A stretch of DNA of 64,000 nt from Eleftheria terrae (GTDB lineage: Bacteria > Pseudomonadota > Gammaproteobacteria > Burkholderiales > Burkholderiaceae_C). The stretch lies in assembly GCF_030419005.1 (NCBI RefSeq), contig NZ_CP106953.1, forward strand, positions 496,001 through 560,000. Reading direction: 5' to 3'. This document shows positions 1 through 64,000 of this stretch, piece after piece. Position 1 is the stretch's first letter; each line of letters opens with the position of its first letter. The translations under genes and the position numbers were made by a program. The notes under the pieces were generated by a model. The model did no database searches. It was not told the DNA's origin and saw only the letters and a program-made list of their open reading frames with translations.

Positions 1-362
1 ACTGACAGCAGTCCGTCAAGCGCCTCGATGCCGCACCTCTCACCGATATGGCAGAAAGTTCGGGACCGGCGCGGTACGCATCGATGCCGCCATCAGGGGA
101 CTGCCTTATCTCAGGGGCCGGGATGCAGTTTCCGGCTAGCGGGTACGTACGTTGCCTAACCGGGAAGAATGCGGTCGCTCCTTGCGCCGGCCTGCCGTCT
201 GGGGTCATTCGTACTCGGCCGTTTGGAGCGCGTTCCGGGAGATGAGCACGACCTGAGGAAAATCAACCAGTCCCGGGCGCATGTCCGGAGGGCGGCGGAT
301 CCCGCCAACCACGTTGTCCTCACCTGAAATCGGCACATCGCCTCCGGCCCTCGCGCCCGCTG
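1..362. other. no supported gene
   Basis: Short open frames exist on both strands but none shows a recognisable domain, ribosome binding site or signal peptide. The segment precedes a decayed kinase gene and may be part of the same decayed locus. Confidence 0.4.
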
Positions 363-890
363 TTGAAAGACGCAGCATGGCTGGCAGCGTTCATCCTGTC
401 TCGGCTTCGCGACGTTGTGTGCGTGCGCCTGCCGGACGGCCGATACCCCTACGTCGGTCCTTCGTTAACCGACGCGCTTGGGTGCCTGCCGCACGCACTG
501 GACAGCACCCTGCCGTTGGACCACATCCACCCGGACGACCGAGTCGCAGTCGCCAGGCGCATCTCGGCGCTGACAGAGTGTCGCGACTTGTCCACGCTTA
601 CGCCAAGTCCTGGCCAATCTGCTCAGCAACGCCATCAAATACAACCGCATAGGTGGAGCAGTGAGCGTCTCGATGGACGTGAGGGGGGCCGATGTGGCGG
701 CGACACCAGCGATACCGGACGCGAACATTCTCCCAAACGGCTGCAACGACCATATGAGCCCTTCAATCGCTTGGCTGCTGACCGGTCCATCGAAGGGACT
801 GCAATCGGGCTGGTCGTTACGCGCCATCTCGTTGATGTAATGCAGGGCAACTTAAATATGTCCGCCCTGGCCTGGCCCAAGGACACCAGG
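363..890 (+). pseudogene. decayed PAS-domain sensor histidine kinase
   Basis: Pieces of one kinase are visible in two frames. A PAS-like end (LPDGRYPYVG, then HIHPDDRVAVARRISAL) lies at about 430-575. It is followed directly by the N-box of a HATPase domain in the next frame (LRQVLANLLSNAIKYNR, about 599-650). A G2-like end returns to the first frame (PFNRLAAD, IEGTAIGLVVTRHLVDVMQG, about 750-850). The His-containing dimerisation segment expected between PAS and N-box is missing, so there is a deletion as well as two frame changes. The remnant cannot encode a working kinase. The open frame running on to 1436 is an artefact of this decay and overlaps the next gene. Confidence 0.6.
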
Positions 891-1074
891 GACACCGATG
901 CCGGCGCGCACCCAGCTGACGCGATGATGCTCGGCCTGCTGGCCTGGCTGCGGAACGTAGAACCCGGTGTGGTGGCTCGGCCGCCGCCCCGCAGGGCCGC
1001 TTCTTGGGTGGAGCCGCAGTGCGCCATGGGCGTGAACCTTGCTGCGCAAGTGGCAGGAGCGCACGAGGTCGCAT

Positions 1075-1503
1075 ATGCAATCCCTCCACCGCCTTTTCTA
1101 CATCAGCCGTTGCAAGGTCGACCCCTGTGGGCCCGAACTGCGCCGCATCCTCGAAGTCGCCACTTCCCGAAATGCAGCGCTGGATGTGACCGGCTTGCTC
1201 TGCTGCTCGGGCGATCATTTTGCGCAGCTGCTCGAAGGGCAGCCCGGGGCGCTCGAGGCCTTGATGCACTCGATTCGCGCAGACGCCCGCCACTGCGTAC
1301 TTGTAGAGTGGCCGATATGCGCCACCTCGGCTGCGCGATGGTTTCCGGGATGGGCGATGGGCTATACCTTCGACACACGCTTGGAGGACGCGCTGGGCCG
1401 GCTGACGGCCGCGCCAGGGGATCTGCCGGCGATTGATTCCCTGGCCCCTGAGCTGCTCGGCGGCTTCGATCTGTACCGCGCGGCACCGATTTCCGTGGTC
1501 TAG
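1075..1503 (+). CDS. BLUF-domain blue-light photoreceptor (single domain, 142 aa)
   Basis: Stand-alone BLUF domain that would bind FAD and sense blue light. Visible marks are Tyr9 (LFYIS), Asn33 (RNAALDVTGLL) and Gln51 (HFAQLLEG). The 24- and 18-residue spacings equal those of the photocycle Tyr21/Asn45/Gln63 of AppA. The RH motif (ADARHCVL) and the FPGWAMG segment with Trp104/Met106 are also present. The start is the ATG at 1075 because the BLUF fold begins at once (LHRLFYIS); an upstream in-frame ATG at 1039 adds only non-BLUF residues. The kinase gene begins 9 bp after the stop, so the two are probably cotranscribed and light may feed the downstream two-component pair. Family call is firm; coupling is inferred. 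Confidence 0.9.
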   Translation: MQSLHRLFYISRCKVDPCGPELRRILEVATSRNAALDVTGLLCCSGDHFAQLLEGQPGALEALMHSIRADARHCVLVEWPICATSAARWFPGWAMGYTFDTRLEDALGRLTAAPGDLPAIDSLAPELLGGFDLYRAAPISVV

Positions 1504-1512
1504 GCCGTTCCA

Positions 1513-2877
1513 GTGGTGCATGCCCGCGAACATCCGCCCGGCTTCCTCGGCCATGAAGCGGCGCCAGCCCTGCAAAGGCGGGTAGTCAGGAGGAATCGCC
1601 GCCTGCTCTCGCCCCTGTGCGTCAGTCTGGTCTACGCGGCAGTAAGCGCCGCATGGATTTTCGTCATCGACGGTGCACTACCCGTCCGCTGGGAAGGCTA
1701 TACGGCCGGCCATTGGCACACCGCGGAGAGCATTGGCTTCCTGTGCATCACGACCTTGTTGCTGTATGCCGTCCTGCGCAGCCTGCAAGGGAGGTTGGAC
1801 GCGATGTCGCGGGAAGCGGCGGCCTCCGCGGCCGCCGTGCGGCGCAGCGCGCAGGAACTGGAGCGGCTCCTGACGCTGCTGCCCGAAGCGGTGCTGATTA
1901 CGCATGGGCAGCAAATTGTCTACGCGAACCAGGTGGCGCAGGACCTGCTGGCGCCGGGCGCCGGGGAGCGCCTGCGCGGCTCGCCCCTGCTGGAGCGATT
2001 CGCGCCGGAATGTCATGCCCAGGTCGAGGCTCGCATGGCGGCAGTATTGTCCGGCGGCCCGCGTGACCTGCGATTCTTGCGGCGTACGATGCTGCGCCTC
2101 GACGGCAGCCGCTTCGAGGCCCAAGTCGGCATCAGCGCCGTTCATCTTGACGACCGACCGGCCGTCCTGCAAATCTTGCGCAACGTGGATGATGCCCTGC
2201 TCGCCCAAAGGGAGGCCGAACAAGCCCGCGCCGAACTCGCGGCGCTGTCGAGCAGCTTGATCGAGGTGCAAGAGCGGGAGCGCCGCTCCATTGCCCGCGA
2301 GCTGCATGACGAGATCGGGCAAAGCCTGAGCGCGATCCGCGTGCAGTTCGCAAAGCTGCAGCGTCGCCTCGACAGCCCCGAGCTACTGGCGCTCATAGGC
2401 AGCGCTGCGACGATGACGGAGAGCACGCTTGGCCGGGTGCGTAGCTTGTCGCTACTACTGCATCCGCCCCAGCTAGAAACGCTCGGCCTGGAGGCGGCAC
2501 TGCGCTGGCACATCAACGAACTGCGCCAGGTACACGACGTGAAGATCCGCTTCAGCGCTCCCCGCCTGGAGCAGCCGGTGCACCCTGACCTTGCAATCGC
2601 TGCCTATCGGATCGTCCAGGAAGCCCTCTCGAACGCTCTCCGGCACGCCCAGGCCAGCCGCATCGAGGTGCACCTGCGGTGTGATGCACAGGCGCTGACG
2701 GTGAGCATTGAAGACGACGGGGTGGGCTTCTGCAGGCCGCGCGACACGACACGGCCGACACTCGGGCTAATAGGAATGGTAGAGCGAGCTCGGCTGCTCG
2801 GCGGCACCTTGTGCGTCGACAGCCGCCCGGGGACGGGCACCAGGATTGCAGCCACTCTACCGTGGAAAACGCCGTAA
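1513..2877 (+). CDS. membrane-bound NarX/UhpB-type sensor histidine kinase
   Basis: 454-residue kinase. Two hydrophobic segments lie near residues 37-58 and 72-92, then a short linker, a PAS-like region (about 115-235), a HisKA_3 dimerisation domain with the phosphoacceptor His in SIARELHDEIGQSL, and a HATPase with N-box (EALSNALRHAQAS), G1 (EDDGVGF) and G2 (GLIGMVERARLLGG). No ATG fits the N-terminus; the start is a GTG at 1513 or 1516. It lies 9 bp after the BLUF gene, and its last codons overlap the response regulator start by 16 bp, so kinase and regulator form a translationally coupled pair. The signal is unknown; the neighbouring BLUF protein makes light a reasonable guess. Confidence 0.85.
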   Translation: MVHAREHPPGFLGHEAAPALQRRVVRRNRRLLSPLCVSLVYAAVSAAWIFVIDGALPVRWEGYTAGHWHTAESIGFLCITTLLLYAVLRSLQGRLDAMSREAAASAAAVRRSAQELERLLTLLPEAVLITHGQQIVYANQVAQDLLAPGAGERLRGSPLLERFAPECHAQVEARMAAVLSGGPRDLRFLRRTMLRLDGSRFEAQVGISAVHLDDRPAVLQILRNVDDALLAQREAEQARAELAALSSSLIEVQERERRSIARELHDEIGQSLSAIRVQFAKLQRRLDSPELLALIGSAATMTESTLGRVRSLSLLLHPPQLETLGLEAALRWHINELRQVHDVKIRFSAPRLEQPVHPDLAIAAYRIVQEALSNALRHAQASRIEVHLRCDAQALTVSIEDDGVGFCRPRDTTRPTLGLIGMVERARLLGGTLCVDSRPGTGTRIAATLPWKTP

Positions 2878-3551
2878 GTTCGCCAAGGAAAACAGTAGTT
2901 CTGGCCGACGACCACCAACTGGTGCGTGCCGGCCTGCGCTCGCTGATCGAAGATTTCGGGGACTACGAGGTGCTGGGCGAGGCGCAGGATGGCGAGGAGG
3001 CCATCTCGCTGGCACTGCGGCTGAAGCCGGCCGTGATCGTGCTCGATATCACCATGCCACGCCTCAGCGGGCTGGACGCTCTGCCGAGACTGAAGAGCGT
3101 GAGCCCGGCCACACGACTGTTGATCGTCTCCATGTACGACAGCGGCGATTTCGTCATGCAGGCGCTGCGCCTCGGCGCCGATGGCTACCTCCTGAAGGAC
3201 GCAGCGGCCGTGGAGCTGCAATTCGCGCTCGACGCGGTTGCCAACGGACGGCGCTATTTGAGCCCCGCGGTGTCTGGAACGGTGGTCCAGCACGCGCTAT
3301 TGCATAGCGGAGAAACCGTGCCTGCGCCGCTTTTGTCGGAAACAACCCCGTTGACACCTCGGCAGATCGAGATCCTGACCCTGCTTGCCTCCGGAAAGGG
3401 CATGAAGGAGATCGCATATGACCTTGGACTGAGCGTCAAGACGGTGGAGACGCACCGCGCGCAGATCATGGAGCGCCTCAACATTCGCGACGTGCCACGG
3501 CTCGTCTTGTACGCGGTGCGGCAGGGACTGGTCTCGCCGGACCCGTCCTGA
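2862..3551 (+). CDS. NarL/LuxR-family response regulator
   Basis: 229-residue regulator. The receiver has the acidic pair (VVLADDHQLVRAG), the phospho-acceptor Asp in VIVLDITMPRLSG and the Lys in GYLLKDA. A LuxR-type helix-turn-helix follows (LTPRQIEILTLLASGKGMKE, then LSVKTVETHRAQIMERLNI). I chose the GTG at 2862 because the receiver starts about 12 codons later; the frame stays open back to 2811 but that part lies inside the kinase gene. It is the cognate partner of the kinase just upstream. Target promoters are unknown. Confidence 0.88.
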   Translation: MENAVSSPRKTVVLADDHQLVRAGLRSLIEDFGDYEVLGEAQDGEEAISLALRLKPAVIVLDITMPRLSGLDALPRLKSVSPATRLLIVSMYDSGDFVMQALRLGADGYLLKDAAAVELQFALDAVANGRRYLSPAVSGTVVQHALLHSGETVPAPLLSETTPLTPRQIEILTLLASGKGMKEIAYDLGLSVKTVETHRAQIMERLNIRDVPRLVLYAVRQGLVSPDPS

Positions 3552-3793
3552 GGCCGACCTCGGGATTTCCCTGAGGCGCCTGGCGCGCGGTACGGCTAGC
3601 ACCGGCGCGGCGTGGGGCGGAAGTGCATGACTTGGCGCAAGTCCAGGCCGGCGCGGTCCTCGGGGATCGCCTGAGGGCACACCAGGGTCCGCCTGATTCT
3701 GGCGGCGTCTTGCAGCGCCGAATAGCAGGGTACCCCACGCGCTGCCCGGTTCGCCGAAAGCAGGCGTCCTCTTCAACTGCTGAAAGCTCCCTG

Positions 3794-5722
3794 ATGTCCC
3801 TCGTTCGCAAGGCCCTCGCCGCTACGGAATCCACCCCCACTCCCCACGCCGTCGCAGGCGCCCTGCCCCGCCATGTCGCCCGCAATGCCGACCAGCAGCG
3901 CAAGCGCGCCCGCACGCTGGCCAAGCAGCAGCAGGCGGCCGAACGCGTCGCCGCCGCGTCCAGCCAGTTGTCCTCCGGAATCAACGAAGCTGCCTCGGCC
4001 GCCGAGCAGCTCAAGCGCGCCGCCCAGCAAATCGCCACGGGCGCCGAGGAAGCCGCTGGGGCGGCGCAGGAATCGCTCGCCGCGTTGACGCAGGTGTCGG
4101 GCTCCATCACCCGCCAGCTGACTGCTGTCACTGCCGCACAAGGCACAGCCGAAGCCATGCAGAGCCTTGCTGCGCAAGTCAACAGCGAGGTCGAGGCCAC
4201 GGTCGGCAATGTCGCAACGGCCGCCGAGCGCCAAGCGGCGTCCGTGAAAATGATGACGGAGCTGGAGCGTCAGGCGGCGAATATTGGCGACATCGTGAAG
4301 GCCGTGGCCCGCATCGCGGACCAGACCAACCTGCTTGCGCTGAACGCCGCCATTGAGGCCGCCCGCGCCGGCCAGCACGGCAAGGGTTTTGCAGTGGTGG
4401 CCGACGAAGTCCGCACCCTGGCCGAGACGTCCGAGAAAAGCGCCAAGCAGATCCAGGATCTGGTAGGCCAGATCCAGGGTGAGGTCAAGGTCATCGCCGA
4501 AGGCATCAACACCTCGGCCGAGACGGTCAAGGGCGAAGTTGAGAAGAGCGGCGTCATCCTGCGCCAGCTGGAACAGATTCGCATTGATGCTGCCGACATT
4601 TCAGGCGGCGCTGCCGAGATTGCCACGACCGCAGGCCAGAGCAACATCGCAGCGCAACAGGCACTGAAGGGCGCCGAGCAGATCGCCGCCGCTGCCACCG
4701 AGCAATCGTCGGCCTGCGAGGAGGCCAACAAGACGGTCGGTGAGCAGACGCAGGCCCTGGGCATCTGCGAACAGACGGCGCAAGGCCTGTCCGAGATTGC
4801 CGATGAACTGAAGAACTCGACCGACATCGCCAAGAGCGCAGAGGAAGTCGCCAGTTCGGCGGAAGAGTTGTCCTCCGCCGTGCAGGAAATCAACCGTTCG
4901 GCCAGCCAGATCATGGTGGCGCTGGAGCAGATCCGAAAGGGTGCGCAGACCCAGGCTGCCGCCACCACCGAGTCGGCCGCCGCGGTCACCCAGATTGAGA
5001 AGGGCGCGCAACTTGCCGAGTCGCGCGCTACCCACGCCGGGGAACGAGCCAAGGCCATCCGTGCACTGATGGGCGAGAACAAGCAGAACATCGACACCCT
5101 GATCACTGGCGTGTCGACCAGCGTCAGCGCCACCCAGACGAGCATCCAGCAGGTCAAGGAGCTGGAGCTGGTTTCGCGCAAGATCGACAAGATCGTCGAC
5201 GCCATTACGCAGGTGTCGATCCAGACCAACATGCTGGCGGTCAACGGCAGCATCGAAGCGGCGCGTGCCGGGGAATACGGCAAGGGATTCGTGGTGGTCG
5301 CCACCGACATCCGCAACCTGGCCCACGACTCGGCCGAGAACGCCGACCGCATCAAGGACATGGTCAAGGCCATCCAGGACCAGATCGGTCTGGTGGGTCG
5401 CGACCTGCACGAGATCGTGAGCGCAGCACTCGCCGAGGTGGAGAAGGCCAAGAGCATCACCGTCGCACTCAACCGGATCGAAGCCGACGTGCAGTCCATC
5501 GAGAAGGGGAACCAGGAGGCTGTCGTCGCGGCCCAGGAGATTGCCGCTGCGGTGACCCAGGTCAAGGTGGGCGTGCAGCAGATCTCCTCTGCCGCAAGCG
5601 AGGCGGAAAAGGCCGCCGAGCAGGCCGCCAGCGCCGCCCAGCAACAGTCCCAGGGCGCCGAGGAACTGGCTGCTGCCATCGAGGAGATTGCCTCGCTGGC
5701 CGACGAACTGCAAAGCGCCTGA
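3794..5722 (+). CDS. soluble methyl-accepting chemotaxis protein with two signalling tips
   Basis: 642-residue cytoplasmic receptor-like protein with no membrane segment or recognisable sensor domain. It is almost all Ala/Gln/Glu-rich coiled coil and holds two separate MCP hairpin tips: [20 protein letters not shown] near residue 180 and [20 protein letters not shown] near residue 480, each followed by the usual descending helix ([26 protein letters not shown]). One tip per chain is normal, so two is odd. Start ATG 3794 chosen as the first ATG before the coiled coil; the frame is open upstream to 3623 without domain content. It opens the chemosensory operon; the triple CheW follows after 34 bp. 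Confidence 0.85.
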
Positions 5723-5756
5723 GCCCTCCCACCATCAGACAAGAAGGAGGTGTGCG

Positions 5757-7367
5757 ATGAGCACATCCCAGAAGCCGGTCGCCACCGATGACGCAGCGAC
5801 CGAGGCGGGAAACCGCCAGTTCGTGACCTTCTCGGTCGCCGGCGAGATGTTCGCCGTGCCGATGGCGCCCGTGCAGGAGATCATCCGCGTGCCGGAAGTC
5901 GCCCGCCTGCCCCTGGCACCCGCCGCACTGGACGGCCTGGCCAACCTGCGTGGCCGCGTGCTACCCATCATGAACCTGCGCCGCCTGTTCGGCTGCGGCG
6001 AGCGCGAGCACGACGATGCCACCCGTGCGGTGGTCATCAAGCTCGGCCAGCCGCTTGGCTTCGTGGTGGACCGGGTGGCGAGCGTCGTCAACGTCGAGCC
6101 GTCGGAGATCGAAAGCGCATCCAGCATCCAGAGCGTCGTCAGCGCGGACTACCTGCGTGGCGTCATCAAGCGGCCGCAGGTCGGCGGTGGCACCGAAATG
6201 CTGCTGATCGTCGACTTCGAACAGCTGGTCGAGGGGCAGTTCGCGGCGTTCGGCGGCGCTTCTCGCTCCGGCCGTTTCAGCGCCGACGAGCGGGCCAGCG
6301 ACCACGAGCCGCAGGGCGGCGACGTGGAGACGGCCAGCGATGAACTGCGGCTGGTGTCCTTCTCCGTCGCGGGCCAGGAGTACGCCCTGGACATCGCCGA
6401 TGTGCAGGAGATCGTCCAAATGCCGGAGCGACTGAGCGTGCTGCCCAACACCGCCCACCATGTGGTTGGCGTGATGTCGCTGCGCCAGCGGTTGCTGCCC
6501 CTGGTGAGCCTGCGCGCCTTGTTCGGCTTGCCTGCTGCCTGCGACGACGCACTGCAGCGCATTCTGGTGACCGCCCTGCCCGGTGGCGCCCATGTCGGCC
6601 TCCTGACGGACGCGGTCAAGGAGGTCATGAGCGTGCCGCGCTCCCAGACCGAGCCGGTGCCCGAAGTGCTGGCGACGAACGAGCAGCTGCAGGAGTTCTC
6701 GGCGATCTGCCGCCTGGACGGCGGTCGCCGCCTGGTGTCGATCGTCGACACCGGCAGCCTGCTGCGCCTGCCCGGCATGCACGACGCGCTGCAAGCGGCG
6801 AACGCCGCCTGCATCGAAGACCCATCTGCCCGGACCATCGAGATGCAAACCCACGATACCGCCCGCGAGAGCGGCGACGAAGACGCCCAGGTCGTGATCT
6901 TCCGCCTGGGTGCAGAGGAATTCGGCGTTCCCATCATGAGTGTTCAGGAGATCGTGCGTGTGCCCGACACCCTGACCCGCGTGCCGAAGACGCCGCCCTT
7001 CGTCGAAGGGGTGATCAACCTGCGCGGCACCGTGCTGCCGGTGGTCGACCAGCGCAGCCGGCTCGGCCTTGCGCCGATCGAGCGCAATGAAGGCCAGCGC
7101 ATCATGGTCTACCTGCTGGGTGGCCTGCGCACCGGCTTTATCGTCGACTCGGTGGCCGAAGTGCTGCGCATCCCGCGCAACCACATCGCCCCGGCACCGC
7201 GCCTGTCGGATGAACAGGGCCGGCTGATCGGCCGCGTTGCCAACCTCGACGGGGGCAAGCGCCTGGTCATGCTGATCGAGCCCGATCATCTGCTGCATGA
7301 CGGCGAGGCCGGTATGGTCTCGGTCCTGCTCGGCCAAGAGCCGGCCGCCCTGCCGCTGGCGGCCTGA
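5757..7367 (+). CDS. triple CheW-domain adaptor protein
   Basis: 536-residue protein of three consecutive CheW (SH3-like) domains. Each begins with a conserved strand and a VQEI segment: FVTFSVAGEMFAVPM/VQEIIRVPE near residue 22, LVSFSVAGQEYALDI/VQEIVQMPE near 200, VVIFRLGAEEFGVPI/VQEIVRVPD near 380. Each has the NLRGRVLP-like loop (NLRGRVLPIMNLR, SLRQRLLPLVSLR, NLRGTVLPVVDQR). CheW normally has one domain and bridges receptors to CheA; three in one chain would let it tie several receptors or kinases together. A strong ribosome site (aagaaggagg) precedes ATG 5757, excluding the longer open frame. It lies between the two-tip receptor and cheB. Confidence 0.92.
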   Translation: MSTSQKPVATDDAATEAGNRQFVTFSVAGEMFAVPMAPVQEIIRVPEVARLPLAPAALDGLANLRGRVLPIMNLRRLFGCGEREHDDATRAVVIKLGQPLGFVVDRVASVVNVEPSEIESASSIQSVVSADYLRGVIKRPQVGGGTEMLLIVDFEQLVEGQFAAFGGASRSGRFSADERASDHEPQGGDVETASDELRLVSFSVAGQEYALDIADVQEIVQMPERLSVLPNTAHHVVGVMSLRQRLLPLVSLRALFGLPAACDDALQRILVTALPGGAHVGLLTDAVKEVMSVPRSQTEPVPEVLATNEQLQEFSAICRLDGGRRLVSIVDTGSLLRLPGMHDALQAANAACIEDPSARTIEMQTHDTARESGDEDAQVVIFRLGAEEFGVPIMSVQEIVRVPDTLTRVPKTPPFVEGVINLRGTVLPVVDQRSRLGLAPIERNEGQRIMVYLLGGLRTGFIVDSVAEVLRIPRNHIAPAPRLSDEQGRLIGRVANLDGGKRLVMLIEPDHLLHDGEAGMVSVLLGQEPAALPLAA

Positions 7368-7384
7368 GCAGGGAGGAGCGTGGC

Positions 7385-8485
7385 ATGAAGAAGGTGCTCG
7401 TCGTCGACGACTCCGCCCTGATGCGCAAGCTGATCGGCGGCGTGCTGGGCGAAGCCGGCTATGAGGTGCACACCGCGCGCCATGGGGCGGAAGGCGTGGA
7501 GCGGCTGCTCGCAGTGCAGCCCGACGTGGTGACCCTGGACATCAACATGCCGGAGATGGACGGACTGACCGCACTCTCGTTGATGATGGCGGCCCGCCCT
7601 ACCCCGGTGGTGATGGTGTCCTCGCTGACCGAGCGGGGAGCGCTGGCGACCTTCGAGGCGCTCGCCCTCGGCGCAGTGGACTTCATCGCCAAGCCGGGCG
7701 GCACCATCACGCTCCATGTCGACGACATCAAGGCCCTGCTGCTGGCGAAGGTGGCCGCTGCGGCACAAGCTCGCCTGCGCCCGGGGCCGGCGCCAACGGC
7801 CAAGCCGCCCGCCGGCAGTGCCAGCCTGGCACGCCATGCGCCGGCATCCAAGCCGGTGAGCCCCGCCGCGGCAGCCGGGCCAGCCGCCCGTGCGGCGGAC
7901 ACGGCTCGCGACGCGATGGGCGCGGTCCTGGTCGGCGTGTCGACCGGCGGTCCGCGCACCCTGGAAGACATCCTGCCGCGCCTGCCCGCCGACTTCCCCT
8001 GGCCGATCCTGGTGGCCCAGCACATGCCGCTGAACTTCACCGATGCCTTCGCCCGCCGGATGGACGGCCTGTGCGCCCTGCATGTCAGCGAGGTGCAGGG
8101 CCCCGTGCCGCTGGAGCCCGGCCGGGTCTACATCGGCCGCGCCGGGACCGACCTGGCGGTCAGCGATCGCGGCGGCCGCGCCTATGCGGTGCCGCGCCCT
8201 GAGACGGCCGGCATGCCGTGGCACCCCTCAGTCGACGTGCTCGTGGACAGCGCCATGAAGGTGCTGCCGCCACAGCGGCTGCTGGGCGTCATGCTGACCG
8301 GCATGGGCTATGACGGCGCCGCCGCCATGACCAAGCTGCACCGCGCCGGCGGACGCACCATCGCCGAATCGGCCGACACGGCCGTCGTTTTCGGCATGCC
8401 GCAGGAGCTGATCCAGCGCGGCGGTGCCTCCATGGTGCTGCCAGCCGGCGCCATTGCTCAGCAGCTGCGCCACTGGGTGCAGTGA
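7385..8485 (+). CDS. cheB: CheB protein-glutamate methylesterase/deamidase
   Basis: 366 residues: N-terminal receiver (KVLVVDDSALMRKL, phospho-Asp in VVTLDINMPEMDG, Lys in FIAKPGG), a Pro/Ala-rich linker at about 130-175, then the methylesterase domain. Its catalytic Ser is in GVSTGGPRTL, the His in VAQHMPLNF and the Asp in MLTGMGYDGAAAM. CheB removes methyl groups from receptor Glu residues for adaptation, and phosphorylation by CheA activates it. It begins 17 bp after the CheW gene with a ggagg ribosome site. Length and residues are normal. Confidence 0.95.
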   Translation: MKKVLVVDDSALMRKLIGGVLGEAGYEVHTARHGAEGVERLLAVQPDVVTLDINMPEMDGLTALSLMMAARPTPVVMVSSLTERGALATFEALALGAVDFIAKPGGTITLHVDDIKALLLAKVAAAAQARLRPGPAPTAKPPAGSASLARHAPASKPVSPAAAAGPAARAADTARDAMGAVLVGVSTGGPRTLEDILPRLPADFPWPILVAQHMPLNFTDAFARRMDGLCALHVSEVQGPVPLEPGRVYIGRAGTDLAVSDRGGRAYAVPRPETAGMPWHPSVDVLVDSAMKVLPPQRLLGVMLTGMGYDGAAAMTKLHRAGGRTIAESADTAVVFGMPQELIQRGGASMVLPAGAIAQQLRHWVQ

Positions 8486-8523
8486 GCTGCCTTCCCCTGA
8501 ACCGACCGCCCGAGACCGCCGCC

Positions 8524-9153
8524 ATGGCACTGACCAAAGCCCACTCCACCATTCGTGCCCTGCATGCCGTCGAGGCACGCAGCTATGCCCGCGACGCCGA
8601 AGGGCTGCTGGCCCAGCTGCAGGACGCCGACCCTGTCGTGCGCCGCTGGGCAGCGCGTGACCTTGCGAGCTGCGCCCAGTCGGCGCCGGACTTGTGCGCC
8701 AGGCTGCAGGTGGAGACCGATCCGACCGTGCGCAGCGTGCTGTTCACCAGCCTCGCTTGTGTTGGTGGCGACGACACCGTTGCCGGCCTGCTTCCGCTGC
8801 TGCGCAGTGAGGACGCCGCCCTGCGCAACGGCGCCATAGAGGTACTGGCACGCCTGCCCGACGCCGTCTTGCCGCACCTCGACGCACTGCTGCACGATGC
8901 CGATGGCGACGTACGCATCTTCGCGGTGAACCTGCTTGGCGACCTGCCGCATCCCGACGTACCGCTTTGGCTGGAACGGGTATTGCACGAGGAGGCCGCG
9001 GTGAACGTGGTGGCTGCTGCGCTGGAGGTGCTGGCCGAGATCGGCACGCCCGATTCGCTCGGGGCCCTGGTCGCGGCCCGCCGCCGGTTTGCCGACGATC
9101 CCTACATTGGCTTTGCCGCCGACTTGGCGCAGTCGCGCATCGAGGCGGCATGA
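8524..9153 (+). CDS. HEAT-repeat protein of the chemosensory operon
   Basis: 209-residue all-helical repeat protein. Repeats of about 31 residues are visible, each with a DADPVVRRWAARDL-like or DADGDVRIFAVNLLG-like signature, so it belongs to the HEAT/PBS-lyase HEAT group. HEAT proteins act as protein-binding scaffolds and there are no catalytic residues. Start ATG 8524 follows the CheB stop by 38 bp; the stop overlaps the cheR start by 4 bp (ATGA). Such small HEAT proteins occur in alternative chemosensory operons; the partner is not evident from sequence, though its place between cheB and cheR suggests an adaptation-related role. Confidence 0.75.
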   Translation: MALTKAHSTIRALHAVEARSYARDAEGLLAQLQDADPVVRRWAARDLASCAQSAPDLCARLQVETDPTVRSVLFTSLACVGGDDTVAGLLPLLRSEDAALRNGAIEVLARLPDAVLPHLDALLHDADGDVRIFAVNLLGDLPHPDVPLWLERVLHEEAAVNVVAAALEVLAEIGTPDSLGALVAARRRFADDPYIGFAADLAQSRIEAA

Positions 9154-10022
9154 AAAGCGCATGTGCAAGTCCGGCCGCGGCGGCGGCCAAGCCCTTGATC
9201 TCGGACGCGGACTTCGCCAAGTTTGCCGAGTACTTCTATCGCAAGACCGGCATTCACTTCGAGACGAACAAGCGCTACTTCGTCGACAAGCGGCTGATTG
9301 AGCGTATCGAGGCCACCGGTGCCGGCAGCTTCCGCGAGTACTTCATCTCGCTGCGCTTCGAGGCCTCGGCTCACGAGCTGCAGCAGCTGGTCAACGTGAT
9401 GACCGTCAACGAGACCTACTTCTTCCGGGAGGCCTACCAGTTCGATTGCCTGGTGCGCCACCTGTTGGACGAAGTCGCGTCCCGCAAGCGTCCGGGCGAC
9501 CGCATCCGCATCTGGTCTGTGCCTTCGTCCACCGGCGAGGAGCCGTATTCGATTGCGATGTACCTCCTGGAGCAGTGGGCCGGCCTGAAAGACTGGGACG
9601 TGGAGATCCTGTCCTCGGACATCGATACCGAAGTCCTCGCCGCCGCCAGGCGGGGCATTTACACGCCGCGATCGGTGGCCCAGCTGCCGTCGGCCTACTT
9701 GAACAAGTACTTCACTGCCTTGCCGGACGGCCAGTGGCGCATCTCTCGCGACCTGGTGGAGTCGGTCGAATTCAGCCGGGTGAACCTCAGCGAGCCGGCC
9801 GACACACGCCGCTTCCGGGACATCGACGTGATCTTCTGCCGCAACCTGCTCATCTACTTCGACGACCTGTCGCGCCGTGTTGCCGCCGAGGCGATGTACG
9901 ACGCCATGACACCTGGCGGCTTCATCTGCCTCGGCCATTCCGAGTCGATGAGCCGCATCTCGTCCCTCTTCACCGTGCGCCGCTTTCCCGAGGCGATGGT
10001 GCACCAGAAGCCGCTCACATGA
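9150..10022 (+). CDS. cheR: CheR chemoreceptor methyltransferase
   Basis: 290 residues. A helical N-terminal domain (FAKFAEYFYRKTGIHF) precedes a SAM-dependent methyltransferase domain with the CheR marks NETYFFREAYQFD, a glycine-poor motif I (IRIWSVPSSTGEEPYSIAM), the acidic motif (ILSSDIDTEVL) and VIFCRNLLIYFD. It methylates Glu residues of the receptors, opposing CheB. Motif I normally reads CSTGEEPYS with A/G before the Cys; here Pro-Ser replaces that pair, a mild change. Start and stop both overlap neighbours by ATGA. Confidence 0.93.
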   Translation: MKSACASPAAAAAKPLISDADFAKFAEYFYRKTGIHFETNKRYFVDKRLIERIEATGAGSFREYFISLRFEASAHELQQLVNVMTVNETYFFREAYQFDCLVRHLLDEVASRKRPGDRIRIWSVPSSTGEEPYSIAMYLLEQWAGLKDWDVEILSSDIDTEVLAAARRGIYTPRSVAQLPSAYLNKYFTALPDGQWRISRDLVESVEFSRVNLSEPADTRRFRDIDVIFCRNLLIYFDDLSRRVAAEAMYDAMTPGGFICLGHSESMSRISSLFTVRRFPEAMVHQKPLT

Positions 10023-10435
10023 ACCGCATCCTCGTCATCGACGACGCCGCCACGGTGCGGCTCTACCACCGCAAGCTGCTGGGTGATGCCGGCTGGCACA
10101 CCGAAGAAGCCAGCAACGGCGTCGAGGCGCTGGAGCGGCTGCATGCCGAAGCCGGCCAGGCGCCGTTCGATCTTTACGTGGTGGACGTCAACATGCCGAA
10201 GCTCGATGGCTACGGCTTCGTGCGCGAGCTGCGCCGCTTGCCGCTGGTTCATCAGGCGCCTGTGGTCATGGTCTCCACCGAAGCCCAGGCAAGAGACGCC
10301 AGCGCCGCCCTGGACGCGGGTGCAAATGTTTACCTGGTCAAGCCCGCCCGGCCCGGTGCCCTGGTGCTGACCGCCGCCCTGCTGCTCGGTGCGCGCGAGA
10401 TTGCGCGTACGACGGCACAAGGAGTTCAACGATGA
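10019..10435 (+). CDS. CheY-like single receiver protein
   Basis: 138-residue stand-alone receiver: acidic pair in RILVIDDAATVRL, phospho-Asp in LYVVDVNMPKLDGYGF, Thr in VVMVSTEAQ, Lys in VYLVKPARPG. It has no output domain. ATG 10019 overlaps the cheR stop and its own stop overlaps the cheA start. Probably a CheA substrate. It is the first of three single receivers in the operon. Confidence 0.9.
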   Translation: MNRILVIDDAATVRLYHRKLLGDAGWHTEEASNGVEALERLHAEAGQAPFDLYVVDVNMPKLDGYGFVRELRRLPLVHQAPVVMVSTEAQARDASAALDAGANVYLVKPARPGALVLTAALLLGAREIARTTAQGVQR

Positions 10436-12702
10436 ACACCACCGAACTGCTGGACCAGTTCGTCACCGAAGCCCGCGAGGGCCTGGAGGCGATTGGCGAA
10501 CGCCTGCTCGAAGTGGAACGCAACCCGGCCGATGCGGCCCTGCTGAACGACCTGTTCCGACTGGTGCACACGCTGAAGGGCAACTGCGGCCTGTTCGAAT
10601 TCAAGCCGCTGGAAAGGGTGGTGCACGCCGGCGAGGACCTGCTGGACCGGGTGCGGCAGGGCAAGCTGCCCTATGGCCCGGAGTTGGCCGACGCGCTGCT
10701 CGATGCAATGGACTACAGCGCCGAGCTGATCGACCGCATCGAACGCGAGCAACGGCTCGACACCGCAGACGCCCGGGCCGACGCTCTTGCGAAGGCGCTG
10801 CGAGCGTTGCTCCCCGACACCCCCGCGCTCGATGGCTCGGAGCAGACGGCCCACGCGCCGGCCGCAGCGCCGCCGCAGGAGCCGCCCGCGTGGTTGACAC
10901 GCATTCCCGCCAACCTGGCAACGAATGCGCCGGCCGGAGCGACCGCCCTGCGCTATCTGCCCGAGCCGGACTGCTTCTTCAAGGGGGAGGACCCGTGGCG
11001 GTTGGCCCTCACCGCGCCCGGCCTGCTGCACGCGGGTGTGGCGGAGAACGCGCCCTGGCCGCAGGACGCCGCAGCCCTGGCCGACTGGGACTGCTACCGC
11101 TGCAACCTGGACATCGTGCTAGTGAGCGCAGCAGCGAAAGCCGAGCTCGAGCAGCACTTCCGCTGCGTGCCAGAGCAAGTGGAATGGCACGGTCTCGCAG
11201 CGGTGCCCCAGCCTGCGGCCGGGGAGGCACCTCCGGCGCTGCGCGAGCGGGCATCCGCCATCTGGCACGAACAGCTGGCGCTGCTGTCACGCCCCTCGGT
11301 CGCACCGCATAGCGTCGAAGCGGCGCGTCGCGCATTGCGTGGACTGCTGTGCGCCGCGCCTTGGGCAGACAGCGAGGCGGCCATGGCCACGCTCGACGCT
11401 CTGCCTCGTCCGCTGGAAGCGGCGGCGCTGGCGGCGTGGGCCTCGGTGCATGGACCGGCGCCGCGCACCGCCGCCGCCGTGCCGGATGACAGCCGGCGCA
11501 CCGAGGAGAGCACCGGCGGCGAGCGCACGCAGCGCGTCCTCAAGGTCGGCCAGGAGAAGGTCGACCGCCTGATGGACCTGATCGGCGAGATGGTGGTGGC
11601 CAAGAATGGCCTGCCCTACCTGGCACAGCGAGCCGAGACGACGTTCGGCCAGCGCGAGCTGGCGCGTGAGATCAAGGCGCAGTACGGGGTGATCCACCGC
11701 ATCGCGGAAGACATGCAGCGCGCCATCATGGAGGTGCGCATGCTGCCGGTGGGCGTGGTGTTCCAGCGCTTCGGACGGCTGGTACGCGACCTGTCGCGGC
11801 GGCTGGGCAAAGAAGTGCAGCTGCTGGTCGAGGGCGAGGACACCGAGGCCGACAAGAACGTGATCGAGGCCCTCGCCGACCCGCTGATCCACATACTGCG
11901 CAACAGCCTTGACCACGGCATCGAACAACCGGCGCAGCGCCTGGCGGCCGGCAAGCCGGCGCACGGCACCATCCGCATCACCGCGCGGCAGGAGGGGGAC
12001 CGCGTCGTCATCGAGATTGCCGACGACGGCGCCGGCGTCAATGCGGCGCGCGTGCGTGCCAAGGCGGTCGAGCGAGGCCTGGTGCCGGAGGACCGGGCGG
12101 CTGCGCTGAGCGACGAGCAGGCAGTGCAACTCATCTTCCTGCCCGGCTTTTCTACCGCCGACACGGTGTCGGACCTGTCCGGCCGCGGCGTCGGCATGGA
12201 CGTGGTGCGCACTGCGGTGGAGCGCGTCAACGGGCAGGTGACGCTGTCCAGCCGGCCGGGGCTCGGCACCAGCCTGCGGCTTTCCTTGCCGCTGTCGATG
12301 GCGGTGAGCAACGTGATGGTGATCGAGAGTGCCGGCCGGCGCTTCGGTGTGCCGATGGACCTCATCGTCGAGACGGTGCGCGTGCACGGCGATGACATCC
12401 ACCACTTCAAGCAGGCGCGCACCACCGTGCTGCGTGGCCGCATCGTGCCGCTGCGCGAGCTCAACGACCTGCTGGCGCTCGATGCGCCACAAAGGGCCAA
12501 TGACGACGGCGAGCTGGCCGTGCTGGTGGTGCGCCTGGGGGCGGAGAACGTCGGCCTGGTCGTGGACCAGTTCCACGGTGCCAGCGACATCATCCTCAAG
12601 CCGCTCGAGGGCGTGCTGGCAGGCATGACCGGCTTCGCCGGGACAGCGCTCATGGGCGATGGCGGCGTGCTGATGATCCTGAATCCGAAGGAGTTGCTCT
12701 GA
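10432..12702 (+). CDS. cheA: CheA sensor histidine kinase
   Basis: 756 residues with the normal order: Hpt domain P1 with phospho-His46 (LVHTLKGNCGL); a divergent linker/P2 region (about 135-350) lacking a clear receiver-docking fold; P3 dimerisation (VGQEKVDRLMDLIGEM); P4 ATPase with N-box (HILRNSLDHGIEQPA), G1 (ADDGAGVNAARV) and G2 (LSGRGVGMDVVRTAVERV); and a C-terminal CheW-like P5. It takes input through the triple CheW from the soluble receptors and phosphorylates CheB and the CheY proteins. Overlaps neighbours at both ends. Confidence 0.95.
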   Translation: MNTTELLDQFVTEAREGLEAIGERLLEVERNPADAALLNDLFRLVHTLKGNCGLFEFKPLERVVHAGEDLLDRVRQGKLPYGPELADALLDAMDYSAELIDRIEREQRLDTADARADALAKALRALLPDTPALDGSEQTAHAPAAAPPQEPPAWLTRIPANLATNAPAGATALRYLPEPDCFFKGEDPWRLALTAPGLLHAGVAENAPWPQDAAALADWDCYRCNLDIVLVSAAAKAELEQHFRCVPEQVEWHGLAAVPQPAAGEAPPALRERASAIWHEQLALLSRPSVAPHSVEAARRALRGLLCAAPWADSEAAMATLDALPRPLEAAALAAWASVHGPAPRTAAAVPDDSRRTEESTGGERTQRVLKVGQEKVDRLMDLIGEMVVAKNGLPYLAQRAETTFGQRELAREIKAQYGVIHRIAEDMQRAIMEVRMLPVGVVFQRFGRLVRDLSRRLGKEVQLLVEGEDTEADKNVIEALADPLIHILRNSLDHGIEQPAQRLAAGKPAHGTIRITARQEGDRVVIEIADDGAGVNAARVRAKAVERGLVPEDRAAALSDEQAVQLIFLPGFSTADTVSDLSGRGVGMDVVRTAVERVNGQVTLSSRPGLGTSLRLSLPLSMAVSNVMVIESAGRRFGVPMDLIVETVRVHGDDIHHFKQARTTVLRGRIVPLRELNDLLALDAPQRANDDGELAVLVVRLGAENVGLVVDQFHGASDIILKPLEGVLAGMTGFAGTALMGDGGVLMILNPKELL

Positions 12703-12944
12703 TGGGCATCGAATTTCTCAAAGACCAGGCGCTCCTGGCCGGGACCGTGAGCGTCGAAGACGCCGAGGCGCTCGCACAGCACTTGCGCGCTCTGCCGCGT
12801 CCCGCCGTCCATCTTGGCGAGTGTGAACACCTGCACGCTGCCGCGCTGCAGGTGCTGCTGGCGCTGCGCCCCGTGCTGCTGGCCGCGCCGCGCGAGGCCT
12901 GGCTTGCGGCTGCGCTGTCCGACCTGCCGGGAGCCAAGGAATGA
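12702..12944 (+). CDS. small STAS-like protein
   Basis: 80-residue protein whose length and pattern (LAGTVSVEDAEALAQHLRAL, then VHLGECEHLHAAALQVLLAL) fit a STAS/anti-anti-sigma fold. The position normally holding Asp-Ser/Thr, the residue phosphorylated in partner-switching, reads His-Ala-Ala, so it would not be phosphorylated there. It starts inside the cheA stop (TGATG), hence is translationally coupled. The fold call rests on pattern only. The RsbQ-like hydrolase nearby makes a partner-switch theme plausible. Confidence 0.55.
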   Translation: MGIEFLKDQALLAGTVSVEDAEALAQHLRALPRPAVHLGECEHLHAAALQVLLALRPVLLAAPREAWLAAALSDLPGAKE

Positions 12945-12999
12945 GTGCCGACCGACCTGAAGGCGCCCGTATCGCGGTGCGGAGCACGGAGGTGACCCG

Positions 13000-14061
13000 A
13001 TGAACCCGAAACGACTGCGCGGAGCGCTCGCGCAGCTGGGCCGCCGCCTCGCCGGTGCACTCTTCGCCTGGCGGCCTCGTGCTGGCCGAGGGGCTGTCCG
13101 CGGTACGGCCGCGATGGCGGCCGTGCAGGCGGAGTCGCACGCACTGAACGACCAACTGGAACTGCAGCTTCAGCGCGCGGTCTCGCTGTCTGAGACGCAG
13201 GCACTACAAGGCATGGAGCGGGCGAGCGGCCTGCGCCAGCTGTCGGCACGGCTGATCGACTACCTGGGCCATGCCCGCAAGCAGAGCGAGGCCATGCAAA
13301 GCGGCATCCACCGCAACGCGCACATCATTGCGGAGCTGGCCACCTTCGTGCGCCAGCTGCCCCAGCAGATTGCCGCGGAGCGGGCGCATTTCCAGAGCTT
13401 GGTGGGCGAGGTGAAGAAGCTACAGCAGATGACGGAGACCATCCGTGGCATGGCGAAGCAGACCGAGATTCTCGCGATCAACGCGGCCATCGAGGCGGCC
13501 CGGGCAGGCTCTGCCGGCCGCGGCTTCGCGGTGCTGGCGGGGGAGGTACGACGCCTAGCGAACGAATCAAACCAGACGGCAGGCCGCATCGACGCCGACA
13601 TCGCGATGCTCGTGCGGACCGTCGAAGGCGGCTACAGCGACGAGTTCCAGGCTCGCACACGCCACAACGAGGCGGAGTCGCAACGACTGGCCACGATGAC
13701 ACAGCAGCTCGACGAGAGCTATGTCGACATGCGCGACTTCTACCAGATGCTGATGGTCGCCGTGACGCGGCACCACAGCGAACTGGACGAGGGCATCGCG
13801 ACCCTGCTGGATACAGCGCAGTATCAGGACGTCTTCAAGCAGATCATCGACCGTGTGAGCCCAGCCCTACGGGCCCGGGATGAACTGCTAGGCGAGCTGT
13901 TCGACGGCCTCGGCAAGCCAAAGCTGGACGAGCCGGCGCTGAGCGAGCGCGCCCGTGCGCTGGTCACCGACTACCTGGCCAGCGAAGCTCTGCATCGCGA
14001 CCCCGACGCCAGCCGCGACGAACAACCCGGCGCGCCGATGGCGCGCATTGAACTCTTCTGA
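13000..14061 (+). CDS. soluble MCP-like protein with CheZ-like C-terminal motif
   Basis: 353 residues. No convincing membrane segment; a basic N-terminus leads into a helical region. The MCP signalling tip is at about residues 155-190 ([34 protein letters not shown]). The C-terminal half is not the usual mirror coiled coil; near residue 275 it has LLDTAQYQDVFKQIIDRV. Its Asp-x3-Gln spacing resembles the catalytic QDxxxQ of CheZ/CheX-type phosphatases and similar motifs in some soluble MCPs. It follows the STAS-like gene by 55 bp with an aggtg ribosome site. It could couple receptor signalling to CheY-P removal, which is inference. Confidence 0.75.
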   Translation: MNPKRLRGALAQLGRRLAGALFAWRPRAGRGAVRGTAAMAAVQAESHALNDQLELQLQRAVSLSETQALQGMERASGLRQLSARLIDYLGHARKQSEAMQSGIHRNAHIIAELATFVRQLPQQIAAERAHFQSLVGEVKKLQQMTETIRGMAKQTEILAINAAIEAARAGSAGRGFAVLAGEVRRLANESNQTAGRIDADIAMLVRTVEGGYSDEFQARTRHNEAESQRLATMTQQLDESYVDMRDFYQMLMVAVTRHHSELDEGIATLLDTAQYQDVFKQIIDRVSPALRARDELLGELFDGLGKPKLDEPALSERARALVTDYLASEALHRDPDASRDEQPGAPMARIELF

Positions 14062-14070
14062 GGAGGCATC

Positions 14071-14442
14071 ATGGCCAAGATCCTGCTGATTGACGATGAT
14101 GAGCTGCTGCGCGACACCGTGCTGCAGATGCTCGAAGTCGACGGCCACCGCGTCGTCGAGGCCCACGACGGCCGGGACGGCCTGAACCGGTTCGAGGCCG
14201 AGCACTTCGACCTCGTCATCACCGACGTCCTGATGCCGGGCATGGACGGCGCCCAGCTCATCGTCGAGCTGCGCCGCCGTGGCGCGCAGCTCCCCATCCT
14301 GGCCATCTCGGGCGGGCGCCGCGTGCTTTCGCCGGAGTTCAACCTACAGACGGCCGGCCTGGCCGGTGCCACCTTGCAACTCGCCAAGCCGTTCAACCGG
14401 TCTCAGTTGAAGCAGGCGCTGCACGAGGCCTTGCCGTCATGA
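14071..14442 (+). CDS. CheY-like single receiver protein
   Basis: 123-residue receiver: KILLIDDDELLRDT acidic cluster, phospho-Asp in LVITDVLMPGMDGAQ, Ser in LAISGGRR, Lys in LQLAKPFNRSQL. The extended segment after the Ser (VLSPEFNLQTAGLAGA) is typical of stand-alone receivers linked to hybrid systems rather than flagellar CheY. It has a gaggagg-type ribosome site (tgaggaggcatc) and overlaps the next gene by ATGA. Confidence 0.88.
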   Translation: MAKILLIDDDELLRDTVLQMLEVDGHRVVEAHDGRDGLNRFEAEHFDLVITDVLMPGMDGAQLIVELRRRGAQLPILAISGGRRVLSPEFNLQTAGLAGATLQLAKPFNRSQLKQALHEALPS

Positions 14443-15293
14443 GGACCTTCCCGGGCGCGATGTCCGACGAGCGCCGGCAGGCCGTGCTTCATCGTCACGC
14501 CACCACCGTTCGGGGCGAGGGCTCGCGCACACTGGTGTTTGCCCATGGCTTCGGCTGTGAGCAAAGTGTCTGGCGTCATGTCGCGCCCGCATTCGAGTCA
14601 GGCTACCGGGTGGTGATGTTCGACCTCGCCGGGGCCGGTCGTTCACAGCTTTCAGCCTACGGCGCACGTCACGCGAGCCTCGATGGGTATGTGGACGACC
14701 TGCTGGAGCTGTGTGCGGCTCTGAACCTGTCGGGCTGCACGTTCGTCGGTCACTCGGTGGCCGCCATGATGGGGCTGCTGGCCGGCATTGCCGCACCGCA
14801 GGTGTTCGCACGCCAGATATGGATCGCTCCTTCTCCGTGCTTTGCCGACCACCCGCCTGACTACCGGGGTGGTTTCTCGCGTGAGCAGCTGGAGGGCTTG
14901 CTCGCGCTGATCGAACGCAACCATCTTGCCTGGCCCGGCTTCCTCGCGCCCACCGTGATGCAGAACGGTGACCGGCCGGAACTGGCCGACGAGTTGCGAG
15001 GCAACTTCTGCCAACTCAGGCCGGAGGTGGCACGTGAGTTCGCGCGCATCGTGTTCCTGGGCGACCACCGCGCATTCCTGCACCTGCTCGAGCAGACGAC
15101 CCTGGTGCTGCAGTGCAGCGCCGATCCCCTGGCCCCGGCATCGGTGGGCGATTTCCTCGAAAGCACGCTGCGGCGCGGACGACAGGTGAGGCTGGCTGCC
15201 ACTGGCCATTGCCCGCACCTGAGCCATCCCGAGGAGGTCGTCCGGGCCATCGCTGCGGAACTCGATCGTTGCCCCGTGGCGGAGTGCGCATGA
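14439..15293 (+). CDS. RsbQ/KAI2-like alpha/beta hydrolase
   Basis: 284-residue alpha/beta hydrolase of the RsbQ family, which also contains the plant receptors KAI2 and D14. Marks: oxyanion segment VFAHGFGCEQSVWRHV, nucleophile Ser in FVGHSVAAMMG, Asp in LQCSADPLAP, His in GHCPHLSHPEEV. These proteins hydrolyse or bind a small hydrophobic ligand and act as sensors; in Bacillus RsbQ works with the PAS phosphatase RsbP. Here the next gene, overlapping by ATGA, is a PAS-containing kinase, which supports a sensor role. Translation may begin at ATG 14439 or at the internal Met8 (14460). Confidence 0.85.
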   Translation: MRTFPGAMSDERRQAVLHRHATTVRGEGSRTLVFAHGFGCEQSVWRHVAPAFESGYRVVMFDLAGAGRSQLSAYGARHASLDGYVDDLLELCAALNLSGCTFVGHSVAAMMGLLAGIAAPQVFARQIWIAPSPCFADHPPDYRGGFSREQLEGLLALIERNHLAWPGFLAPTVMQNGDRPELADELRGNFCQLRPEVAREFARIVFLGDHRAFLHLLEQTTLVLQCSADPLAPASVGDFLESTLRRGRQVRLAATGHCPHLSHPEEVVRAIAAELDRCPVAECA

Positions 15294-16804
15294 ACGCGGC
15301 CCAGACCCTGCAATGGTGTGACGGACGGCATGCTCCCTGCGGGCTGATGACCGTCGCCGACGACGGCCGCGTGCTTGCGGCAAACGAGGAGCTGCTGACG
15401 CTGCTGGGACGATCGTCCGATACGCTCCGCGGACTGCACCTCACCGATGTGCTCAGTCCTGGCGCCCGCCTGTATGCCGAAATCGTGGTGCTGCCTGCGC
15501 TGCACGTCGAAGGACGCGTAGACGAAGTGGAGCTGGTGCTATTGGATTCGACAGGCCGCGAGCTCCACGTGCTGGCGAGTGCCCGACGGCGCCCGGCCCG
15601 CGCAGGGCTCGTCAACGAGTTCGCGCTGTTGCCGCTGCGCCAGCGCCGGCAGCTGGAGGACAAGCTGCTGCAGGCACGGCGCACGGCGGATCAGCTGCCT
15701 GGTGTGCTGTTCTGCCTGGTGCAGGGGCATGGCGGCCGCCTCCGGCTCGACTACGCAAGCAAGGGATTCGCCGAGCTCACCGGCCTCGAACCTCCGACAT
15801 TGGCCGAGGACGCCACGCCGCTACTGGATGCGGTGCACCCGGACGACCTGGCGCTCCTGCGCAGCTGCATCGACACCGCCCAGGACGAGTTCGCGCCGCG
15901 GCCCCTCACCCTGCGCCTGGGCGGACCTGCCCGTGCGCGATGGGTGCGAGCACATGTCAAGGGCAGCCGTCAGTCCGGGGGTGGGCTGGTTTGGCGCGGT
16001 GCGCTCTACGACGTGACCGAACAGCACAAACTCGAGGAGCGGCTGCGCGACCACGACAAGCTGCAGGCAGTCATTCAGCTGGCGGCCGGCGTGGCGCATG
16101 ACTTCAACAACCTGCTGGGCTCGATGATCGGACTCGCCGAGCTGTGCCAGGCAGAGGCCGCGGCCGGCAGCCGGCAGTTGCGCAATCTGGGCCGCATTGT
16201 CGATGCCGGAGAGAAAGCGGCAGGACTGGTGCGCCAGCTGCTTGATTTCGCGAGGCAGACGCCGCAACGGCTCGAGGCGGTGTCCCTGACACAGTTTGTC
16301 GAACATCGGCGTGCCCTCCTGGCGGCCGGCCTTCCCGCAGGCGTCGGCCTGGTCGTCGAGGTGGAGCAGGACTGCGCCGTCACGATCGACCAGGCTCAAC
16401 TTGAGCAATGCATGCTGAATCTCGTCAACAACGCCGCATACGCGATGCGCCGCCAGGGGGGACGGGTGCGGTTGACCGTCGGAATGGCGGACACGCCGAC
16501 TGACGTCTCCCCTGCCGTGCACGGCAACGCCCGGATGGCACGTCTACAGGTAGCCGACAGCGGCGAAGGCATACCGCCTGAATTGATGTCAAAGATCTTC
16601 GAGCCGTTCTTCACCACCAAGCCGGTCGGCGAAGGCACCGGGCTCGGGCTGGCTGCAGTGCACGGCATCGTCGCGCACCACGGCGGACATGTGCTGGTGC
16701 ACAGTGAGCCGAGTGCCGGCACGGTATTCAGCTTGCTGTTGCCCCCCGCTTCCACGGTGCGGACCCGCGCCATTTCAACGATTTCCCCGGACATGACCTC
16801 ATGA
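15290..16804 (+). CDS. soluble PAS-PAS histidine kinase paired with the RsbQ-like hydrolase
   Basis: 504 residues without membrane segments. A first PAS (about 10-125) and a second PAS (about 140-250, with AVHPDDLALL and a PAC-like end YDVTEQHKLEERLR) lead to a HisKA domain whose phospho-His is in GVAHDFNNLLGSMIG. The HATPase has N-box (NLVNNAAYAM), G1 (ADSGEGIPPE), F-box (FEPFFTTKP) and G2 (GEGTGLGLAAVHGIV). It overlaps both the hydrolase and the following receiver by ATGA. By analogy with RsbQ-RsbP, the first PAS may sense the hydrolase or its product; the receiver downstream is the likely phosphate acceptor. Confidence 0.87.
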   Translation: MNAAQTLQWCDGRHAPCGLMTVADDGRVLAANEELLTLLGRSSDTLRGLHLTDVLSPGARLYAEIVVLPALHVEGRVDEVELVLLDSTGRELHVLASARRRPARAGLVNEFALLPLRQRRQLEDKLLQARRTADQLPGVLFCLVQGHGGRLRLDYASKGFAELTGLEPPTLAEDATPLLDAVHPDDLALLRSCIDTAQDEFAPRPLTLRLGGPARARWVRAHVKGSRQSGGGLVWRGALYDVTEQHKLEERLRDHDKLQAVIQLAAGVAHDFNNLLGSMIGLAELCQAEAAAGSRQLRNLGRIVDAGEKAAGLVRQLLDFARQTPQRLEAVSLTQFVEHRRALLAAGLPAGVGLVVEVEQDCAVTIDQAQLEQCMLNLVNNAAYAMRRQGGRVRLTVGMADTPTDVSPAVHGNARMARLQVADSGEGIPPELMSKIFEPFFTTKPVGEGTGLGLAAVHGIVAHHGGHVLVHSEPSAGTVFSLLLPPASTVRTRAISTISPDMTS

Positions 16805-17166
16805 AACACCTTCTCATCGTCGACGACTCGGCCACCATGCTCATGAGCTTGAAGAGCTCGCTGGAGATGGCTGGATTCAAGGTAGACACGGCACCTGACG
16901 GCGAACAGGCGCTGACCAAGATCAAGGCCGGCCTGAAGCCCGACCTGATCGTCACTGACATCAACATGCCGAAGATGGACGGGCTGGAACTGATCCGGGA
17001 GGCCCGCCGGGTCCTTCGCTTCACGCCCATCCTGACGCTCACTACCGAGAGCCAGCAGGCCAAGCGTGACGAGGCCAAGAAGCTCGGTGCCACGGGCTGG
17101 CTAGTGAAGCCGGTCGCGGCTGCGGAGCTGGTGAAGATCATCCGCCAGGTGTTGCCAGGCGCTTGA
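16801..17166 (+). CDS. CheY-like response regulator, last gene of the operon
   Basis: 121-residue receiver close to canonical CheY: HLLIVDDSATMLMS, phospho-Asp in LIVTDINMPKMDGLEL, Thr in LTLTTESQQ, Lys in GWLVKPVAAAEL. It overlaps the PAS kinase by 4 bp and is its probable target. The next gene lies convergent on the other strand, so the operon ends here. No clear hairpin terminator was seen in the 260 bp that follow. Confidence 0.92.
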   Translation: MKHLLIVDDSATMLMSLKSSLEMAGFKVDTAPDGEQALTKIKAGLKPDLIVTDINMPKMDGLELIREARRVLRFTPILTLTTESQQAKRDEAKKLGATGWLVKPVAAAELVKIIRQVLPGA

Positions 17167-17426
17167 AGCCACCGGCCTGCATGCCAAGGCGTGCACCATC
17201 CGGCAGTACACCGCCCGCAGAGCCACGGTGAGCACTCTTGTCGCCACGCGGCTTCACCGACGGCGGCTTCGCGAGAGGCGGTCGCCGCACCTCGGCGATC
17301 TCGAGCGCGGACGCAGATTCCAGCGTCGGTTTCACGGACGGCAAAAGGCCTCGGCTGGCTGCTGCTGGCCCGGTGGCACTCTGCCCGCGCAGTACCGTCG
17401 GAGCGCTGGGCGTCCACGCCGACCGA

Positions 17427-20201
17427 TCATCGGTCGGCCGGTGTCTCGGCACACAGGCGAGCCACCAGGCCCAGCACTGCGTTCGGCAGGAGCGGCTTTG
17501 TCAGATGGGCCGAATAGCCGGCGGCGAAGGCCCGCTCCCTGTCCTTGTCGCGAGCGAAGGCGGTGAGTGCAATAGCCGGCACCCTGCCGCCTTGATCGGC
17601 CGGCAACCGTCGAACTCGCCGCATCAACTCATAGCCGTCGGTGCCGGGCAATCCGATATCTGAGATGAGCACCACAGGGCCGAAGTGCTGAACCGCCTCC
17701 AGCGCGGCTTCCGCGTCCTTCGCCCAGTGCACCCGCGCACCCTGCTCTTCGATGATCCGAATCAGCAGCTCGGCGGTGTTCGAGTCATCCTCCACCAGAA
17801 GGATGCGCGTTCCGTGCAGCGTAGGAGCCCGATCGAGAGAGCCCCAATCTGAGGGCGGGGACGCCGTCATCGGGACAAGTCGTCGGTCCTCGCCGTAGGA
17901 CAGCAGTGGAACGCGAACCACGAAGGTGGCACCGCGTCCTTCTCCTTCGCTATGCGCGGTGACGGTGCCGCAATGCATCTCGATCAGGCTGCGCACCAGG
18001 GACAGTCCGAGGCCCAGGCCGCCGAACCTGCGCGTGATGGAACCATCGCCTTGGCGGAACCGCTCGAAGAGCTGGGGCAGGGCCTGCGCAGGGATGCCGA
18101 CGCCAGTGTCTGCCACCCGGATTTCTGCATGACCGTCGACGGAGTGCAGGTCCACCCGGATGACACCTCCCCGCGGAGTGAACTTGACAGCGTTGGAAAC
18201 CAGGTTCCACACCACTTGCTGAAGGCGGCGAGCGTCTCCCAACACCGAGTTCACCGGCTCGAAGAAGGTCTCGATCCTGACGCCGGCAGCGTCGGCGCTT
18301 GGGAGGATAACGTCGATGGCGGATTGAACGAAGCTGACAGGCGCCACTGGCTGCATGTCGAGCGGCAACTTGCCTGCGGTGATCCGGCTCATGTCGAGCA
18401 GATCCTCGATGAGCTGCACCTGCAGCTGCGTACTGCGTTCGATCACTTCGATCCCGCGCAAGAGCTGCGGGTCGGATGCTTGGAGCTTGCGCTTCAGGAT
18501 GTGGGACCACCCCGTGATGGCACTCAGCGGGGTGCGAAGCTCATGTGACAGCGTGGCGAGGAACTCGTCCTTCACCGTGCTCAGCCGCTCAGCGGCAGCA
18601 CGTGCGGCCCGTTCGCTGTCGAGCAGGTGGCTTCGTTCCTCGGCCTCCCTTTGGGCACGTGCATACAAGCGTGCGTTATCGATGGCGATGGCAGCCTGGC
18701 TCGCAACGCCCAGGGCCAGGCGCTCGCTCCTCTCGGAAAAAATCGCCGTTTCCGGGTGCCCGAAGAAGAGGGCCCCAATCAACTCGCCCAAGCGCCCGAT
18801 TACTGGGACGGCAAGACAGCTGCGAAGTGGCGGATGTCCGGGTCGCATGGCAAGGTGAGGCGCCCATTCACTGTACCGGGCATCGGCCAGGACATCGGAT
18901 GATCGTATGGGGAGTTCACCGCGAGAAGCTGGGCGGAACAATACCGTGGGGTTCAGCCGGTCCACCGTCTGGAAGGCCTCGCGCGACGTTCCGGAGAAGG
19001 TATAGAGCAGGTGCTCGTCGCCGTGAGCATCGATGCCGCGATAGCAGAACGCGCCGAACGTTGCGCCGGTCAGCTGGGTGGCTGCGTCAGTCGCCCGTTG
19101 AAGGAGAGCTTCCAGCTCCAGTTCGGCCGACAAGTCGGAGCCAGTTCGATTCAGCAGCTCCAGGCAGCGCGCTTCGTCATGCAACGCTGCTTCGGCACGA
19201 AGTCGTTCGAGCGCGTCCCAGCATCGGTCCACGACCGTCTCGACCAGCTCGATCTCCTGCTCCGTCCACGCCCTGGGAACGGATTGGTGTACCGCCATGG
19301 CGGCGACCAGCTTGCCGTTCTTGTGCAGCGGCACGCAGATCACGGCCTGGATCTGCGTTTGTCGGTAGGCTGACAAGTCAGCGCCGGCCGTCACGGGGTG
19401 TCGGTCGACGTCCGGATTCACATACGCCTCGTTCGCCCGCATCAAGCGGAGAACCTCCGCTCCAAAGTCCGAGAAGCGGTAACGGCCGACGATACTGGAA
19501 ACGCGCTCGTTGTAGTCACCGATCAGATCGAAGGTATCTTCGTCAGGCAGGACCCGGGCATAGGCACAGCGGTTGGCCCCCAGGTACTGACCCAGCGATG
19601 AGGAGGCCAGCCGCATCGCATCGGCCGGATGCGCAACGGCGCGAGTGCTCTGGGACAGCTCATCAAGGAAGCGCAGTCGTCTTTCCGTGAGAACTCGCTT
19701 TGTCGTTTCAGCGAACGTGACCAGTACGCCTGAAGCGCGCCCCTCGTCATCCCGAACAGCGCTGTACGAGAAGTTGAAGTAGCACTCCTCCGGGTAGCCG
19801 TAGCGCTCGATTGTGAGTTTGAAATCGTCGAACCCTATTGGCTCGCCCCCCATCGCCTCTTGCCACATTGGATGGATGGTGTCCCATATCTCGCTCCAGG
19901 TCACAGCGGCCGAGTTGCCAAGCGCAGCAGGGTGCTTCGCGCCGAGGATGGGACGATACGCATCGTTGTAGAACTGTGTGAACCTCGGGCCCCATGCGAT
20001 GTACATGGGAAGCTGACATTCCAACAGCATCATCACCAATGACTTCAGGCTCGCCGGCCATGCATCGACCGGCCCCATCGGGGTTTTCTCCCAGGCGAGC
20101 TCGCGCATACGCTGCGCCATTTCGCCGCGGGCGTTAGAGAAAGGTGTCGGTACGGCGGCGGCAGTCGGGTCGAGGAGAGGCATGGGAGGTTGGCAGTGCA
20201 T
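17427..20201 (-). CDS. PAS-GAF-GAF hybrid sensor histidine kinase with receiver
   Basis: About 924 residues, no membrane segment. Order: N-terminal PAS (WGPRFTQFYNDAYRPILG onward); GAF1 (about 185-340, QIQAVICVPLHKNGKL); GAF2 (about 360-520, LRSCLAVPVIGRLGELIG); HisKA with phospho-His in FLATLSHELRTPLSAI; HATPase with N-box (VWNLVSNAVKFTPRGG), G1 (VADTGVGIP) and G2 (GGLGLGLSLVRSL); C-terminal receiver with phospho-Asp in VVLISDIGLPGTDG and Lys in AHLTKPLLP. The ATG at 20201 is the first in frame; GTG 20225 is possible. It is transcribed toward the chemosensory operon, so is separately regulated. Confidence 0.88.
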   Translation of the reverse strand: MHCQPPMPLLDPTAAAVPTPFSNARGEMAQRMRELAWEKTPMGPVDAWPASLKSLVMMLLECQLPMYIAWGPRFTQFYNDAYRPILGAKHPAALGNSAAVTWSEIWDTIHPMWQEAMGGEPIGFDDFKLTIERYGYPEECYFNFSYSAVRDDEGRASGVLVTFAETTKRVLTERRLRFLDELSQSTRAVAHPADAMRLASSSLGQYLGANRCAYARVLPDEDTFDLIGDYNERVSSIVGRYRFSDFGAEVLRLMRANEAYVNPDVDRHPVTAGADLSAYRQTQIQAVICVPLHKNGKLVAAMAVHQSVPRAWTEQEIELVETVVDRCWDALERLRAEAALHDEARCLELLNRTGSDLSAELELEALLQRATDAATQLTGATFGAFCYRGIDAHGDEHLLYTFSGTSREAFQTVDRLNPTVLFRPASRGELPIRSSDVLADARYSEWAPHLAMRPGHPPLRSCLAVPVIGRLGELIGALFFGHPETAIFSERSERLALGVASQAAIAIDNARLYARAQREAEERSHLLDSERAARAAAERLSTVKDEFLATLSHELRTPLSAITGWSHILKRKLQASDPQLLRGIEVIERSTQLQVQLIEDLLDMSRITAGKLPLDMQPVAPVSFVQSAIDVILPSADAAGVRIETFFEPVNSVLGDARRLQQVVWNLVSNAVKFTPRGGVIRVDLHSVDGHAEIRVADTGVGIPAQALPQLFERFRQGDGSITRRFGGLGLGLSLVRSLIEMHCGTVTAHSEGEGRGATFVVRVPLLSYGEDRRLVPMTASPPSDWGSLDRAPTLHGTRILLVEDDSNTAELLIRIIEEQGARVHWAKDAEAALEAVQHFGPVVLISDIGLPGTDGYELMRRVRRLPADQGGRVPAIALTAFARDKDRERAFAAGYSAHLTKPLLPNAVLGLVARLCAETPADR

Positions 20202-20225
20202 CGGAGGGTCCGGTTGGACACCCAC

Positions 20226-20722
20226 CCTGATTGTCGCAGCCAGGGACCGCGCGACTGTCGCACCGGCCCTGCACCAGTGCCAGGTGCACCTATTCGCGTC
20301 GATGCAGGAAGAGTAGCTCGCGCTTGCGGCGGCAGTTGCTTATCCGAGCAGTACAAGGGCACCAGACGTTATCGCTGGCGCGGTGCCCGCGCTCACAAGT
20401 GGATCGCTGCAGCCTAGCATGTCTTTACGGGCACGCGGTCCCGTCAGGGCGATCAGCAGGCTTGGCAAGAGCGGATACCGGCAAAACGCGGTAGACCGGC
20501 TCACGTACACAGGATAATGTGTGCGCCTGGTGGGTCGCCAGGGGAACAAGCGAATGGGGCAAGGTGGCCGGCTGATGTGGATCGTACGTGACGACCATTG
20601 GGCTTGAGGCGTGCGCAAGCTGCTGTTCGTCTCACCCGGCCAACTGCGCTGCCGCCGGAAAATTGCAGCCTGAGACTCAAGCGTTCGATCACCGAAAGAG
20701 ATTGGACCTTGAAGAAGCGATA
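20226..20722. other. intergenic stretch, no supported gene
   Basis: About 500 bp between the start of the hybrid kinase and the left end of the IS3-type element. Reading frames on both strands show no recognised domain. The promoter of the hybrid kinase must lie in its left part. Confidence 0.4.
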
Positions 20723-20772
20723 TGAATCGCCCCGGGATTTGTGGAGGCTCCAACTCTTGAGAAGATGGAGCC

Positions 20773-20985
20773 ATGAAGAAGTCGAACAAGTTTTCACCTG
20801 AGGTTCGGGAGCGCGCAGTGCGGATGGTGCATGAAGCACGCGGGGAGTACCCGTCGCTGTGGCGCGCAGGCGAATCGATCGCGCCGAAGATCGGCTGCGT
20901 GCTGCAGACGCTGCTGGATTGGGTCAAGCAGTCAGAGAGCGCGTTTTTCACCCAGGCGGAGCTCGACCGCCGCACGAAGTCTTGA
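20773..20985 (+). pseudogene. IS3-family orfA with internal deletion
   Basis: The N-terminal HTH half is present ([20 protein letters not shown]) but jumps from LLDWVKQ straight to [13 protein letters not shown]. The leucine-zipper segment of orfA and the frameshift zone are lost. In the relative at 29620 this middle part ([19 protein letters not shown]) is still visible, which shows what was deleted here. Confidence 0.75.
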
Positions 20986-21857
20986 AGGCGTTCGTCGATG
21001 CGCATCGGGGTGACTTCGGGGTCGAGCCGATCTGCCGGGTGCTGCAGATCGCCCCGTCGGGATACCGACGCCATGCGGCGCGCCGACGCGAGCCGGGCCA
21101 CTGCTGCGCACGCACACAGCGCGATGCCCGGTTGATGCTGGAAATCGAGCGGGTCTGGCAATCCAACCGGCAGGTCTACGGTGCCGACAAGATTTGGCGC
21201 CAGCTCGGGCGTGAAGGCACGAAGGTGGCGCGCTGCACCGTCGAGCGCCTGGTGCGCAGCCTGAGTCTTCGCGGCGTGGTCCGAGGCAAGGGCATTCGCA
21301 CCACGGCGGCCGATGCCAAGGCGCCGTGCCCGTTCGACAAGGTCAACAGGGGGTTCCGGGCGGATCGGCCGAACCGGCTGTGGGTGAGCGCCTTCACCTA
21401 CGTGTCGACCTGGCAGGGCTTCGCCTACGTCGCCTTCGTCGTCGATGTCTTCGCACGGCGCATCGTGGGCTGGTGCGTGAGCCACTCGATGCGCACCGAC
21501 TTCGTCCTGGATGCGCTGGAGCAGCCGCTGTATGCCCGCCAGCCCGAAGCCGAAGCGGGGCGGGTCTGCCACTCGGACAGGCGCTCGCAATACGTCAGCA
21601 TTCGCTACACCGAGCGGCTTGCCGAGGCCGGGATCCAGCCCTCGGTTGGCAGCAAGGGCGACAGCCATGACAACGCCCTGGCCGAGACGATCAACGGGCT
21701 GTACAAGGCTGAGGTGATTCACCGGCGCAGCTGGAAGACCCGCGAGGCCGTCGAGCTTGCCACGCTCGAATCGGTCGCCTGGTTCACCCATCATCGCTTG
21801 ATGGCCTCGCTGGGCAACATGCCGCTGGCCGAGGCCGAGGCAAACTACCATCGCTAA
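20859..21857 (+). CDS. IS3-family transposase orfB, first catalytic Asp changed to Ala
   Basis: The OrfB frame (from about 20985) has an HTH_21 segment ([17 protein letters not shown]) and an rve integrase core. Of the DDE triad, the second Asp ([11 protein letters not shown]) and the Glu ([15 protein letters not shown]) are present, but the first site reads [11 protein letters not shown] where the family has an Asp in place of the Ala (gcc instead of gac). The Gly after the second Asp is also Arg. With the damaged orfA this copy should be unable to move itself. The part before about 20985 is orfA sequence in another frame. Confidence 0.82.
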
Positions 21858-22132
21858 CTCGCTGAGTGATCGGCCGTGACGGCGTGACCACTTAAACCAA
21901 CCAGCCTCCACGAAAGCCGGGGCGATTCAGTAGGCGGCGATCTCGCTGTGTAGTGCGGGCTCGGGCGCCTATGCTGTTCTGTGTCGAGCTGAGCCAGACG
22001 GCTTGCCCAATGAAGGCGCCGAGCGGAACGAGTCTGCACGAGCAGGCGACGACCCAAAGCGCTGGCATGCGACAAGCCGCCGTGGATTTGAACTGACAGG
22101 CCGTCCGATGCTGCGGACAGAGGAGCGACCGC

Positions 22133-23473
22133 ATGAACCTACTTCTCCATCATTTCCGCTGTATTGCCGTCCTTCTCGCGCTGCTGAGCAGCATTGCTGC
22201 CGTGGCGGCGCAACCGCTATACCGTGCCGAGCAGCTGCCTGGTATCGATCCAGGTGGCACGCCCGGGTCTGTTGGAACTTTCTACCAGTGGCTCAGCGAC
22301 GCCGGTCAGGTGGCCCATTGGTCACGTGAGACCAGACGACTGTCGGTCTGGTCCGCCGGACGCCTGCGTGAACTTCCGCTCTCGAGCTACCCGCCAGATG
22401 GAGGCTCGAACTGGCTGCTGAACGGAATCAACGCGACAGGTGCTGTCATCGGGAGTTTCTCGCTCTACGCGGGCCCCTCCCATCTCGGCGTACGAGCTGT
22501 CCTGTGGCCGCCGACAGGTGGCATCGTTGAGATCGGAGTCCTCGGCACCGATGCCACTGGATATGGCTCGTCCTACGCCTCTGCAATCAACGACAGCGGT
22601 ATGATCGTTGGCAGCTCAGAGGTCTTCTCGCGAGAGGGCCGCTCCCTTGGCGCACGGGGCTTCCTGTGGCGAAGTGGCCAGCTGCTCCAGTTGCCCCCAG
22701 TGGCCATTCCAGGCTTTATCCCCGAGGGATCGTTCGCCCAAGCAGTTGACGCCGCAGGGCGCGCAGTCGGCTACTCCTCTCTACGGTCAGGCGACGTGAC
22801 CCTTACACGGGCAACTCTGTGGACACCTGAGGGCCGCCCTATCGACCTGGGGTCGCTCTACGACCGACCAGGAAGCCCGGGCAGCAGCTCTGCGGTGGCG
22901 ATCAATGAGCGCGGCGAGGTGATCGGCTCTAGCTCGCCGACCGCCACTGAGGCCGAGCAGGATGCGGCACGGCGTCTTTCGCGGCCGACGTTGTGGTCCG
23001 GGGACCGGATCATCGACTTGGGGACGATCCAAGCCCCGCCGCGCGGCAATCTGCAGGGGCCGTTCGGCAGCGGCGCGTATGACCTCAACGACCGGGGTGA
23101 GGCTCTCGTCTCCATGAATCCGCCAAGCCCCCATCTGACGCAGGACGCTGCGCTATGGCGAGCCGGGCGCTTGCACCACCTGCGACCCCCTTCGCCTACC
23201 GGTCCGCAGTCCTACGCCTGGGCGTTTGATCTCAACGATCAGGGGATTGTGGTCGGCGTCGGTGAAAACTTGCCAGGGACCCGGGGTCGGCGCGCCCTCG
23301 TCGCTCGAGACGGCGTGACGTTCATGGACCTCAACGAACTGGTCAGGCCGGGGGATCTGCAGGGCTGGACGCTGATCGTTGCAGAGCAGATCAACCGGCG
23401 CGGCCAAATCCTTGCCCACGGCGAGGATCGAGAGTATCGCCAGGCCCTCTTCGTCCTCACCCCGTTAGATTGA
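22133..23473 (+). CDS. secreted HAF-repeat protein
   Basis: 446 residues with a Sec signal peptide (hydrophobic stretch at about 10-25, cleavage near VAAQ). The mature part repeats the HAF pattern: an AINDSGMIVGSS-like turn, an ALW or FLWRSG strand, then a D/E-LG strand; variants are AINERGEVIGSS, DLNDRGEALVS, DLNDQGIVVGVG and QINRRGQILAHG. HAF proteins are extracellular and probably propeller-like; function unknown. They often carry PEP-CTERM tails, but this one ends LFVLTPLD with no sorting signal. A good ribosome site (gaggagc) precedes ATG 22133. Confidence 0.8.
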   Translation: MNLLLHHFRCIAVLLALLSSIAAVAAQPLYRAEQLPGIDPGGTPGSVGTFYQWLSDAGQVAHWSRETRRLSVWSAGRLRELPLSSYPPDGGSNWLLNGINATGAVIGSFSLYAGPSHLGVRAVLWPPTGGIVEIGVLGTDATGYGSSYASAINDSGMIVGSSEVFSREGRSLGARGFLWRSGQLLQLPPVAIPGFIPEGSFAQAVDAAGRAVGYSSLRSGDVTLTRATLWTPEGRPIDLGSLYDRPGSPGSSSAVAINERGEVIGSSSPTATEAEQDAARRLSRPTLWSGDRIIDLGTIQAPPRGNLQGPFGSGAYDLNDRGEALVSMNPPSPHLTQDAALWRAGRLHHLRPPSPTGPQSYAWAFDLNDQGIVVGVGENLPGTRGRRALVARDGVTFMDLNELVRPGDLQGWTLIVAEQINRRGQILAHGEDREYRQALFVLTPLD

Positions 23474-23504
23474 TTCGGGCTGCCTCGAGTTCATTGGCGC
23501 GCCG

Positions 23505-24180
23505 TCGATCCCAGTGCTCATTGGCCAGACACTCGATACACCGCGATGCGGGCTGCCGGCTGCGTTGGCAACCGAGCCATCAGCTCGCGCAAGTAGCCAA
23601 GGGTGTTTGTTGTCGAGCTTGGCCGACTGGATCAAGCTCATGACGGCAGCCGCTCGCTTGCCGGCACAAGCTGCCGACGAACAGCCAGCGGGTGCGTCCC
23701 AGCGCGAAAGGGCGTATTCGGTTCCGTGTCCAGTTGTTGTCTGCGGGCAAGGCGCCGTTGTCGCGGTAACGCACGCGTGCCGTCCAGCACTCAAGGCTGC
23801 GGCCGATGGCCTTGGCAGTTGCCGAGCCGTCGGGCACCTTCTCCCGATGCATCACCAGCGATGTGTGCCAGGCTTGGGCTACCGGCCGGGCCAACTCCTA
23901 GCTGATCCGCTCCCGTGCTGTGGGTCAAGGGGCTGCACTTTTCCGATCGACGTCATAGCGCTTGCCAAAGTGCCCGACCGCCTCCTCGGCGATCTGGCTG
24001 TGGTTGTTGGCCCAGTGGTCGCAGCACTTGCGCCGGGCGTGCGCCAGGCAGTGGGCATCGGTCTCGCCCAGAGCCATCAGCGTCTTTTAGCCGCTTTAGT
24101 CGTCGCAGACCAGCACGCCAAGCCCGTCACTGAGGAACGCCATGGCAAGCTTGGCGACCCGGCTCTCGGCGAAGTCATGA
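23505..24180 (-). pseudogene. IS66-family TnpC relic
   Basis: Read on the minus strand, fragments of the IS66 transposase follow in order but in several frames: LVCDD then two stops, CLAHARRKCCDHWANNHSQ, PDGSATAKAIGRSLECWTAR, GALPADNNWTRNRIRPFALG, WLFVGSLC and RAAAVMSLIQSAKLDNKHPW. Several stops and frame changes break the gene. The left end was not found. Confidence 0.75.
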
Positions 24181-24217
24181 ATGACATGCGGCTGTGCTCG
24201 AGCCAGCCGGTATTTCC

Positions 24218-25045
24218 TTACTCCTGAGGACGGCGTCTACCCCGTGATGCCCAAAGAACCGCGCCGCCAACCAGCGCCAGAACGACAGTCCCTGGTTCCG
24301 GCACTGCCGATACTGCTGTGCCTACCTCAACGTAAAGACGGTGTCGCTGAACATCAGCGGTGTTGTTGACCACCAGGATGGTGAGGTGCCTGGATGTTGA
24401 AAGCAGGTCTGAGAAGCTGTCCTCGGTTGTGTTCAGTTCTGCGCGATCCCAGACCGACGTCGCCGATCCTCCCCAGTCAGGCAGCACAGCGGATAGGAAG
24501 GCATGAGCCCGTGCATGACTCTCCACACCGTCCAGTAGACCGGCATCCTCCACCTTCACTGACGCAAGAAGGGAGATGGTCAACGTCGAGTAGGGAGCCA
24601 GCAAGAAACCGCCCTCTGGCGGTTCCCAGCGATCAGAGGAATATCGCATCACGCGGGCCGCTGAACTGGCTTTTCCTCGCACTTCCAAGCTCGCGGAGGC
24701 CGATCCGTTCCCCTGCGCGTCGATCTCTGCCGCAGCATGGCGGCCGTCCAGCGAGACCGTCGCCGACATCGGTGCGAACGGCTTGGCCTCTGTGCGGCCA
24801 TCCCACCAGATCGTACCGGCACGGTCGCCTTTTTCCAGGACCGAAGCGACAAAGCTTTGGTCCATGTTTTCGTTCGCCGGAGTCATCTCAAACCACGCTG
24901 GCAGATTGTCAGCCGGACGCAGATCGTTCACCTGAAAGCTGAGACCGCTCCAGCTTGCTGACGCTTGTGTCCCGCCTTGGGCAGTGCCCGGAGAGATGAC
25001 GTTCAGTGTCACGAGGGCCATTGCAATCCACGATCCTCGACGCAT
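24218..25045 (-). CDS. PEP-CTERM sorted secreted protein
   Basis: 275 residues. Signal peptide after MRRGSWIAMALVTLNV (cleavage near GTAQ), a beta-rich mature part without a known domain, and a C-terminal PEP-CTERM tail: VPEPGTVVLALVGGAVLW followed by a basic end (SRGRRRPQE). Such tails are recognised by exosortase and tie the protein to envelope or exopolysaccharide biology. I placed the start at ATG 25045, where the signal peptide begins; the frame is open to 25114. No exosortase gene is in this window. Confidence 0.85.
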   Translation of the reverse strand: MRRGSWIAMALVTLNVISPGTAQGGTQASASWSGLSFQVNDLRPADNLPAWFEMTPANENMDQSFVASVLEKGDRAGTIWWDGRTEAKPFAPMSATVSLDGRHAAAEIDAQGNGSASASLEVRGKASSAARVMRYSSDRWEPPEGGFLLAPYSTLTISLLASVKVEDAGLLDGVESHARAHAFLSAVLPDWGGSATSVWDRAELNTTEDSFSDLLSTSRHLTILVVNNTADVQRHRLYVEVGTAVSAVPEPGTVVLALVGGAVLWASRGRRRPQE

Positions 25046-25359
25046 CGCAGCTCGACCCAAGTTCTTCTGCCATTGACAACGTAAGTGGCTCACGCAACGT
25101 CTCCCTAGCAGCACTGAGGCTGGTAAGTCCAGGAAATGCGAACTCGATGTTCGACCGCTTCAAACAGTGGTAGCGATGTCCTGCAGATGCCGAGGCCCTC
25201 GGCTCGCGCTCACCGTCGCGGCAAGCTGACCCGATGACAAGTGCAATTTGGGCCCAGAGTAGCCAGCTGACGCCGCCTTCTTTTTTTGGTCGCAGACTAG
25301 CGGGATGGCGGCGTGCCGCCCCCCCTCATCTGCGGGGGATCTCCATCTGTGCCTCAGTT
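25046..25359. other. upstream region of the PEP-CTERM gene, no gene seen
   Basis: About 310 bp between the PEP-CTERM gene and the SRAP relic, which lies on the same strand. It should hold the promoter of the PEP-CTERM gene. No convincing ORF or repeat was recognised. Confidence 0.35.
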
Positions 25360-25660
25360 TCAGTGGCCGGCCGGTGCAGCACCGTCTAGCAGTGATGAAT
25401 CGGTGGGTTTCGGGGAAAGTGGGGCCGGCTCAGCATCAATCGCCTCGGCGGGGTAAGCGGGGAGCAGATGACCCGCTTCCTGTACCGGTGCTGCCAGCCA
25501 AGAGGGGTACGGGCCGTCGGACAAGATGGCCATCATTCGCTTCTCCTCGCCCGGGGCATTGTGCGTCCACCGCATGAACAGGTCGCAGCGATCGACTCCA
25601 GCTTCAGCTCAATGCGCTCGGCATCCCGTCGGACGATCGGGCCCTGGTAGCGCGGCCACG
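25360..25660 (-). pseudogene. relic of an SRAP (YedK/HMCES-like) abasic-site protein
   Basis: The minus-strand frame 25575-25360 contains a segment like the C-terminal end of SRAP proteins: APGEEKRMMAILSDGPYPSW, then LLPAYPAEAIDAEPAP. A short upstream piece in another frame (PRYQGPIVRRDAERIEL) may belong to the same gene. The N-terminal catalytic Cys2 region is missing. SRAP genes are SOS-associated, which agrees with the imuA/imuB relics 0.4 kb away. The family call rests on a short match. Confidence 0.5.
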
Positions 25661-26029
25661 GCTCCGGTCTCCCTTGGGCAGACCCACACCAAAGGCCCGC
25701 AGCAGCCGTGCATCACTGCCGACCGGGACGTAGTTCAGTCACCTGTGCCCACCTTCTCGAAGATGTGAAATGCTGCGCCGCAGCAGCATGGCGCCTCATT
25801 GCTGAGGAACGGCGTGCGGCTCTTGCCGCGCCGCGTGTGGAGGCATCCGCCTGACTCAACAAGAACGGAGCAGCGGAATACTGCATATGGAGACAGATGC
25901 TCGCATGTCCGCCGCCGCTTCTTCCCTCCCCCGTCGCACTCCGGCGGTGCGCCGAGGCGTTCTGGGGATCGCTTGATCCGGCGATTGAATCTTCGCTGCG
26001 ACGCGGGACGCAGCTGGCCCGCAGCTAAC

Positions 26030-26660
26030 GGTGCACAGCGAGCACAGGCTTCGATGCGTTGGACGCGGAGTGCTGGGCGGCCGTTGGCCCTGCGGCGGCG
26101 TCGCCGAGCTCCTGCGGCCGCAGGACAGCCCGGCCGAGTAGCGGCGCTGCTCAGTCCCGCCCAGAGCCGCCTGGCGAGTGCGCAACGGTCGTTGTGGCTG
26201 GTGGGCACGCCTCACGCGCCCTACTGCCCCGGGTTGCGTCTGGTGGGGCTGCCTGAGAGGCACCTGGTGCGGGTGCGGGCCGATACACGGGCCGAGCGAC
26301 TGCGGGCCACGGAGCAGGCCGCCAAAGCCGATGGCCTTGGAACGGTGCTCGCCTGGTTGCCCCCGACGCGGCCCGCGCAGATCGGTCGCTTGCCGAGCTG
26401 CGCAGCCCAAGCCGAGATGCCGATCTTCCTGATGCGGCCGGCGATCGCGCTACGCGACTCCTCTGCCGCACCGCTGCGGCTTGTGGTTTCGCTCGGTGAT
26501 GGCTGGGCGCTGCACTTGCAGATCGCCAAGCGCCGCGGGCCTGTTCATGAAGGCGAGCGGACGCTTGCCGCTGTGTCGCCTCAGCTGGCCCGCCTCGCTG
26601 CAGCTCGCCTGCCGCCGGAGGCCCGTCGTTTTCAGGAGAGCCACCATGCTGTATTGAGTG
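26030..26660 (+). pseudogene. imuA: imuA relic (translesion synthesis accessory gene)
   Basis: Fragments in order: GFDALDAE; then in another frame GGRWPCGGVAELLRPQDSPA ending at an in-frame TAG; then a third frame beginning ASAQRSLWLVGTPHAPYCPG and continuing ADGLGTVLAWLPPTRPAQ, PIFLMRP, DGWALHLQIAKRRGP and EARRFQESHHAVL. This is the ImuA (SulA/RecA-like) pattern of the ImuA-ImuB-DnaE2 mutasome of Burkholderiales. At least one nonsense change (TGG to TAG is likely) and two frameshifts inactivate it. It is followed at once by an imuB relic. Confidence 0.7.
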
Positions 26661-26830
26661 GCACTGATTCTTCCTGCGTCGCGTCCCACCCCGGCCTCGC
26701 CATTGCCGAATGCACCCGACTGCGAGGCGATGGCTCGTCAGCAGCTGGCCGTCGGCTGGCGCGCTTTGCTGTTCGCGCCGAGGGTGGCTCTGCTTGATGA
26801 GGCCGTGCCCCACACCTCCTGCAGGACAAA
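26646..26830 (+). pseudogene. imuB: truncated imuB relic (Y-family polymerase-like)
   Basis: Begins ATG-CTG-TAT-TGA where related genes read Met-Leu-Trp, then VALILPA, NAPDCEAMARQQLAV and ALLFAPRVALLDEAV, the N-terminal ImuB pattern. The frame breaks near HTSCRTNG and the rest of the gene (over 1 kb) is gone. It lies directly after imuA as in intact imuAB operons. Confidence 0.65.
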
Positions 26831-26944
26831 TGGCCGTGGATCCTGCTGAGCCCACCCGGCGGTCGGTGGAAGCCCTCTTTCGCGCACTCGAAACGCCCGC
26901 ACCTCTTTCTTCTGGTACGGCAGCGAACGCGTGGGCCACTCGCC

Positions 26945-27955
26945 TCAGCGCAGGAAGAAGCCCAACGGGAAGGGGTCGCTCTCCTCCAGGACCCATTGGT
27001 TGAAGCCGCTGATATGGGCCGTGCCGGTCACCTCGGTGATCGCAGCGTCGAAAGGCCCCACGGGAACCGCCTCCGTCACGCGCACGCTGAAGCGGCTGCC
27101 AACGATGCTGCCGTTGATGTAGTCCTGGTCCAGTGGCAGCCGGCCACGCAGGAACAGCTGCGCTGCGCGTCCCGAGGTGCCAGTGCCGGTCGGTGAGCGG
27201 TCGACTTCCCGGTCGGCGAAGATGCAGACGTTGGATTGGTCGACGCCCACGCAGTTGGGGCTGCCGTCCACGATGGTCCCGTACAGTTCATTCAGCCCGG
27301 GCTCCAGCGGATGTTGTATGGTGACCTTCGACTTGACGGCCGTCTTGGTCTCGGCCCCCAGCTGGATCAAGGAGCGAACGAGTTCCGGCTTGATCTCCAA
27401 CCCTGCTTGCTCGCCGTTGATGTAGTAGTAGAAGGCGCCACCGAAGACGATGTCGCCGACGATGCGACCGAAGCTCGGGGTATCAACTTCCACGTCGCGC
27501 TGGAAGATAAATGCAGGCACGTTCCTGAACGTGACGGCGCCGGCGCGGGAGCCGTCCCATTCGACATGGGCCTCGATGAAGCCGGCCGGTGCGTCAAAGC
27601 CAATGCGCGTGACCGGCACCTGCCGCTCCACGTAGCCCATCTCCACCACGACTTTGCCCAGGGCGATAATGCCGTGGCCACACATGTCGCTGTAGCCCTC
27701 GTTGTGGATGAAGATCACGCCGAAGTCAGCCTGTGCGGAGGTGGGTGGCAGCAGGTAGGCGCCGTACATGTCCGCATGGCCGCGTGGCTCGTTCATCAGG
27801 AACTGCCGCAGGTCGTCACGGTATGTCTTCAGCCAGGCACGCTTTTGCAGGATGTCGTGGCCCGGCACGGGGGGCATACCGGACACCAGGATGCGCAGCG
27901 GCTCGCCGCCCGTGTGGGCGTCTATGGTGTGGATCGTGCGAATGAAGTTCAGCAT
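26945..27955 (-). CDS. trans-L-3-hydroxyproline dehydratase (proline racemase family)
   Basis: 336 residues of the proline racemase superfamily. The first catalytic Cys is present (Cys92, SDMCGHGIIALG). The second, Cys in racemases and epimerases, is Thr256 (DRSPTGTGTSGR). This Cys/Thr pair is the known mark of trans-L-3-hydroxyproline dehydratase, which makes 1-pyrroline-2-carboxylate. Length and termini are normal. There are no hydroxyproline catabolism neighbours; it stands alone between imuB debris and a PEP-CTERM gene. Substrate is assigned by residue rule only. Confidence 0.85.
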   Translation of the reverse strand: MLNFIRTIHTIDAHTGGEPLRILVSGMPPVPGHDILQKRAWLKTYRDDLRQFLMNEPRGHADMYGAYLLPPTSAQADFGVIFIHNEGYSDMCGHGIIALGKVVVEMGYVERQVPVTRIGFDAPAGFIEAHVEWDGSRAGAVTFRNVPAFIFQRDVEVDTPSFGRIVGDIVFGGAFYYYINGEQAGLEIKPELVRSLIQLGAETKTAVKSKVTIQHPLEPGLNELYGTIVDGSPNCVGVDQSNVCIFADREVDRSPTGTGTSGRAAQLFLRGRLPLDQDYINGSIVGSRFSVRVTEAVPVGPFDAAITEVTGTAHISGFNQWVLEESDPFPLGFFLR

Positions 27956-28464
27956 GGCGTGGTTTCAGCGGTTGTGTCGGTGCTTGGATCTCATTTTGAA
28001 GCGCCGAAACCCAGATGGCGCAACGCCACACGGAAGCTCGCGAGGTCCCAATGGCAGCCCCTACTCTCTTGGCGGCGAAGGGGCCGCTGAGGTCCGGATG
28101 CCGTGCAGGGCGCCCCCCAGGGAAACGACGCGAGACCGGTCAACGCCGGCCTGCAGCAGGTCACCGGCTTCATGGCGTGCTCCAACCGGAGCATCGGCGT
28201 GAAGGTCGCTTCCGTCGAGCGCGCGCCTACCAGTCCCCGCCACTTCCGGCTTGAAAGCGCCGACGCCAATGACCAGGCGGCCCCGTTAGGCCACTGATTC
28301 AACTGTCTACTGGATCGGGAAGCTGACGGCCCGATCTTCTCAAAAGTTGCAACAGTCGCGAATCCCAGGACGGACACTGCCACCCCCCGCAATTCGAGGC
28401 GCTCTGAACTCAGGGAAGACCGCGCTCATTCGGGGATAATCGTGACCTCACGCGAGGGAGAATC
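27956..28464. other. intergenic stretch, no supported gene
   Basis: About 500 bp. A 64-codon frame at 28103-28297 (+) reads smoothly (PVNAGLQQVTGFMACSNRSI) and may be a fragment of a lost gene, but I recognise no family. The right end holds the ribosome site (gagggagaatc) of the next gene. Confidence 0.35.
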
Positions 28465-29394
28465 ATGAAGATGTCGTTTTGTGTAGAAGGCGTGAAACAC
28501 CGCCGCCGTGTCGCTGCACTAAAGCTGGTTGCCGCAAGCGCCTTTGCCGCAATGGCCTCGGGAGTCGGCGCCGTCGAGTACCGCATCGATCGGCTCTCGG
28601 TCGAGCGCAACGGCATTCCGATCTTCCTCGACGAGTACAACGACGGCATCGCGCCTCCCATCGGTACTACGTTCATCAATTCGCCGAACGCGGGATACAG
28701 CCACACTGTGGGCGACTTCGCAGGCGAGGAATCGAGCGGCAAGCTAACGCTCGATCCTTCCCACCGTGGCGTAGCGACCATGAATCCGGTCACGGGCCGG
28801 CCTGAAGGCATCCTCTTCCAGGCGGCCTACCTGAACGTCAACACGCAGAGCACACCCGAGACCGCCGACCGAGGCTTGAAGCTGCATCACACTTTCACGG
28901 TCTCGGCGCTCTTCGACTTGGTCACGCCTGGAGCGACAGCGCAGGCCAACAGCTATGGCTTACGCCTGCATGATTTTGATAACTCCAGCGAGACCGGCTG
29001 GAACGACGTGCTTGACCTGCAGGTGTTCAAGGACCGCGCCACAGGCGCCCCCAGCCTCGGCCTGTTCGACCGCGAGTTCCGCGGCACGACGCAACGCTTG
29101 GCCACGGCCCTTCTCGATTCGACGCTGGGCGACCAGATCGAGCTGACCTTCACCAAGGGCGTCGCTGACGATCCGACGGTGCACGCGAGCTATCGATACT
29201 GGTTCCAAGGTACAGCGGTTGGTCCGGTGATCCCGTTCTCCGCGTCGGCGACGCTCTTCCACGGGGAGATCTTCACCCGGCCCGGCATCATCGCCGTCGC
29301 GGCCGCCCCCGTCCCTGAGCCGCAGACCTGGACTCTGCTCGTGGCCGGCCTCGGGCTGATGGCGGGGGGCGTACGGCGGCGTGCCAAGAAGTGA
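28465..29394 (+). CDS. PEP-CTERM sorted secreted protein
   Basis: 309 residues. Signal peptide (VAALKLVAASAFAAMASGVG, cleavage near GAVEY), a mature part without a recognised domain, then a PEP-CTERM tail (APVPEPQTWTLLVAGLGLMA, ending GGVRRRAKK). The ATG at 28465 has a ribosome site gagggag. Role unknown; sorting by an exosortase encoded elsewhere is expected. Confidence 0.87.
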   Translation: MKMSFCVEGVKHRRRVAALKLVAASAFAAMASGVGAVEYRIDRLSVERNGIPIFLDEYNDGIAPPIGTTFINSPNAGYSHTVGDFAGEESSGKLTLDPSHRGVATMNPVTGRPEGILFQAAYLNVNTQSTPETADRGLKLHHTFTVSALFDLVTPGATAQANSYGLRLHDFDNSSETGWNDVLDLQVFKDRATGAPSLGLFDREFRGTTQRLATALLDSTLGDQIELTFTKGVADDPTVHASYRYWFQGTAVGPVIPFSASATLFHGEIFTRPGIIAVAAAPVPEPQTWTLLVAGLGLMAGGVRRRAKK

Positions 29395-29547
29395 TCCGCT
29401 TGGGCTCTTCGAGCCACCCGAAGGGTTGGCCTCGCGGCCCGTGGAGTCGCTAGGCTGGCTCCATTTTCTTGGTCTTACAGGCGTATTCGGCCAACGCAAG
29501 GTCATTGAGAGCGCGGCAAGGACGGCTCTCGTTTTCGTCCGTGCACC

Positions 29548-29590
29548 AAGCCTCCACGACACCATGAATCACCCCGGGATTCGTGGAGGC
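29548..29590. repeat. inverted repeat at an IS3-type element end
   Basis: agcctccacga at 29548-29558 is the exact reverse complement of tcgtggaggct at 29580-29590. The second arm belongs to the left end of the IS3 relic starting at 29564; the first arm looks like the inner part of a right end of the same IS. This may mark two abutting element ends or simply a hairpin. Confidence 0.5.
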
Positions 29591-30230
29591 TCCGACTCCG
29601 AAGAATGGAGCCATGAAGAAGTCCCCGAAGTTTTCTTCCGAGGCGCCTGAGCGCGCCGCGCGCGTGGTCCTGGAGCACTTCGCCGAGTACCCGTCGCAGT
29701 GAGCGGCCATCGAGTCCATCGCCGGCAAGATCAGCTGTATGCCGCAGACGCTGCACGCCTGGTTTACATAGCACGAGGTCAACGCCGGCCGGCGTGATGG
29801 CGTCTCGACCGCCGACGCCCAGCGCATTAAGGACCTGGAGCGCGAGTTGCGCGAGGCCAACGATATGCTGGCCATCGCGTTTTTCGCCCAGGTGGAGCTC
29901 AACCGCCGCACCAGGTCCTGAAGGCTTTCGTCGATCAGCATCGAATGCGGTTCGGGGTCGAGTCGATCTGTCGCGTCCTGAAGATCGCCTCCTTGGCGTA
30001 CCGACGTCATGCTGCACGTCAACGTAGCGCGGCTTTGTGCTGGCTGTAAGCCCGGCGCGATGCGAGCCCACTGCCGCGGTGCAGCGTGTCTGGCAAGTCA
30101 ACATGCAGGTCTACGGAGCCGAGAACGTCTGGCGCCAACTCAACCCGCGAAGGCGTCGCGGTGGCTCGCTGCACCGTCGAGCGGCTGATGCGCCAGCTCG
30201 GGCTGCAGGGCGTGCGCCGTGGCAAGGCCG
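29564..30230 (+). mobile_element. degraded IS3-family element
   Basis: The left end (tgaatcaccccgggattcgt) matches the element at 20723. OrfA from 29613 reads KKSPKFSSEAPERAARVV, is stopped near 29700 and again near 29770, then resumes [19 protein letters not shown] and [11 protein letters not shown]. OrfB fragments follow ([40 protein letters not shown]), then similarity ends near 30230. The catalytic core and right end are lost. Confidence 0.78.
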
Positions 30231-30286
30231 AGCTCCCTGGACGGAACGGAGGAGATCAATGAACTGGCAGGACGCCCCTATCACGA

Positions 30287-30772
30287 CTACCTGAACTTCG
30301 CGCAGAAGGTGATGTTGGAGTGACCGTTGTAGACCACGGGATCCCACCCCCTGCCCGCGAACCGGTTGCATACATCGCTCCCACCTACGGCAGCGTTAAT
30401 GTCTTCGACGTAGTTCTCGCTGGTATCGACGTCACCCAGTTTGGCGCAATAGCGAAGGTTCGCCGGGTCGTCAAACGCAAAGTCTTTCCACGTAGCACCG
30501 AACGCCGACGAGCAACTGATACCGCGCCCGGGATAGATTCCTGTCACGTCCACTACCCCAAGAGGCGGCTTCACAGAACTCCGCTTCTTGCAGAATATGA
30601 TCTTGGAAGCGCCGTCGTAAGCAAACTGTTGCCACTCGGAGCCAAAAGACGAACAGCTTCCGCCGACGAGTGCACTGAGGTCCACCACATAGTCAACCGC
30701 GTGCGCATTCGAGGAAAACCCGGCAGCGAATGCAGTCAGGGTCAGCGCCATGATCTTGCTTCGAACGTCCAT
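30287..30772 (-). CDS. small secreted protein of three Cys-containing repeats
   Basis: 161 residues. Signal peptide with cleavage at AHA-VDY, then three repeats of about 45 residues. Each has the shape V-x-D-[LIV]-x-[AG] ... C ... W-x-x-[FV]-x-[FY] ... [IL]-x-[FY]-C-x-K. They run from VDYVVDLSALVGGSCSSF, from VVDVTGIYPGRGISCSSAF, and from YVEDINAAVGGSDVCNRF; the second Cys falls in IIFCKK, LRYCAK and ITFCAK. Two Cys per repeat suggests one disulfide each. I recognise no family. The stop lies close to the end of an IS3 relic, so the C-terminus could have been altered. Confidence 0.72.
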   Translation of the reverse strand: MDVRSKIMALTLTAFAAGFSSNAHAVDYVVDLSALVGGSCSSFGSEWQQFAYDGASKIIFCKKRSSVKPPLGVVDVTGIYPGRGISCSSAFGATWKDFAFDDPANLRYCAKLGDVDTSENYVEDINAAVGGSDVCNRFAGRGWDPVVYNGHSNITFCAKFR

Positions 30773-31308
30773 TGTTCATCACTCCAGCAAAGTTGGTCGA
30801 AGGGTTCATTCGCCGTCGCTCGATCACCCTTCGCCGGAGGCGTTCCATGCGCCGCCAGCCGTGAGGGGCGGGACCAGGGCAAATGGACCTTTGGAGAGTC
30901 ATGCGCGAGGCGCGAGCGCCGCGCAAGCCCCAGGCAGACCTTAGGTGTTTCGGCGCGGAAATCAACCGTGTGCGCTACCCGATGCGCCAGGTCGACAGGG
31001 TCGTGTGAATGACGGAGTCTGGATCCTTTCGCTTCACGCCGCCATTAGCAAGCTGCTGCCTGTGGTGCTGAACGAATATTGCCAGTTCCGAAAGCCGGGC
31101 GTAGTTGTTCATCCGAGTTTGGTGTGGAGTGAGCAGCACTAGCGTGCTACTCCCGTACTGACCGAAAAAGGATGTTGGAGCGCTCCTCGCAGGATATTTC
31201 TCCACCGGGATACTAGAACGGAAGTTGCTAGCCCTGTTCGGCGTTCGCCACGTTGAATGGCGTGCTCAAGCGTCGTATTCGGGGACATCGATCGACTAAG
31301 ATGCGCGC
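30773..31308. other. intergenic stretch, no supported gene
   Basis: About 535 bp upstream of the repeat protein and before the IS481 relic. No domain, RNA gene or clear repeat recognised. It should contain the promoter of the repeat protein. Confidence 0.35.
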
Positions 31309-31600
31309 ATGGATGCTGACGTTCGACAGCGGCTGCGATGGACCGAGATGCACTTCGAATGCGGGATGCGGACTATGGGAGCCGGCGCTGCAGAATCTCG
31401 CGACCAACGCTGCGGAAGTGGTACAGACGGTACGTGAGTGCGAAGCAACGCTTGTTCTCGACGGACCGCATGCTCGCATCGTGACTCCCTGGCTCGGCAT
31501 AGAGGCCGACGCACTGGCGCGGCTGCACAAGAACAAGGGCCGCATCGAAGTGATCAACGACGCCCCACCTGACGACCGTGATCGTCTTCCGCGACCATGG
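31309..31600 (+). pseudogene. IS481-type transposase/integrase relic
   Basis: Begins ATG with MDADVRQRLRWTEMHFE, then after a frame change RRCRISRPTLRKWYRRY, the helix-turn-helix of IS481-type transposases. The frame breaks again and the integrase core is absent. A long minus-strand frame over the same bases is not considered real. Confidence 0.55.
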
Positions 31601-31859
31601 CGAGTTGCGAGTTGCGAGTCGCAGGTGGCGGTTCGGTACACACCAGCGGGTTCTTCGTCCAGTCACACGATCGGAATCACGGCGCAATGCCAGATGGCAT
31701 GGCGGCAGCGACGGAACCAAAAATGGACGCGTCGCGAAGAGCCGGCGCCACTGCAGGTCCCGACGCTTGGGCGTGACGGCCCAAGTCGCTACTCGGTTGT
31801 GTCCTCTGAAGCACAGTCTTGAGGTAAGCAATGGGATGGACGCCCCCCTATAGCGGCAT

Positions 31860-32130
31860 CGATGTGCCAGAGGGGAAGTGTCTGCCAGTTTGCCGCCTGG
31901 CTGGGCCTTGTACCACCCCAGCACTCCAGTGGCAGCAAGCAGAATCTCCTTGGCATGAGCAAGCGCGGCGAGGTGTACCTGCGCACCCTGCTGATCCACG
32001 GTGCCAGATCCGTTATCTACGCGCAATGCAGAAGGCCGGTCCGCGGGGTTGGGTCTCCAACGTGGCAGCGGGTCGCAACAAGAACGTCGCCGCCAGCGCG
32101 CTGGCCAACACCATTGCGCGCACCGTCTAG
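31860..32130 (+). pseudogene. IS110-family transposase C-terminal relic
   Basis: CQFAAWLGLVPPQHSSGSKQ, NLLGMSKRGEVYLRTLLIHG and ARSVIYAQCR match the transposase_20 domain that ends IS110 transposases. After a frame change the end NKNVAASALANTIARTV is seen. The N-terminal DEDD part is missing. Confidence 0.75.
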
Positions 32131-32549
32131 GCGCACCCGGGCAACTCTTTCTGCGCGCCAGCCGCCGCGTTGCGCGCGCGCACGTCGGAGCCGTCTACAA
32201 CCACAGCAACCATTGGATGGCGCCCGGCCACGTCCAGTGCGGTCTGCAGCGCCTGCAGCATCCGGTTCCACAACCCACATCGCCACCACCGCTGCAAGCG
32301 CGAATACACCTTCTGCTATCGACCGGAACGCTCGGGCCGATCGCACCCGAACAGGAACAGCATGGCATTGAGCATCCGGCGATGCTCCCCGTACGGTCGC
32401 CCCGCCGTTCTGTTCGGTGGCAACAACGGCTCCAGCACCGCCCACTCAGCATCGGGCAGCTCATGAAGATGACGAGCCATCCGTCCCTCCGCTCTTCACC
32501 TATGCCCGTTCAGCCTCGGCGGGAGCGGCTCACCTATCAAACAGGCCCT
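32130..32549 (-). mobile_element. IS5-family (IS427-like) element fragment
   Basis: Minus strand. An end sequence agggcctgtttgataggtga starts at 32549. The transposase begins at ATG 32480 (MARHLHELPDAEWAVLEPLL, PPNRTAGRPYGEHRRMLNAM), the N-terminal DUF4096 pattern. A stop follows near CDRPERSGR, and a second piece in another frame (VYSRLQRWWRCGLWNRMLQ, VVVDGSDVRARNAAAG) reaches about 32130, where it meets the IS110 relic. Confidence 0.72.
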
Positions 32550-32903
32550 GGCACGCTGATGTCGCCCCGGATAACACATCCTCTGGCACAGGCATCAAGA
32601 CCGCAAAACGCAGGGTCCATCGAATACGTGCTGTCGCCGTTCAGCGGCACCTCCGAGAGAGCCCTGGTGACAGATTGGGCTGCAGGAATGCGAATGCGAC
32701 TCGACCATCAACGACAGGGGCGAGCGGAATGAAGTCCGCCGCGCGACTGGGAGAGCGCGCAAGCGTCCCACCACCGACGCCTTGACGACGGACACGGACG
32801 TCGGGTAGAGCAATGCCAGCGGTGCGGCTGCAATGAGTGCGTCATAGGCCAGCAAGCGTGCAATGTGAACACATCGCACGCATTTCAGTCTATGCTTCGC
32901 TGC
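32550..32903. other. intergenic stretch, no supported gene
   Basis: About 350 bp between the IS5 end and the M20 peptidase gene. No recognised coding sequence on either strand. Confidence 0.35.
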
Positions 32904-34616
32904 ATGAAACGCGTCCTTGTGCATCACGCTCGCTTGGCTGTCGCTGCCCTTGTGTTCTTCGCTGGGTGCGGCGGTTCGGATGGCGACAACAGCCGCTCGT
33001 TCTTGGAACGGATGCTGGCGCAGCAATTCGTCTCCGAGGCAAGCCACCTCGTCACGCTGCAGACGTACCGTACGGAAGACCCCAAAAGCGAGCAGCGGAT
33101 GGTCGACAACCTGGCGGGCGCGCGCAACTACCTGATGCGGCTTGCCGAAGAGTTCAATCGGGGGCAGAAAACCCTGAAGCTCGAGCCGTTCGAGTGGCGC
33201 CGGGAGGGCCCGTCCCAGACCCAATGGGTGTTCGGGTTCCGTCTCGGCAGCGGGCCGAAGAAGGTCGCGATCCTGACGCACCTTGACACGGTGCCACCCG
33301 GCAATGCGGATTGGCGGCCTTTCGAGCCACGTGTCGAGACTCGCGACTACCGCGGCGCAGCCCAGCCCTTCCTGGTAGGCCTAGGGGCGGTGGATGACAA
33401 GGGCCCAGCCGTCCTCGGGTTCATCGTGATGCGGGCGCTGGCGAAGCTCTACGACGGAACCAACGCACTCGACGGATTGGCGATCGAACTGATCTTCGAC
33501 ACCTCCGAGGAGACCGACTTCTCGACCGCGTACTACTTCCAGGAGGTCGGCGTGCCCGATTTCGGCATCGTCTTCGACGCGGCCTGGACGGTTCGCGCCG
33601 AGAAGGGAGTTGAGCGGCCAATCTTCACCGTCCCGCTCGGCGCGGCGCCGAGCAACGGCCTCTTCATCGAGGCCTTCAACAGCGCCCCCGGAGCCACAAA
33701 TCAAATCCCGGATACGGTGACTGCGCGCATCAACGGCGACGATGAGGCCGCGCTCGACCGCCTGGCGGCCAACGTCGCCGATCTCTACCAGCAATACGGC
33801 TTCGATGATCCGCAGTATCGGCGAGCGCCGCTCGAGGTGTCGCGCGACGCGAAGGCGGTGGTCCTGACCACCAAGGTCATCGGCGCGCAACACGGGTCGG
33901 TGCCGGATGAGAACCGCGCGAAGGGAGCGAGTCCGGTCGTCTCGCTCGCGAACTTTCTTGCTCACCTGGTGGACGACGGGACGCTCGCGCAGAACGGGGT
34001 CGGCCGGATGCTGGAGTTCATGGCCTGGGGTTGGGGCACGACTGTCTTCGGCGAGAAGCATCCCGACCTGCTCGAACGCCACGATCAGGTCTTCGAGCAA
34101 GGCAACGGAACGACCTACGCGCTGACGCGCGTCACGACCAGCCCGCAGGATGTGACCCTCAGGATCGACATCCGCTATGCCCTCGGCCATCACAGCGTGG
34201 CGTGGGACGGCAAGACCGAGGGGCAGTTGCCGGGCACCAGCATCTTCCCCGATGTCTTCGGGCAACTGGTAAGCCGCTTTCAGCAGGACCGGCCGGGTCA
34301 GGCCGTCACGGTGACGACTGTGAACGCCGCTTCGCCCGACGTGCGCGACCCGCAGAGCCCGCGGTTCCGACGGATCAGCGCCGCCTATGAACGGGCGGTC
34401 GGCGCACCGATGCCGTTGGCAGCCATCGGCGGGGGCACGGATGCGAAAGGGCAGGTCAATCTTGTAGCGGCCGGCTCGCTCTTCACCTTGGGGTTCGGGC
34501 CACCGATTAATCTCCACGGCTTGAACGAGGGCGCGCCGATCGAAGATCTGAAGCTCAGCGCGCGCATCCTGTACCAAATCATGCTGGACGAAATCGCAAA
34601 CAAGACCGCGAGATAG
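32904..34616 (+). CDS. lipoprotein M20-family metallopeptidase
   Basis: 570 residues. Lipoprotein signal peptide (VAALVFFAGCGGS, lipobox FFAGC), so the enzyme is probably anchored in the envelope. M20 metal ligands are in place: AILTHLDTVPPG (His, Asp), LGAVDDKGPAV (bridging Asp), DTSEETD (catalytic Glu and ligand Glu), and a late His in INLHGLNEGAP. This is the pattern of dizinc exopeptidases such as dipeptidase PepV and related enzymes. ATG 32904 is chosen because the signal peptide begins there. It stands alone among IS relics with intact reading frame. Confidence 0.87.
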   Translation: MKRVLVHHARLAVAALVFFAGCGGSDGDNSRSFLERMLAQQFVSEASHLVTLQTYRTEDPKSEQRMVDNLAGARNYLMRLAEEFNRGQKTLKLEPFEWRREGPSQTQWVFGFRLGSGPKKVAILTHLDTVPPGNADWRPFEPRVETRDYRGAAQPFLVGLGAVDDKGPAVLGFIVMRALAKLYDGTNALDGLAIELIFDTSEETDFSTAYYFQEVGVPDFGIVFDAAWTVRAEKGVERPIFTVPLGAAPSNGLFIEAFNSAPGATNQIPDTVTARINGDDEAALDRLAANVADLYQQYGFDDPQYRRAPLEVSRDAKAVVLTTKVIGAQHGSVPDENRAKGASPVVSLANFLAHLVDDGTLAQNGVGRMLEFMAWGWGTTVFGEKHPDLLERHDQVFEQGNGTTYALTRVTTSPQDVTLRIDIRYALGHHSVAWDGKTEGQLPGTSIFPDVFGQLVSRFQQDRPGQAVTVTTVNAASPDVRDPQSPRFRRISAAYERAVGAPMPLAAIGGGTDAKGQVNLVAAGSLFTLGFGPPINLHGLNEGAPIEDLKLSARILYQIMLDEIANKTAR

Positions 34617-34957
34617 CCTGCTGCCTTCCAGGTCTGCACAGTCGTTCTTCCACATCAGCACGTCCGTCTACCGGACGCGCTGCAGTGGAGAAGCGCTCAG
34701 CCGCCTGCTGGGCGAGCAGCGAAGCTTCGATCCGGCGTTCGAACTTCCGCTGAGGCTCGATAAGAATTGCGCCCAGCGTCGTCACTGTGAAGTGCACTCC
34801 TCGCGTCTGAAGCCAAGTATGACCATCGCGTTCGTTGGATGAACCCTCCGGACTAGAGGCGGCGTGGTCCGAAACTGACCAGCACGGGAGCTGTTCGAGA
34901 GCACCGATGAGCCGTATGCGACCGCCGGCAACGCGTTTTGACTACGACGCCGATGGC
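34617..34957. other. intergenic stretch, no supported gene
   Basis: About 340 bp after the peptidase gene. Nothing recognised; the next identifiable sequence is IS66 debris. Confidence 0.35.
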
Positions 34958-35190
34958 GGTCAGAGAGCCGGGCTCCGGCGGTGCAGCAGCGGCTCCTCGG
35001 TTCGGTGGCTGAGACATGTCGGCAGTCGAGCCAGCACGTCCTTGAGGTAGGCCCAGGGATGGTGTTCATTCAGCTTGGCAGCCTGCAGCAAGCTCATGAC
35101 GATGGCCGAACGCTGGCCCGCCAGTTCGCTCCCTGCAAACGGCCATGCCTTGCGCCTCATCGCCCAGGGGCGCAACTGATTCTCGAGATG
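34958..35190 (-). pseudogene. IS66-family TnpC C-terminal relic
   Basis: Minus strand frame: HLENQLRPWAMRRKAWPFAG, ELAGQRSAIVMSLLQAAKLN, EHHPWAYLKDVLARLP. This is the C-terminal end of the IS66 transposase. The rest is not contiguous. Confidence 0.75.
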
Positions 35191-35769
35191 GTTTTTATGG
35201 CCACTGGCCTCGCCGTCTGCCAGGAAGCGGCCCCAGCACCGTACCGCGGTTCAGGCTGTATTGCAGCTGTAGATGAGGCCGGCTTGAAGTAGGCGTACGG
35301 CCAATCCGTCTTGACTGCGGTTAAGTACCTCTGCAGCGACTCTAGAATCCAGCGGTTGCAGCTTCTGATGTCGGAAGGTTCGATGAAGCGTTTGCGCTGC
35401 GGCCCGTCAGCACGAGGCGAGGGTCGCTTCATTAGGCAGAGTGGCCCCATCGGCCGCTTCGCCACGTCGTTTTGGAAGTCGATTGCCTGGAGACGCCTCA
35501 GGCACTTTTAGTGACGTGGGAAGTTTCCGAGGAAGCAATCCCCGGCGTCTTCCGCCTTTCCGTAGAGCGCGGTATCGTTCGCCTTTTCGAACCAGGAGCC
35601 AAGTACGGCAGTTCAGTAGCGAAGGATTGTCTGTGCAAGTAGTTGGCGGCACATGCCACCCTACCGACTCGAACGAAGTGAGCTTCGAACTTGCGGCAGC
35701 GGCCGCGTTCAGCAATGCCATCGGCAAATGGCCCACAGTCCATCGATGAGGCAGCAACTCGTCAGCGTG
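35191..35769. other. no supported gene
   Basis: About 580 bp between two IS66 relics on opposite strands. Frames on both strands are short and unlike known families; probably IS debris. Confidence 0.35.
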
Positions 35770-36238
35770 GCTGGCCGGCCACAAGGCGCTGTTCCTCGAC
35801 GGCAGCATCACCGAGGTCGGCTGCATGGCCCACGCCCGCCGCAAGTTCGTGGAGCTACACCTGGCCAACAAGAGCACCCTGGCGGCTACCGCCATCGAGT
35901 TCATCGGGCAGCTCTGCGGCATCGAGCGGAAGGTGAAGAACCTGCCAGCCGAAGATGGGCTGCCAGAGCGACGAACGCGCGCGGCGCCGGTGGCGCAGGT
36001 CCTGCACAAGTGGTTGATGGAGTTCCGGCCGAAGGCGCCCGATGGCTCAGCGACCGCCAAGGCCATGGACTACAGCCTGAACCTGTGGGCGGCGCTGACG
36101 CGCTACCTCGCTGGTCCCGCCGTGCCCATCGACAACAATTTCCACGAACGGCAGATCAGGCCCTGGGCCACGGGACACAAGAACTGGCAATTTGCTGGGA
36201 CGCTCCTCGCTGGTATGCGTCCGCCGGTCAAGATGTGA
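35770..36238 (+). pseudogene. IS66-family TnpC fragment
   Basis: GCMAHARRKFVELHLANKS, PDGSATAKAMDYSLNLWAAL, AVPIDNNFHERQIRPWATGH and KNWQFAGTLLAGMRP follow in one frame, the middle-to-late part of an IS66 transposase. It stops at 36238 where the family continues for about 60 more residues, and lacks the N-terminal 250 residues. Confidence 0.75.
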
Positions 36239-36461
36239 CCGGCGGACGCATACCGTTCTGGCGACGGCGAGCGATTCGTCAAAGCTTGCAGCGGGCCAGA
36301 TTGTGGACCTCACGTAGCTGGCCTGCGAGATCGGCAAACGAAGTCAACATGACTTGTCTACCCCCTCACGCTGACGATGCTGACCGTGAATTCAGCAAGC
36401 GCGTCTCGCAGCTCAGCACGAGTTGACCGACGGCGCCGCAGCCCCCTTGCCGTGCGTCGGA

Positions 36462-37904
36462 TCACAGCTTGGTGAACTTCACCCAGTTGATGTTCCAGCC
36501 GCCTTGGACGGCGTAGATGCCAGGGTTGTAGGTGCCGGCGTTGATGTGGACCACGTGGGAGATCGTGGTCCAGTTCTGCCAGCCACCGGTGGCCGGCACC
36601 GCGAGTTGCCCGAGCGCGGTGCTGCCCGCGTTCAGGTCGAGCGATAGCATGCCCCCGCCGCTGCCGCTTGCGACCCTGTACTCGACGCGGTAGGTGCCGC
36701 TGGTCGGGAAGGCGATGGCGCCGTAGGACAACCAGTCACCGCTGTCGACCCAACCGACGTTCAGGCCACCTTCGGAGGAAGCTTCCGTCTGAATGCCGTT
36801 TTGTGCCGTGAAACTCTCGGCCTCGACGTGATAGCTCCACCCGCTTCCTGCGTCTTTGGAGACGACGATCGACGAGGCTTGATCGTTGAAGGCGTCGTTG
36901 ACCAGGCAGGCCGAGTCGGACTTCTTCGTGAGCGAGCGGCCGCCGAAGTTGTCGTCCGAGTACAGCGTCACCTGATAGCCCGGCTTGACCCGCAGTGACG
37001 AGAGGTCGTCGTTGGCCGCGCCCATCGCGCGCAACTGCGACAGGGTATACCGCCCTTCTGCCAGCGGAACGCCGTACCCACCGTAGTTGCAGTGTTGGTA
37101 GGCGGTGGCCACCCCGGTGCTTCCGCCACCCCCACCACCCTGCGAGTAGACGCGAACGTAGTCGACATACATCTTTGCAGGCAGGCGAGTCTCGTCGATG
37201 TTGAAGCCAGGCCAGTTGCCACCGATCGCGAAGTTCAGCAGCAGGAAGAAATCCCTGTGAAACTCCTCCGTGCCGTTGACGCCGTTCTGTATGTTGACCT
37301 CGTGATACTTGTTGTTGTCGACGTACCAACGGATGGCGTTGGCGTCCCACTCCACCGCGTAGACATGCCAGTCGGTCACGTTGGCAGGCGTGTGGCCACC
37401 GTACTGTGCGTACTTGCCGGTGTGGTCCTGCCAGTGGATGGTGCCGTACACCTGCGGGTCGGTGTTGACGTGCTCCATCACGTCGATCTCTCCGGACGCC
37501 GGCCAGCCGACACTGGGCATATTGGCTCCCAGCATCCAGAACGCCGGCCATTGCCCCATGCCAGTGGGCAGCTTGATGCGCGCTTCGACACGCCCGTACT
37601 TGAAGGTCTTGTGGCCTTGCGTCTTCATCCGAGCCGAGGTGTACCGGAATCCGCCAAAGTCCTCGCGCTTGGCCGTGATCACCAGACTGCCGTTCTCAAT
37701 GCTCGCGTTCTCTCGCCGGTAGTACTCCCACTCGTTGTTGCCCCACCCGCTCGAGCCATTGCCGGTTTCGAAGACCCAGTCGGGGCCGATGCTGCCGTTG
37801 AACTCGTCCTGCCAGACAAGCTGCCAGCTCTGGGCAATCGCCAGAGGCGAGAGCACCAGGCCCATCAGCATCACCAGCGACTTTTGCAAAACTTTTAGTC
37901 TCAT
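36462..37904 (-). CDS. secreted GH16 beta-glucanase with crystallin-like and CBM6 modules
   Basis: 480 residues. Signal peptide (VMLMGLVLSPLAIAQ). GH16 catalytic domain at about 26-285 with the active-site motif GEIDVMEHVN: nucleophile Glu139 and acid/base Glu144 in the form with the extra residue, typical of laminarinases (beta-1,3-glucanases). A Gly-rich linker follows. A beta/gamma-crystallin-like module spans about 292-375 (CNYGGYGVPLAEGRYT, DDNFGGRSLTKKSD). A C-terminal CBM6 (YHVEAESFTAQNGIQTE, GWVDSGDWLSYGAI, WNINWVKFTKL) binds glucan. The ATG at 37904 is chosen because the signal peptide begins there. A LacI-type operator lies 70 bp upstream. Confidence 0.92.
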   Translation of the reverse strand: MRLKVLQKSLVMLMGLVLSPLAIAQSWQLVWQDEFNGSIGPDWVFETGNGSSGWGNNEWEYYRRENASIENGSLVITAKREDFGGFRYTSARMKTQGHKTFKYGRVEARIKLPTGMGQWPAFWMLGANMPSVGWPASGEIDVMEHVNTDPQVYGTIHWQDHTGKYAQYGGHTPANVTDWHVYAVEWDANAIRWYVDNNKYHEVNIQNGVNGTEEFHRDFFLLLNFAIGGNWPGFNIDETRLPAKMYVDYVRVYSQGGGGGGSTGVATAYQHCNYGGYGVPLAEGRYTLSQLRAMGAANDDLSSLRVKPGYQVTLYSDDNFGGRSLTKKSDSACLVNDAFNDQASSIVVSKDAGSGWSYHVEAESFTAQNGIQTEASSEGGLNVGWVDSGDWLSYGAIAFPTSGTYRVEYRVASGSGGGMLSLDLNAGSTALGQLAVPATGGWQNWTTISHVVHINAGTYNPGIYAVQGGWNINWVKFTKL

Positions 37905-37973
37905 GTCTCCTGCTCCTGTGGGTGGACCAGCGCGGGAGCCTACGTGAGGTCGATGTGTCCAGGCGCAACATTT

Positions 37974-37987
37974 TGGAACCGGTTTCA
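37974..37987 (-). promoter_or_regulatory. candidate LacI/GalR-family operator of the glucanase gene
   Basis: tggaaccggtttca is palindromic except for one pair, with the central CCGG core common to LacI-family operators. It lies 70 bp before the glucanase start codon, a usual place for a sugar-responsive repressor. A half-like ggaaccggt follows near 38013. No LacI-type gene is in the window. Confidence 0.5.
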
Positions 37988-38080
37988 CAGACACGTCTCG
38001 GCAAGCGGAAAGGGAACCGGTGCGAAGCCCGCGGCGCTGGGCAGGAGCTGGTGTAAGCGTCTCCAGCCGACGCCTTGACA

Positions 38081-39660
38081 TCAGGCCGCTTGTAGTTCGT
38101 CTGCGCCGTTGCGAACCAGTAGGCAGGCGACATTCCACGGCAGCAGCTCCGCCACCCGATCTGCGCGATGTTCGCCGGTGTGTTGCAGCACATGCGCAAG
38201 GTACGCCTGCGGGTCCAGGCCGTTCAGCCTGGCCGTTCCGATGAGACTATAGAACGTGGCCGCCCGTTCGCCTCCTGCATCAGACCCAGCGAACAACCAG
38301 TTCTTCCTGCCAGGGGCCACTGCCCGGATCTCACGCTCGACGGCGTTGTTGCCGATCTCCACCCGCCCGTCCTGCGCGTAGCGCAAAAGCGCAGACCAGC
38401 GGCCCAGCGAGTAACGAATGGCCCGGGCGAGTTCGGACTTCGACGAGGTGGTCGCCAGCACGCCGTCCATCCAGCTGCGCAGTGCCTGCAGCTTCGGCAC
38501 GGCGTGCTCCTGCCGCACCCGCCACCGCTCGTCAGGCGACCGGCCCCGGATGTGCCGCTCGATCTCATACAACTCGCCGATGCGTCGCTATGCCTCATGG
38601 GCCTGCGGTGACTTCGTGGCCTGGTGCAAATCGAAGAACTTGCGGCGCGCGTGCGCCCAGCAGGCTGCCTCGACCACCCGGCCTTGCTCATACAGCGCCT
38701 CGAAGCCCGCATAGCCGTCGGCCTGCAGGATGCCGCTGAAGCGCTTCAGGTGTTCCTGTGGCCGCTCGCCCTTGCGGTCGGGTGAGTACTGGAACCCCAC
38801 GGCTGGCGGCAGCTGACTGCCCGTGGAGCGCTCGTCCCGAACGTACGCCCACAGCCGCCCAGCCTTCGTGCGTCCCTTGCCTGGCGCGAGCACGGCCACT
38901 GGTGTGTCGTCGGCGTGCAGCTTCTCGGCGCTGAGTACGTACTGCCGCAGCGCGTCCATCAACGGCTCCAACAGGCGCGACGCGCTGCCGACCCAGTCCG
39001 CCACGTCGAGCGCTCCAGCTCCCCGCCCTCGGGGGCGTAGACCTCGCTCTGCCGGTACAGGGGCAGGTGGTCGGCGAACTTGCTGACCCGCACGTGTGCC
39101 AGCAGGTTCGGGCCGGCCAAGCCGCGAGCGATCGGGCGACACGGCGCTGGCATCTGGGTCAGGGTCTGGCAGCGCGGACAGGAGTACTTCGGCCTGACGT
39201 GTCGGACCACCTTGAAGCGCTGCGGCACCAGCTCCAGCACCTCGGCCACATCCTCGCCGACGTAGCGGAGCTCGCCGCCGCAGTCGCTGCAGTTGCACGC
39301 AGGCTCGTGACGCACCGTCTCGCGCGGCAGGTGTGGCGGCAGTGGCTTGCGTGCAGGGGGATGATGCGCAGGGGTCGACGCCGCCGTGCTCTGCGCCTCG
39401 CCGTCCGGCAGCGCGCTGCACCGGGTCTCGAGGTCTTCGACCAGCAACTCCAGCTGCTCGAGGTGCTCCAGCCGCTCCAAACTGGCACCGAACTTGTCGC
39501 GCCTGAACCGGGCAATTTCCAGCTTCAGCATCTCCACCCGCGGGCGCTCCAGCAGCAGCTCGCGATCGCGTTGGGCGAGGCGGTCCTTGAGCGCTTCGCC
39601 GTCTTCGACGGAGATCGCGGCCACGGACTGTACTGTGCCAACGGCCCGGTCCCGTCGCAA
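38081..39660 (-). pseudogene. tnpC: IS66 tnpC transposase, broken by frameshift and stop
   Basis: The N-terminal half (coiled coil, zinc-finger-like CNCSDCGGELRYVGED and CPRC, then LPLYRQSEVYAPEG) runs from 39660 to about 39000, then the frame shifts. The second part (AEKLHADDTPVAVLAPGKG, ILQADGYAGFEALYE, ACWAHARRKFFDLHQ) ends at a TAG at 38588. The third (SLGRWSALLRYAQDGRVEIG, NNAVEREIRAVAPGRKNWLF) reaches 38081. DDE residues are visible in parts two and three but not in one chain. Confidence 0.85.
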
Positions 39661-39681
39661 CCGCGTTGACCGTCGGTCACC

Positions 39682-40030
39682 TCACACCGCCATCTCGGGC
39701 TGCCAGGTCCGAGCCGGCATCCGCCAGTCGATGCCCTCCAGCAGCATCGACAGCTGGGCCGGGGTGAGCGACACGGCATCGGAGGTGGCCTGCGGCCAGA
39801 CGAAGCGCCCGCGCTCCAGGCGCTTGCTCCACAGCAGCAGGCCCTGGCCGTCGAACCACAGCACCTTGATCATGTCGCCGCGCCTGCCTCGGAACACGAA
39901 CACGTGGCCGGAGTACGGGTTGTCGGTCAATGCGGTCTGCACCAGTGCAGCCAAGCCTTCGAAGCCCTTTGCGCATGTCGGTGAGGCCGGCCGCGATCCA
40001 CACCCGCGTGTTCGGCGGCGGGCCCAGCAT
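39682..40030 (-). pseudogene. tnpB: IS66 tnpB (Orf2-like), frameshifted
   Basis: Starts MLGPPPNTRVWIAAGLTDMR, then an extra G near 39968 (aaaggg) shifts the frame. The rest (LVQTALTDNPYSGHVFVFRG, IKVLWFDGQGLLLWSKRLER) is in the next frame to 39682. Its ATG overlaps the tnpA stop (TGATG). Confidence 0.82.
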
Positions 40031-40413
40031 CAGCGATAGACCTCGCTCACGGCCTTCAGCACCTCGCGCAGCGTGCCGGCGTCGACGTGAGTCGGCACGA
40101 TGATGCGGACGCTCTGGGTCACGATCTCGATAGGGGACGCTGGCGCAGCCACCGTCGGCCTCGGTGCCCGATTGCAGACGCTCACCGGCAGCAGTGCGGG
40201 CGGCAGGGCCTGCACACCCGCGGGTCGCTCCTTGCACCAGCGCCGCGCCAGGTTCGCGTTGACCCCATACTTGAGCGCGACGCCCGAAAGCGAGGCGCCC
40301 GGTACCCGACAAGCATCGACCACCGTCTGCTTGAATTCCTCAGCATGCGGGCGTCGCTTACAAGGCGTGTCGGCTGCGCTCTTGCCACTCTTGTTAGCGT
40401 CCACTATGTCCAT
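40030..40413 (-). CDS. tnpA: IS66 TnpA accessory protein
   Basis: 127 residues with an N-terminal helix-turn-helix (HAEEFKQTVVDACRVPGASL, then ALKYGVNANLARRWC) typical of IS66 Orf1, and the end VPTHVDAGTLREVLKAV. Start placed at ATG 40413 (MDIVDANK) instead of the longer frame to 40449. Appears intact while its partners are broken. Confidence 0.8.
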   Translation of the reverse strand: MDIVDANKSGKSAADTPCKRRPHAEEFKQTVVDACRVPGASLSGVALKYGVNANLARRWCKERPAGVQALPPALLPVSVCNRAPRPTVAAPASPIEIVTQSVRIIVPTHVDAGTLREVLKAVSEVYR

Positions 40414-40607
40414 AGTGGGAACTTTCCAACGCCAGCGGGACTGGATCAATGTGCCCAGACCGGACGCCTACGGCTTGAACGTGCGCTGGAGTTGAGATGA
40501 AACCTCCCTGGCTTCTTTCGATGCGCATCGGACTCTGCTGCGCTGTGCTTGATAGGCGCCAAATGCTTTGATTGCGCCCTCCTGCTCTCCGGCGAGCTGG
40601 GGACGGT

Positions 40608-40640
40608 TCAGCCTTCGGCTGACCTTCTCGAACAGGCCCT
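40608..40640 (-). repeat. solo IS5-like terminal repeat
   Basis: As reverse complement, agggcctgttcgagaaggtc followed by agccgaaggctgaac. This resembles the end of the IS5 fragment at 32549 (agggcctgtttgataggtga, then gccgaggctgaac). No transposase is attached, so it is probably a leftover end. It abuts the stop codon of the next gene. Confidence 0.5.
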
Positions 40641-41112
40641 AGTCGTAATGCGTCATGTGTAGTCGTAGTGCTTGAGTCGCGAGGTCGTGAGTCAGGGTCA
40701 AGGTCAAGGCTCCTTCGTGCGGTGAGCTGAATTCGGCCTTCTTCACTAGCGTTGCATCGTGCTGCTCGGAAGCGTCAAGCCCTCCAGCCTTATAGGAGAA
40801 CCCGCTCTCATCGGCGTACCGTTTCATGTCGGCCCAAGCAGCGTCTGCTTTGCTGACGTCAACTTGGTAGCTCACCTCGGATTGCGGCAGCTTCGTGCCA
40901 TCTCCCACAGAGCCGAAATACTTCACTGTCAACGCATCAGATGGCACTGGTGTATGCCGAATGAAGCTCGAGAGGCCAAGGTAATACGTCAGCGACCCCG
41001 GCACGGGCGAATAATCCTCCAGCGAAAACAGATAGAGTGCGGCGCCAAAGCGCCCGCAAACCATCAATACGACGAGAATCGCGATGAACTGAAGAGAGCG
41101 GCGAATGGGCAT
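40639..41112 (-). CDS. hypothetical membrane-anchored protein
   Basis: 157 residues. One hydrophobic segment near the N-terminus (LQFIAILVVLMVCGRFGAAL) behind MPIRRS suggests an uncleaved anchor or signal peptide; the rest is a soluble mixed domain with no recognised family. The final residues (HMTHYD) run into the solo IS5 end, so the natural C-terminus may have been replaced. Confidence 0.6.
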   Translation of the reverse strand: MPIRRSLQFIAILVVLMVCGRFGAALYLFSLEDYSPVPGSLTYYLGLSSFIRHTPVPSDALTVKYFGSVGDGTKLPQSEVSYQVDVSKADAAWADMKRYADESGFSYKAGGLDASEQHDATLVKKAEFSSPHEGALTLTLTHDLATQALRLHMTHYD

Positions 41113-41449
41113 GAGCGGCGAGTGCGGTGGCGGATCTGGAAGATTGATCGGTCAACCTGCCAGGCAGGTACAGGCAGGGAAGATCGAATAACGCCGTGTC
41201 GCTTGGCGGTGCCAACCTTGTGTCGTCACTGCCTGGCAGCAGGCACCCAGAGTTTCGTCAGTTCACCGCCACAGTCAAGCAGCCCACCATGATCCTCATG
41301 CGGGCCTGCGCTCGTCTTGCGAGGCTGGCGGTCTCAAGCCATTTGCCGCTGAGCAGCAACTGGGAAACGCGGGTTCTGCCGTCTCGGAGTGGAGACTCCT
41401 CCCCCAGTAGCCGGTACGTCTGGTGTTTCGCGGCGGCTGAGCTGAGAGA
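41113..41449. other. no supported gene
   Basis: About 340 bp between the hypothetical gene and the IS3 relic. No recognised feature. Confidence 0.35.
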
Positions 41450-41860
41450 TGTCGTTCCTGATTGAACCGGTTCCCTGCGCGTGCAGCGGCGCGGCTGCCA
41501 CCGGCCAGCCGCATGGCGGCAGTAGCCCGACGGCCGATCTCCAACGCCCAGCAGATCGGCTCGACTCCGAAGTCATGCCAATCCATCTCGACAAACGCCT
41601 TCAAGGCTTCGTGCGGCGCTCGGGCTCCGCGGGCGCGGAATACGCGCTGGCGAGCTTCAGGATCTCGTCGGCTCGGTGCAGCTCCTTGACCTCGCACTTC
41701 GGCTCCCTCACCCGCTACGCCTCGGCGGTCGTCGTACCCGCGCGCGTGCCCACATCGATCTCCGACCGCTTCACCCATTCCAGCAGCGTCTGTGGCACGC
41801 CACCATCTTCGGCGCGGTCGACTCCACCGACGGGTACTTCGCCGGGAGCCGGGGCCGGCC
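41450..41860 (-). pseudogene. IS3-family orfAB relic at the edge of the PKS cluster
   Basis: Minus strand: PQTLLEWVKRSEIDVGTRAG and TTTAEA, then a stop, ELHRADEILKLASAY, then an orfB start (HEALKAFVEMDWHDFGVEPI) in other frames. The catalytic core is absent. It lies 170 bp beyond the end of the SDR gene and marks the border between the IS-rich zone and the polyketide cluster. Confidence 0.7.
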
Positions 41861-42027
41861 AGCATGCCATGGCCTTCCTTTGCGACTGTCCCGCCGCGCG
41901 GGGCGCCGGCCGCCACCGCCAGCGTCGGGCCGTGCGGCACCAGGGCGCGCCGCCGGTGCGCGCCGCTTGTCGACGCGCCGGTCTCGCACCGGCCCAGGTG
42001 GGCCGCAAGCCGCGGCCCGAAGGGGCC

Positions 42028-42924
42028 TTACCGCCCGGCCAATGCGTTGAGCTTCTGCATCAGTGACGCGATGCCGCGCGGTGGCAGGAAGGTGGGATTG
42101 TTGCCGCTGAGCACGTCTTTCATCCTGCGCTCGATGTAAGGACGGTATTCCTCGGCATGCGTCATGATGTAGAAGCGCTCGTCCCGTATCGCCGCCAGCA
42201 CCTGCTCGCCGACCGCGCGCGGACTCAGCCCCTGCTTTAGCTGCTCGGCATACCATTCCTGGACCGCGACCGCCACCGGATCGATGGCGGCCGGCGTGCT
42301 GCCGGCCAGCTCGGCCGGCCGGTTGCGCTGCGAGGCCAGGATGTTGGTGTCGACACATCCCGGGCACAGGACGGATATCTTCGGCTTGTAGCGCCCGTGC
42401 CGCAGTTCCCAGTACACCCCCTCCGACAACGCAACCAGCGCAAACTTGCTGACCCCGTACAGCGTGTTGTCGTCGGAGATCAGCCCTGAGGTCGACGCAG
42501 TGTTGACAATGTGGGCTTCGGTTCCCTGCTCGATCATGATGGGCAGGAACGATCGCAGGCCGTGCACTGCGCCCATCAGGTTGACCCCGAGGATCCAGTG
42601 CCAGTCCTGCAGGCTGTTGGTCCAGCTGGGGCCGGCACGCACGCCGACTCCCGCGTTATTGCACAGCACGTGGACCGCGCCGTACCGACGCAGCGTCTGC
42701 CGCGCCAGTTCATCGACCTGATCGGCCTTGGAGACGTCGCATCGGACGGCGTGCACATCGGCCCCCGCGTCGCGCAAGGCCTGGGTCGTCGCATCCAGGG
42801 CCGATGGCTCCACGTCGCTCAACACGACTCGCATGCCCGCTGCGGCGAAGACCTCGGCCATGCCGCGCCCGATGCCGCTGGCCGCTCCGGTGATCACGGC
42901 AACCTTGTTGTTCAGCTCTTTCAT
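42028..42924 (-). CDS. short-chain dehydrogenase/reductase of the polyketide cluster
   Basis: 298 residues, classical SDR: NAD(P) motif TGAASGIGRG, NNAGVG, catalytic Ser in NTASTSGLIS, and Tyr-x3-Lys in LYGVSKFAL. An Asp after the second strand (VLSDVEPS) suggests NAD preference. An extended C-terminus (about 60 residues, YRPYIERRMKDVL) is characteristic of polyketide or steroid-type SDRs. It is the last gene of the minus-strand run, 208 bp after the methyltransferase gene. In the kalimantacin pathway a late SDR oxidises a hydroxyl to a ketone; a similar tailoring role is inferred. ATG 42924 preferred over the frame to 43047. Confidence 0.85.
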   Translation of the reverse strand: MKELNNKVAVITGAASGIGRGMAEVFAAAGMRVVLSDVEPSALDATTQALRDAGADVHAVRCDVSKADQVDELARQTLRRYGAVHVLCNNAGVGVRAGPSWTNSLQDWHWILGVNLMGAVHGLRSFLPIMIEQGTEAHIVNTASTSGLISDDNTLYGVSKFALVALSEGVYWELRHGRYKPKISVLCPGCVDTNILASQRNRPAELAGSTPAAIDPVAVAVQEWYAEQLKQGLSPRAVGEQVLAAIRDERFYIMTHAEEYRPYIERRMKDVLSGNNPTFLPPRGIASLMQKLNALAGR

Positions 42925-43132
42925 ATCGCTCCAGAAGGAAAGTGATGGTGCGACTGCGCCCGGGCAGGACGGCACGCCATCCGTCGCACGCGCCCTTGGC
43001 GTGCCCCGCGGGCAAGGCGGCGAGCCGCACCGTCGTGCCGGTGGCATGGCGGCATGGCGGCTCCTGGCGAGCCTGGCGCCGCCGAGAGCGCGCCAGACAG
43101 GGTTCCGGCAAGCGCCGACATGGGCACGTCCC

Positions 43133-45784
43133 CTAGATGCCCAGGATCATTGCCGCAAAGCGCTGGGCGATGGACGGATCCAGACCATGCCTCGCCGGCT
43201 CGATGGCAAAACGCTGCGCCAGCGCTGCCACCTGGCGGTGTTCGTCGGGATGCTGCAGGCAATGCTGCAGCAGCGCAGCGGTGTGCTGCTCCAGCTCGGC
43301 CTCCGCCGCGACCGTGTGCGGATCGAAGCGCGGCAGCGACGACCATGCGTCCCGCGGCACCGCGTCGGCACGCCATTGGAAGCTCAAGCCGCTGCCGTCG
43401 TGGCGGGCCAGCAGCGGCAGTGACACGTCGCGGCCGACGCGCAGTTCAGGCAACCACTGCAGCCCTTGCTTCCAGTGCAGCGGCATGCCGCTGCCTGGCG
43501 CATTGGAAAGCGAACTCGCGATGTCCATCTGCAGGTCGAACCAGAACAACACCGCGCCTGCCGTGCCGTCGGCGACGCAGGGAACATCGAGCGTCTTCTC
43601 TTCGGGTGTCGGCGTGGCGGTGGAGAAATCGAAGCTGAACACGTCGAAGGGCGCGGTCAAGGCGCGGTATGCGAGGCGTTCCGCGTCGACGTTGATGAAA
43701 GACCGCGAGAACCGATAGGGGTTCAGCAAATTCACGTCGACCCCGAGGACCTGGTCAAGCCGGCACTCGACCACCATCGCCCGTATCCGGGCCCCCATCG
43801 GCAGATAGCCTGCGTGCTCGGTCAGCAGGTGTTCGCGTGCGTGGGCGAGCAGGCGCAGCACCCCTTTGCCGATCAGGCTGCAGTCGAACAGCTCGAACAC
43901 CGCCAGGTCGGCACGCCGGGGGCTGTGGTCAGGCACCCGGACCTCGCGGCAGTCCTGGTGGAGCAGCGTGATGCGGTCCTCCATGCCGTTCAGCCGGATC
44001 ACATCGGCTGCGGCGCCAGCCATCTCCGGGTCGACCTCGCAGGCGAGCACGTGCTGCGCCCCCGCCTCGGCGGCCATCATCGACAACAGGCCAAAGCCCG
44101 CGCCGATGTCCAGCGCCAGTTCGCACGGACGGGTGCCGATGGCACGCAGCAACGACGCCTGGTAGGCGTCATTGCGCCGCCTGTCTCCCAACATCCGCAG
44201 GTACCACGACGGCAAGCTGCCGGTTCGCAACCGCGTCGCGGGCGGCTGCGTCTGCAGGTAAAGGCGGTTCTCGTTGACATGCACCCGCAGCGACAGCGGT
44301 TCGCCTCCCTGCGTAACCTCGATCGGATCGGTGTACTGCACACCCGGCTTGATGCACGACAGCGCGCTGCCGGGCGCGTTGTCGAGGCAGGCTCCGCCAA
44401 GATCGAGTTCGTACCAGAAGATGAGCGCCTCGACGCTGCCCGTGCTGACGACCGGCATCGGCACGTCCCACACCGTCTCGGCGAAATCCTCGAAATCGAT
44501 GCTACCAAGGCGGACGGCCGGCGTCAGCGGCCTCCAATGCTCCGACGACAGCTCCAGCGCCTGCGGATACGGACTCCAGCGGAGCCGCTCGACGGGCTCC
44601 AGGCGATATCCGGTCCCCGGATACACCCACTGGACAGCCATCGCGAACAGCGTCGCCCGCGTCGGGAGCACCCGGACCTGCGCACCGGTGCCGGACCGCC
44701 GATGCTGGCGCACCGCCTTCACAATGCCGGTGCCGAGCAAGGCGTGGTCGAGGTGAGCAAACACCACGGCGTCGCAGTCCGGCTCGGCCAGGCTCGACTC
44801 GTCGGCCGCCACCACCTCGACATGCTGCGTATGGGCCTCGAAGGACTCGCGCCGCTGCTCTTCGGACCACTGGGGTATCTGGGCGCCATGCCGGGCATGC
44901 CACTGCTTCAGCAACTGCTTTTGCAACACACCGCGCGCGATGCGCGCCTCCAGGGGAGAGGCCTCGAGCAGGTGCACCGACGCAGCGCCCTGTTCGAGGC
45001 TCCTTGCGCCCAGCACCCCCAGCTCACTGCCTCGCAACAGCACCCGGCCGCCCGCCAAGGTCGCCAGCGCGCGATCCCACGCGCCCATCCAGACGGGGTC
45101 CTCCAGGCGGACCAGCGTGTGGGCCACGTGGCGCAGCGCGCTGTACCGCGCGAGATGCCGCTTGAGCCCGTTCACCATCGCATCGCCAGCCGAAGCGGGC
45201 AGCGCGGCATCCTCGAACAGCGCGGGGTCGAACGCCAGGTCGGCGGGCGGTGCCGGCCCCTCCGTCCGCACGGCGGCTGGCCCGGCCGGCGCAGGCGGCG
45301 CGTGCGGGGGCGAAGCCGCGGCCCGGTCTCGCACCGCGGCTTCGAGCGACACCACCCGCCGCTGCACATCAGCCTGGAGGCCCTCGATGGACAACACCTG
45401 CCGATACAGCTGGTGCGCGGCGCCCCACTGCTGCAGCCGCTCGTGCACCTCGGCCTGCAGCAGATGGCCGAGCGCGTCGTCAGGGGCCAGCTCGACCACG
45501 TACCGCGCGTCGGCCAGGGCCTCCGTGGCGCGCCCCAGCGCCAGATACACACGCGCCCGATCGCGGCGCCAGCCGGGCTGGTCGGGCTCGGCCTGGACCA
45601 ACTGGTCGTAGTAAGGCAGGGCCAGGTCCGGTCGCCGAGCGCCGAGATGGCGCATGGCCTGGGCTTCGAGATAGGGCGTCGCACGGCGCATCACGTCTTG
45701 CGGCAGGTCCGACAACGCGGCCTTCATGGCGGCGCCGTCGCCGCTGGCCAGGGCGGCGGCGAGGTCGTGGCTCCAATCGTGCAT
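43133..45784 (-). CDS. TPR-containing PRMT-like methyltransferase
   Basis: 883 residues. TPR-like helices at about 20-150 (YLEAQAMRHLGARRPDLAL, ARVYLALGRATEALADARYV), a Pro/Ala linker, then two methyltransferase-like halves as in PRMT7. The first (about 215-500) is degenerate. The second has SAM motif I (LALDIGAGFGLLSMMAAEAG), an acidic motif (VLACEVDPEM) and a double-E-loop-like ELFDCSLIGKG. A beta-barrel-type tail follows. PRMT folds in polyketide clusters may methylate small molecules or proteins. Ribosome site aggaga precedes ATG 45784. A role as O-methyltransferase is only a guess. Confidence 0.72.
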   Translation of the reverse strand: MHDWSHDLAAALASGDGAAMKAALSDLPQDVMRRATPYLEAQAMRHLGARRPDLALPYYDQLVQAEPDQPGWRRDRARVYLALGRATEALADARYVVELAPDDALGHLLQAEVHERLQQWGAAHQLYRQVLSIEGLQADVQRRVVSLEAAVRDRAAASPPHAPPAPAGPAAVRTEGPAPPADLAFDPALFEDAALPASAGDAMVNGLKRHLARYSALRHVAHTLVRLEDPVWMGAWDRALATLAGGRVLLRGSELGVLGARSLEQGAASVHLLEASPLEARIARGVLQKQLLKQWHARHGAQIPQWSEEQRRESFEAHTQHVEVVAADESSLAEPDCDAVVFAHLDHALLGTGIVKAVRQHRRSGTGAQVRVLPTRATLFAMAVQWVYPGTGYRLEPVERLRWSPYPQALELSSEHWRPLTPAVRLGSIDFEDFAETVWDVPMPVVSTGSVEALIFWYELDLGGACLDNAPGSALSCIKPGVQYTDPIEVTQGGEPLSLRVHVNENRLYLQTQPPATRLRTGSLPSWYLRMLGDRRRNDAYQASLLRAIGTRPCELALDIGAGFGLLSMMAAEAGAQHVLACEVDPEMAGAAADVIRLNGMEDRITLLHQDCREVRVPDHSPRRADLAVFELFDCSLIGKGVLRLLAHAREHLLTEHAGYLPMGARIRAMVVECRLDQVLGVDVNLLNPYRFSRSFINVDAERLAYRALTAPFDVFSFDFSTATPTPEEKTLDVPCVADGTAGAVLFWFDLQMDIASSLSNAPGSGMPLHWKQGLQWLPELRVGRDVSLPLLARHDGSGLSFQWRADAVPRDAWSSLPRFDPHTVAAEAELEQHTAALLQHCLQHPDEHRQVAALAQRFAIEPARHGLDPSIAQRFAAMILGI

Positions 45785-45869
45785 GGGTCTCCTGTTCAGG
45801 TGAACGACAGGCACCGGGCGGGGTGGGCGCAGCGCGCCGCCCTGCACCGTCGTCTGTCATCGTGGTCCC

Positions 45870-47240
45870 TCATCGTGCGTCGGCGCCCGACATGGCGAGA
45901 AAGCGCTCGTTGAGCAGCCGGGCGGTCTCCGTCATCAAGCGCAGGCCGATCATGTCCACATGGCGGTTGCGCCACGACTGCAGTTCGGTGCCCTTGACCC
46001 ACTGGTTGAAGGCACCCATGGCAGGGCCGCAATGGATTTGGTAATCGACCTTCTGCTCGTCGCGGCCCTGCAGGGCCAGCCGCGTGGTATGGACGAAGTA
46101 CCACCGGAAGATCAGCGCCATCTTCTGCTTGGGGTTGCGTTCGATTTCGGCAATCCTGCCCGGCTCGGTGCGCTCGTAGTACTCGCGGGTCTCTCGCCAC
46201 ACCTCGTCGAACGACCGCTTGAAGTACTGGTCCTGCAGCCGTTGCCGCGTCTTGGCATCGATCTCGTCCAGCGAGTTGTGTCGCTGGTACAACTCATAGA
46301 GCTTGTTGGCGCGCGCCGGAAAGAACAGGCCGCGCTTGGCCACCTGCACCCGCGCACCGATCTCGAACATGTCGCCGGCCGGCGCGTAGTCGGTGTCCTG
46401 CACGTTCAACTCCTGCAGCAGGTCCTTGACGGCGTCACTGGTACGCGCCTCCACGGTGCACTGGTTGATGGAGCCCGTCAGGATGAAGTCCGCACCCATG
46501 ACGAAGGCCGCTGCCGCGGCATGAGGGGTGCCGATGCCGCCGGCCGCGCCGACGAAGATCGGCGTGGCATAGCGGTGTTCCGACATCATGCGGTCCCGCA
46601 GCGAGAACATCGCCGGCATCAGCGCATAGGCCACGCCTTGGTCGGTATGCCCGCCCGAGTCCGCCTCCACGCAGATCTCGTCGGCCATCGGGATGAGGCG
46701 GCCCAGTTCGGCCTCCACCTCGGTGATCCTGCCACTCTCCCGCAACTCGCGCACGATGGCCTGTGGCGCGGGGCTCATGAACGCGGCGGCCACCTCGGGC
46801 CGAGACACTTTCGCCAGCATGCGGCGCGGCCGCGTGATGCTGCCGTCCGCCGCGCGCTGCAGGCCGCTGAGCCGGCAGCGCACCAGGCTGGGCGTCATGT
46901 GCAGGAAGGCAGCCGCCTCCACGAACGGGACGCCGCGGCTGATCACCAGGTCAACCGTCTGCTCTTCGAGCTCCGGCTTCTCGAGGTGACAGATCAGGTT
47001 CAACCCATAGGCCTGGCGATGCGACAGCCGCGCCTGGATGTAGCTGATGGCCGCCTCGATCTCCGAGAAGCGCATGCCGCCGGTGCCAACATAGGCCAGC
47101 ATGCCGGCACGGCCCATCGCAACCACCAGCTCCGGGGACGCGATGCCTTTGTACAAGCCGCCTCCAAGGTAGGCGTAGCGCAAGCCGTAGTTGCGCCGGA
47201 ACTCCGCACTGCCCAGCGACTCCGCGGTGATCATCGCCAT
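45870..47240 (-). CDS. PfaD/PksE-type trans-acting enoyl reductase
   Basis: About 456 residues, FMN-dependent TIM-barrel reductase (2-nitropropane dioxygenase-like) of trans-AT clusters. Marks: LGSAEFRRNYGLRYAYLGGG, YKGIASPELVVAMGRAG, EADSGGHTDQGVAYALMPAM, FVGAAGGIGTPHAAAAAFVM and the C-terminal helical domain with MGAFNQWVKGTELQSW. It reduces enoyl-ACP intermediates in trans. ATG 47240 has an aggag site 10 bp before; ATG 47258 overlaps the AT stop, and 47234 is also possible. Often encoded next to the malonyl AT, as here. Confidence 0.9.
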   Translation of the reverse strand: MAMITAESLGSAEFRRNYGLRYAYLGGGLYKGIASPELVVAMGRAGMLAYVGTGGMRFSEIEAAISYIQARLSHRQAYGLNLICHLEKPELEEQTVDLVISRGVPFVEAAAFLHMTPSLVRCRLSGLQRAADGSITRPRRMLAKVSRPEVAAAFMSPAPQAIVRELRESGRITEVEAELGRLIPMADEICVEADSGGHTDQGVAYALMPAMFSLRDRMMSEHRYATPIFVGAAGGIGTPHAAAAAFVMGADFILTGSINQCTVEARTSDAVKDLLQELNVQDTDYAPAGDMFEIGARVQVAKRGLFFPARANKLYELYQRHNSLDEIDAKTRQRLQDQYFKRSFDEVWRETREYYERTEPGRIAEIERNPKQKMALIFRWYFVHTTRLALQGRDEQKVDYQIHCGPAMGAFNQWVKGTELQSWRNRHVDMIGLRLMTETARLLNERFLAMSGADAR

Positions 47241-47254
47241 GTCTGCCGATCTCC

Positions 47255-48163
47255 TCATGCGCCCCGTCTTGGCCCGGACGTGGCCCCGACGGAGGGCGGG
47301 TCGTCCTGGCGAATCTGCTGCACCAGCCGGGTGAGCACGTTGCCCGGTCCGATCTCCTTGAACTCCGTCACGCCTGCGGCCAGCAGGTAGCGCACGCTCT
47401 GCGTCCATTTCACCGGGCTGGTGATCTGGCGCACCAGCAAGGACTTGACCACGTCGGCGTCGCCACTGGCGGGATACGGTTCGGCCGTGACATTGGCGAT
47501 CACCGGGATCTTCGGCGCCGCGATGGACACCGGCGCCAGCGCCTCGAAGTACGCATCGGCGGCCGCGGCGACATAACGGGAATGGAACGCGGCGCTGACC
47601 TGCAGCGGCATGAACATGCGCGCACCGGCCTGCTCGAACAGGGGGCCGGCGCGAGCGATGTCAGCCACGGGCCCCGACACCACGATCTGCGAGGGCGAAT
47701 TGAAGTTGGCGACGTCGATGCTGTCCAGCCCGTGCTCCTGCAGCACATGGCCGATCTGCGCCGCGCCGAGCCCGATCACCGCGCCCATGCCGCCGTTCTT
47801 CGCCTGGGCCATCAGCTCACCGCGCCGCTTCACCAGGCGCAAGCCCGTCAGCAGGTCGAAGACGCCGGCGGCCAGCAGTGCGTTGTATTCGCCCAGGCTG
47901 TGGCCGGCCACGAAATCGGGCCGCAGCCCCTGCTGAAGCGCCTTGTAGTAATGCAGGGCGTTGACGACATACAGGCAGGGCTGGGTGTACTGCGTCTCCT
48001 TGAGCTGCTGGTCCGGGTCCTCCAGGCACAGCCGGCGCAGCGAATAGCCGAGGATGGCATCGACATCCCGCTCGACGCGCGAGTACTCCTCGACTTCATC
48101 GAACAGGCCCTGGCCCATGCCGCGTTTTTGCGACCCCTGGCCCGGAAACACGAAAGCAATCAT
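47255..48163 (-). CDS. trans-acting malonyl-CoA:ACP acyltransferase
   Basis: 302 residues, FabD-like. Nucleophile Ser89 in VAGHSLGEYNALLA, the malonate-carboxylate Arg in LVKRRGELMAQA, GGMGAVIG, and catalytic His in VSAAFHSRYV. It supplies malonyl units in trans to the AT-less PKS modules. Strong ribosome site aaggaggaac before ATG 48163, which overlaps the PPTase stop by ATGA. Confidence 0.92.
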   Translation of the reverse strand: MIAFVFPGQGSQKRGMGQGLFDEVEEYSRVERDVDAILGYSLRRLCLEDPDQQLKETQYTQPCLYVVNALHYYKALQQGLRPDFVAGHSLGEYNALLAAGVFDLLTGLRLVKRRGELMAQAKNGGMGAVIGLGAAQIGHVLQEHGLDSIDVANFNSPSQIVVSGPVADIARAGPLFEQAGARMFMPLQVSAAFHSRYVAAAADAYFEALAPVSIAAPKIPVIANVTAEPYPASGDADVVKSLLVRQITSPVKWTQSVRYLLAAGVTEFKEIGPGNVLTRLVQQIRQDDPPSVGATSGPRRGA

Positions 48164-48987
48164 GCGGTTCCTCCTTGTGTAGATGCAGTGATGGAGCTGG
48201 AATGGCAGGACGGGTCGGACTCCCGGCTGATGAGCGCGGTCACGCCATCCCCGAGACCCCATGGCCAGATGCCCCGCACCGACGGCGCCGGGCCGGCGCC
48301 CTGCAGCCGCTCGGCACAGACCGCGATCAGGTAGCGAGGTGCCAGGCGCAGCTGCCAGAACTGCCAAGGCAGCGTGTCGCCAAGTTCGGGGGCCACCGTG
48401 ATCCGGACGCCGTGCTCGTGCGGGAAGTCGAAGCTGAACCGGTCCAGCGGAATCGACAGGCCCATGCCGCGGGCCTTGATGTACGACTCCTTGAAGGTCC
48501 AGTACTCGAAGAAGCGCTCCTGGCGTTGCTGCAGCGGCACCCGGTGCAGCGCCGCCACTTCCGCGGCCGAGAAGTAGTGATCGGCAATCTCGGTGGAGAC
48601 CTTGCGCGCCTGGATGTTCTCCACGTCGACGCCAAGCGCACGGTCGCGCGCCACCGCGAGGACGATCACGCCCTGGGTATGGGAGAGGTTGAACAACAGC
48701 CGCGCATCGCGCGCCTCGTCGTTCAGCGCCGCCGGCCGGCCATAGGCGTTGGCGGTGAAGACCCAGTCGACCGGCTCGACGGGCAGGTACCGCGACAGCA
48801 CCGTGCGCACCAGGGCCCGGGTGACCAGGTACCGGCGCCGGTCGTCAGCGCGGTAGAACCGGCCCTGCTGCAACCGCTCGGCCGGGTTGAGCAAGGCCAG
48901 GAACGCCGCCAAGGTGGCCTCGTCGTCGATGCGGTCGTAGAAGGCGAGCCACAAGTGGATCTCGCCCGGGCCGAGCAGCTGCAGCAT
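48160..48987 (-). CDS. Sfp-type 4'-phosphopantetheinyl transferase
   Basis: 275 residues. Motifs FNLSHTQGVIVLAVARD, LGVDVENIQ (Mg-binding Asp and Glu) and FEYWTFKESYIKARGMGL are the Sfp-type set. It converts apo-ACP domains of the PKS to holo form. Its start lies at the stop of the upstream AT homologue. A C-terminal extension of about 35 residues (SRESDPSCHSSSI) is longer than usual. Confidence 0.92.
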   Translation of the reverse strand: MLQLLGPGEIHLWLAFYDRIDDEATLAAFLALLNPAERLQQGRFYRADDRRRYLVTRALVRTVLSRYLPVEPVDWVFTANAYGRPAALNDEARDARLLFNLSHTQGVIVLAVARDRALGVDVENIQARKVSTEIADHYFSAAEVAALHRVPLQQRQERFFEYWTFKESYIKARGMGLSIPLDRFSFDFPHEHGVRITVAPELGDTLPWQFWQLRLAPRYLIAVCAERLQGAGPAPSVRGIWPWGLGDGVTALISRESDPSCHSSSITASTQGGTA

Positions 48988-48988
48988 G

Positions 48989-49936
48989 TCAGGCCGCCCC
49001 CATGGCCACCAGCGCATTGAAGTTGCGCACGTCCTGGCCGTAGGGCGTGAGCACCATGTGCGCCCGAGACGCCGAGTCGGCGGGCAGGCCGTGCTTCAGC
49101 AGCGTCGACAGGGTGCCGGCCGGGCCAACGTCGATGTAGCGGCAAGGACCTTGCCGCTCCAGCTTCGCGATCGCCTCGCCAAACCGGATCGGGCGGCGGG
49201 CGATGTCCCAGAAGTAGCTGCGACCAGGTCGGACCACCACGTCGGCCTCGCTGCAACACAGCAGCGGCAAGCTGGCCGACCGGCAGCGAACCGACCAGGA
49301 CAAGTCCTCGCAGGCGCTTCGGGCGCTGTCGATCCAGCGCGAGTGGAAGGCGAACGGCACCGGCAGGCGTTGCCAGATGAGGAGGCGCTTGTCGAGTTCC
49401 GCCGCGATCCGGTCCAGCTCGGCACTCGGCGCGGACACCACGAAATGCGAGCTGAAGTTGACCGACGCCAGCTCACTGCGACCCGCCAACCCCAGCCGCT
49501 CGTACAGCGCCGGCTCGCCCAGCACCGCCAGCATGCCGCCGGGCTCGCAGCAGGCTTCGAAGATGCGCGCCTGCTGCACGACCGCCGCAAGCGCGTCGTC
49601 GACCTCCAGGCAGCCGGCCACGGTCGCCGCGGCAAAGGTGCCGGCACTGGCGCCCAGCGTGGCGTCCGGCACGACGCCGGCTGCGATCAGCGCGCGCGCC
49701 AGCGCGTACTCGACCATGAAGAGGGCGGGATGGCTGAGCAACAGGCGGTCGAACGCCTCCGACTTGCGCCTGTCCTCCTGGTACAGCACCTGGACGACGG
49801 AGTGTCCGGTCAGGCGCCGGACCACCTGGTCCATCGACAGCATCGACTGGCGGAACTCGTCGTTCTGCGCCAACAGCGCCTGTCCCATCTGGTAGTACTG
49901 CGATCCCTGTCCCGAGAACATGAAGACGGTTCTCAT
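48989..49936 (-). CDS. AT-like acyl hydrolase (PedC type)
   Basis: 315 residues, AT fold. Nucleophile Ser97 is in the unusual motif LGASAGTFAAA (GHSLG in true ATs) and the His in FAFHSRWIDS is kept. The Arg that binds the malonyl carboxylate is missing: where the cluster's own AT has VKRRGELM, this has VQQARIFE, so Ala123 replaces it. That points away from malonyl transfer and toward hydrolysis of stalled acyl chains, as known for PedC-type proteins. It sits between fabV and the PPTase gene. Hydrolase role is inferred from residues and clade pattern. Confidence 0.8.
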   Translation of the reverse strand: MRTVFMFSGQGSQYYQMGQALLAQNDEFRQSMLSMDQVVRRLTGHSVVQVLYQEDRRKSEAFDRLLLSHPALFMVEYALARALIAAGVVPDATLGASAGTFAAATVAGCLEVDDALAAVVQQARIFEACCEPGGMLAVLGEPALYERLGLAGRSELASVNFSSHFVVSAPSAELDRIAAELDKRLLIWQRLPVPFAFHSRWIDSARSACEDLSWSVRCRSASLPLLCCSEADVVVRPGRSYFWDIARRPIRFGEAIAKLERQGPCRYIDVGPAGTLSTLLKHGLPADSASRAHMVLTPYGQDVRNFNALVAMGAA

Positions 49937-49956
49937 GCTTGCCAGCCCGCCATCGC

Positions 49957-51159
49957 TCAGCTCGACAGGTCGACCAGGCCGTGCATGGGCAGCTCCGCCT
50001 CCACCTCGGCCTCATAGTCAACCCCCGGGACGCCAAACCCGAACAGCTTGAGGAAGTCGGCGCGGAAGCCGTCGAAGTCACTGACCAGGCGGAGGTTCTC
50101 CGTCGTCACCTCCGGCACGAGTCGCTCGACGGCGGCCTGGATGTCGGCGCGCATCTCCTGCTCGTCGACCCGGTTGCGACCCTCGTCGTCGCGGCGTGGG
50201 TCGGCGCTGTAGAGACACTCGCCGAACAGCCGGTGGATCTGCTCGATGCAGCCTTCATGCGAGCCGTCCTGCTTCATCAGCCGGAACAGCAGCGCCAGGT
50301 AGAGCGGCATCACGGGGATCGCGGCGCTGGCCTGGGTCACCACCGCCTTCAGCACCGACACCGCGGCGTCGTAGCCTTCGCCGCGCAGCGCAGCTGCGGT
50401 GCGGTCCAGGTCCTTCTTCGCGGCGCCTATCGTGCCGTCCCAGTAGATCCGGCGGGTGGGGGCGGCACCGACGTAGGTGTAGGCAGTCGTCTTGCACTGC
50501 GGCGCCAGCACACCCGCGGCCGACAACGCATGCACCCAGCGCTGCCAGTCGTCGCCGCCCATCACCGCCACGGTGTCGTCGATCTCTTGCTGCGTCGCCG
50601 CGGGCAAGGTGAACGGTTTCAGGACCTCACGGCCCGGGTCCAGGCCCACCTGCGTCAGGGATTCGCCGATCGGCTTGAGCACCGACGCATGCACCACCCC
50701 GGTGTCCGGGTGCAGGCGGCGCGGCGACGCCAGGCTGTACACGAGCAGGTCGATCTGGCCGAGGTCGGCCTGGATCAGCTCGATCGTCTTGGCTTTCACG
50801 CTGTTCGAGAAAGCGTCGCCATTGATGCTCTTCGCGTACAGGCCGGCCTGCTCGGCCGCGCGGTGGAAGGCCACGCTGTTGTACCAGCCGGCGCTCGCGG
50901 TGCGAGAGTCGCTGGCCGGTTTCTCGTAGAACACGCCCAGCGTGGCAGCCCCGCCCCCGAAGGCCGCGGTGATGCGCGACGCGAGCCCGTAGCCGGTCGA
51001 CGCCCCGACCACCAGCACCCGCTTCGGCGCATCGCCCCCCAGCGGCCCCCGGCTGCGGATGTAGCGGATCTGCTCCTCGACGTTGGCGCGGCAGCCTGCT
51101 GGATGAGCGGTGGTGCAGATGAAACCTTTTACCTTGGGTCGAATAATCATGAAGCTCAT
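49957..51159 (-). CDS. fabV: FabV-type trans-2-enoyl-ACP/CoA reductase, probable self-resistance enzyme
   Basis: 400 residues, FabV family throughout: IIRPKVKGFICTTAHPAGC, nucleotide loop VLVVGASTGYGLASRI, LVYSLASPRR, and the FabV-specific Tyr-x8-Lys (IYWDGTIGAAKKDL). Length is normal. FabV reduces enoyl-ACP with NADH and tolerates FabI inhibitors such as triclosan. Inside an antibiotic cluster an extra enoyl-ACP reductase suggests target bypass; the kalimantacin cluster has a FabI isozyme (BatG) for the same purpose. Start 51159 (MSFMIIRP) or the internal Met at 51150. Confidence 0.92.
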   Translation of the reverse strand: MSFMIIRPKVKGFICTTAHPAGCRANVEEQIRYIRSRGPLGGDAPKRVLVVGASTGYGLASRITAAFGGGAATLGVFYEKPASDSRTASAGWYNSVAFHRAAEQAGLYAKSINGDAFSNSVKAKTIELIQADLGQIDLLVYSLASPRRLHPDTGVVHASVLKPIGESLTQVGLDPGREVLKPFTLPAATQQEIDDTVAVMGGDDWQRWVHALSAAGVLAPQCKTTAYTYVGAAPTRRIYWDGTIGAAKKDLDRTAAALRGEGYDAAVSVLKAVVTQASAAIPVMPLYLALLFRLMKQDGSHEGCIEQIHRLFGECLYSADPRRDDEGRNRVDEQEMRADIQAAVERLVPEVTTENLRLVSDFDGFRADFLKLFGFGVPGVDYEAEVEAELPMHGLVDLSS

Positions 51160-51202
51160 GGGGAAGAGTGGCTGTTGGTGGAAGCTGCCGCGAAAGATCG
51201 AG

Positions 51203-52954
51203 TCATTGCTTCTCTATCAAGTAGTCTTCGATCACCATCGCGTCGAGCCCGGTGGTGTAGAGCACGGCCAAGGCGTCCTCGACCGAGTGCACGATCGGCT
51301 TGCCCATCACATTGAGGCTCGTGTTGAGTACCAGCGGCACCCCGGTCAACCGGTGGAACTCGCTGATCAGCGCATGGTAGCGTTCGTTCAAGCTGCGCTT
51401 GACGCTTTGCAGACGGCCGGTTCCATCGACATGCACGACAGCCGGCACGTGCTGCCGCACCTCTTCCCGGAAGGCGAGCGTGCGCTCCATGTAGGGCGTG
51501 TCCTGGTAGTGCAGGAAGTACTCGGGCCCGTATTCCGCCAGGATGGACGGTGCGAACGGCCGAAACTCCTCCCGGAACTTGACCCGGGCATTGATCTTGT
51601 CCTTCATGTCGGCGCGTCGCGGATCGGCGAGGATCGATCGGTTGCCGAGCGCGCGGGGACCGAATTCGGCCCGGCCCTGCACCCAGCCGATGATCTTGCC
51701 CTCGCTCAGCAGCTGTGCCGTGCGCCGGCAGATGTCGTCGGGCAGGTGCTGGAGCCCGGGAATGCGGCTGTAGCGGGCCAGGTCCTGCAAGGACGACTTC
51801 GACATCGTCGAGCCCAGGTAGGGCGAGCTGGGCCGGCTGTTGAGCCCTTGCAGCCGGCGATCCTGGTCACAGGCGAGCAAGGCGGCGCCCACCGCGTTGC
51901 CATCGTCACCCGGTGCCGCAAAGATGTGCGCGTTCCTGAACTTCGTCAGCTGCGTGATCTTGCCGTTGTACGACGAATTCAGGGCGCATCCGCCGCCAAA
52001 CACCAGGTTGTCGGAGATGCCGAACTCGTACAGGCGGTTCAGCAGCGCCGTCATCATCTCCGCGAACACCACCTGCCCGGTGTGGGCCAGATCGGCGGCG
52101 GCCAGGCTCGGCTGGTCGGGCGTGCGGATGTACTTCAGCAGCCTGGAGGCCGACTTCCATTCCGGGTCCGGGCACTCGATGTCGAAGCCGGACACCGCGA
52201 CCCTCTCGCGCAGGACGTCGTAGATGGCCTGGTTGAACTTGCCATACGGCGCAAGGCCCATCACCTTCCATTCTTCGCCGGCCCACGGGTCGAAGCCGCA
52301 CCAGCCACACAAGTGCGAATAGAAGAAGCCCAGGCTCTTCGCGAGATTGCCGAGCATGGACTGCACCGGCACCGGCAGTGCTTCGATGCGATGGTCGCGA
52401 TACGCATAGCCGCTGACACTGACCCCCTCCCCCATGCCGTCCACGACGATGCAGGCGGCCTGCTCGTAGGGGCTGGTGTAGCACGCGGTCGCGGCGTGGG
52501 TCAGGTGGTGGTTGAACGACCTGAACTCCACCTGCTTGCCCAACACCTGTTCACAATAGAACTTCAGGTTGACGCCGGCGCTCTGGATGCTGTCGCTGAC
52601 CGACTTCAGCACGTACTGATAGGCACCGACGTCGTACTTGATGAAGCTCGACGAGTAAGGCCGGTAGGGCCCCTGCAGCCGCTGGGCCGCCAGGGCGCTC
52701 TCCTGCCTCAGGATACCGGGGGCGTCCTCGCTCCAGGTCTTCGCGATGACGATGTCGGCCTCCGGATCGCAGTACTGCTTGATCACCTTGCCGATCAGGA
52801 TGGGGTTGTCGGGGATGCAGTTGTACGACCGCTTGTTCTGAAGAAAGCGTTCCGTCGCCTCCGCAAACACGACCTCTCCCCGGTCGTTCACGACGGCGAG
52901 CGCGTTGTCATGTCCGGTACACGCCAACCCGATGTAGTTTCTCTTCATGGCCAT
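51203..52954 (-). CDS. O-carbamoyltransferase of the polyketide cluster
   Basis: 583 residues of the NodU/CmcH/TobZ carbamoyltransferase family. The N-terminal YrdC/Kae1-like part has YIGLACTGHDNAL, the metal-binding FNHHLTHAATACY, VDGMGEGVSVSG and KVMGLAPYGK. The C-terminal part has GWVQGRAEFGPRALGNRSIL and PLVLNTSLNVMGKPIV. It would transfer a carbamoyl group from carbamoyl phosphate via carbamoyl-AMP to a polyketide hydroxyl. Kalimantacin carries such a carbamate, added by BatF. ATG 52954 preferred over 52987 and 52948. Confidence 0.93.
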   Translation of the reverse strand: MAMKRNYIGLACTGHDNALAVVNDRGEVVFAEATERFLQNKRSYNCIPDNPILIGKVIKQYCDPEADIVIAKTWSEDAPGILRQESALAAQRLQGPYRPYSSSFIKYDVGAYQYVLKSVSDSIQSAGVNLKFYCEQVLGKQVEFRSFNHHLTHAATACYTSPYEQAACIVVDGMGEGVSVSGYAYRDHRIEALPVPVQSMLGNLAKSLGFFYSHLCGWCGFDPWAGEEWKVMGLAPYGKFNQAIYDVLRERVAVSGFDIECPDPEWKSASRLLKYIRTPDQPSLAAADLAHTGQVVFAEMMTALLNRLYEFGISDNLVFGGGCALNSSYNGKITQLTKFRNAHIFAAPGDDGNAVGAALLACDQDRRLQGLNSRPSSPYLGSTMSKSSLQDLARYSRIPGLQHLPDDICRRTAQLLSEGKIIGWVQGRAEFGPRALGNRSILADPRRADMKDKINARVKFREEFRPFAPSILAEYGPEYFLHYQDTPYMERTLAFREEVRQHVPAVVHVDGTGRLQSVKRSLNERYHALISEFHRLTGVPLVLNTSLNVMGKPIVHSVEDALAVLYTTGLDAMVIEDYLIEKQ

Positions 52955-53069
52955 GGGCTCTCTCGATGGGTGCAGATGGTCGGCCACCTGGAGCTGCAGC
53001 GTCCCGGTCGCCTCGCGCTTCGCTCGGCCCGACCGCGCGCTGCCACGCGGCTGCGCCGGGCCGTCTTGC

Positions 53070-53819
53070 CTAGTTGTCGAAAACGCGCTCGATGCGCGCC
53101 TTCACCTCCGGCTGATGGAACGTCGTGTCGTGCATTGCGATCTCCTGCTCGATGATGGCCGGCAGCCGCGCGCGCATGCCGGCCACCAGATGGCGCTTCA
53201 GGGTCACGAGCGACACCCTGGGCTTGTCTGCGAGATCGCGTGCCAGCTGTCGTGCATGCGCGACCACCTCCGAACGCGGCAGCACCGGAAAGGGAATGCC
53301 TCGCTTCTCCAGCTCGGCACCCCGGTAGGTACGCGCGCCCAGCAGCATTTCCTCCGCGAGCGGCATCCCCAGCTTCTTGGGCAACACATAGGTGGCGCCC
53401 ATGCCCGGCGTGAATCCGTACTTCATGAAGTTGGTGGTGTAGACGCTCTCCCGGCTGAGCACCGCGCAGTCGGCAAACAGGCCGAACACAAAGCCGCCGC
53501 CGATGCCGTGGCCCTGCATCGCGGACACCACCGGGATCTCGCAGTCCAGCGGCACGCTGTAGATGTTCATGTCGGTGAACTTGCCCTGCCCCTGGTGCAG
53601 CATCAGCAAGCCTTCCTTGGTGCCGCCGGAGCAGAAATAGGTGTCGTAGCCGGTCAGGACCACCGCGCGATAACGCTCGGTGTCCCGGACATGCAGGAAC
53701 GCGTCCATCAACCCCGCCACCAGTGCCCTGGAGAAGGTGTTCTTGTGTTCGCGGTCCTGCATCGTGATCTGCACGACGCCCGCTTCCACCTCCGCGACCT
53801 CGACCACTTCGGACGACAT
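53070..53819 (-). CDS. ECH2-type decarboxylase of the HMGS cassette (PksI-like)
   Basis: 249 residues, crotonase fold. YFCSGGTKEGLLMLHQGQGK, DCEIPVVSAMQGHGIGGGF and FMKYGFTPGMGATYV are the PksI/ECH2 pattern. It decarboxylates the 3-methylglutaconyl-ACP intermediate to give the beta-branch. ATG 53819 overlaps the stop of the upstream ECH (TGATG). The frame open to 54071 lies in that upstream gene and is not used. Confidence 0.88.
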   Translation of the reverse strand: MSSEVVEVAEVEAGVVQITMQDREHKNTFSRALVAGLMDAFLHVRDTERYRAVVLTGYDTYFCSGGTKEGLLMLHQGQGKFTDMNIYSVPLDCEIPVVSAMQGHGIGGGFVFGLFADCAVLSRESVYTTNFMKYGFTPGMGATYVLPKKLGMPLAEEMLLGARTYRGAELEKRGIPFPVLPRSEVVAHARQLARDLADKPRVSLVTLKRHLVAGMRARLPAIIEQEIAMHDTTFHQPEVKARIERVFDN

Positions 53820-54592
53820 CAGCCCTTCTCCCATGGGAACACCCCCTTTTCGACATACCGCACGATCGCCTGCCGGTTGGCGGGGTCGGAAAAGACCTCG
53901 AGGTTCGCCGCCACCGCCGGCGCCTTCAGCTCGGACAGAGCCGGGCCACCGAGACGGTTCATGTAGGTCTTGTAGCGCGTGATGGCCACCTTCGACAGAC
54001 GCCGCAACCGCAACAAGTGCCGGCGCAGCAGGGACTCGCTGTCCGCATCCACCGCATCCACCAGCCCCCACTCGAGCGCCTGCGCCGCGCCGACCGGATG
54101 CGTCATCAGCGTCAGGTAATGGGCCTTCTGCCAGCCGACGCGGCGCGTCAGGAAGGGCAGCACGCAGGCGGGATACAGGCCGAACAGCAGTTCCGACAGG
54201 CTGAACTGCGCGCTGTCCTCGGCGAGCACGACGTCACTCGCCGCGACGAAGCCAATGCCACCAGCGTTGGCCTTGCCCCGCACGTGCGAGACGGTCACAT
54301 AGGGCCCCGTCGCCATCCGCAGCCACAGGTCGTACAGCGGCCCGGGCCCCTCGGCCGCCGCGTCGGTGCCGGGCCCCGGGGCCTCAGCGAGCGCACTGAA
54401 GTCGGCGCCGACGCAGAACGCCGCCGGCGTGCCGCTCAGCACCACGACCGTCGCCGACTGCTCGCACAGCGACAGGACCTGGTGGCACTCGGCGACCAGT
54501 TGCCCGTTGATCGCGTTGTCCCGTTCCGGCCGGTCGAGCTGCAGAAAGCAGATCGAGTCCTGAAAGCGCACCTTGAGGGTCTGGTAGCTCAT
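53819..54592 (-). CDS. ECH1-type dehydratase of the HMGS cassette (PksH-like)
   Basis: 257 residues, crotonase fold: LQLDRPERDNAINGQLV, FCVGADFSALAE, VRGKANAGGIGFVAASDVVL, SLSELLFGLYPACVLPFL. It fits the dehydrating ECH of beta-branching cassettes, which acts on HMG-ACP-like intermediates before the ECH2. The only ATG at the start is 54592, overlapping the stop of the HMG synthase gene by ATGA. Confidence 0.88.
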   Translation of the reverse strand: MSYQTLKVRFQDSICFLQLDRPERDNAINGQLVAECHQVLSLCEQSATVVVLSGTPAAFCVGADFSALAEAPGPGTDAAAEGPGPLYDLWLRMATGPYVTVSHVRGKANAGGIGFVAASDVVLAEDSAQFSLSELLFGLYPACVLPFLTRRVGWQKAHYLTLMTHPVGAAQALEWGLVDAVDADSESLLRRHLLRLRRLSKVAITRYKTYMNRLGGPALSELKAPAVAANLEVFSDPANRQAIVRYVEKGVFPWEKG

Positions 54593-55851
54593 GAGAGCCA
54601 CTCGTACTCGCGGTGGAACTCCTTGATCTCGCGCAGGAACAGGCGTCCCTTGCCGCGCGCCGACTGATAGGCCTCGCCGATGAAGCCGACATCCGGCACG
54701 ACGTTGCGCACGCCGAACCTCACAGCGCTGCTGGCCCGGATGATCGCTTCGTATTCCTCAATGGTCAGGCGGTAGCGCTGGTTCAACTGCTGTTCGATGC
54801 CGAACTGCCGTTGCCGCGCCTGCCCTTCGGAGGTGACGACGCCGCTGTAGAACTCCGAACAGCAGCCCGACCCGTAAGAGAAGCAGCCCAGTCGGCGGGG
54901 CGCGCTGAACTGGCCCTGGTCGATCGTGCTGGCGAGCGACAGGAAGGAGGTCGCGCCCATGATGTTGCCCACCCGCTGGCAGTACTTCAGGCCCGGCATC
55001 ACGCGACGCTGGAAGTCCTCCTCGATCTCGGCCGTCTTGGCCTGCACCATCTTGCGCATCATGGTGCGATGCGCTCCCTTCACCATGCCACCAAACGGCG
55101 TGTGGAAGGTCAGATACTGGAAGGTGTCGCGGTAGTTCGCGTTGCTCACCCGTTTCGCATACTCCAGGTAGGCGTTCTCGCAGCAGTCGAGGTAGGACAG
55201 CAACGACAGGTCGGTGTCACCCGCCTCGCTGTCGGGCATCGGCCGGCAGGTGTCCATCACTTCATAGCCGTAGTAGCCGTTGGCACCCACGTCGACCTGG
55301 AACGCATGCGGCCGGTCGCTGACCAGCAGTGCCACCGCGCCGGCACCGCCGCTCGGCTCGGCAAACGACCAGTCTTCACTGACGCCATCGCCCGCCTCGG
55401 AGACCATGAAGCGCGAGATGTCGGTGGCCACCACCAGGGCCTTGGCACCGGGCGACGTGTTCGCGAGGATGAAGTTGACCGCCATCTGGAAGCCGGCCGT
55501 GCCGGAATAGCAGGCTTGCTTCAGCTCGAACAGCCGGCAGTTCCGATTCAGCCCGAGCTGCTGGTGGATGTAGGTGCTGATCGACTTTCCGAAGTCGATG
55601 CCGGACTCGGTGCAGGTGATCAATAGTTCGATGCGGTCCTTGGCCGCCTGCGGCAGCGCGTCGACGATGGGCTTCGCCGCGTTGACGCCGAACGTGACCG
55701 GGTCCTCGTAAGGCAAGGCGACTGCCTTCTCCTTCATGAGCAGGTTCTCGAACCGCGTGGTGTCGAGTTTGCGATATCGAGCCAGCTCGGCGACGTCCAG
55801 AAACGCGGTTCCGCCGAAGACGTTGAGTGCTTCGATTCCGACCAATGACAT
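54589..55851 (-). CDS. HMG-CoA synthase homologue for beta-branching (PksG-like)
   Basis: 420 residues. Catalytic Cys114 in LKQACYSGTAGFQMAV, Glu82 in TCTESGIDFGKS, His in TFHTPFGGMVKGAHR. It condenses acetyl from the donor ACP onto the beta-keto group of a PKS-bound chain. Start ATG 55851 follows the KS stop by 27 bp. With the ACP, decarboxylating KS and two ECHs it makes a complete HCS cassette. Confidence 0.95.
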   Translation of the reverse strand: MSLVGIEALNVFGGTAFLDVAELARYRKLDTTRFENLLMKEKAVALPYEDPVTFGVNAAKPIVDALPQAAKDRIELLITCTESGIDFGKSISTYIHQQLGLNRNCRLFELKQACYSGTAGFQMAVNFILANTSPGAKALVVATDISRFMVSEAGDGVSEDWSFAEPSGGAGAVALLVSDRPHAFQVDVGANGYYGYEVMDTCRPMPDSEAGDTDLSLLSYLDCCENAYLEYAKRVSNANYRDTFQYLTFHTPFGGMVKGAHRTMMRKMVQAKTAEIEEDFQRRVMPGLKYCQRVGNIMGATSFLSLASTIDQGQFSAPRRLGCFSYGSGCCSEFYSGVVTSEGQARQRQFGIEQQLNQRYRLTIEEYEAIIRASSAVRFGVRNVVPDVGFIGEAYQSARGKGRLFLREIKEFHREYEWLS

Positions 55852-55878
55852 GGCATTGCTCTCCTGAAAAATGGCTGT

Positions 55879-57099
55879 TTACCTGTCGGTGCGCTGCCAG
55901 CACAGCGCGGTGTTGATGCCGCCGAATCCCATGCTCAAGGTCAGCGCCCGTTCGATCCGGTGGGCGACGGGCTGGTGCCGGACCCAGTTGAACGACGCGT
56001 CGATCGGCTCGTCCAGGTTGCGGGTGGGATGCAGGCGCCCGGAGCGCATCTGCAGCAGCGTGGCGATCACCTCGACCAGGCCGGCAGCGCTCAGGCCGTG
56101 GCCGATCAAGGACTTGGTCGCGTTCAGGCGGGCACCCTTCAGCCCGCAGGCCTGCAAGGCCTTCAATTCCGTCTCGTCACCGACCACCGATCCGGTGCCG
56201 TGGGGATTGACATAGTCGATCTGCTCCGCGGTCCACCCGGCCGCCGCCAGTGCGCCCTGGATGGCCGCGATCTCGCCCTCCAGCGACGGGTCGGGATTCC
56301 GATTGCCGTCCATCTCGGCACGCCAGCCGCTCAAGGTCGCATACGCGGGCGCGCCACGTCGCTGGCTCGCCGCGCGCGACTCGATCACGACCGCGCCCGC
56401 GCACTCGCCGAACAGGAAGCCGTCGTGCTGCTGGTCGTAAGGCCGGCAGGCAAGCGCAGGCGCGTCGGCGTAGCGGTCTGATCCCATCGCGCCGAGGGCG
56501 CGAAAGGCCTGGCACTCCCAGAAGGAGAGATCCATCAACGCGCCGATCGCGATGCAGGCGTCCACCTGCCCGCTGAGGACCGCCTGGGCCGCCTGCATGA
56601 TCGCGAGCTGGCCACTCGCCGAGGCGCCGCCCACGGTGTGCGACAGCCCGCGTATGCCGAACTGTGCGGTGCAGAAACCGCAGAGGTCGGTGTCCATGAA
56701 GGACAGCGCGTAGGTCGGTTTCAAGAACTGCGGGCGCTCTCGATAGCGCGCCTGCAACTGCGCGATCTCGCGCTGCTGCACGTTCGAGCCGCCGATCACC
56801 AGCCCGATGCGGCGGCAGTCCACCTCCGACAGCCGGGCCTCGTCCCATGCTTCCTGCAGCACGACCAGCGCGGTCTGTGCCGACAGCGAGGCTGCCCTGA
56901 GGGTCTGCGGCGGGAGGCTGTCCGGAAAGACGATATGGGGGATCTCGGCGCCCAGGTAGGCCGACTCGTGCTGCCGTCCCGGTCGCTGCAGGACGCCAAA
57001 GGCGCTGCGCCCGGCGAGCAGGGCCTCGGTGAAGTCGGCCTTGCCTTGCGCGATCGCCGAAATCACGCCGATACCGGTGACGACGAGTTCAGGCCGCAT
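55879..57099 (-). CDS. decarboxylating ketosynthase of the HMGS cassette (PksF-like)
   Basis: 406 residues, KS fold, but the active-site Cys is Ser160 (HTVGGASASGQLA), while both His remain (NPHGTGSVVGDE; TKSLIGHGLSAAG). Loss of the Cys is the mark of KS that only decarboxylate malonyl-ACP to acetyl-ACP. It therefore supplies acetyl on the donor ACP to the HMG synthase. It overlaps the ACP gene by 11 bp. Confidence 0.92.
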   Translation of the reverse strand: MRPELVVTGIGVISAIAQGKADFTEALLAGRSAFGVLQRPGRQHESAYLGAEIPHIVFPDSLPPQTLRAASLSAQTALVVLQEAWDEARLSEVDCRRIGLVIGGSNVQQREIAQLQARYRERPQFLKPTYALSFMDTDLCGFCTAQFGIRGLSHTVGGASASGQLAIMQAAQAVLSGQVDACIAIGALMDLSFWECQAFRALGAMGSDRYADAPALACRPYDQQHDGFLFGECAGAVVIESRAASQRRGAPAYATLSGWRAEMDGNRNPDPSLEGEIAAIQGALAAAGWTAEQIDYVNPHGTGSVVGDETELKALQACGLKGARLNATKSLIGHGLSAAGLVEVIATLLQMRSGRLHPTRNLDEPIDASFNWVRHQPVAHRIERALTLSMGFGGINTALCWQRTDR

Positions 57100-57337
57100 C
57101 GAGCTTCTTCAGAAAGAGGTCGGCAAGCTCGCCGATGTTCTTGGGACCGAACAGCTCGACGCGCGGCACCGAGAGCGACAACGCTTCCTGAACCAGCATC
57201 GCGATCTCGGCGCGGTCCACCGAATTGGCGCCGAGATCGACCAGCCGGTCGGTCCCGGCGAAGGCATGGTCATCCAGGCCCGGCAGAATTTCGCGTGCCT
57301 TCATCCCGATGAGGTCGATCAGTTCCTGTCTTGTCAT
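57089..57337 (-). CDS. stand-alone donor acyl carrier protein
   Basis: 82 residues. Phosphopantetheine Ser in LVDLGANSVDRAEIAML. The GxNSxDR form is typical of the donor ACP (AcpK/MacpC-like) of beta-branching cassettes and differs from the DSxxxxxW form of the in-line acceptor ACPs in this cluster. It precedes the decarboxylating KS. Confidence 0.9.
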   Translation of the reverse strand: MTRQELIDLIGMKAREILPGLDDHAFAGTDRLVDLGANSVDRAEIAMLVQEALSLSVPRVELFGPKNIGELADLFLKKLDAA

Positions 57338-57437
57338 AAGTACCCTTGCTCAGGTTGTGGCCGGGGCAACTGCCCCGGAGGTGTCATTCACATGTCGCGC
57401 CAAAGCGCACGGCCGCACCGGGCTGCTGCAGCGCCGG

Positions 57438-60400
57438 TCAGGGGTTGGGAGGCGCCGTCAAACAGGTGTCGGCGATGAAATCGACGAAGCTCTGCAGCGG
57501 ACTGATGAAGAACAGGTGCGTCCCTTCGATCTGCTGGTAGCGGCAGCTCGCCGTGGTCATCTGCCGCCACCGTGCGAACAGCATCGGGTCCTTCATCAGC
57601 AGGTCGTCCTTGGCCTGCACGATCTCCAGCGGCGTCGAGATCCGCTTGCCGGGCTCGCTGCGGTACGAGCGGATCAGTGCCACGTCGTTGCGGATGGCGG
57701 CGGGCGACACGATCTTCATGCCCCAGGATTTGGGGAAGATCAGGTTGCTTTCGACGAACAGCTGCTCGAGTTCCTCGTCCGGGATCGAGGTGTCGAGATC
57801 CCGGAACGGTTCGGTGTACTTCAGTGACTCGAACACATCCGGCGTACAGCTCGACGACAGCAACGCCGCCTTGGCCGTCAACCCGTGGCGCTGTTCGAGG
57901 TCGCATAGCACGTCGAATGCGGCGATGCCGCCCATGCAGTGGCCCCAGGCGACGACCGGCTTGTCGAACAGGGCGCGAATGCTGTCGGCGAGATGGCCGA
58001 CCATGGCGCGCCAGTCGGTGTGCTCGGTCGTGCCCACGCCCCACACCTCGACATGCGGCGCAAGCCGGTCCACCCATTGATAACTGCCCTCGCCGTGCGC
58101 GAGGCAGTAGAACAGCAACAGACGTGTCGTCGCGCTGTCGGACGCCCGCAGGCAGCGCACCGTGCGAACGTCGTGCTCGACGGCCCCGGCCAGCGAAGCA
58201 TCACGCTGCAGGGGCGGGACCGCCGCGACCGCCTGCCCGACCGGCCGTGCCGCAGCACTGCTGTCAGCCGCCAATGCCGACATCACACGGGGTGCCGGGT
58301 TCGGGGAGCTCTTCACGACCGCGGGCCGGGACAGCACGGCGACTTCGCCGTCCGTCTCGTGCTGGCCGCGCGTTTCGGCGCGGTCGCCCGCCCGTGGCGC
58401 GGTGGTGCCGGGCGGCCGCGGCGCCGGATGCTGCGGCCCCGCGCCATCCGCGCCGCCGTCATCGCCGAGCTGCTGTGCCAGGTAGTGGGTGAAGCGCCGG
58501 ATGCTGGCATGCTGGTACAGCACCGACGCGGTGATGTTGATGCCATAGCGGCGATTCACCGCCTGTATCCATTCCAGCCCAATGATCGAGTCGACGCCGA
58601 GTTCAGAGAACGGCTTCTCGCAGTCCGCCGCAGTCACTCGCATCAACAGCGTGTCGCTGAGCATGTCGCACAGGTCGGCTTCCAGGCGCGACGTGTCGGC
58701 GCCCGGCGCCGGCGGGCGTGGCACCGGTGCCGCGGCAGGCGGGCCGTCCGCCGTCGCAGGTCGCGGCGGCGCCACCGGCGGCAGCTCGCCAAGCCGAGGC
58801 TCGGCCGGCGTGGCCGACAGGTCCAGCAGGCTGATGCGACGCGGCTTTTCGGCCACCGCGGCCACTGCGGTCGCCACCCGGTCGGTCATACCCGCGGCGG
58901 CGGGCAGGGACTCGGCCTGCCGGTCCGGCGACACCTCGCTGGCGCGGGCGAGGTCGGCCGCGGCCTCGCTGCCCTGCGGCTGCGCCGTGCCGGCGGACGG
59001 CAGCCAGTAGCGCTCCCTGAGGAAGGGATAGGTGGGCAGCGAGATGCGCCGCGGCCGGCCCGCGGCATACAGGCGCCGCCAGTCGATCTGCACCCCGCGC
59101 ACCCACGCCTCGCCCAGCTTCTTCCACCGCTGCTTGCGCACCCACGCCTCGATCAGCGCCCCCACGTCCTCGTCCTGCTCGCTCAGCCAGCCCCCCTCGG
59201 CCGTGCGCTGCACCCGCCCCACCTGCACGTCGGCATTGCGCCGGCCACCGATGAAGTCCCCCAGCGCCTGCACCAGCTGCTCCCGCGTGCGCGCCTGCAC
59301 CGCCAGCCGGTGCTCCATCGCCTCGCGACCGCTCTGCAGCGTGTACAGCATCTGCGCCAGCTGCGCCTCGCTCCACGCCTGCGCCTGCAGGTGCGCCTGC
59401 AGCTGCCGCGCCTGCGCCTGCAGCCGCTCCTCGCTCCTGGCCGACAGCACCAGCAGCCCCGGCTGCGCCTCATTCACCACCACCACCGGCGCCTCGTCGC
59501 GCTCACCCTCCTCAGGCTCCTCGATCACCACGTGCGCATTCGTGCCGCTGAAGCCGAATGAACTCACCGCCGCCCGCCGCGCACCCTGCCCCCCCGTCTC
59601 CCACGGCTGCAGCCGGTCGTTGATGTAGAACGGCCCGCCTTCCAGCACCACGTGCTCGTTCAGCTTCTCGTACTGGATGGTCGGCGGCAGCATCCGGTGC
59701 CTCAGCGACAGCAGCACCTTGATCACCCCCGCCACCCCCGCGGCCGCCAGCAGGTGCCCGATGTTGCTCTTCACCGACCCCAGCGCGCAGTAGTGCCGCC
59801 GCTGCGTGTACGCACCGAACGCCGCCGTCAGCGCCTCCACCTCGATCGGGTCCCCCAGCTGCGTGCCCGTGCCGTGCGCCTCCACCAGCGTGATCGTCCC
59901 CGGGTCGATCCCGAAGCGCTCGTACACCTCGCGCTCCAGCTGCGCCTGCGAGTTCACGCTCGGCGCCGTCATCCCGTTGGTCTTGCCGTCGTGGTTCACC
60001 CCCCAGCCACGGATCACCCCGTGGATCTGGTCGCCCTCGCGCACCGCATCCGCATAGCGCTTGAGCAGCAGCACCCCCACCCCCTCGCCCGGCACAAAAC
60101 CGTCCGCCCTCGCATCGAACGCAAAGCTGCGCCCCTGGCGCGACAGCATGCGCGCCTTGCTCGTCATGATGTGCAGGCTCGGCCCCGTCAGCACGCACAC
60201 CCCGCCGGCCAGCGCCGCATCACATGTCCCGCTCTCCAGGCTGTCGCACGCCAGCGCGATCGCCACCAGCGACGACGAGCACGCCGTGTCCAGCGCCATG
60301 CACGGGCCCCGCAGGTTCAGAAAGTATGAGATCCGCGCCGACAGGATCGACGACGAGTTGCCCGTCAGCACCTGCGCCGTCAGCCCGCTGCCCCCGGGCG

Positions 60401-63400
60401 CATAGCCGTAGTCCCCCGGCCCGCAGCCCACGTACACCCCGCAGCGGCTGCCCGACAGGCTGCGCGGGTCGATCCCCGCTTCCTCGATGCAGCGCCAGCT
60501 GTGCTCCAGAAACACCCGCTGCTGCGGGTCCATCGACATCGCCTCGGCCGGCGATATGTTGAAGAACAGCGCGTCGAACCGGTCCGCTTCCTCCAGGCTG
60601 CCCATCCACTTGCTGTACGTCTTGCCCGGCGCCTGCGGGTCCGCGTCGTAGTGCTCCTGGATCGACCACCGATGCCCCCCTACCTCCGACACGCAGTCAC
60701 GCCCCTGCGCCAGGTTCTCCCAGAACGCCTGCACGTCACCCGCCATCGGGAACGCACCCGACATCCCCACCACCGCGATGCCCTGCCTGCGCACCTCCTT
60801 CGCCTCGCCCCCACGCTCCGCACGCCCGCCAGCCGCCGCATACGCGCCTGCGCCAGCGGCTTCACCTTGTGCCTGGGGGGCCGGCGGTGCCTGCACTGCG
60901 GGCGGCGCGGCCATCGATGCAGCCGACGTCGCCGGCGCCTCGGCCCGGTCGGCGCCACGGGTCGCCGCCGGCCTTGCGGCCGACGCCGAAGCGGGCGCCT
61001 GCCGGTGCTCGCCGGCCCCGGTCGGCGTCGCCAGGCCAGCCACACCGACTGGCGGCAACGGCTCGGCAGCGGTGTGCGCGGTGCCACGTGCCGATGACGC
61101 CACCGCGCGCGTGCGCACCGCATCCTGTGTCAGCAAATGCTTGGCCAGTGCCTTCACATTGGGGTAGTCATACAGCTGGGATGCGCTGAGTGAGGTGTGG
61201 TAGCGCTGATTCAGCTCGCGTATCCAGCCGACGCCGGTGACGGAATCCAGCCCCAGCTCGCTGAACGCGGCCTCGATATCGACGTCATCGCTCTCCAGGT
61301 ACAGCACCTCGGCCAGGCTCTGCGCCAGCTCGACGATCAGGTCACCGGCCGACGGTGCCTGGTGGGCCTGCGAGGCCGGTGGCGCATCCACCGGCGCCGG
61401 CGCGGCGACCTCGTGCAACGGGACGGGTGAGGCCGCCAGCATCGCCGGAGCCGCCGCTTCCGGCGCCGACGCCGACCGAGGCGACATGCCCAGTTCGGCC
61501 AGCGAGATGCCGCGCGGCTTGACCGCGAGCCCCTGGTCGGCCTCGTCCGGCAGGCCGGCGGGCGCGGGCGCCTGAACCGCCAGCGGCGGTAGCGCCGGCT
61601 CGGGCGGCCGGCTCGCCTGCACCGCCCCGGAGGCCAGCGGGGCCGCCGGTTGCGCGTCGAAGGCATAACCGACCGCGATCTCCGGCACGGCCTTGGGCCA
61701 ACAGCGTTCGCGCGCGAACGGATAGGTGGGCAGGCGCAGGCGCCGCGGCCGGCGCGGCCCGTAGACGGAACCCTCGCCATACAAGCGGCGCCAGTCGAAC
61801 GACAGGCCCTGGACCCACAGCTCCAGCAGCGAGGCATAGCGCCCCTGCTCCAGCCAACCGGCGATCAGGGTGTCGAGACCGCCGTCGGCGTTGAGCACCG
61901 CCATCACCTCCTTGTGCCTGCCGATCTCGCCCTGCCAGCACAGCTCGACGTCGGCCTGCTCCAGGCGCCCCTCCAGGTAGTCCGACAGCTTCTGCCGGAC
62001 CTCCTGCACCGAGGTCGCGACGAAGGCCAGGCGGCACTCCATCGCATCGCGGCCCACCTGCAGGGTGTAGGCAAGGTCGACCAGCTGCGCGTCGTCATAC
62101 GCATTCGACGCCAGGTGGTCGAGCAGGCGGCGCGCCACATCCTTCAACCGGTCGGCCTGCTTGGCCGACAGCACGACGATCACCGGCACGCTGCGCCGCG
62201 CCTCGGGCAGCGCAGCCTCCTGCACCGGCGGCTCCTCGATCACCAGGTGGGCGTTGGTGCCGCTGAAGCCGAAGGAGCTGACCGCCGCACGGCGCACACC
62301 TGCCCCGCCCGGCTGCCACTCGCGCGCTTGCGTGTTGATGTAGAAGGGGCTGCCTTCCAGCGTGATGCGGCTGTTGAGCTGCTCGAAATTCACGGTGGGC
62401 GGCAAGGTCCGGTGCCGCATCGCCAGCAGCACCTTCATCACGCCAGCGATCCCGGCTGCCGCCAGCAGGTGGCCGATGTTGCTCTTGACAGAGCCAAGCG
62501 CGCAGTAGTGGCGCCGGTCGGTATAGCGGCGGAACGCCTGCGTCAGGGCCTGCACCTCGATCGGGTCACCGAGGCCGGTGCCGGTGCCGTGCGCCTCCAC
62601 CAGCGTGATGCTGTCCGGCGCGATGCCGAACTGCTCGTAGACCTCCTGCTCCAGCGCAATCTGCGAGGTGACGCTCGGCGCGGTGATGCCGTTGGTCTTG
62701 CCGTCCTGGTTCACCCCCCAGCCGCGGATCACGCCCTGCACGATGTCGCCGTCGCGCAGCGCGTCGGCATATCGCTTCAACAGCACCACGCCGACACCTT
62801 CGCCGGGCACGAAGCCGTCGGCCCGTTCGTCGAAGGTGAAGCAGCGGCCCTGCTTCGACAGCATGCCGGCCTTGCTGGCCATGATGTGCATGCCGGGGCC
62901 GGTCAACACGTTGACCCCGCCGGCGATCGCCAGCTCGCTGCGGCCGAGCAACAGGCTGTCGCAGGCCTGCGCGATGGCGACCAGCGCCGATGAGCAGGCG
63001 GTGTCGAGCGCGAGGCAAGGCCCCTTGAGATTGAGGAAGTAGGAGATGCGGGCGGCCAGGATCGACGGCGCGTTGCCCATCATCCCCTCGGCCGACAGAT
63101 CGGCATAGGCGGCGTAGTCGCCCGACCCGCAGCCGACGAAGACGCCGCAGCGACTGCCAGACAGGCTGCGCGGGTTGAGGCCGGCGTCCTCGATGCAGCG
63201 CCAGCTGTGCTCCAGGAACAGCCGCTGCTGCGGATCGATGACCGCCGCCTCGGCGCGCGAGATGTTGAAGAACTGCGGGTCGAACCGGTCGACCTCGCTC
63301 AGCGCGCCCATCCATTTGCTGTAGGTCTTCTTCGGCACGTCGGGATCGGGATCGTAGAACTTCTCGGTCGACCAGCGATGCGGCGGCACCTCGAAGACGC

Positions 63401-64000
63401 AGCCCTGGCCTTCGGCGAGATGGCGCCAGAACTCGTCGAGAGAGTCGGCATTCGCAAACGCGCCCGACATGCCGATGATGGCGATCGCCAGGTCGGCGCT
63501 CCCGCTTCCGGGTGCTCCCCCGGCAGGCGCGGAGGCGGCCGGCCGATCCTGCCCCGCCGGGGCCGCGGCCGCCGGCCCGGCCGGGGGCGCGACCACCGGC
63601 GGCTGCACCACGGGGGCCGATATCCCCCGGCCGGGCGGGCTGGATATGGGGCGGCTGCCTCCGGCGTACAACGCGCCGACGCGCTCCAGCACGTCCTGGC
63701 TGTCGACGAAGGTCTTCCGGTGCATCGCCACTTCCTGCTCGCAGGCCTGCTGCAGCTGGTCTCGGACCGGCCTGGCGACATGCTCCTTCAGCGCCATCAG
63801 TGCGACACGCGGCGACTGGCACAGCGTGCGCGCCAGTGCCAGCGCATGCGGCAGCACCTCGTCGCGGTGGACCACCGGGAAGGGAATGCGGCGCTGTTCG
63901 AGCTCGGCGCCGGTGAACTGCCGCGCGGTGAACAGGATCTCGTGTGCCAGCCCCGCCCCCAGCTTCTCGGGGAAGATCAGGGTCGCGCCGGCGCCCGGCG
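57438..64000 (-). CDS. trans-AT polyketide synthase, C-terminal part: ECH-KS-ACP-KS-ACP-TE
   Basis: Open to the window edge, so partial at its N-terminus (about 2187 residues visible). Order by position: ECH C-terminal part (64000 to about 63660; PGAGATLIFPEKLG), KS1 (63491-62230; DTACSSA, EAHGTGTG, SNIGHL), post-KS linker to LPTYPFARERCW, ACP1 (about 61380-61130; GLDSVTGVGW), KS2 (60785-59515; DTACSSS, HGTGTQ, SNIGHL), linker to LPTYPFLRERYW, ACP2 (about 58690-58470; GVDSIIGLEW), TE (about 58130-57445). No AT, KR or DH domain lies in these modules. Both ACPs have Trp six residues after the Ser, the beta-branching mark. The TE nucleophile is Cys (WGHCMGG) with Asp (KDD) and His (GTHLFF). Confidence 0.93.
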   Translation of the reverse strand, partial: PGAGATLIFPEKLGAGLAHEILFTARQFTGAELEQRRIPFPVVHRDEVLPHALALARTLCQSPRVALMALKEHVARPVRDQLQQACEQEVAMHRKTFVDSQDVLERVGALYAGGSRPISSPPGRGISAPVVQPPVVAPPAGPAAAAPAGQDRPAASAPAGGAPGSGSADLAIAIIGMSGAFANADSLDEFWRHLAEGQGCVFEVPPHRWSTEKFYDPDPDVPKKTYSKWMGALSEVDRFDPQFFNISRAEAAVIDPQQRLFLEHSWRCIEDAGLNPRSLSGSRCGVFVGCGSGDYAAYADLSAEGMMGNAPSILAARISYFLNLKGPCLALDTACSSALVAIAQACDSLLLGRSELAIAGGVNVLTGPGMHIMASKAGMLSKQGRCFTFDERADGFVPGEGVGVVLLKRYADALRDGDIVQGVIRGWGVNQDGKTNGITAPSVTSQIALEQEVYEQFGIAPDSITLVEAHGTGTGLGDPIEVQALTQAFRRYTDRRHYCALGSVKSNIGHLLAAAGIAGVMKVLLAMRHRTLPPTVNFEQLNSRITLEGSPFYINTQAREWQPGGAGVRRAAVSSFGFSGTNAHLVIEEPPVQEAALPEARRSVPVIVVLSAKQADRLKDVARRLLDHLASNAYDDAQLVDLAYTLQVGRDAMECRLAFVATSVQEVRQKLSDYLEGRLEQADVELCWQGEIGRHKEVMAVLNADGGLDTLIAGWLEQGRYASLLELWVQGLSFDWRRLYGEGSVYGPRRPRRLRLPTYPFARERCWPKAVPEIAVGYAFDAQPAAPLASGAVQASRPPEPALPPLAVQAPAPAGLPDEADQGLAVKPRGISLAELGMSPRSASAPEAAAPAMLAASPVPLHEVAAPAPVDAPPASQAHQAPSAGDLIVELAQSLAEVLYLESDDVDIEAAFSELGLDSVTGVGWIRELNQRYHTSLSASQLYDYPNVKALAKHLLTQDAVRTRAVASSARGTAHTAAEPLPPVGVAGLATPTGAGEHRQAPASASAARPAATRGADRAEAPATSAASMAAPPAVQAPPAPQAQGEAAGAGAYAAAGGRAERGGEAKEVRRQGIAVVGMSGAFPMAGDVQAFWENLAQGRDCVSEVGGHRWSIQEHYDADPQAPGKTYSKWMGSLEEADRFDALFFNISPAEAMSMDPQQRVFLEHSWRCIEEAGIDPRSLSGSRCGVYVGCGPGDYGYAPGGSGLTAQVLTGNSSSILSARISYFLNLRGPCMALDTACSSSLVAIALACDSLESGTCDAALAGGVCVLTGPSLHIMTSKARMLSRQGRSFAFDARADGFVPGEGVGVLLLKRYADAVREGDQIHGVIRGWGVNHDGKTNGMTAPSVNSQAQLEREVYERFGIDPGTITLVEAHGTGTQLGDPIEVEALTAAFGAYTQRRHYCALGSVKSNIGHLLAAAGVAGVIKVLLSLRHRMLPPTIQYEKLNEHVVLEGGPFYINDRLQPWETGGQGARRAAVSSFGFSGTNAHVVIEEPEEGERDEAPVVVVNEAQPGLLVLSARSEERLQAQARQLQAHLQAQAWSEAQLAQMLYTLQSGREAMEHRLAVQARTREQLVQALGDFIGGRRNADVQVGRVQRTAEGGWLSEQDEDVGALIEAWVRKQRWKKLGEAWVRGVQIDWRRLYAAGRPRRISLPTYPFLRERYWLPSAGTAQPQGSEAAADLARASEVSPDRQAESLPAAAGMTDRVATAVAAVAEKPRRISLLDLSATPAEPRLGELPPVAPPRPATADGPPAAAPVPRPPAPGADTSRLEADLCDMLSDTLLMRVTAADCEKPFSELGVDSIIGLEWIQAVNRRYGINITASVLYQHASIRRFTHYLAQQLGDDGGADGAGPQHPAPRPPGTTAPRAGDRAETRGQHETDGEVAVLSRPAVVKSSPNPAPRVMSALAADSSAAARPVGQAVAAVPPLQRDASLAGAVEHDVRTVRCLRASDSATTRLLLFYCLAHGEGSYQWVDRLAPHVEVWGVGTTEHTDWRAMVGHLADSIRALFDKPVVAWGHCMGGIAAFDVLCDLEQRHGLTAKAALLSSSCTPDVFESLKYTEPFRDLDTSIPDEELEQLFVESNLIFPKSWGMKIVSPAAIRNDVALIRSYRSEPGKRISTPLEIVQAKDDLLMKDPMLFARWRQMTTASCRYQQIEGTHLFFISPLQSFVDFIADTCLTAPPNP

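Follow-up and report, generated by a model that had tools for sequence, protein, structure and literature searches.

Taken together, our results support, with a probability of roughly 0.93, a reading in which the minus strand of this DNA carries an orthologous kalimantacin/batumin cluster, with Eleftheria terrae ssp. carolina as its very probable host, and in which the cluster is predicted to make kalimantacin by the published chemistry, with a matching form of resistance. The window, that is, the whole stretch of 64,000 nucleotides analysed, corresponds to positions 496001-560000 of contig C4 in a host genome (G000) of 7.03 Mb and four contigs. Every function named by a first-pass annotation is present on the minus strand at 42028-64000, with profile-search scores far above chance: an SDR, a TPR/PRMT-like methyltransferase, a PfaD-type enoyl reductase (ER), an AT, a PPTase, an AT-like protein, a FabV, a carbamoyltransferase, a complete HCS cassette (donor ACP, Cys-less KS, HMG synthase and two ECH proteins), and an AT-less PKS, present by its last 2186 aa and closed by a TE. 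The earlier finding ends at the window edge and the edge of the cluster lies farther out: past the window come the remainder of Bat3, Bat2 and Bat1, three large ORFs of 5329, 8183 and 2550 aa, so that the cluster reaches C4:601692 (window-equivalent 105692) and spans 63.7 kb and 16 genes. Three transposase/integrase genes lie past the Bat1 end (C4:603875-607020). The genes are as follows, in window positions unless a contig is given, with identities to Pseudomonas batumici.

42028..42924, minus strand: BatM orthologue, late SDR oxidoreductase (83%; SDR motif S..YGVSK)
43133..45847, minus strand: BatL orthologue, PRMT-like methyltransferase with an extra N-terminal TPR (60% over 708 aa)
45870..47408, minus strand: BatK orthologue, PfaD-type trans enoyl reductase (79%; 686.9 bits; true start probably internal)
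47255..48166, minus strand: BatJ orthologue, malonyl trans-AT of FabD type (76%; 343.4 bits; GHSLGE)
48160..49017, minus strand: PPTase at the BatI position (58%; letter I from gene order)
48989..49936, minus strand: BatH orthologue, AT-like protein (62%; GASAG replaces GHSxG in both species)
49957..51159, minus strand: BatG orthologue, FabV-type enoyl-ACP reductase, probable self-resistance enzyme (73%; 589.9 bits)
51203..52954, minus strand: BatF orthologue, carbamoyltransferase (78%)
53070..53834, minus strand: BatE orthologue, ECH2 of the HCS cassette (82%)
53819..54601, minus strand: BatD orthologue, ECH1 of the HCS cassette (75%)
54589..55851, minus strand: BatC orthologue, HMG-CoA synthase-like protein (83%; QACYSG active site)
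55879..57099, minus strand: BatB orthologue, Cys-less KS (79%; 619.4 bits against a cut-off of 445)
57089..57337, minus strand: BatA orthologue, donor ACP (61/82 residues identical; 100.9 bits against a cut-off of 79)
57438..64000, minus strand: Bat3 orthologue, C-terminal part of 2186 aa with KS10, ACP13, KS11, ACP14 and TE
C4:553438-569427, minus strand: Bat3 as a whole (5329 aa, 61%)
C4:569485-594036, minus strand: Bat2, outside the window (8183 aa, 62%)
C4:594040-601692, minus strand: Bat1, outside the window (2550 aa, 56%)

Database names supply the letters F and L, while A-E, G, H, J, K and M match functions in papers; the letter I and the order inside A-E follow gene order. For some of the longest ORFs we place the start internally because the alignments to the P. 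batumici orthologues begin there, giving probable true starts at about 42924 for the SDR, 53834 for ECH2, 48166 for the AT and 52954 for the carbamoyltransferase. In the BatB KS, Ser replaces the catalytic Cys (VGGASASG). BatC lies above the Pfam cut-offs and scores 231.3 bits to the NCBIfam bacterial HMG-CoA synthase model, under its cut-off of 360.35, as may be expected of the cassette form.

The kinship rests on comparison with the bat cluster of P. batumici UCM B-321 (NZ_JXDG01000003.1, 284229-345452), whose contig was found by a species-genome scan and which was compared as a whole by blastp. Orthologues exist for 16/16 genes (Bat1-3 and BatA-M) at 56-83% identity with order and direction conserved, and they include all five genes of the BatA-E beta-branching cassette as well as the kalimantacin carbamoyltransferase and late oxidoreductase (BatF, 78%; BatM, 83%). 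Bat1, Bat2 and Bat3 align at 56, 62 and 61% over nearly their full length, the exceptions being 240 residues at the start of our Bat1 and 55 at the end of Bat2. In a seed-domain search, which misses the loading ACP and the PCP (Pfam detects two carrier domains in our Bat1), the domain string is identical in both species except at the Bat1 N terminus, with 11 KS, 6 KR, 3 DH and 14 ACP domains and one each of C, A, cMT, ECH, TE and GNAT. The best match is the domain at the same place for 10/11 KS, 5/6 KR, 3/3 DH and 13/14 ACP; KS11 and KR4 match off-place because of internal duplication, and ACP4 does so by a near tie (70 vs 71%). KS and DH catalytic motifs are concordant in every pair, including the absence of HGTGT from KS7 in both species and a second His of KS4 that a wider motif pattern detects in both. 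Trp after the Ser site of an ACP marks beta-branching, and it occurs in ACP4-6, ACP11, ACP13 and ACP14, that is, at four places. The single glycine NRPS module in Bat2 has the adenylation code DILQLGLIW in both species by joint alignments, and the first seven positions agree with the code reported for bat2 (PMC4831472); an altered code, DILQMCLIW, was rejected as a one-column offset of a pairwise alignment. The proposal that this is a kalimantacin/batumin-like cluster is thus upheld, since the whole PKS is collinear and BatF (78%) and BatL (60%) are closest, among named proteins, to those of P. batumici. At E 1e-20 the flanks have no genes in common with those of P. batumici, the comparison taking in 2 kb past BatM on our side and 12 and 6.5 kb on the P. 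batumici side.

The first-pass annotation had gone on to argue for a related but distinct antibiotic, and that second half is not supported, because the three differences it cited all occur in P. batumici. The BatG of P. batumici belongs to the FabV type as well, scoring 610.8 bits where the cut-off is 400; the supposedly added TPR/PRMT-like methyltransferase is BatL, is so named in UniRef and has its counterpart in P. batumici; and P. batumici carries a PPTase at the same place. From its sequence, the assembly line predicts kalimantacin itself. The FabV assignment has a consequence of its own: the BatG of P. batumici is of FabV type, whereas its namesake in the P. fluorescens cluster has been described as a FabI isoform (PMC5628338, PMC6804068), and BatG and FabV were not named together in any of the five papers searched for this.

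The host, a soil bacterium of the Burkholderiales, is a betaproteobacterium, as first proposed, with a GyrB 96% identical to that of Aquabacterium sp. A7-Y and 95% to that of Caldimonas brevitalea. Its genome holds an eight-module NRPS at C3:468993-495850 with the adenylation codes, in order, DAFTVAAVW, DAWFLGNVV, DAEDIGTVV, DVWHISLVD, DATKVGEVG, DLFNNALTY, DAWFLGNVV and DAWFLGNVV, which we take to read Phe-like, Leu, Lys/Orn-like, Ser, Asn, Ala, Leu and Leu. All eight fit, in order, clovibactin, which consists of Phe, D-Leu, D-Lys, Ser, hydroxyAsn, Ala, Leu and Leu (PMC9942206). This residue order makes E. terrae ssp. carolina, which produces clovibactin, the very probable host. Two other loci, C4:415420-439304 and C4:703726-737244, were rejected as clovibactin or teixobactin NRPSs as their codes do not fit, and no array in teixobactin order was noticed among those read, which are part of the NRPS complement of the genome; this last point speaks against the strain assignment. 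Kalimantacin is reported to have been obtained from E. terrae ssp. carolina, where a kalimantacin-like BGC was identified and its silencing revealed clovibactin (PMC12560086), and E. terrae is listed for clovibactin, teixobactin and kalimantacin (PMC11565595). The cluster is therefore very probably already in print. It is unlikely that the host is instead another, unreported species of the clade carrying both clusters: the databases contain an identical BatF and a BatL at 98%, so that a near relative or another assembly exists, but the full agreement of codes with clovibactin, a GyrB in the Caldimonas/Aquabacterium group and a genome in four contigs, in line with the long-read assembly that has been described for E. 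terrae ssp. carolina (PMC12560086), speak for that strain. In sum, the kalimantacin cluster described here is genuine and complete; its kind is already known, and so, probably, is its presence in the very same organism.

The real differences between the two clusters are few. Our BatL has one TPR profile above cut-off and two just under, Pfam finds none in the BatL of P. batumici, and many of the listed BatL relatives carry a TPR domain; ACP12 has Leu here and the flag Trp in the Bat3 of P. batumici. The largest difference concerns Bat1, which by blastp has about 240 extra N-terminal residues here; tblastn finds no trace of them upstream of P. batumici bat1, where a stop lies eight codons before the start. 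These 240 residues and the next 130 match loading domains of the AprA MT1 type: residues 4-369 match domains of known structure (7ucl; 6b39, AprA methyltransferase 1), and the profiles found are AprA_N, winged-helix and MT. Were this methyltransferase active, the starter would be larger than acetyl and the product a distinct carbamoylated one, a kalimantacin homologue whose starter-extended form was lost from the Pseudomonas lineage by truncation, in keeping with the absence of the first 240 residues there. We regard this as very improbable, given that the SAM motif looks degenerate (HLGCRDG vs DMGCGDG in 7ucl), that past residue 369 a weak stretch alone matches (473-520, 17 bits), that all downstream order is unchanged, and that the probable host is reported to give kalimantacin itself. 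Because its SAM motif looks degenerate, the AprA-like N terminus is taken as a probable relic, retained here and trimmed in Pseudomonas, and as a variable, non-defining feature of kalimantacin clusters. Both species have a GNAT domain with the motifs GVTRC and HxxHGA, which are marks of decarboxylation. Because of these motifs, the acetyl starter may possibly come from malonyl decarboxylation instead of from BatH, its published source (PMC4831472); BatH has GASAG rather than GHSxG in both species.

Gene content and order, domains, motifs and codes are read directly from the DNA; the route that we propose from them follows domain order and the published pathway. In this model of kalimantacin assembly, the loading module with its GNAT and module 1 (KS-KR-cMT-ACP) would give 3-hydroxy-2-methylbutanoyl, the NRPS module of Bat2 would add glycine, and ten AT-less modules, loaded with malonyl in trans by BatJ, would extend the chain while BatA-E introduce beta branches at four sites and BatK reduces a double bond. 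The TE would release the acid, BatF would carbamoylate it, and oxidation of the 17-OH by BatM would yield the active ketone. The product would inhibit FabI, and the host, with FabI enzymes of its own, would be protected by the FabV-type BatG. In agreement with this last step, kalimantacin is a FabI inhibitor (PMC5089993), and BatG has been reported both to make its Pseudomonas producer resistant and to complement fabI in E. coli (PMC6804068). The host genome contains at least two FabI, namely the best two (C2:92636 and C3:422690) of 52 matches to the family that includes FabI, both of which exceed the curated FabI cut-offs, and one FabV, which is the BatG of the cluster. A FabV-type BatG beside at least two FabI enzymes of the host fits self-resistance by a non-target enzyme, and we consider a protective role of BatG in this host probable. 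A second FabV is encoded away from the cluster in P. batumici, so that BatG is not the sole FabV there, which tempers the resistance reading.

How the cluster reached this lineage may be approached through BatF. Besides the identical database protein and P. batumici, five further database proteins without a name lie at 64-74% (P0003-P0007), and a scan of genome contigs returned 14 loci, with P. batumici (L023) at 78% and the next at 60%; of these, the P. batumici locus was taken into the comparison. The search by rank comprised 9 genomes of the genus, 399 of the family and 369 of the class, the host being counted in each; the family and class sets are samples, and the class-level query was the BatF of P. 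batumici. Among the other 8, 398 and 368 genomes, none has a BatF that reaches 60% identity across the greater part of its length; the best matches are 52% in the genus, 49% in the family and 55% in the class, beside one 51-residue fragment at 61% (G167). Because of this absence, the cluster looks acquired in this lineage, and its GC content of 70%, against 64-67% in the flanks, and the neighbouring transposases fit acquisition. The alternative that accessory genes and PKS modules were collected independently from unrelated trans-AT clusters, for which one may say that HCS cassettes, PfaD-type ERs, FabV and carbamoyltransferases are each known in other contexts, is rejected as wildly improbable in view of 16 genes in P. 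batumici order, KS orthology position by position, and a BatF and BatL nearest, among named proteins, to P. batumici, the wide homologue searches having taken in these two and the other accessory proteins having been compared with P. batumici.

Within the PKS genes, two pairs of segments are nearly identical. The KS5/KS11 pair (C4:577700-579656 and 555002-556948) is 98.8% identical over 1957 bp, and the surroundings of KR3 and KR4 (C4:583465-584778 and 575425-576738) are 99.6% identical over 1314 bp. The homologous pairs in P. batumici are 99.0% identical over 1868 bp and 99.6% over 1265 bp, and between the species the same domains, compared as protein, are 85-86% (KS) and 70% (KR) identical. 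Because the pairs are about 99% identical inside each cluster though the clusters have diverged, the simplest reading would be recurrent gene conversion in each lineage. Gene conversion in trans-AT ketosynthases is probably not new, as there are papers that mention these together; with such pairs present in either cluster, the process can be studied cleanly in assembly lines.

An apparently novel cluster is thereby settled as that of kalimantacin, the known anti-staphylococcal antibiotic also called batumin, and the complete pathway becomes available in a second, diverged sequence, which helps to spot conserved features. Among known systems, the AprA MT1 loading module (PDB 6b39) resembles our Bat1 in that residues 5-319 align and differs from it in that our SAM motif looks degenerate and the region is set inside a kalimantacin Bat1. 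The kalimantacin-like BGC of E. terrae ssp. carolina is very probably the same cluster, with the clovibactin NRPS in the same genome. The cluster of P. fluorescens BCCM_ID9359, with 16 ORFs comprising Bat1-3 and BatA-M (PMC5628338, PMC5089993), is equal in gene set and functions, as judged by its published description. Closest in our comparisons is the P. batumici cluster, which shares the 16 genes, their order and direction, the PKS domain order, the glycine code, the KS and DH motifs and the same two internally duplicated PKS segments, and differs in its GC content (57% there, 70% here), in a Bat1 without the AprA-like N terminus and in a BatL without TPR.

Two pairs of polyketide synthase segments inside the Eleftheria terrae kalimantacin/batumin cluster are nearly identical, with C4:577700-579656 matching C4:555002-556948 at 98.8% identity and C4:583465-584778 matching C4:575425-576738 at 99.6% identity. 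The homologous pairs in the Pseudomonas batumici cluster are likewise near-identical (99.0% and 99.6%). Because the pairs are so similar within each cluster although the two clusters have diverged from each other, parallel gene conversion in both is the simplest reading. Features in and around this minus-strand cluster are as follows.

Window 36462-38138: CBM6-bearing GH16 glucanase that is not part of the cluster
Window 43133-45847: BatL, TPR/PRMT-like methyltransferase
Window 59002-60948 (C4:555002-556948): copy of the 98.8% pair lying inside the window
C4:603875-607020: three transposase/integrase genes, upstream of Bat1

BatL has 193 relatives at E 0.001, with Massilia, Telluria, Paucimonas, and Lysobacter among the named sources; the passages of the kalimantacin literature consulted contained no assignment of a biosynthetic step to it.

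Elsewhere in the genome, which gives 91 condensation-domain matches, an eight-module NRPS ending in a thioesterase domain (C3:468993-495850; loci L064 and L065) has adenylation codes that match the clovibactin order, and the end of C4 carries further NRPS ORFs, the longest of 11,173 aa. Besides FabI at C2:92636, E. terrae has a second FabI-type enoyl-ACP reductase (C3:422690-423406), preceded by a gene that by eye appears acetate kinase-like; in P. batumici, a second FabV is encoded away from the bat cluster, at C57:9135-9842.

The first 240-370 residues of Bat1 (C4:594040-601692) match AprA MT1-type loading methyltransferases. The SAM motif of this region looks degenerate, and from its sequence we take the region as a putative remnant of a loading methyltransferase. 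In P. batumici Bat1, the AprA MT1-type region is truncated.
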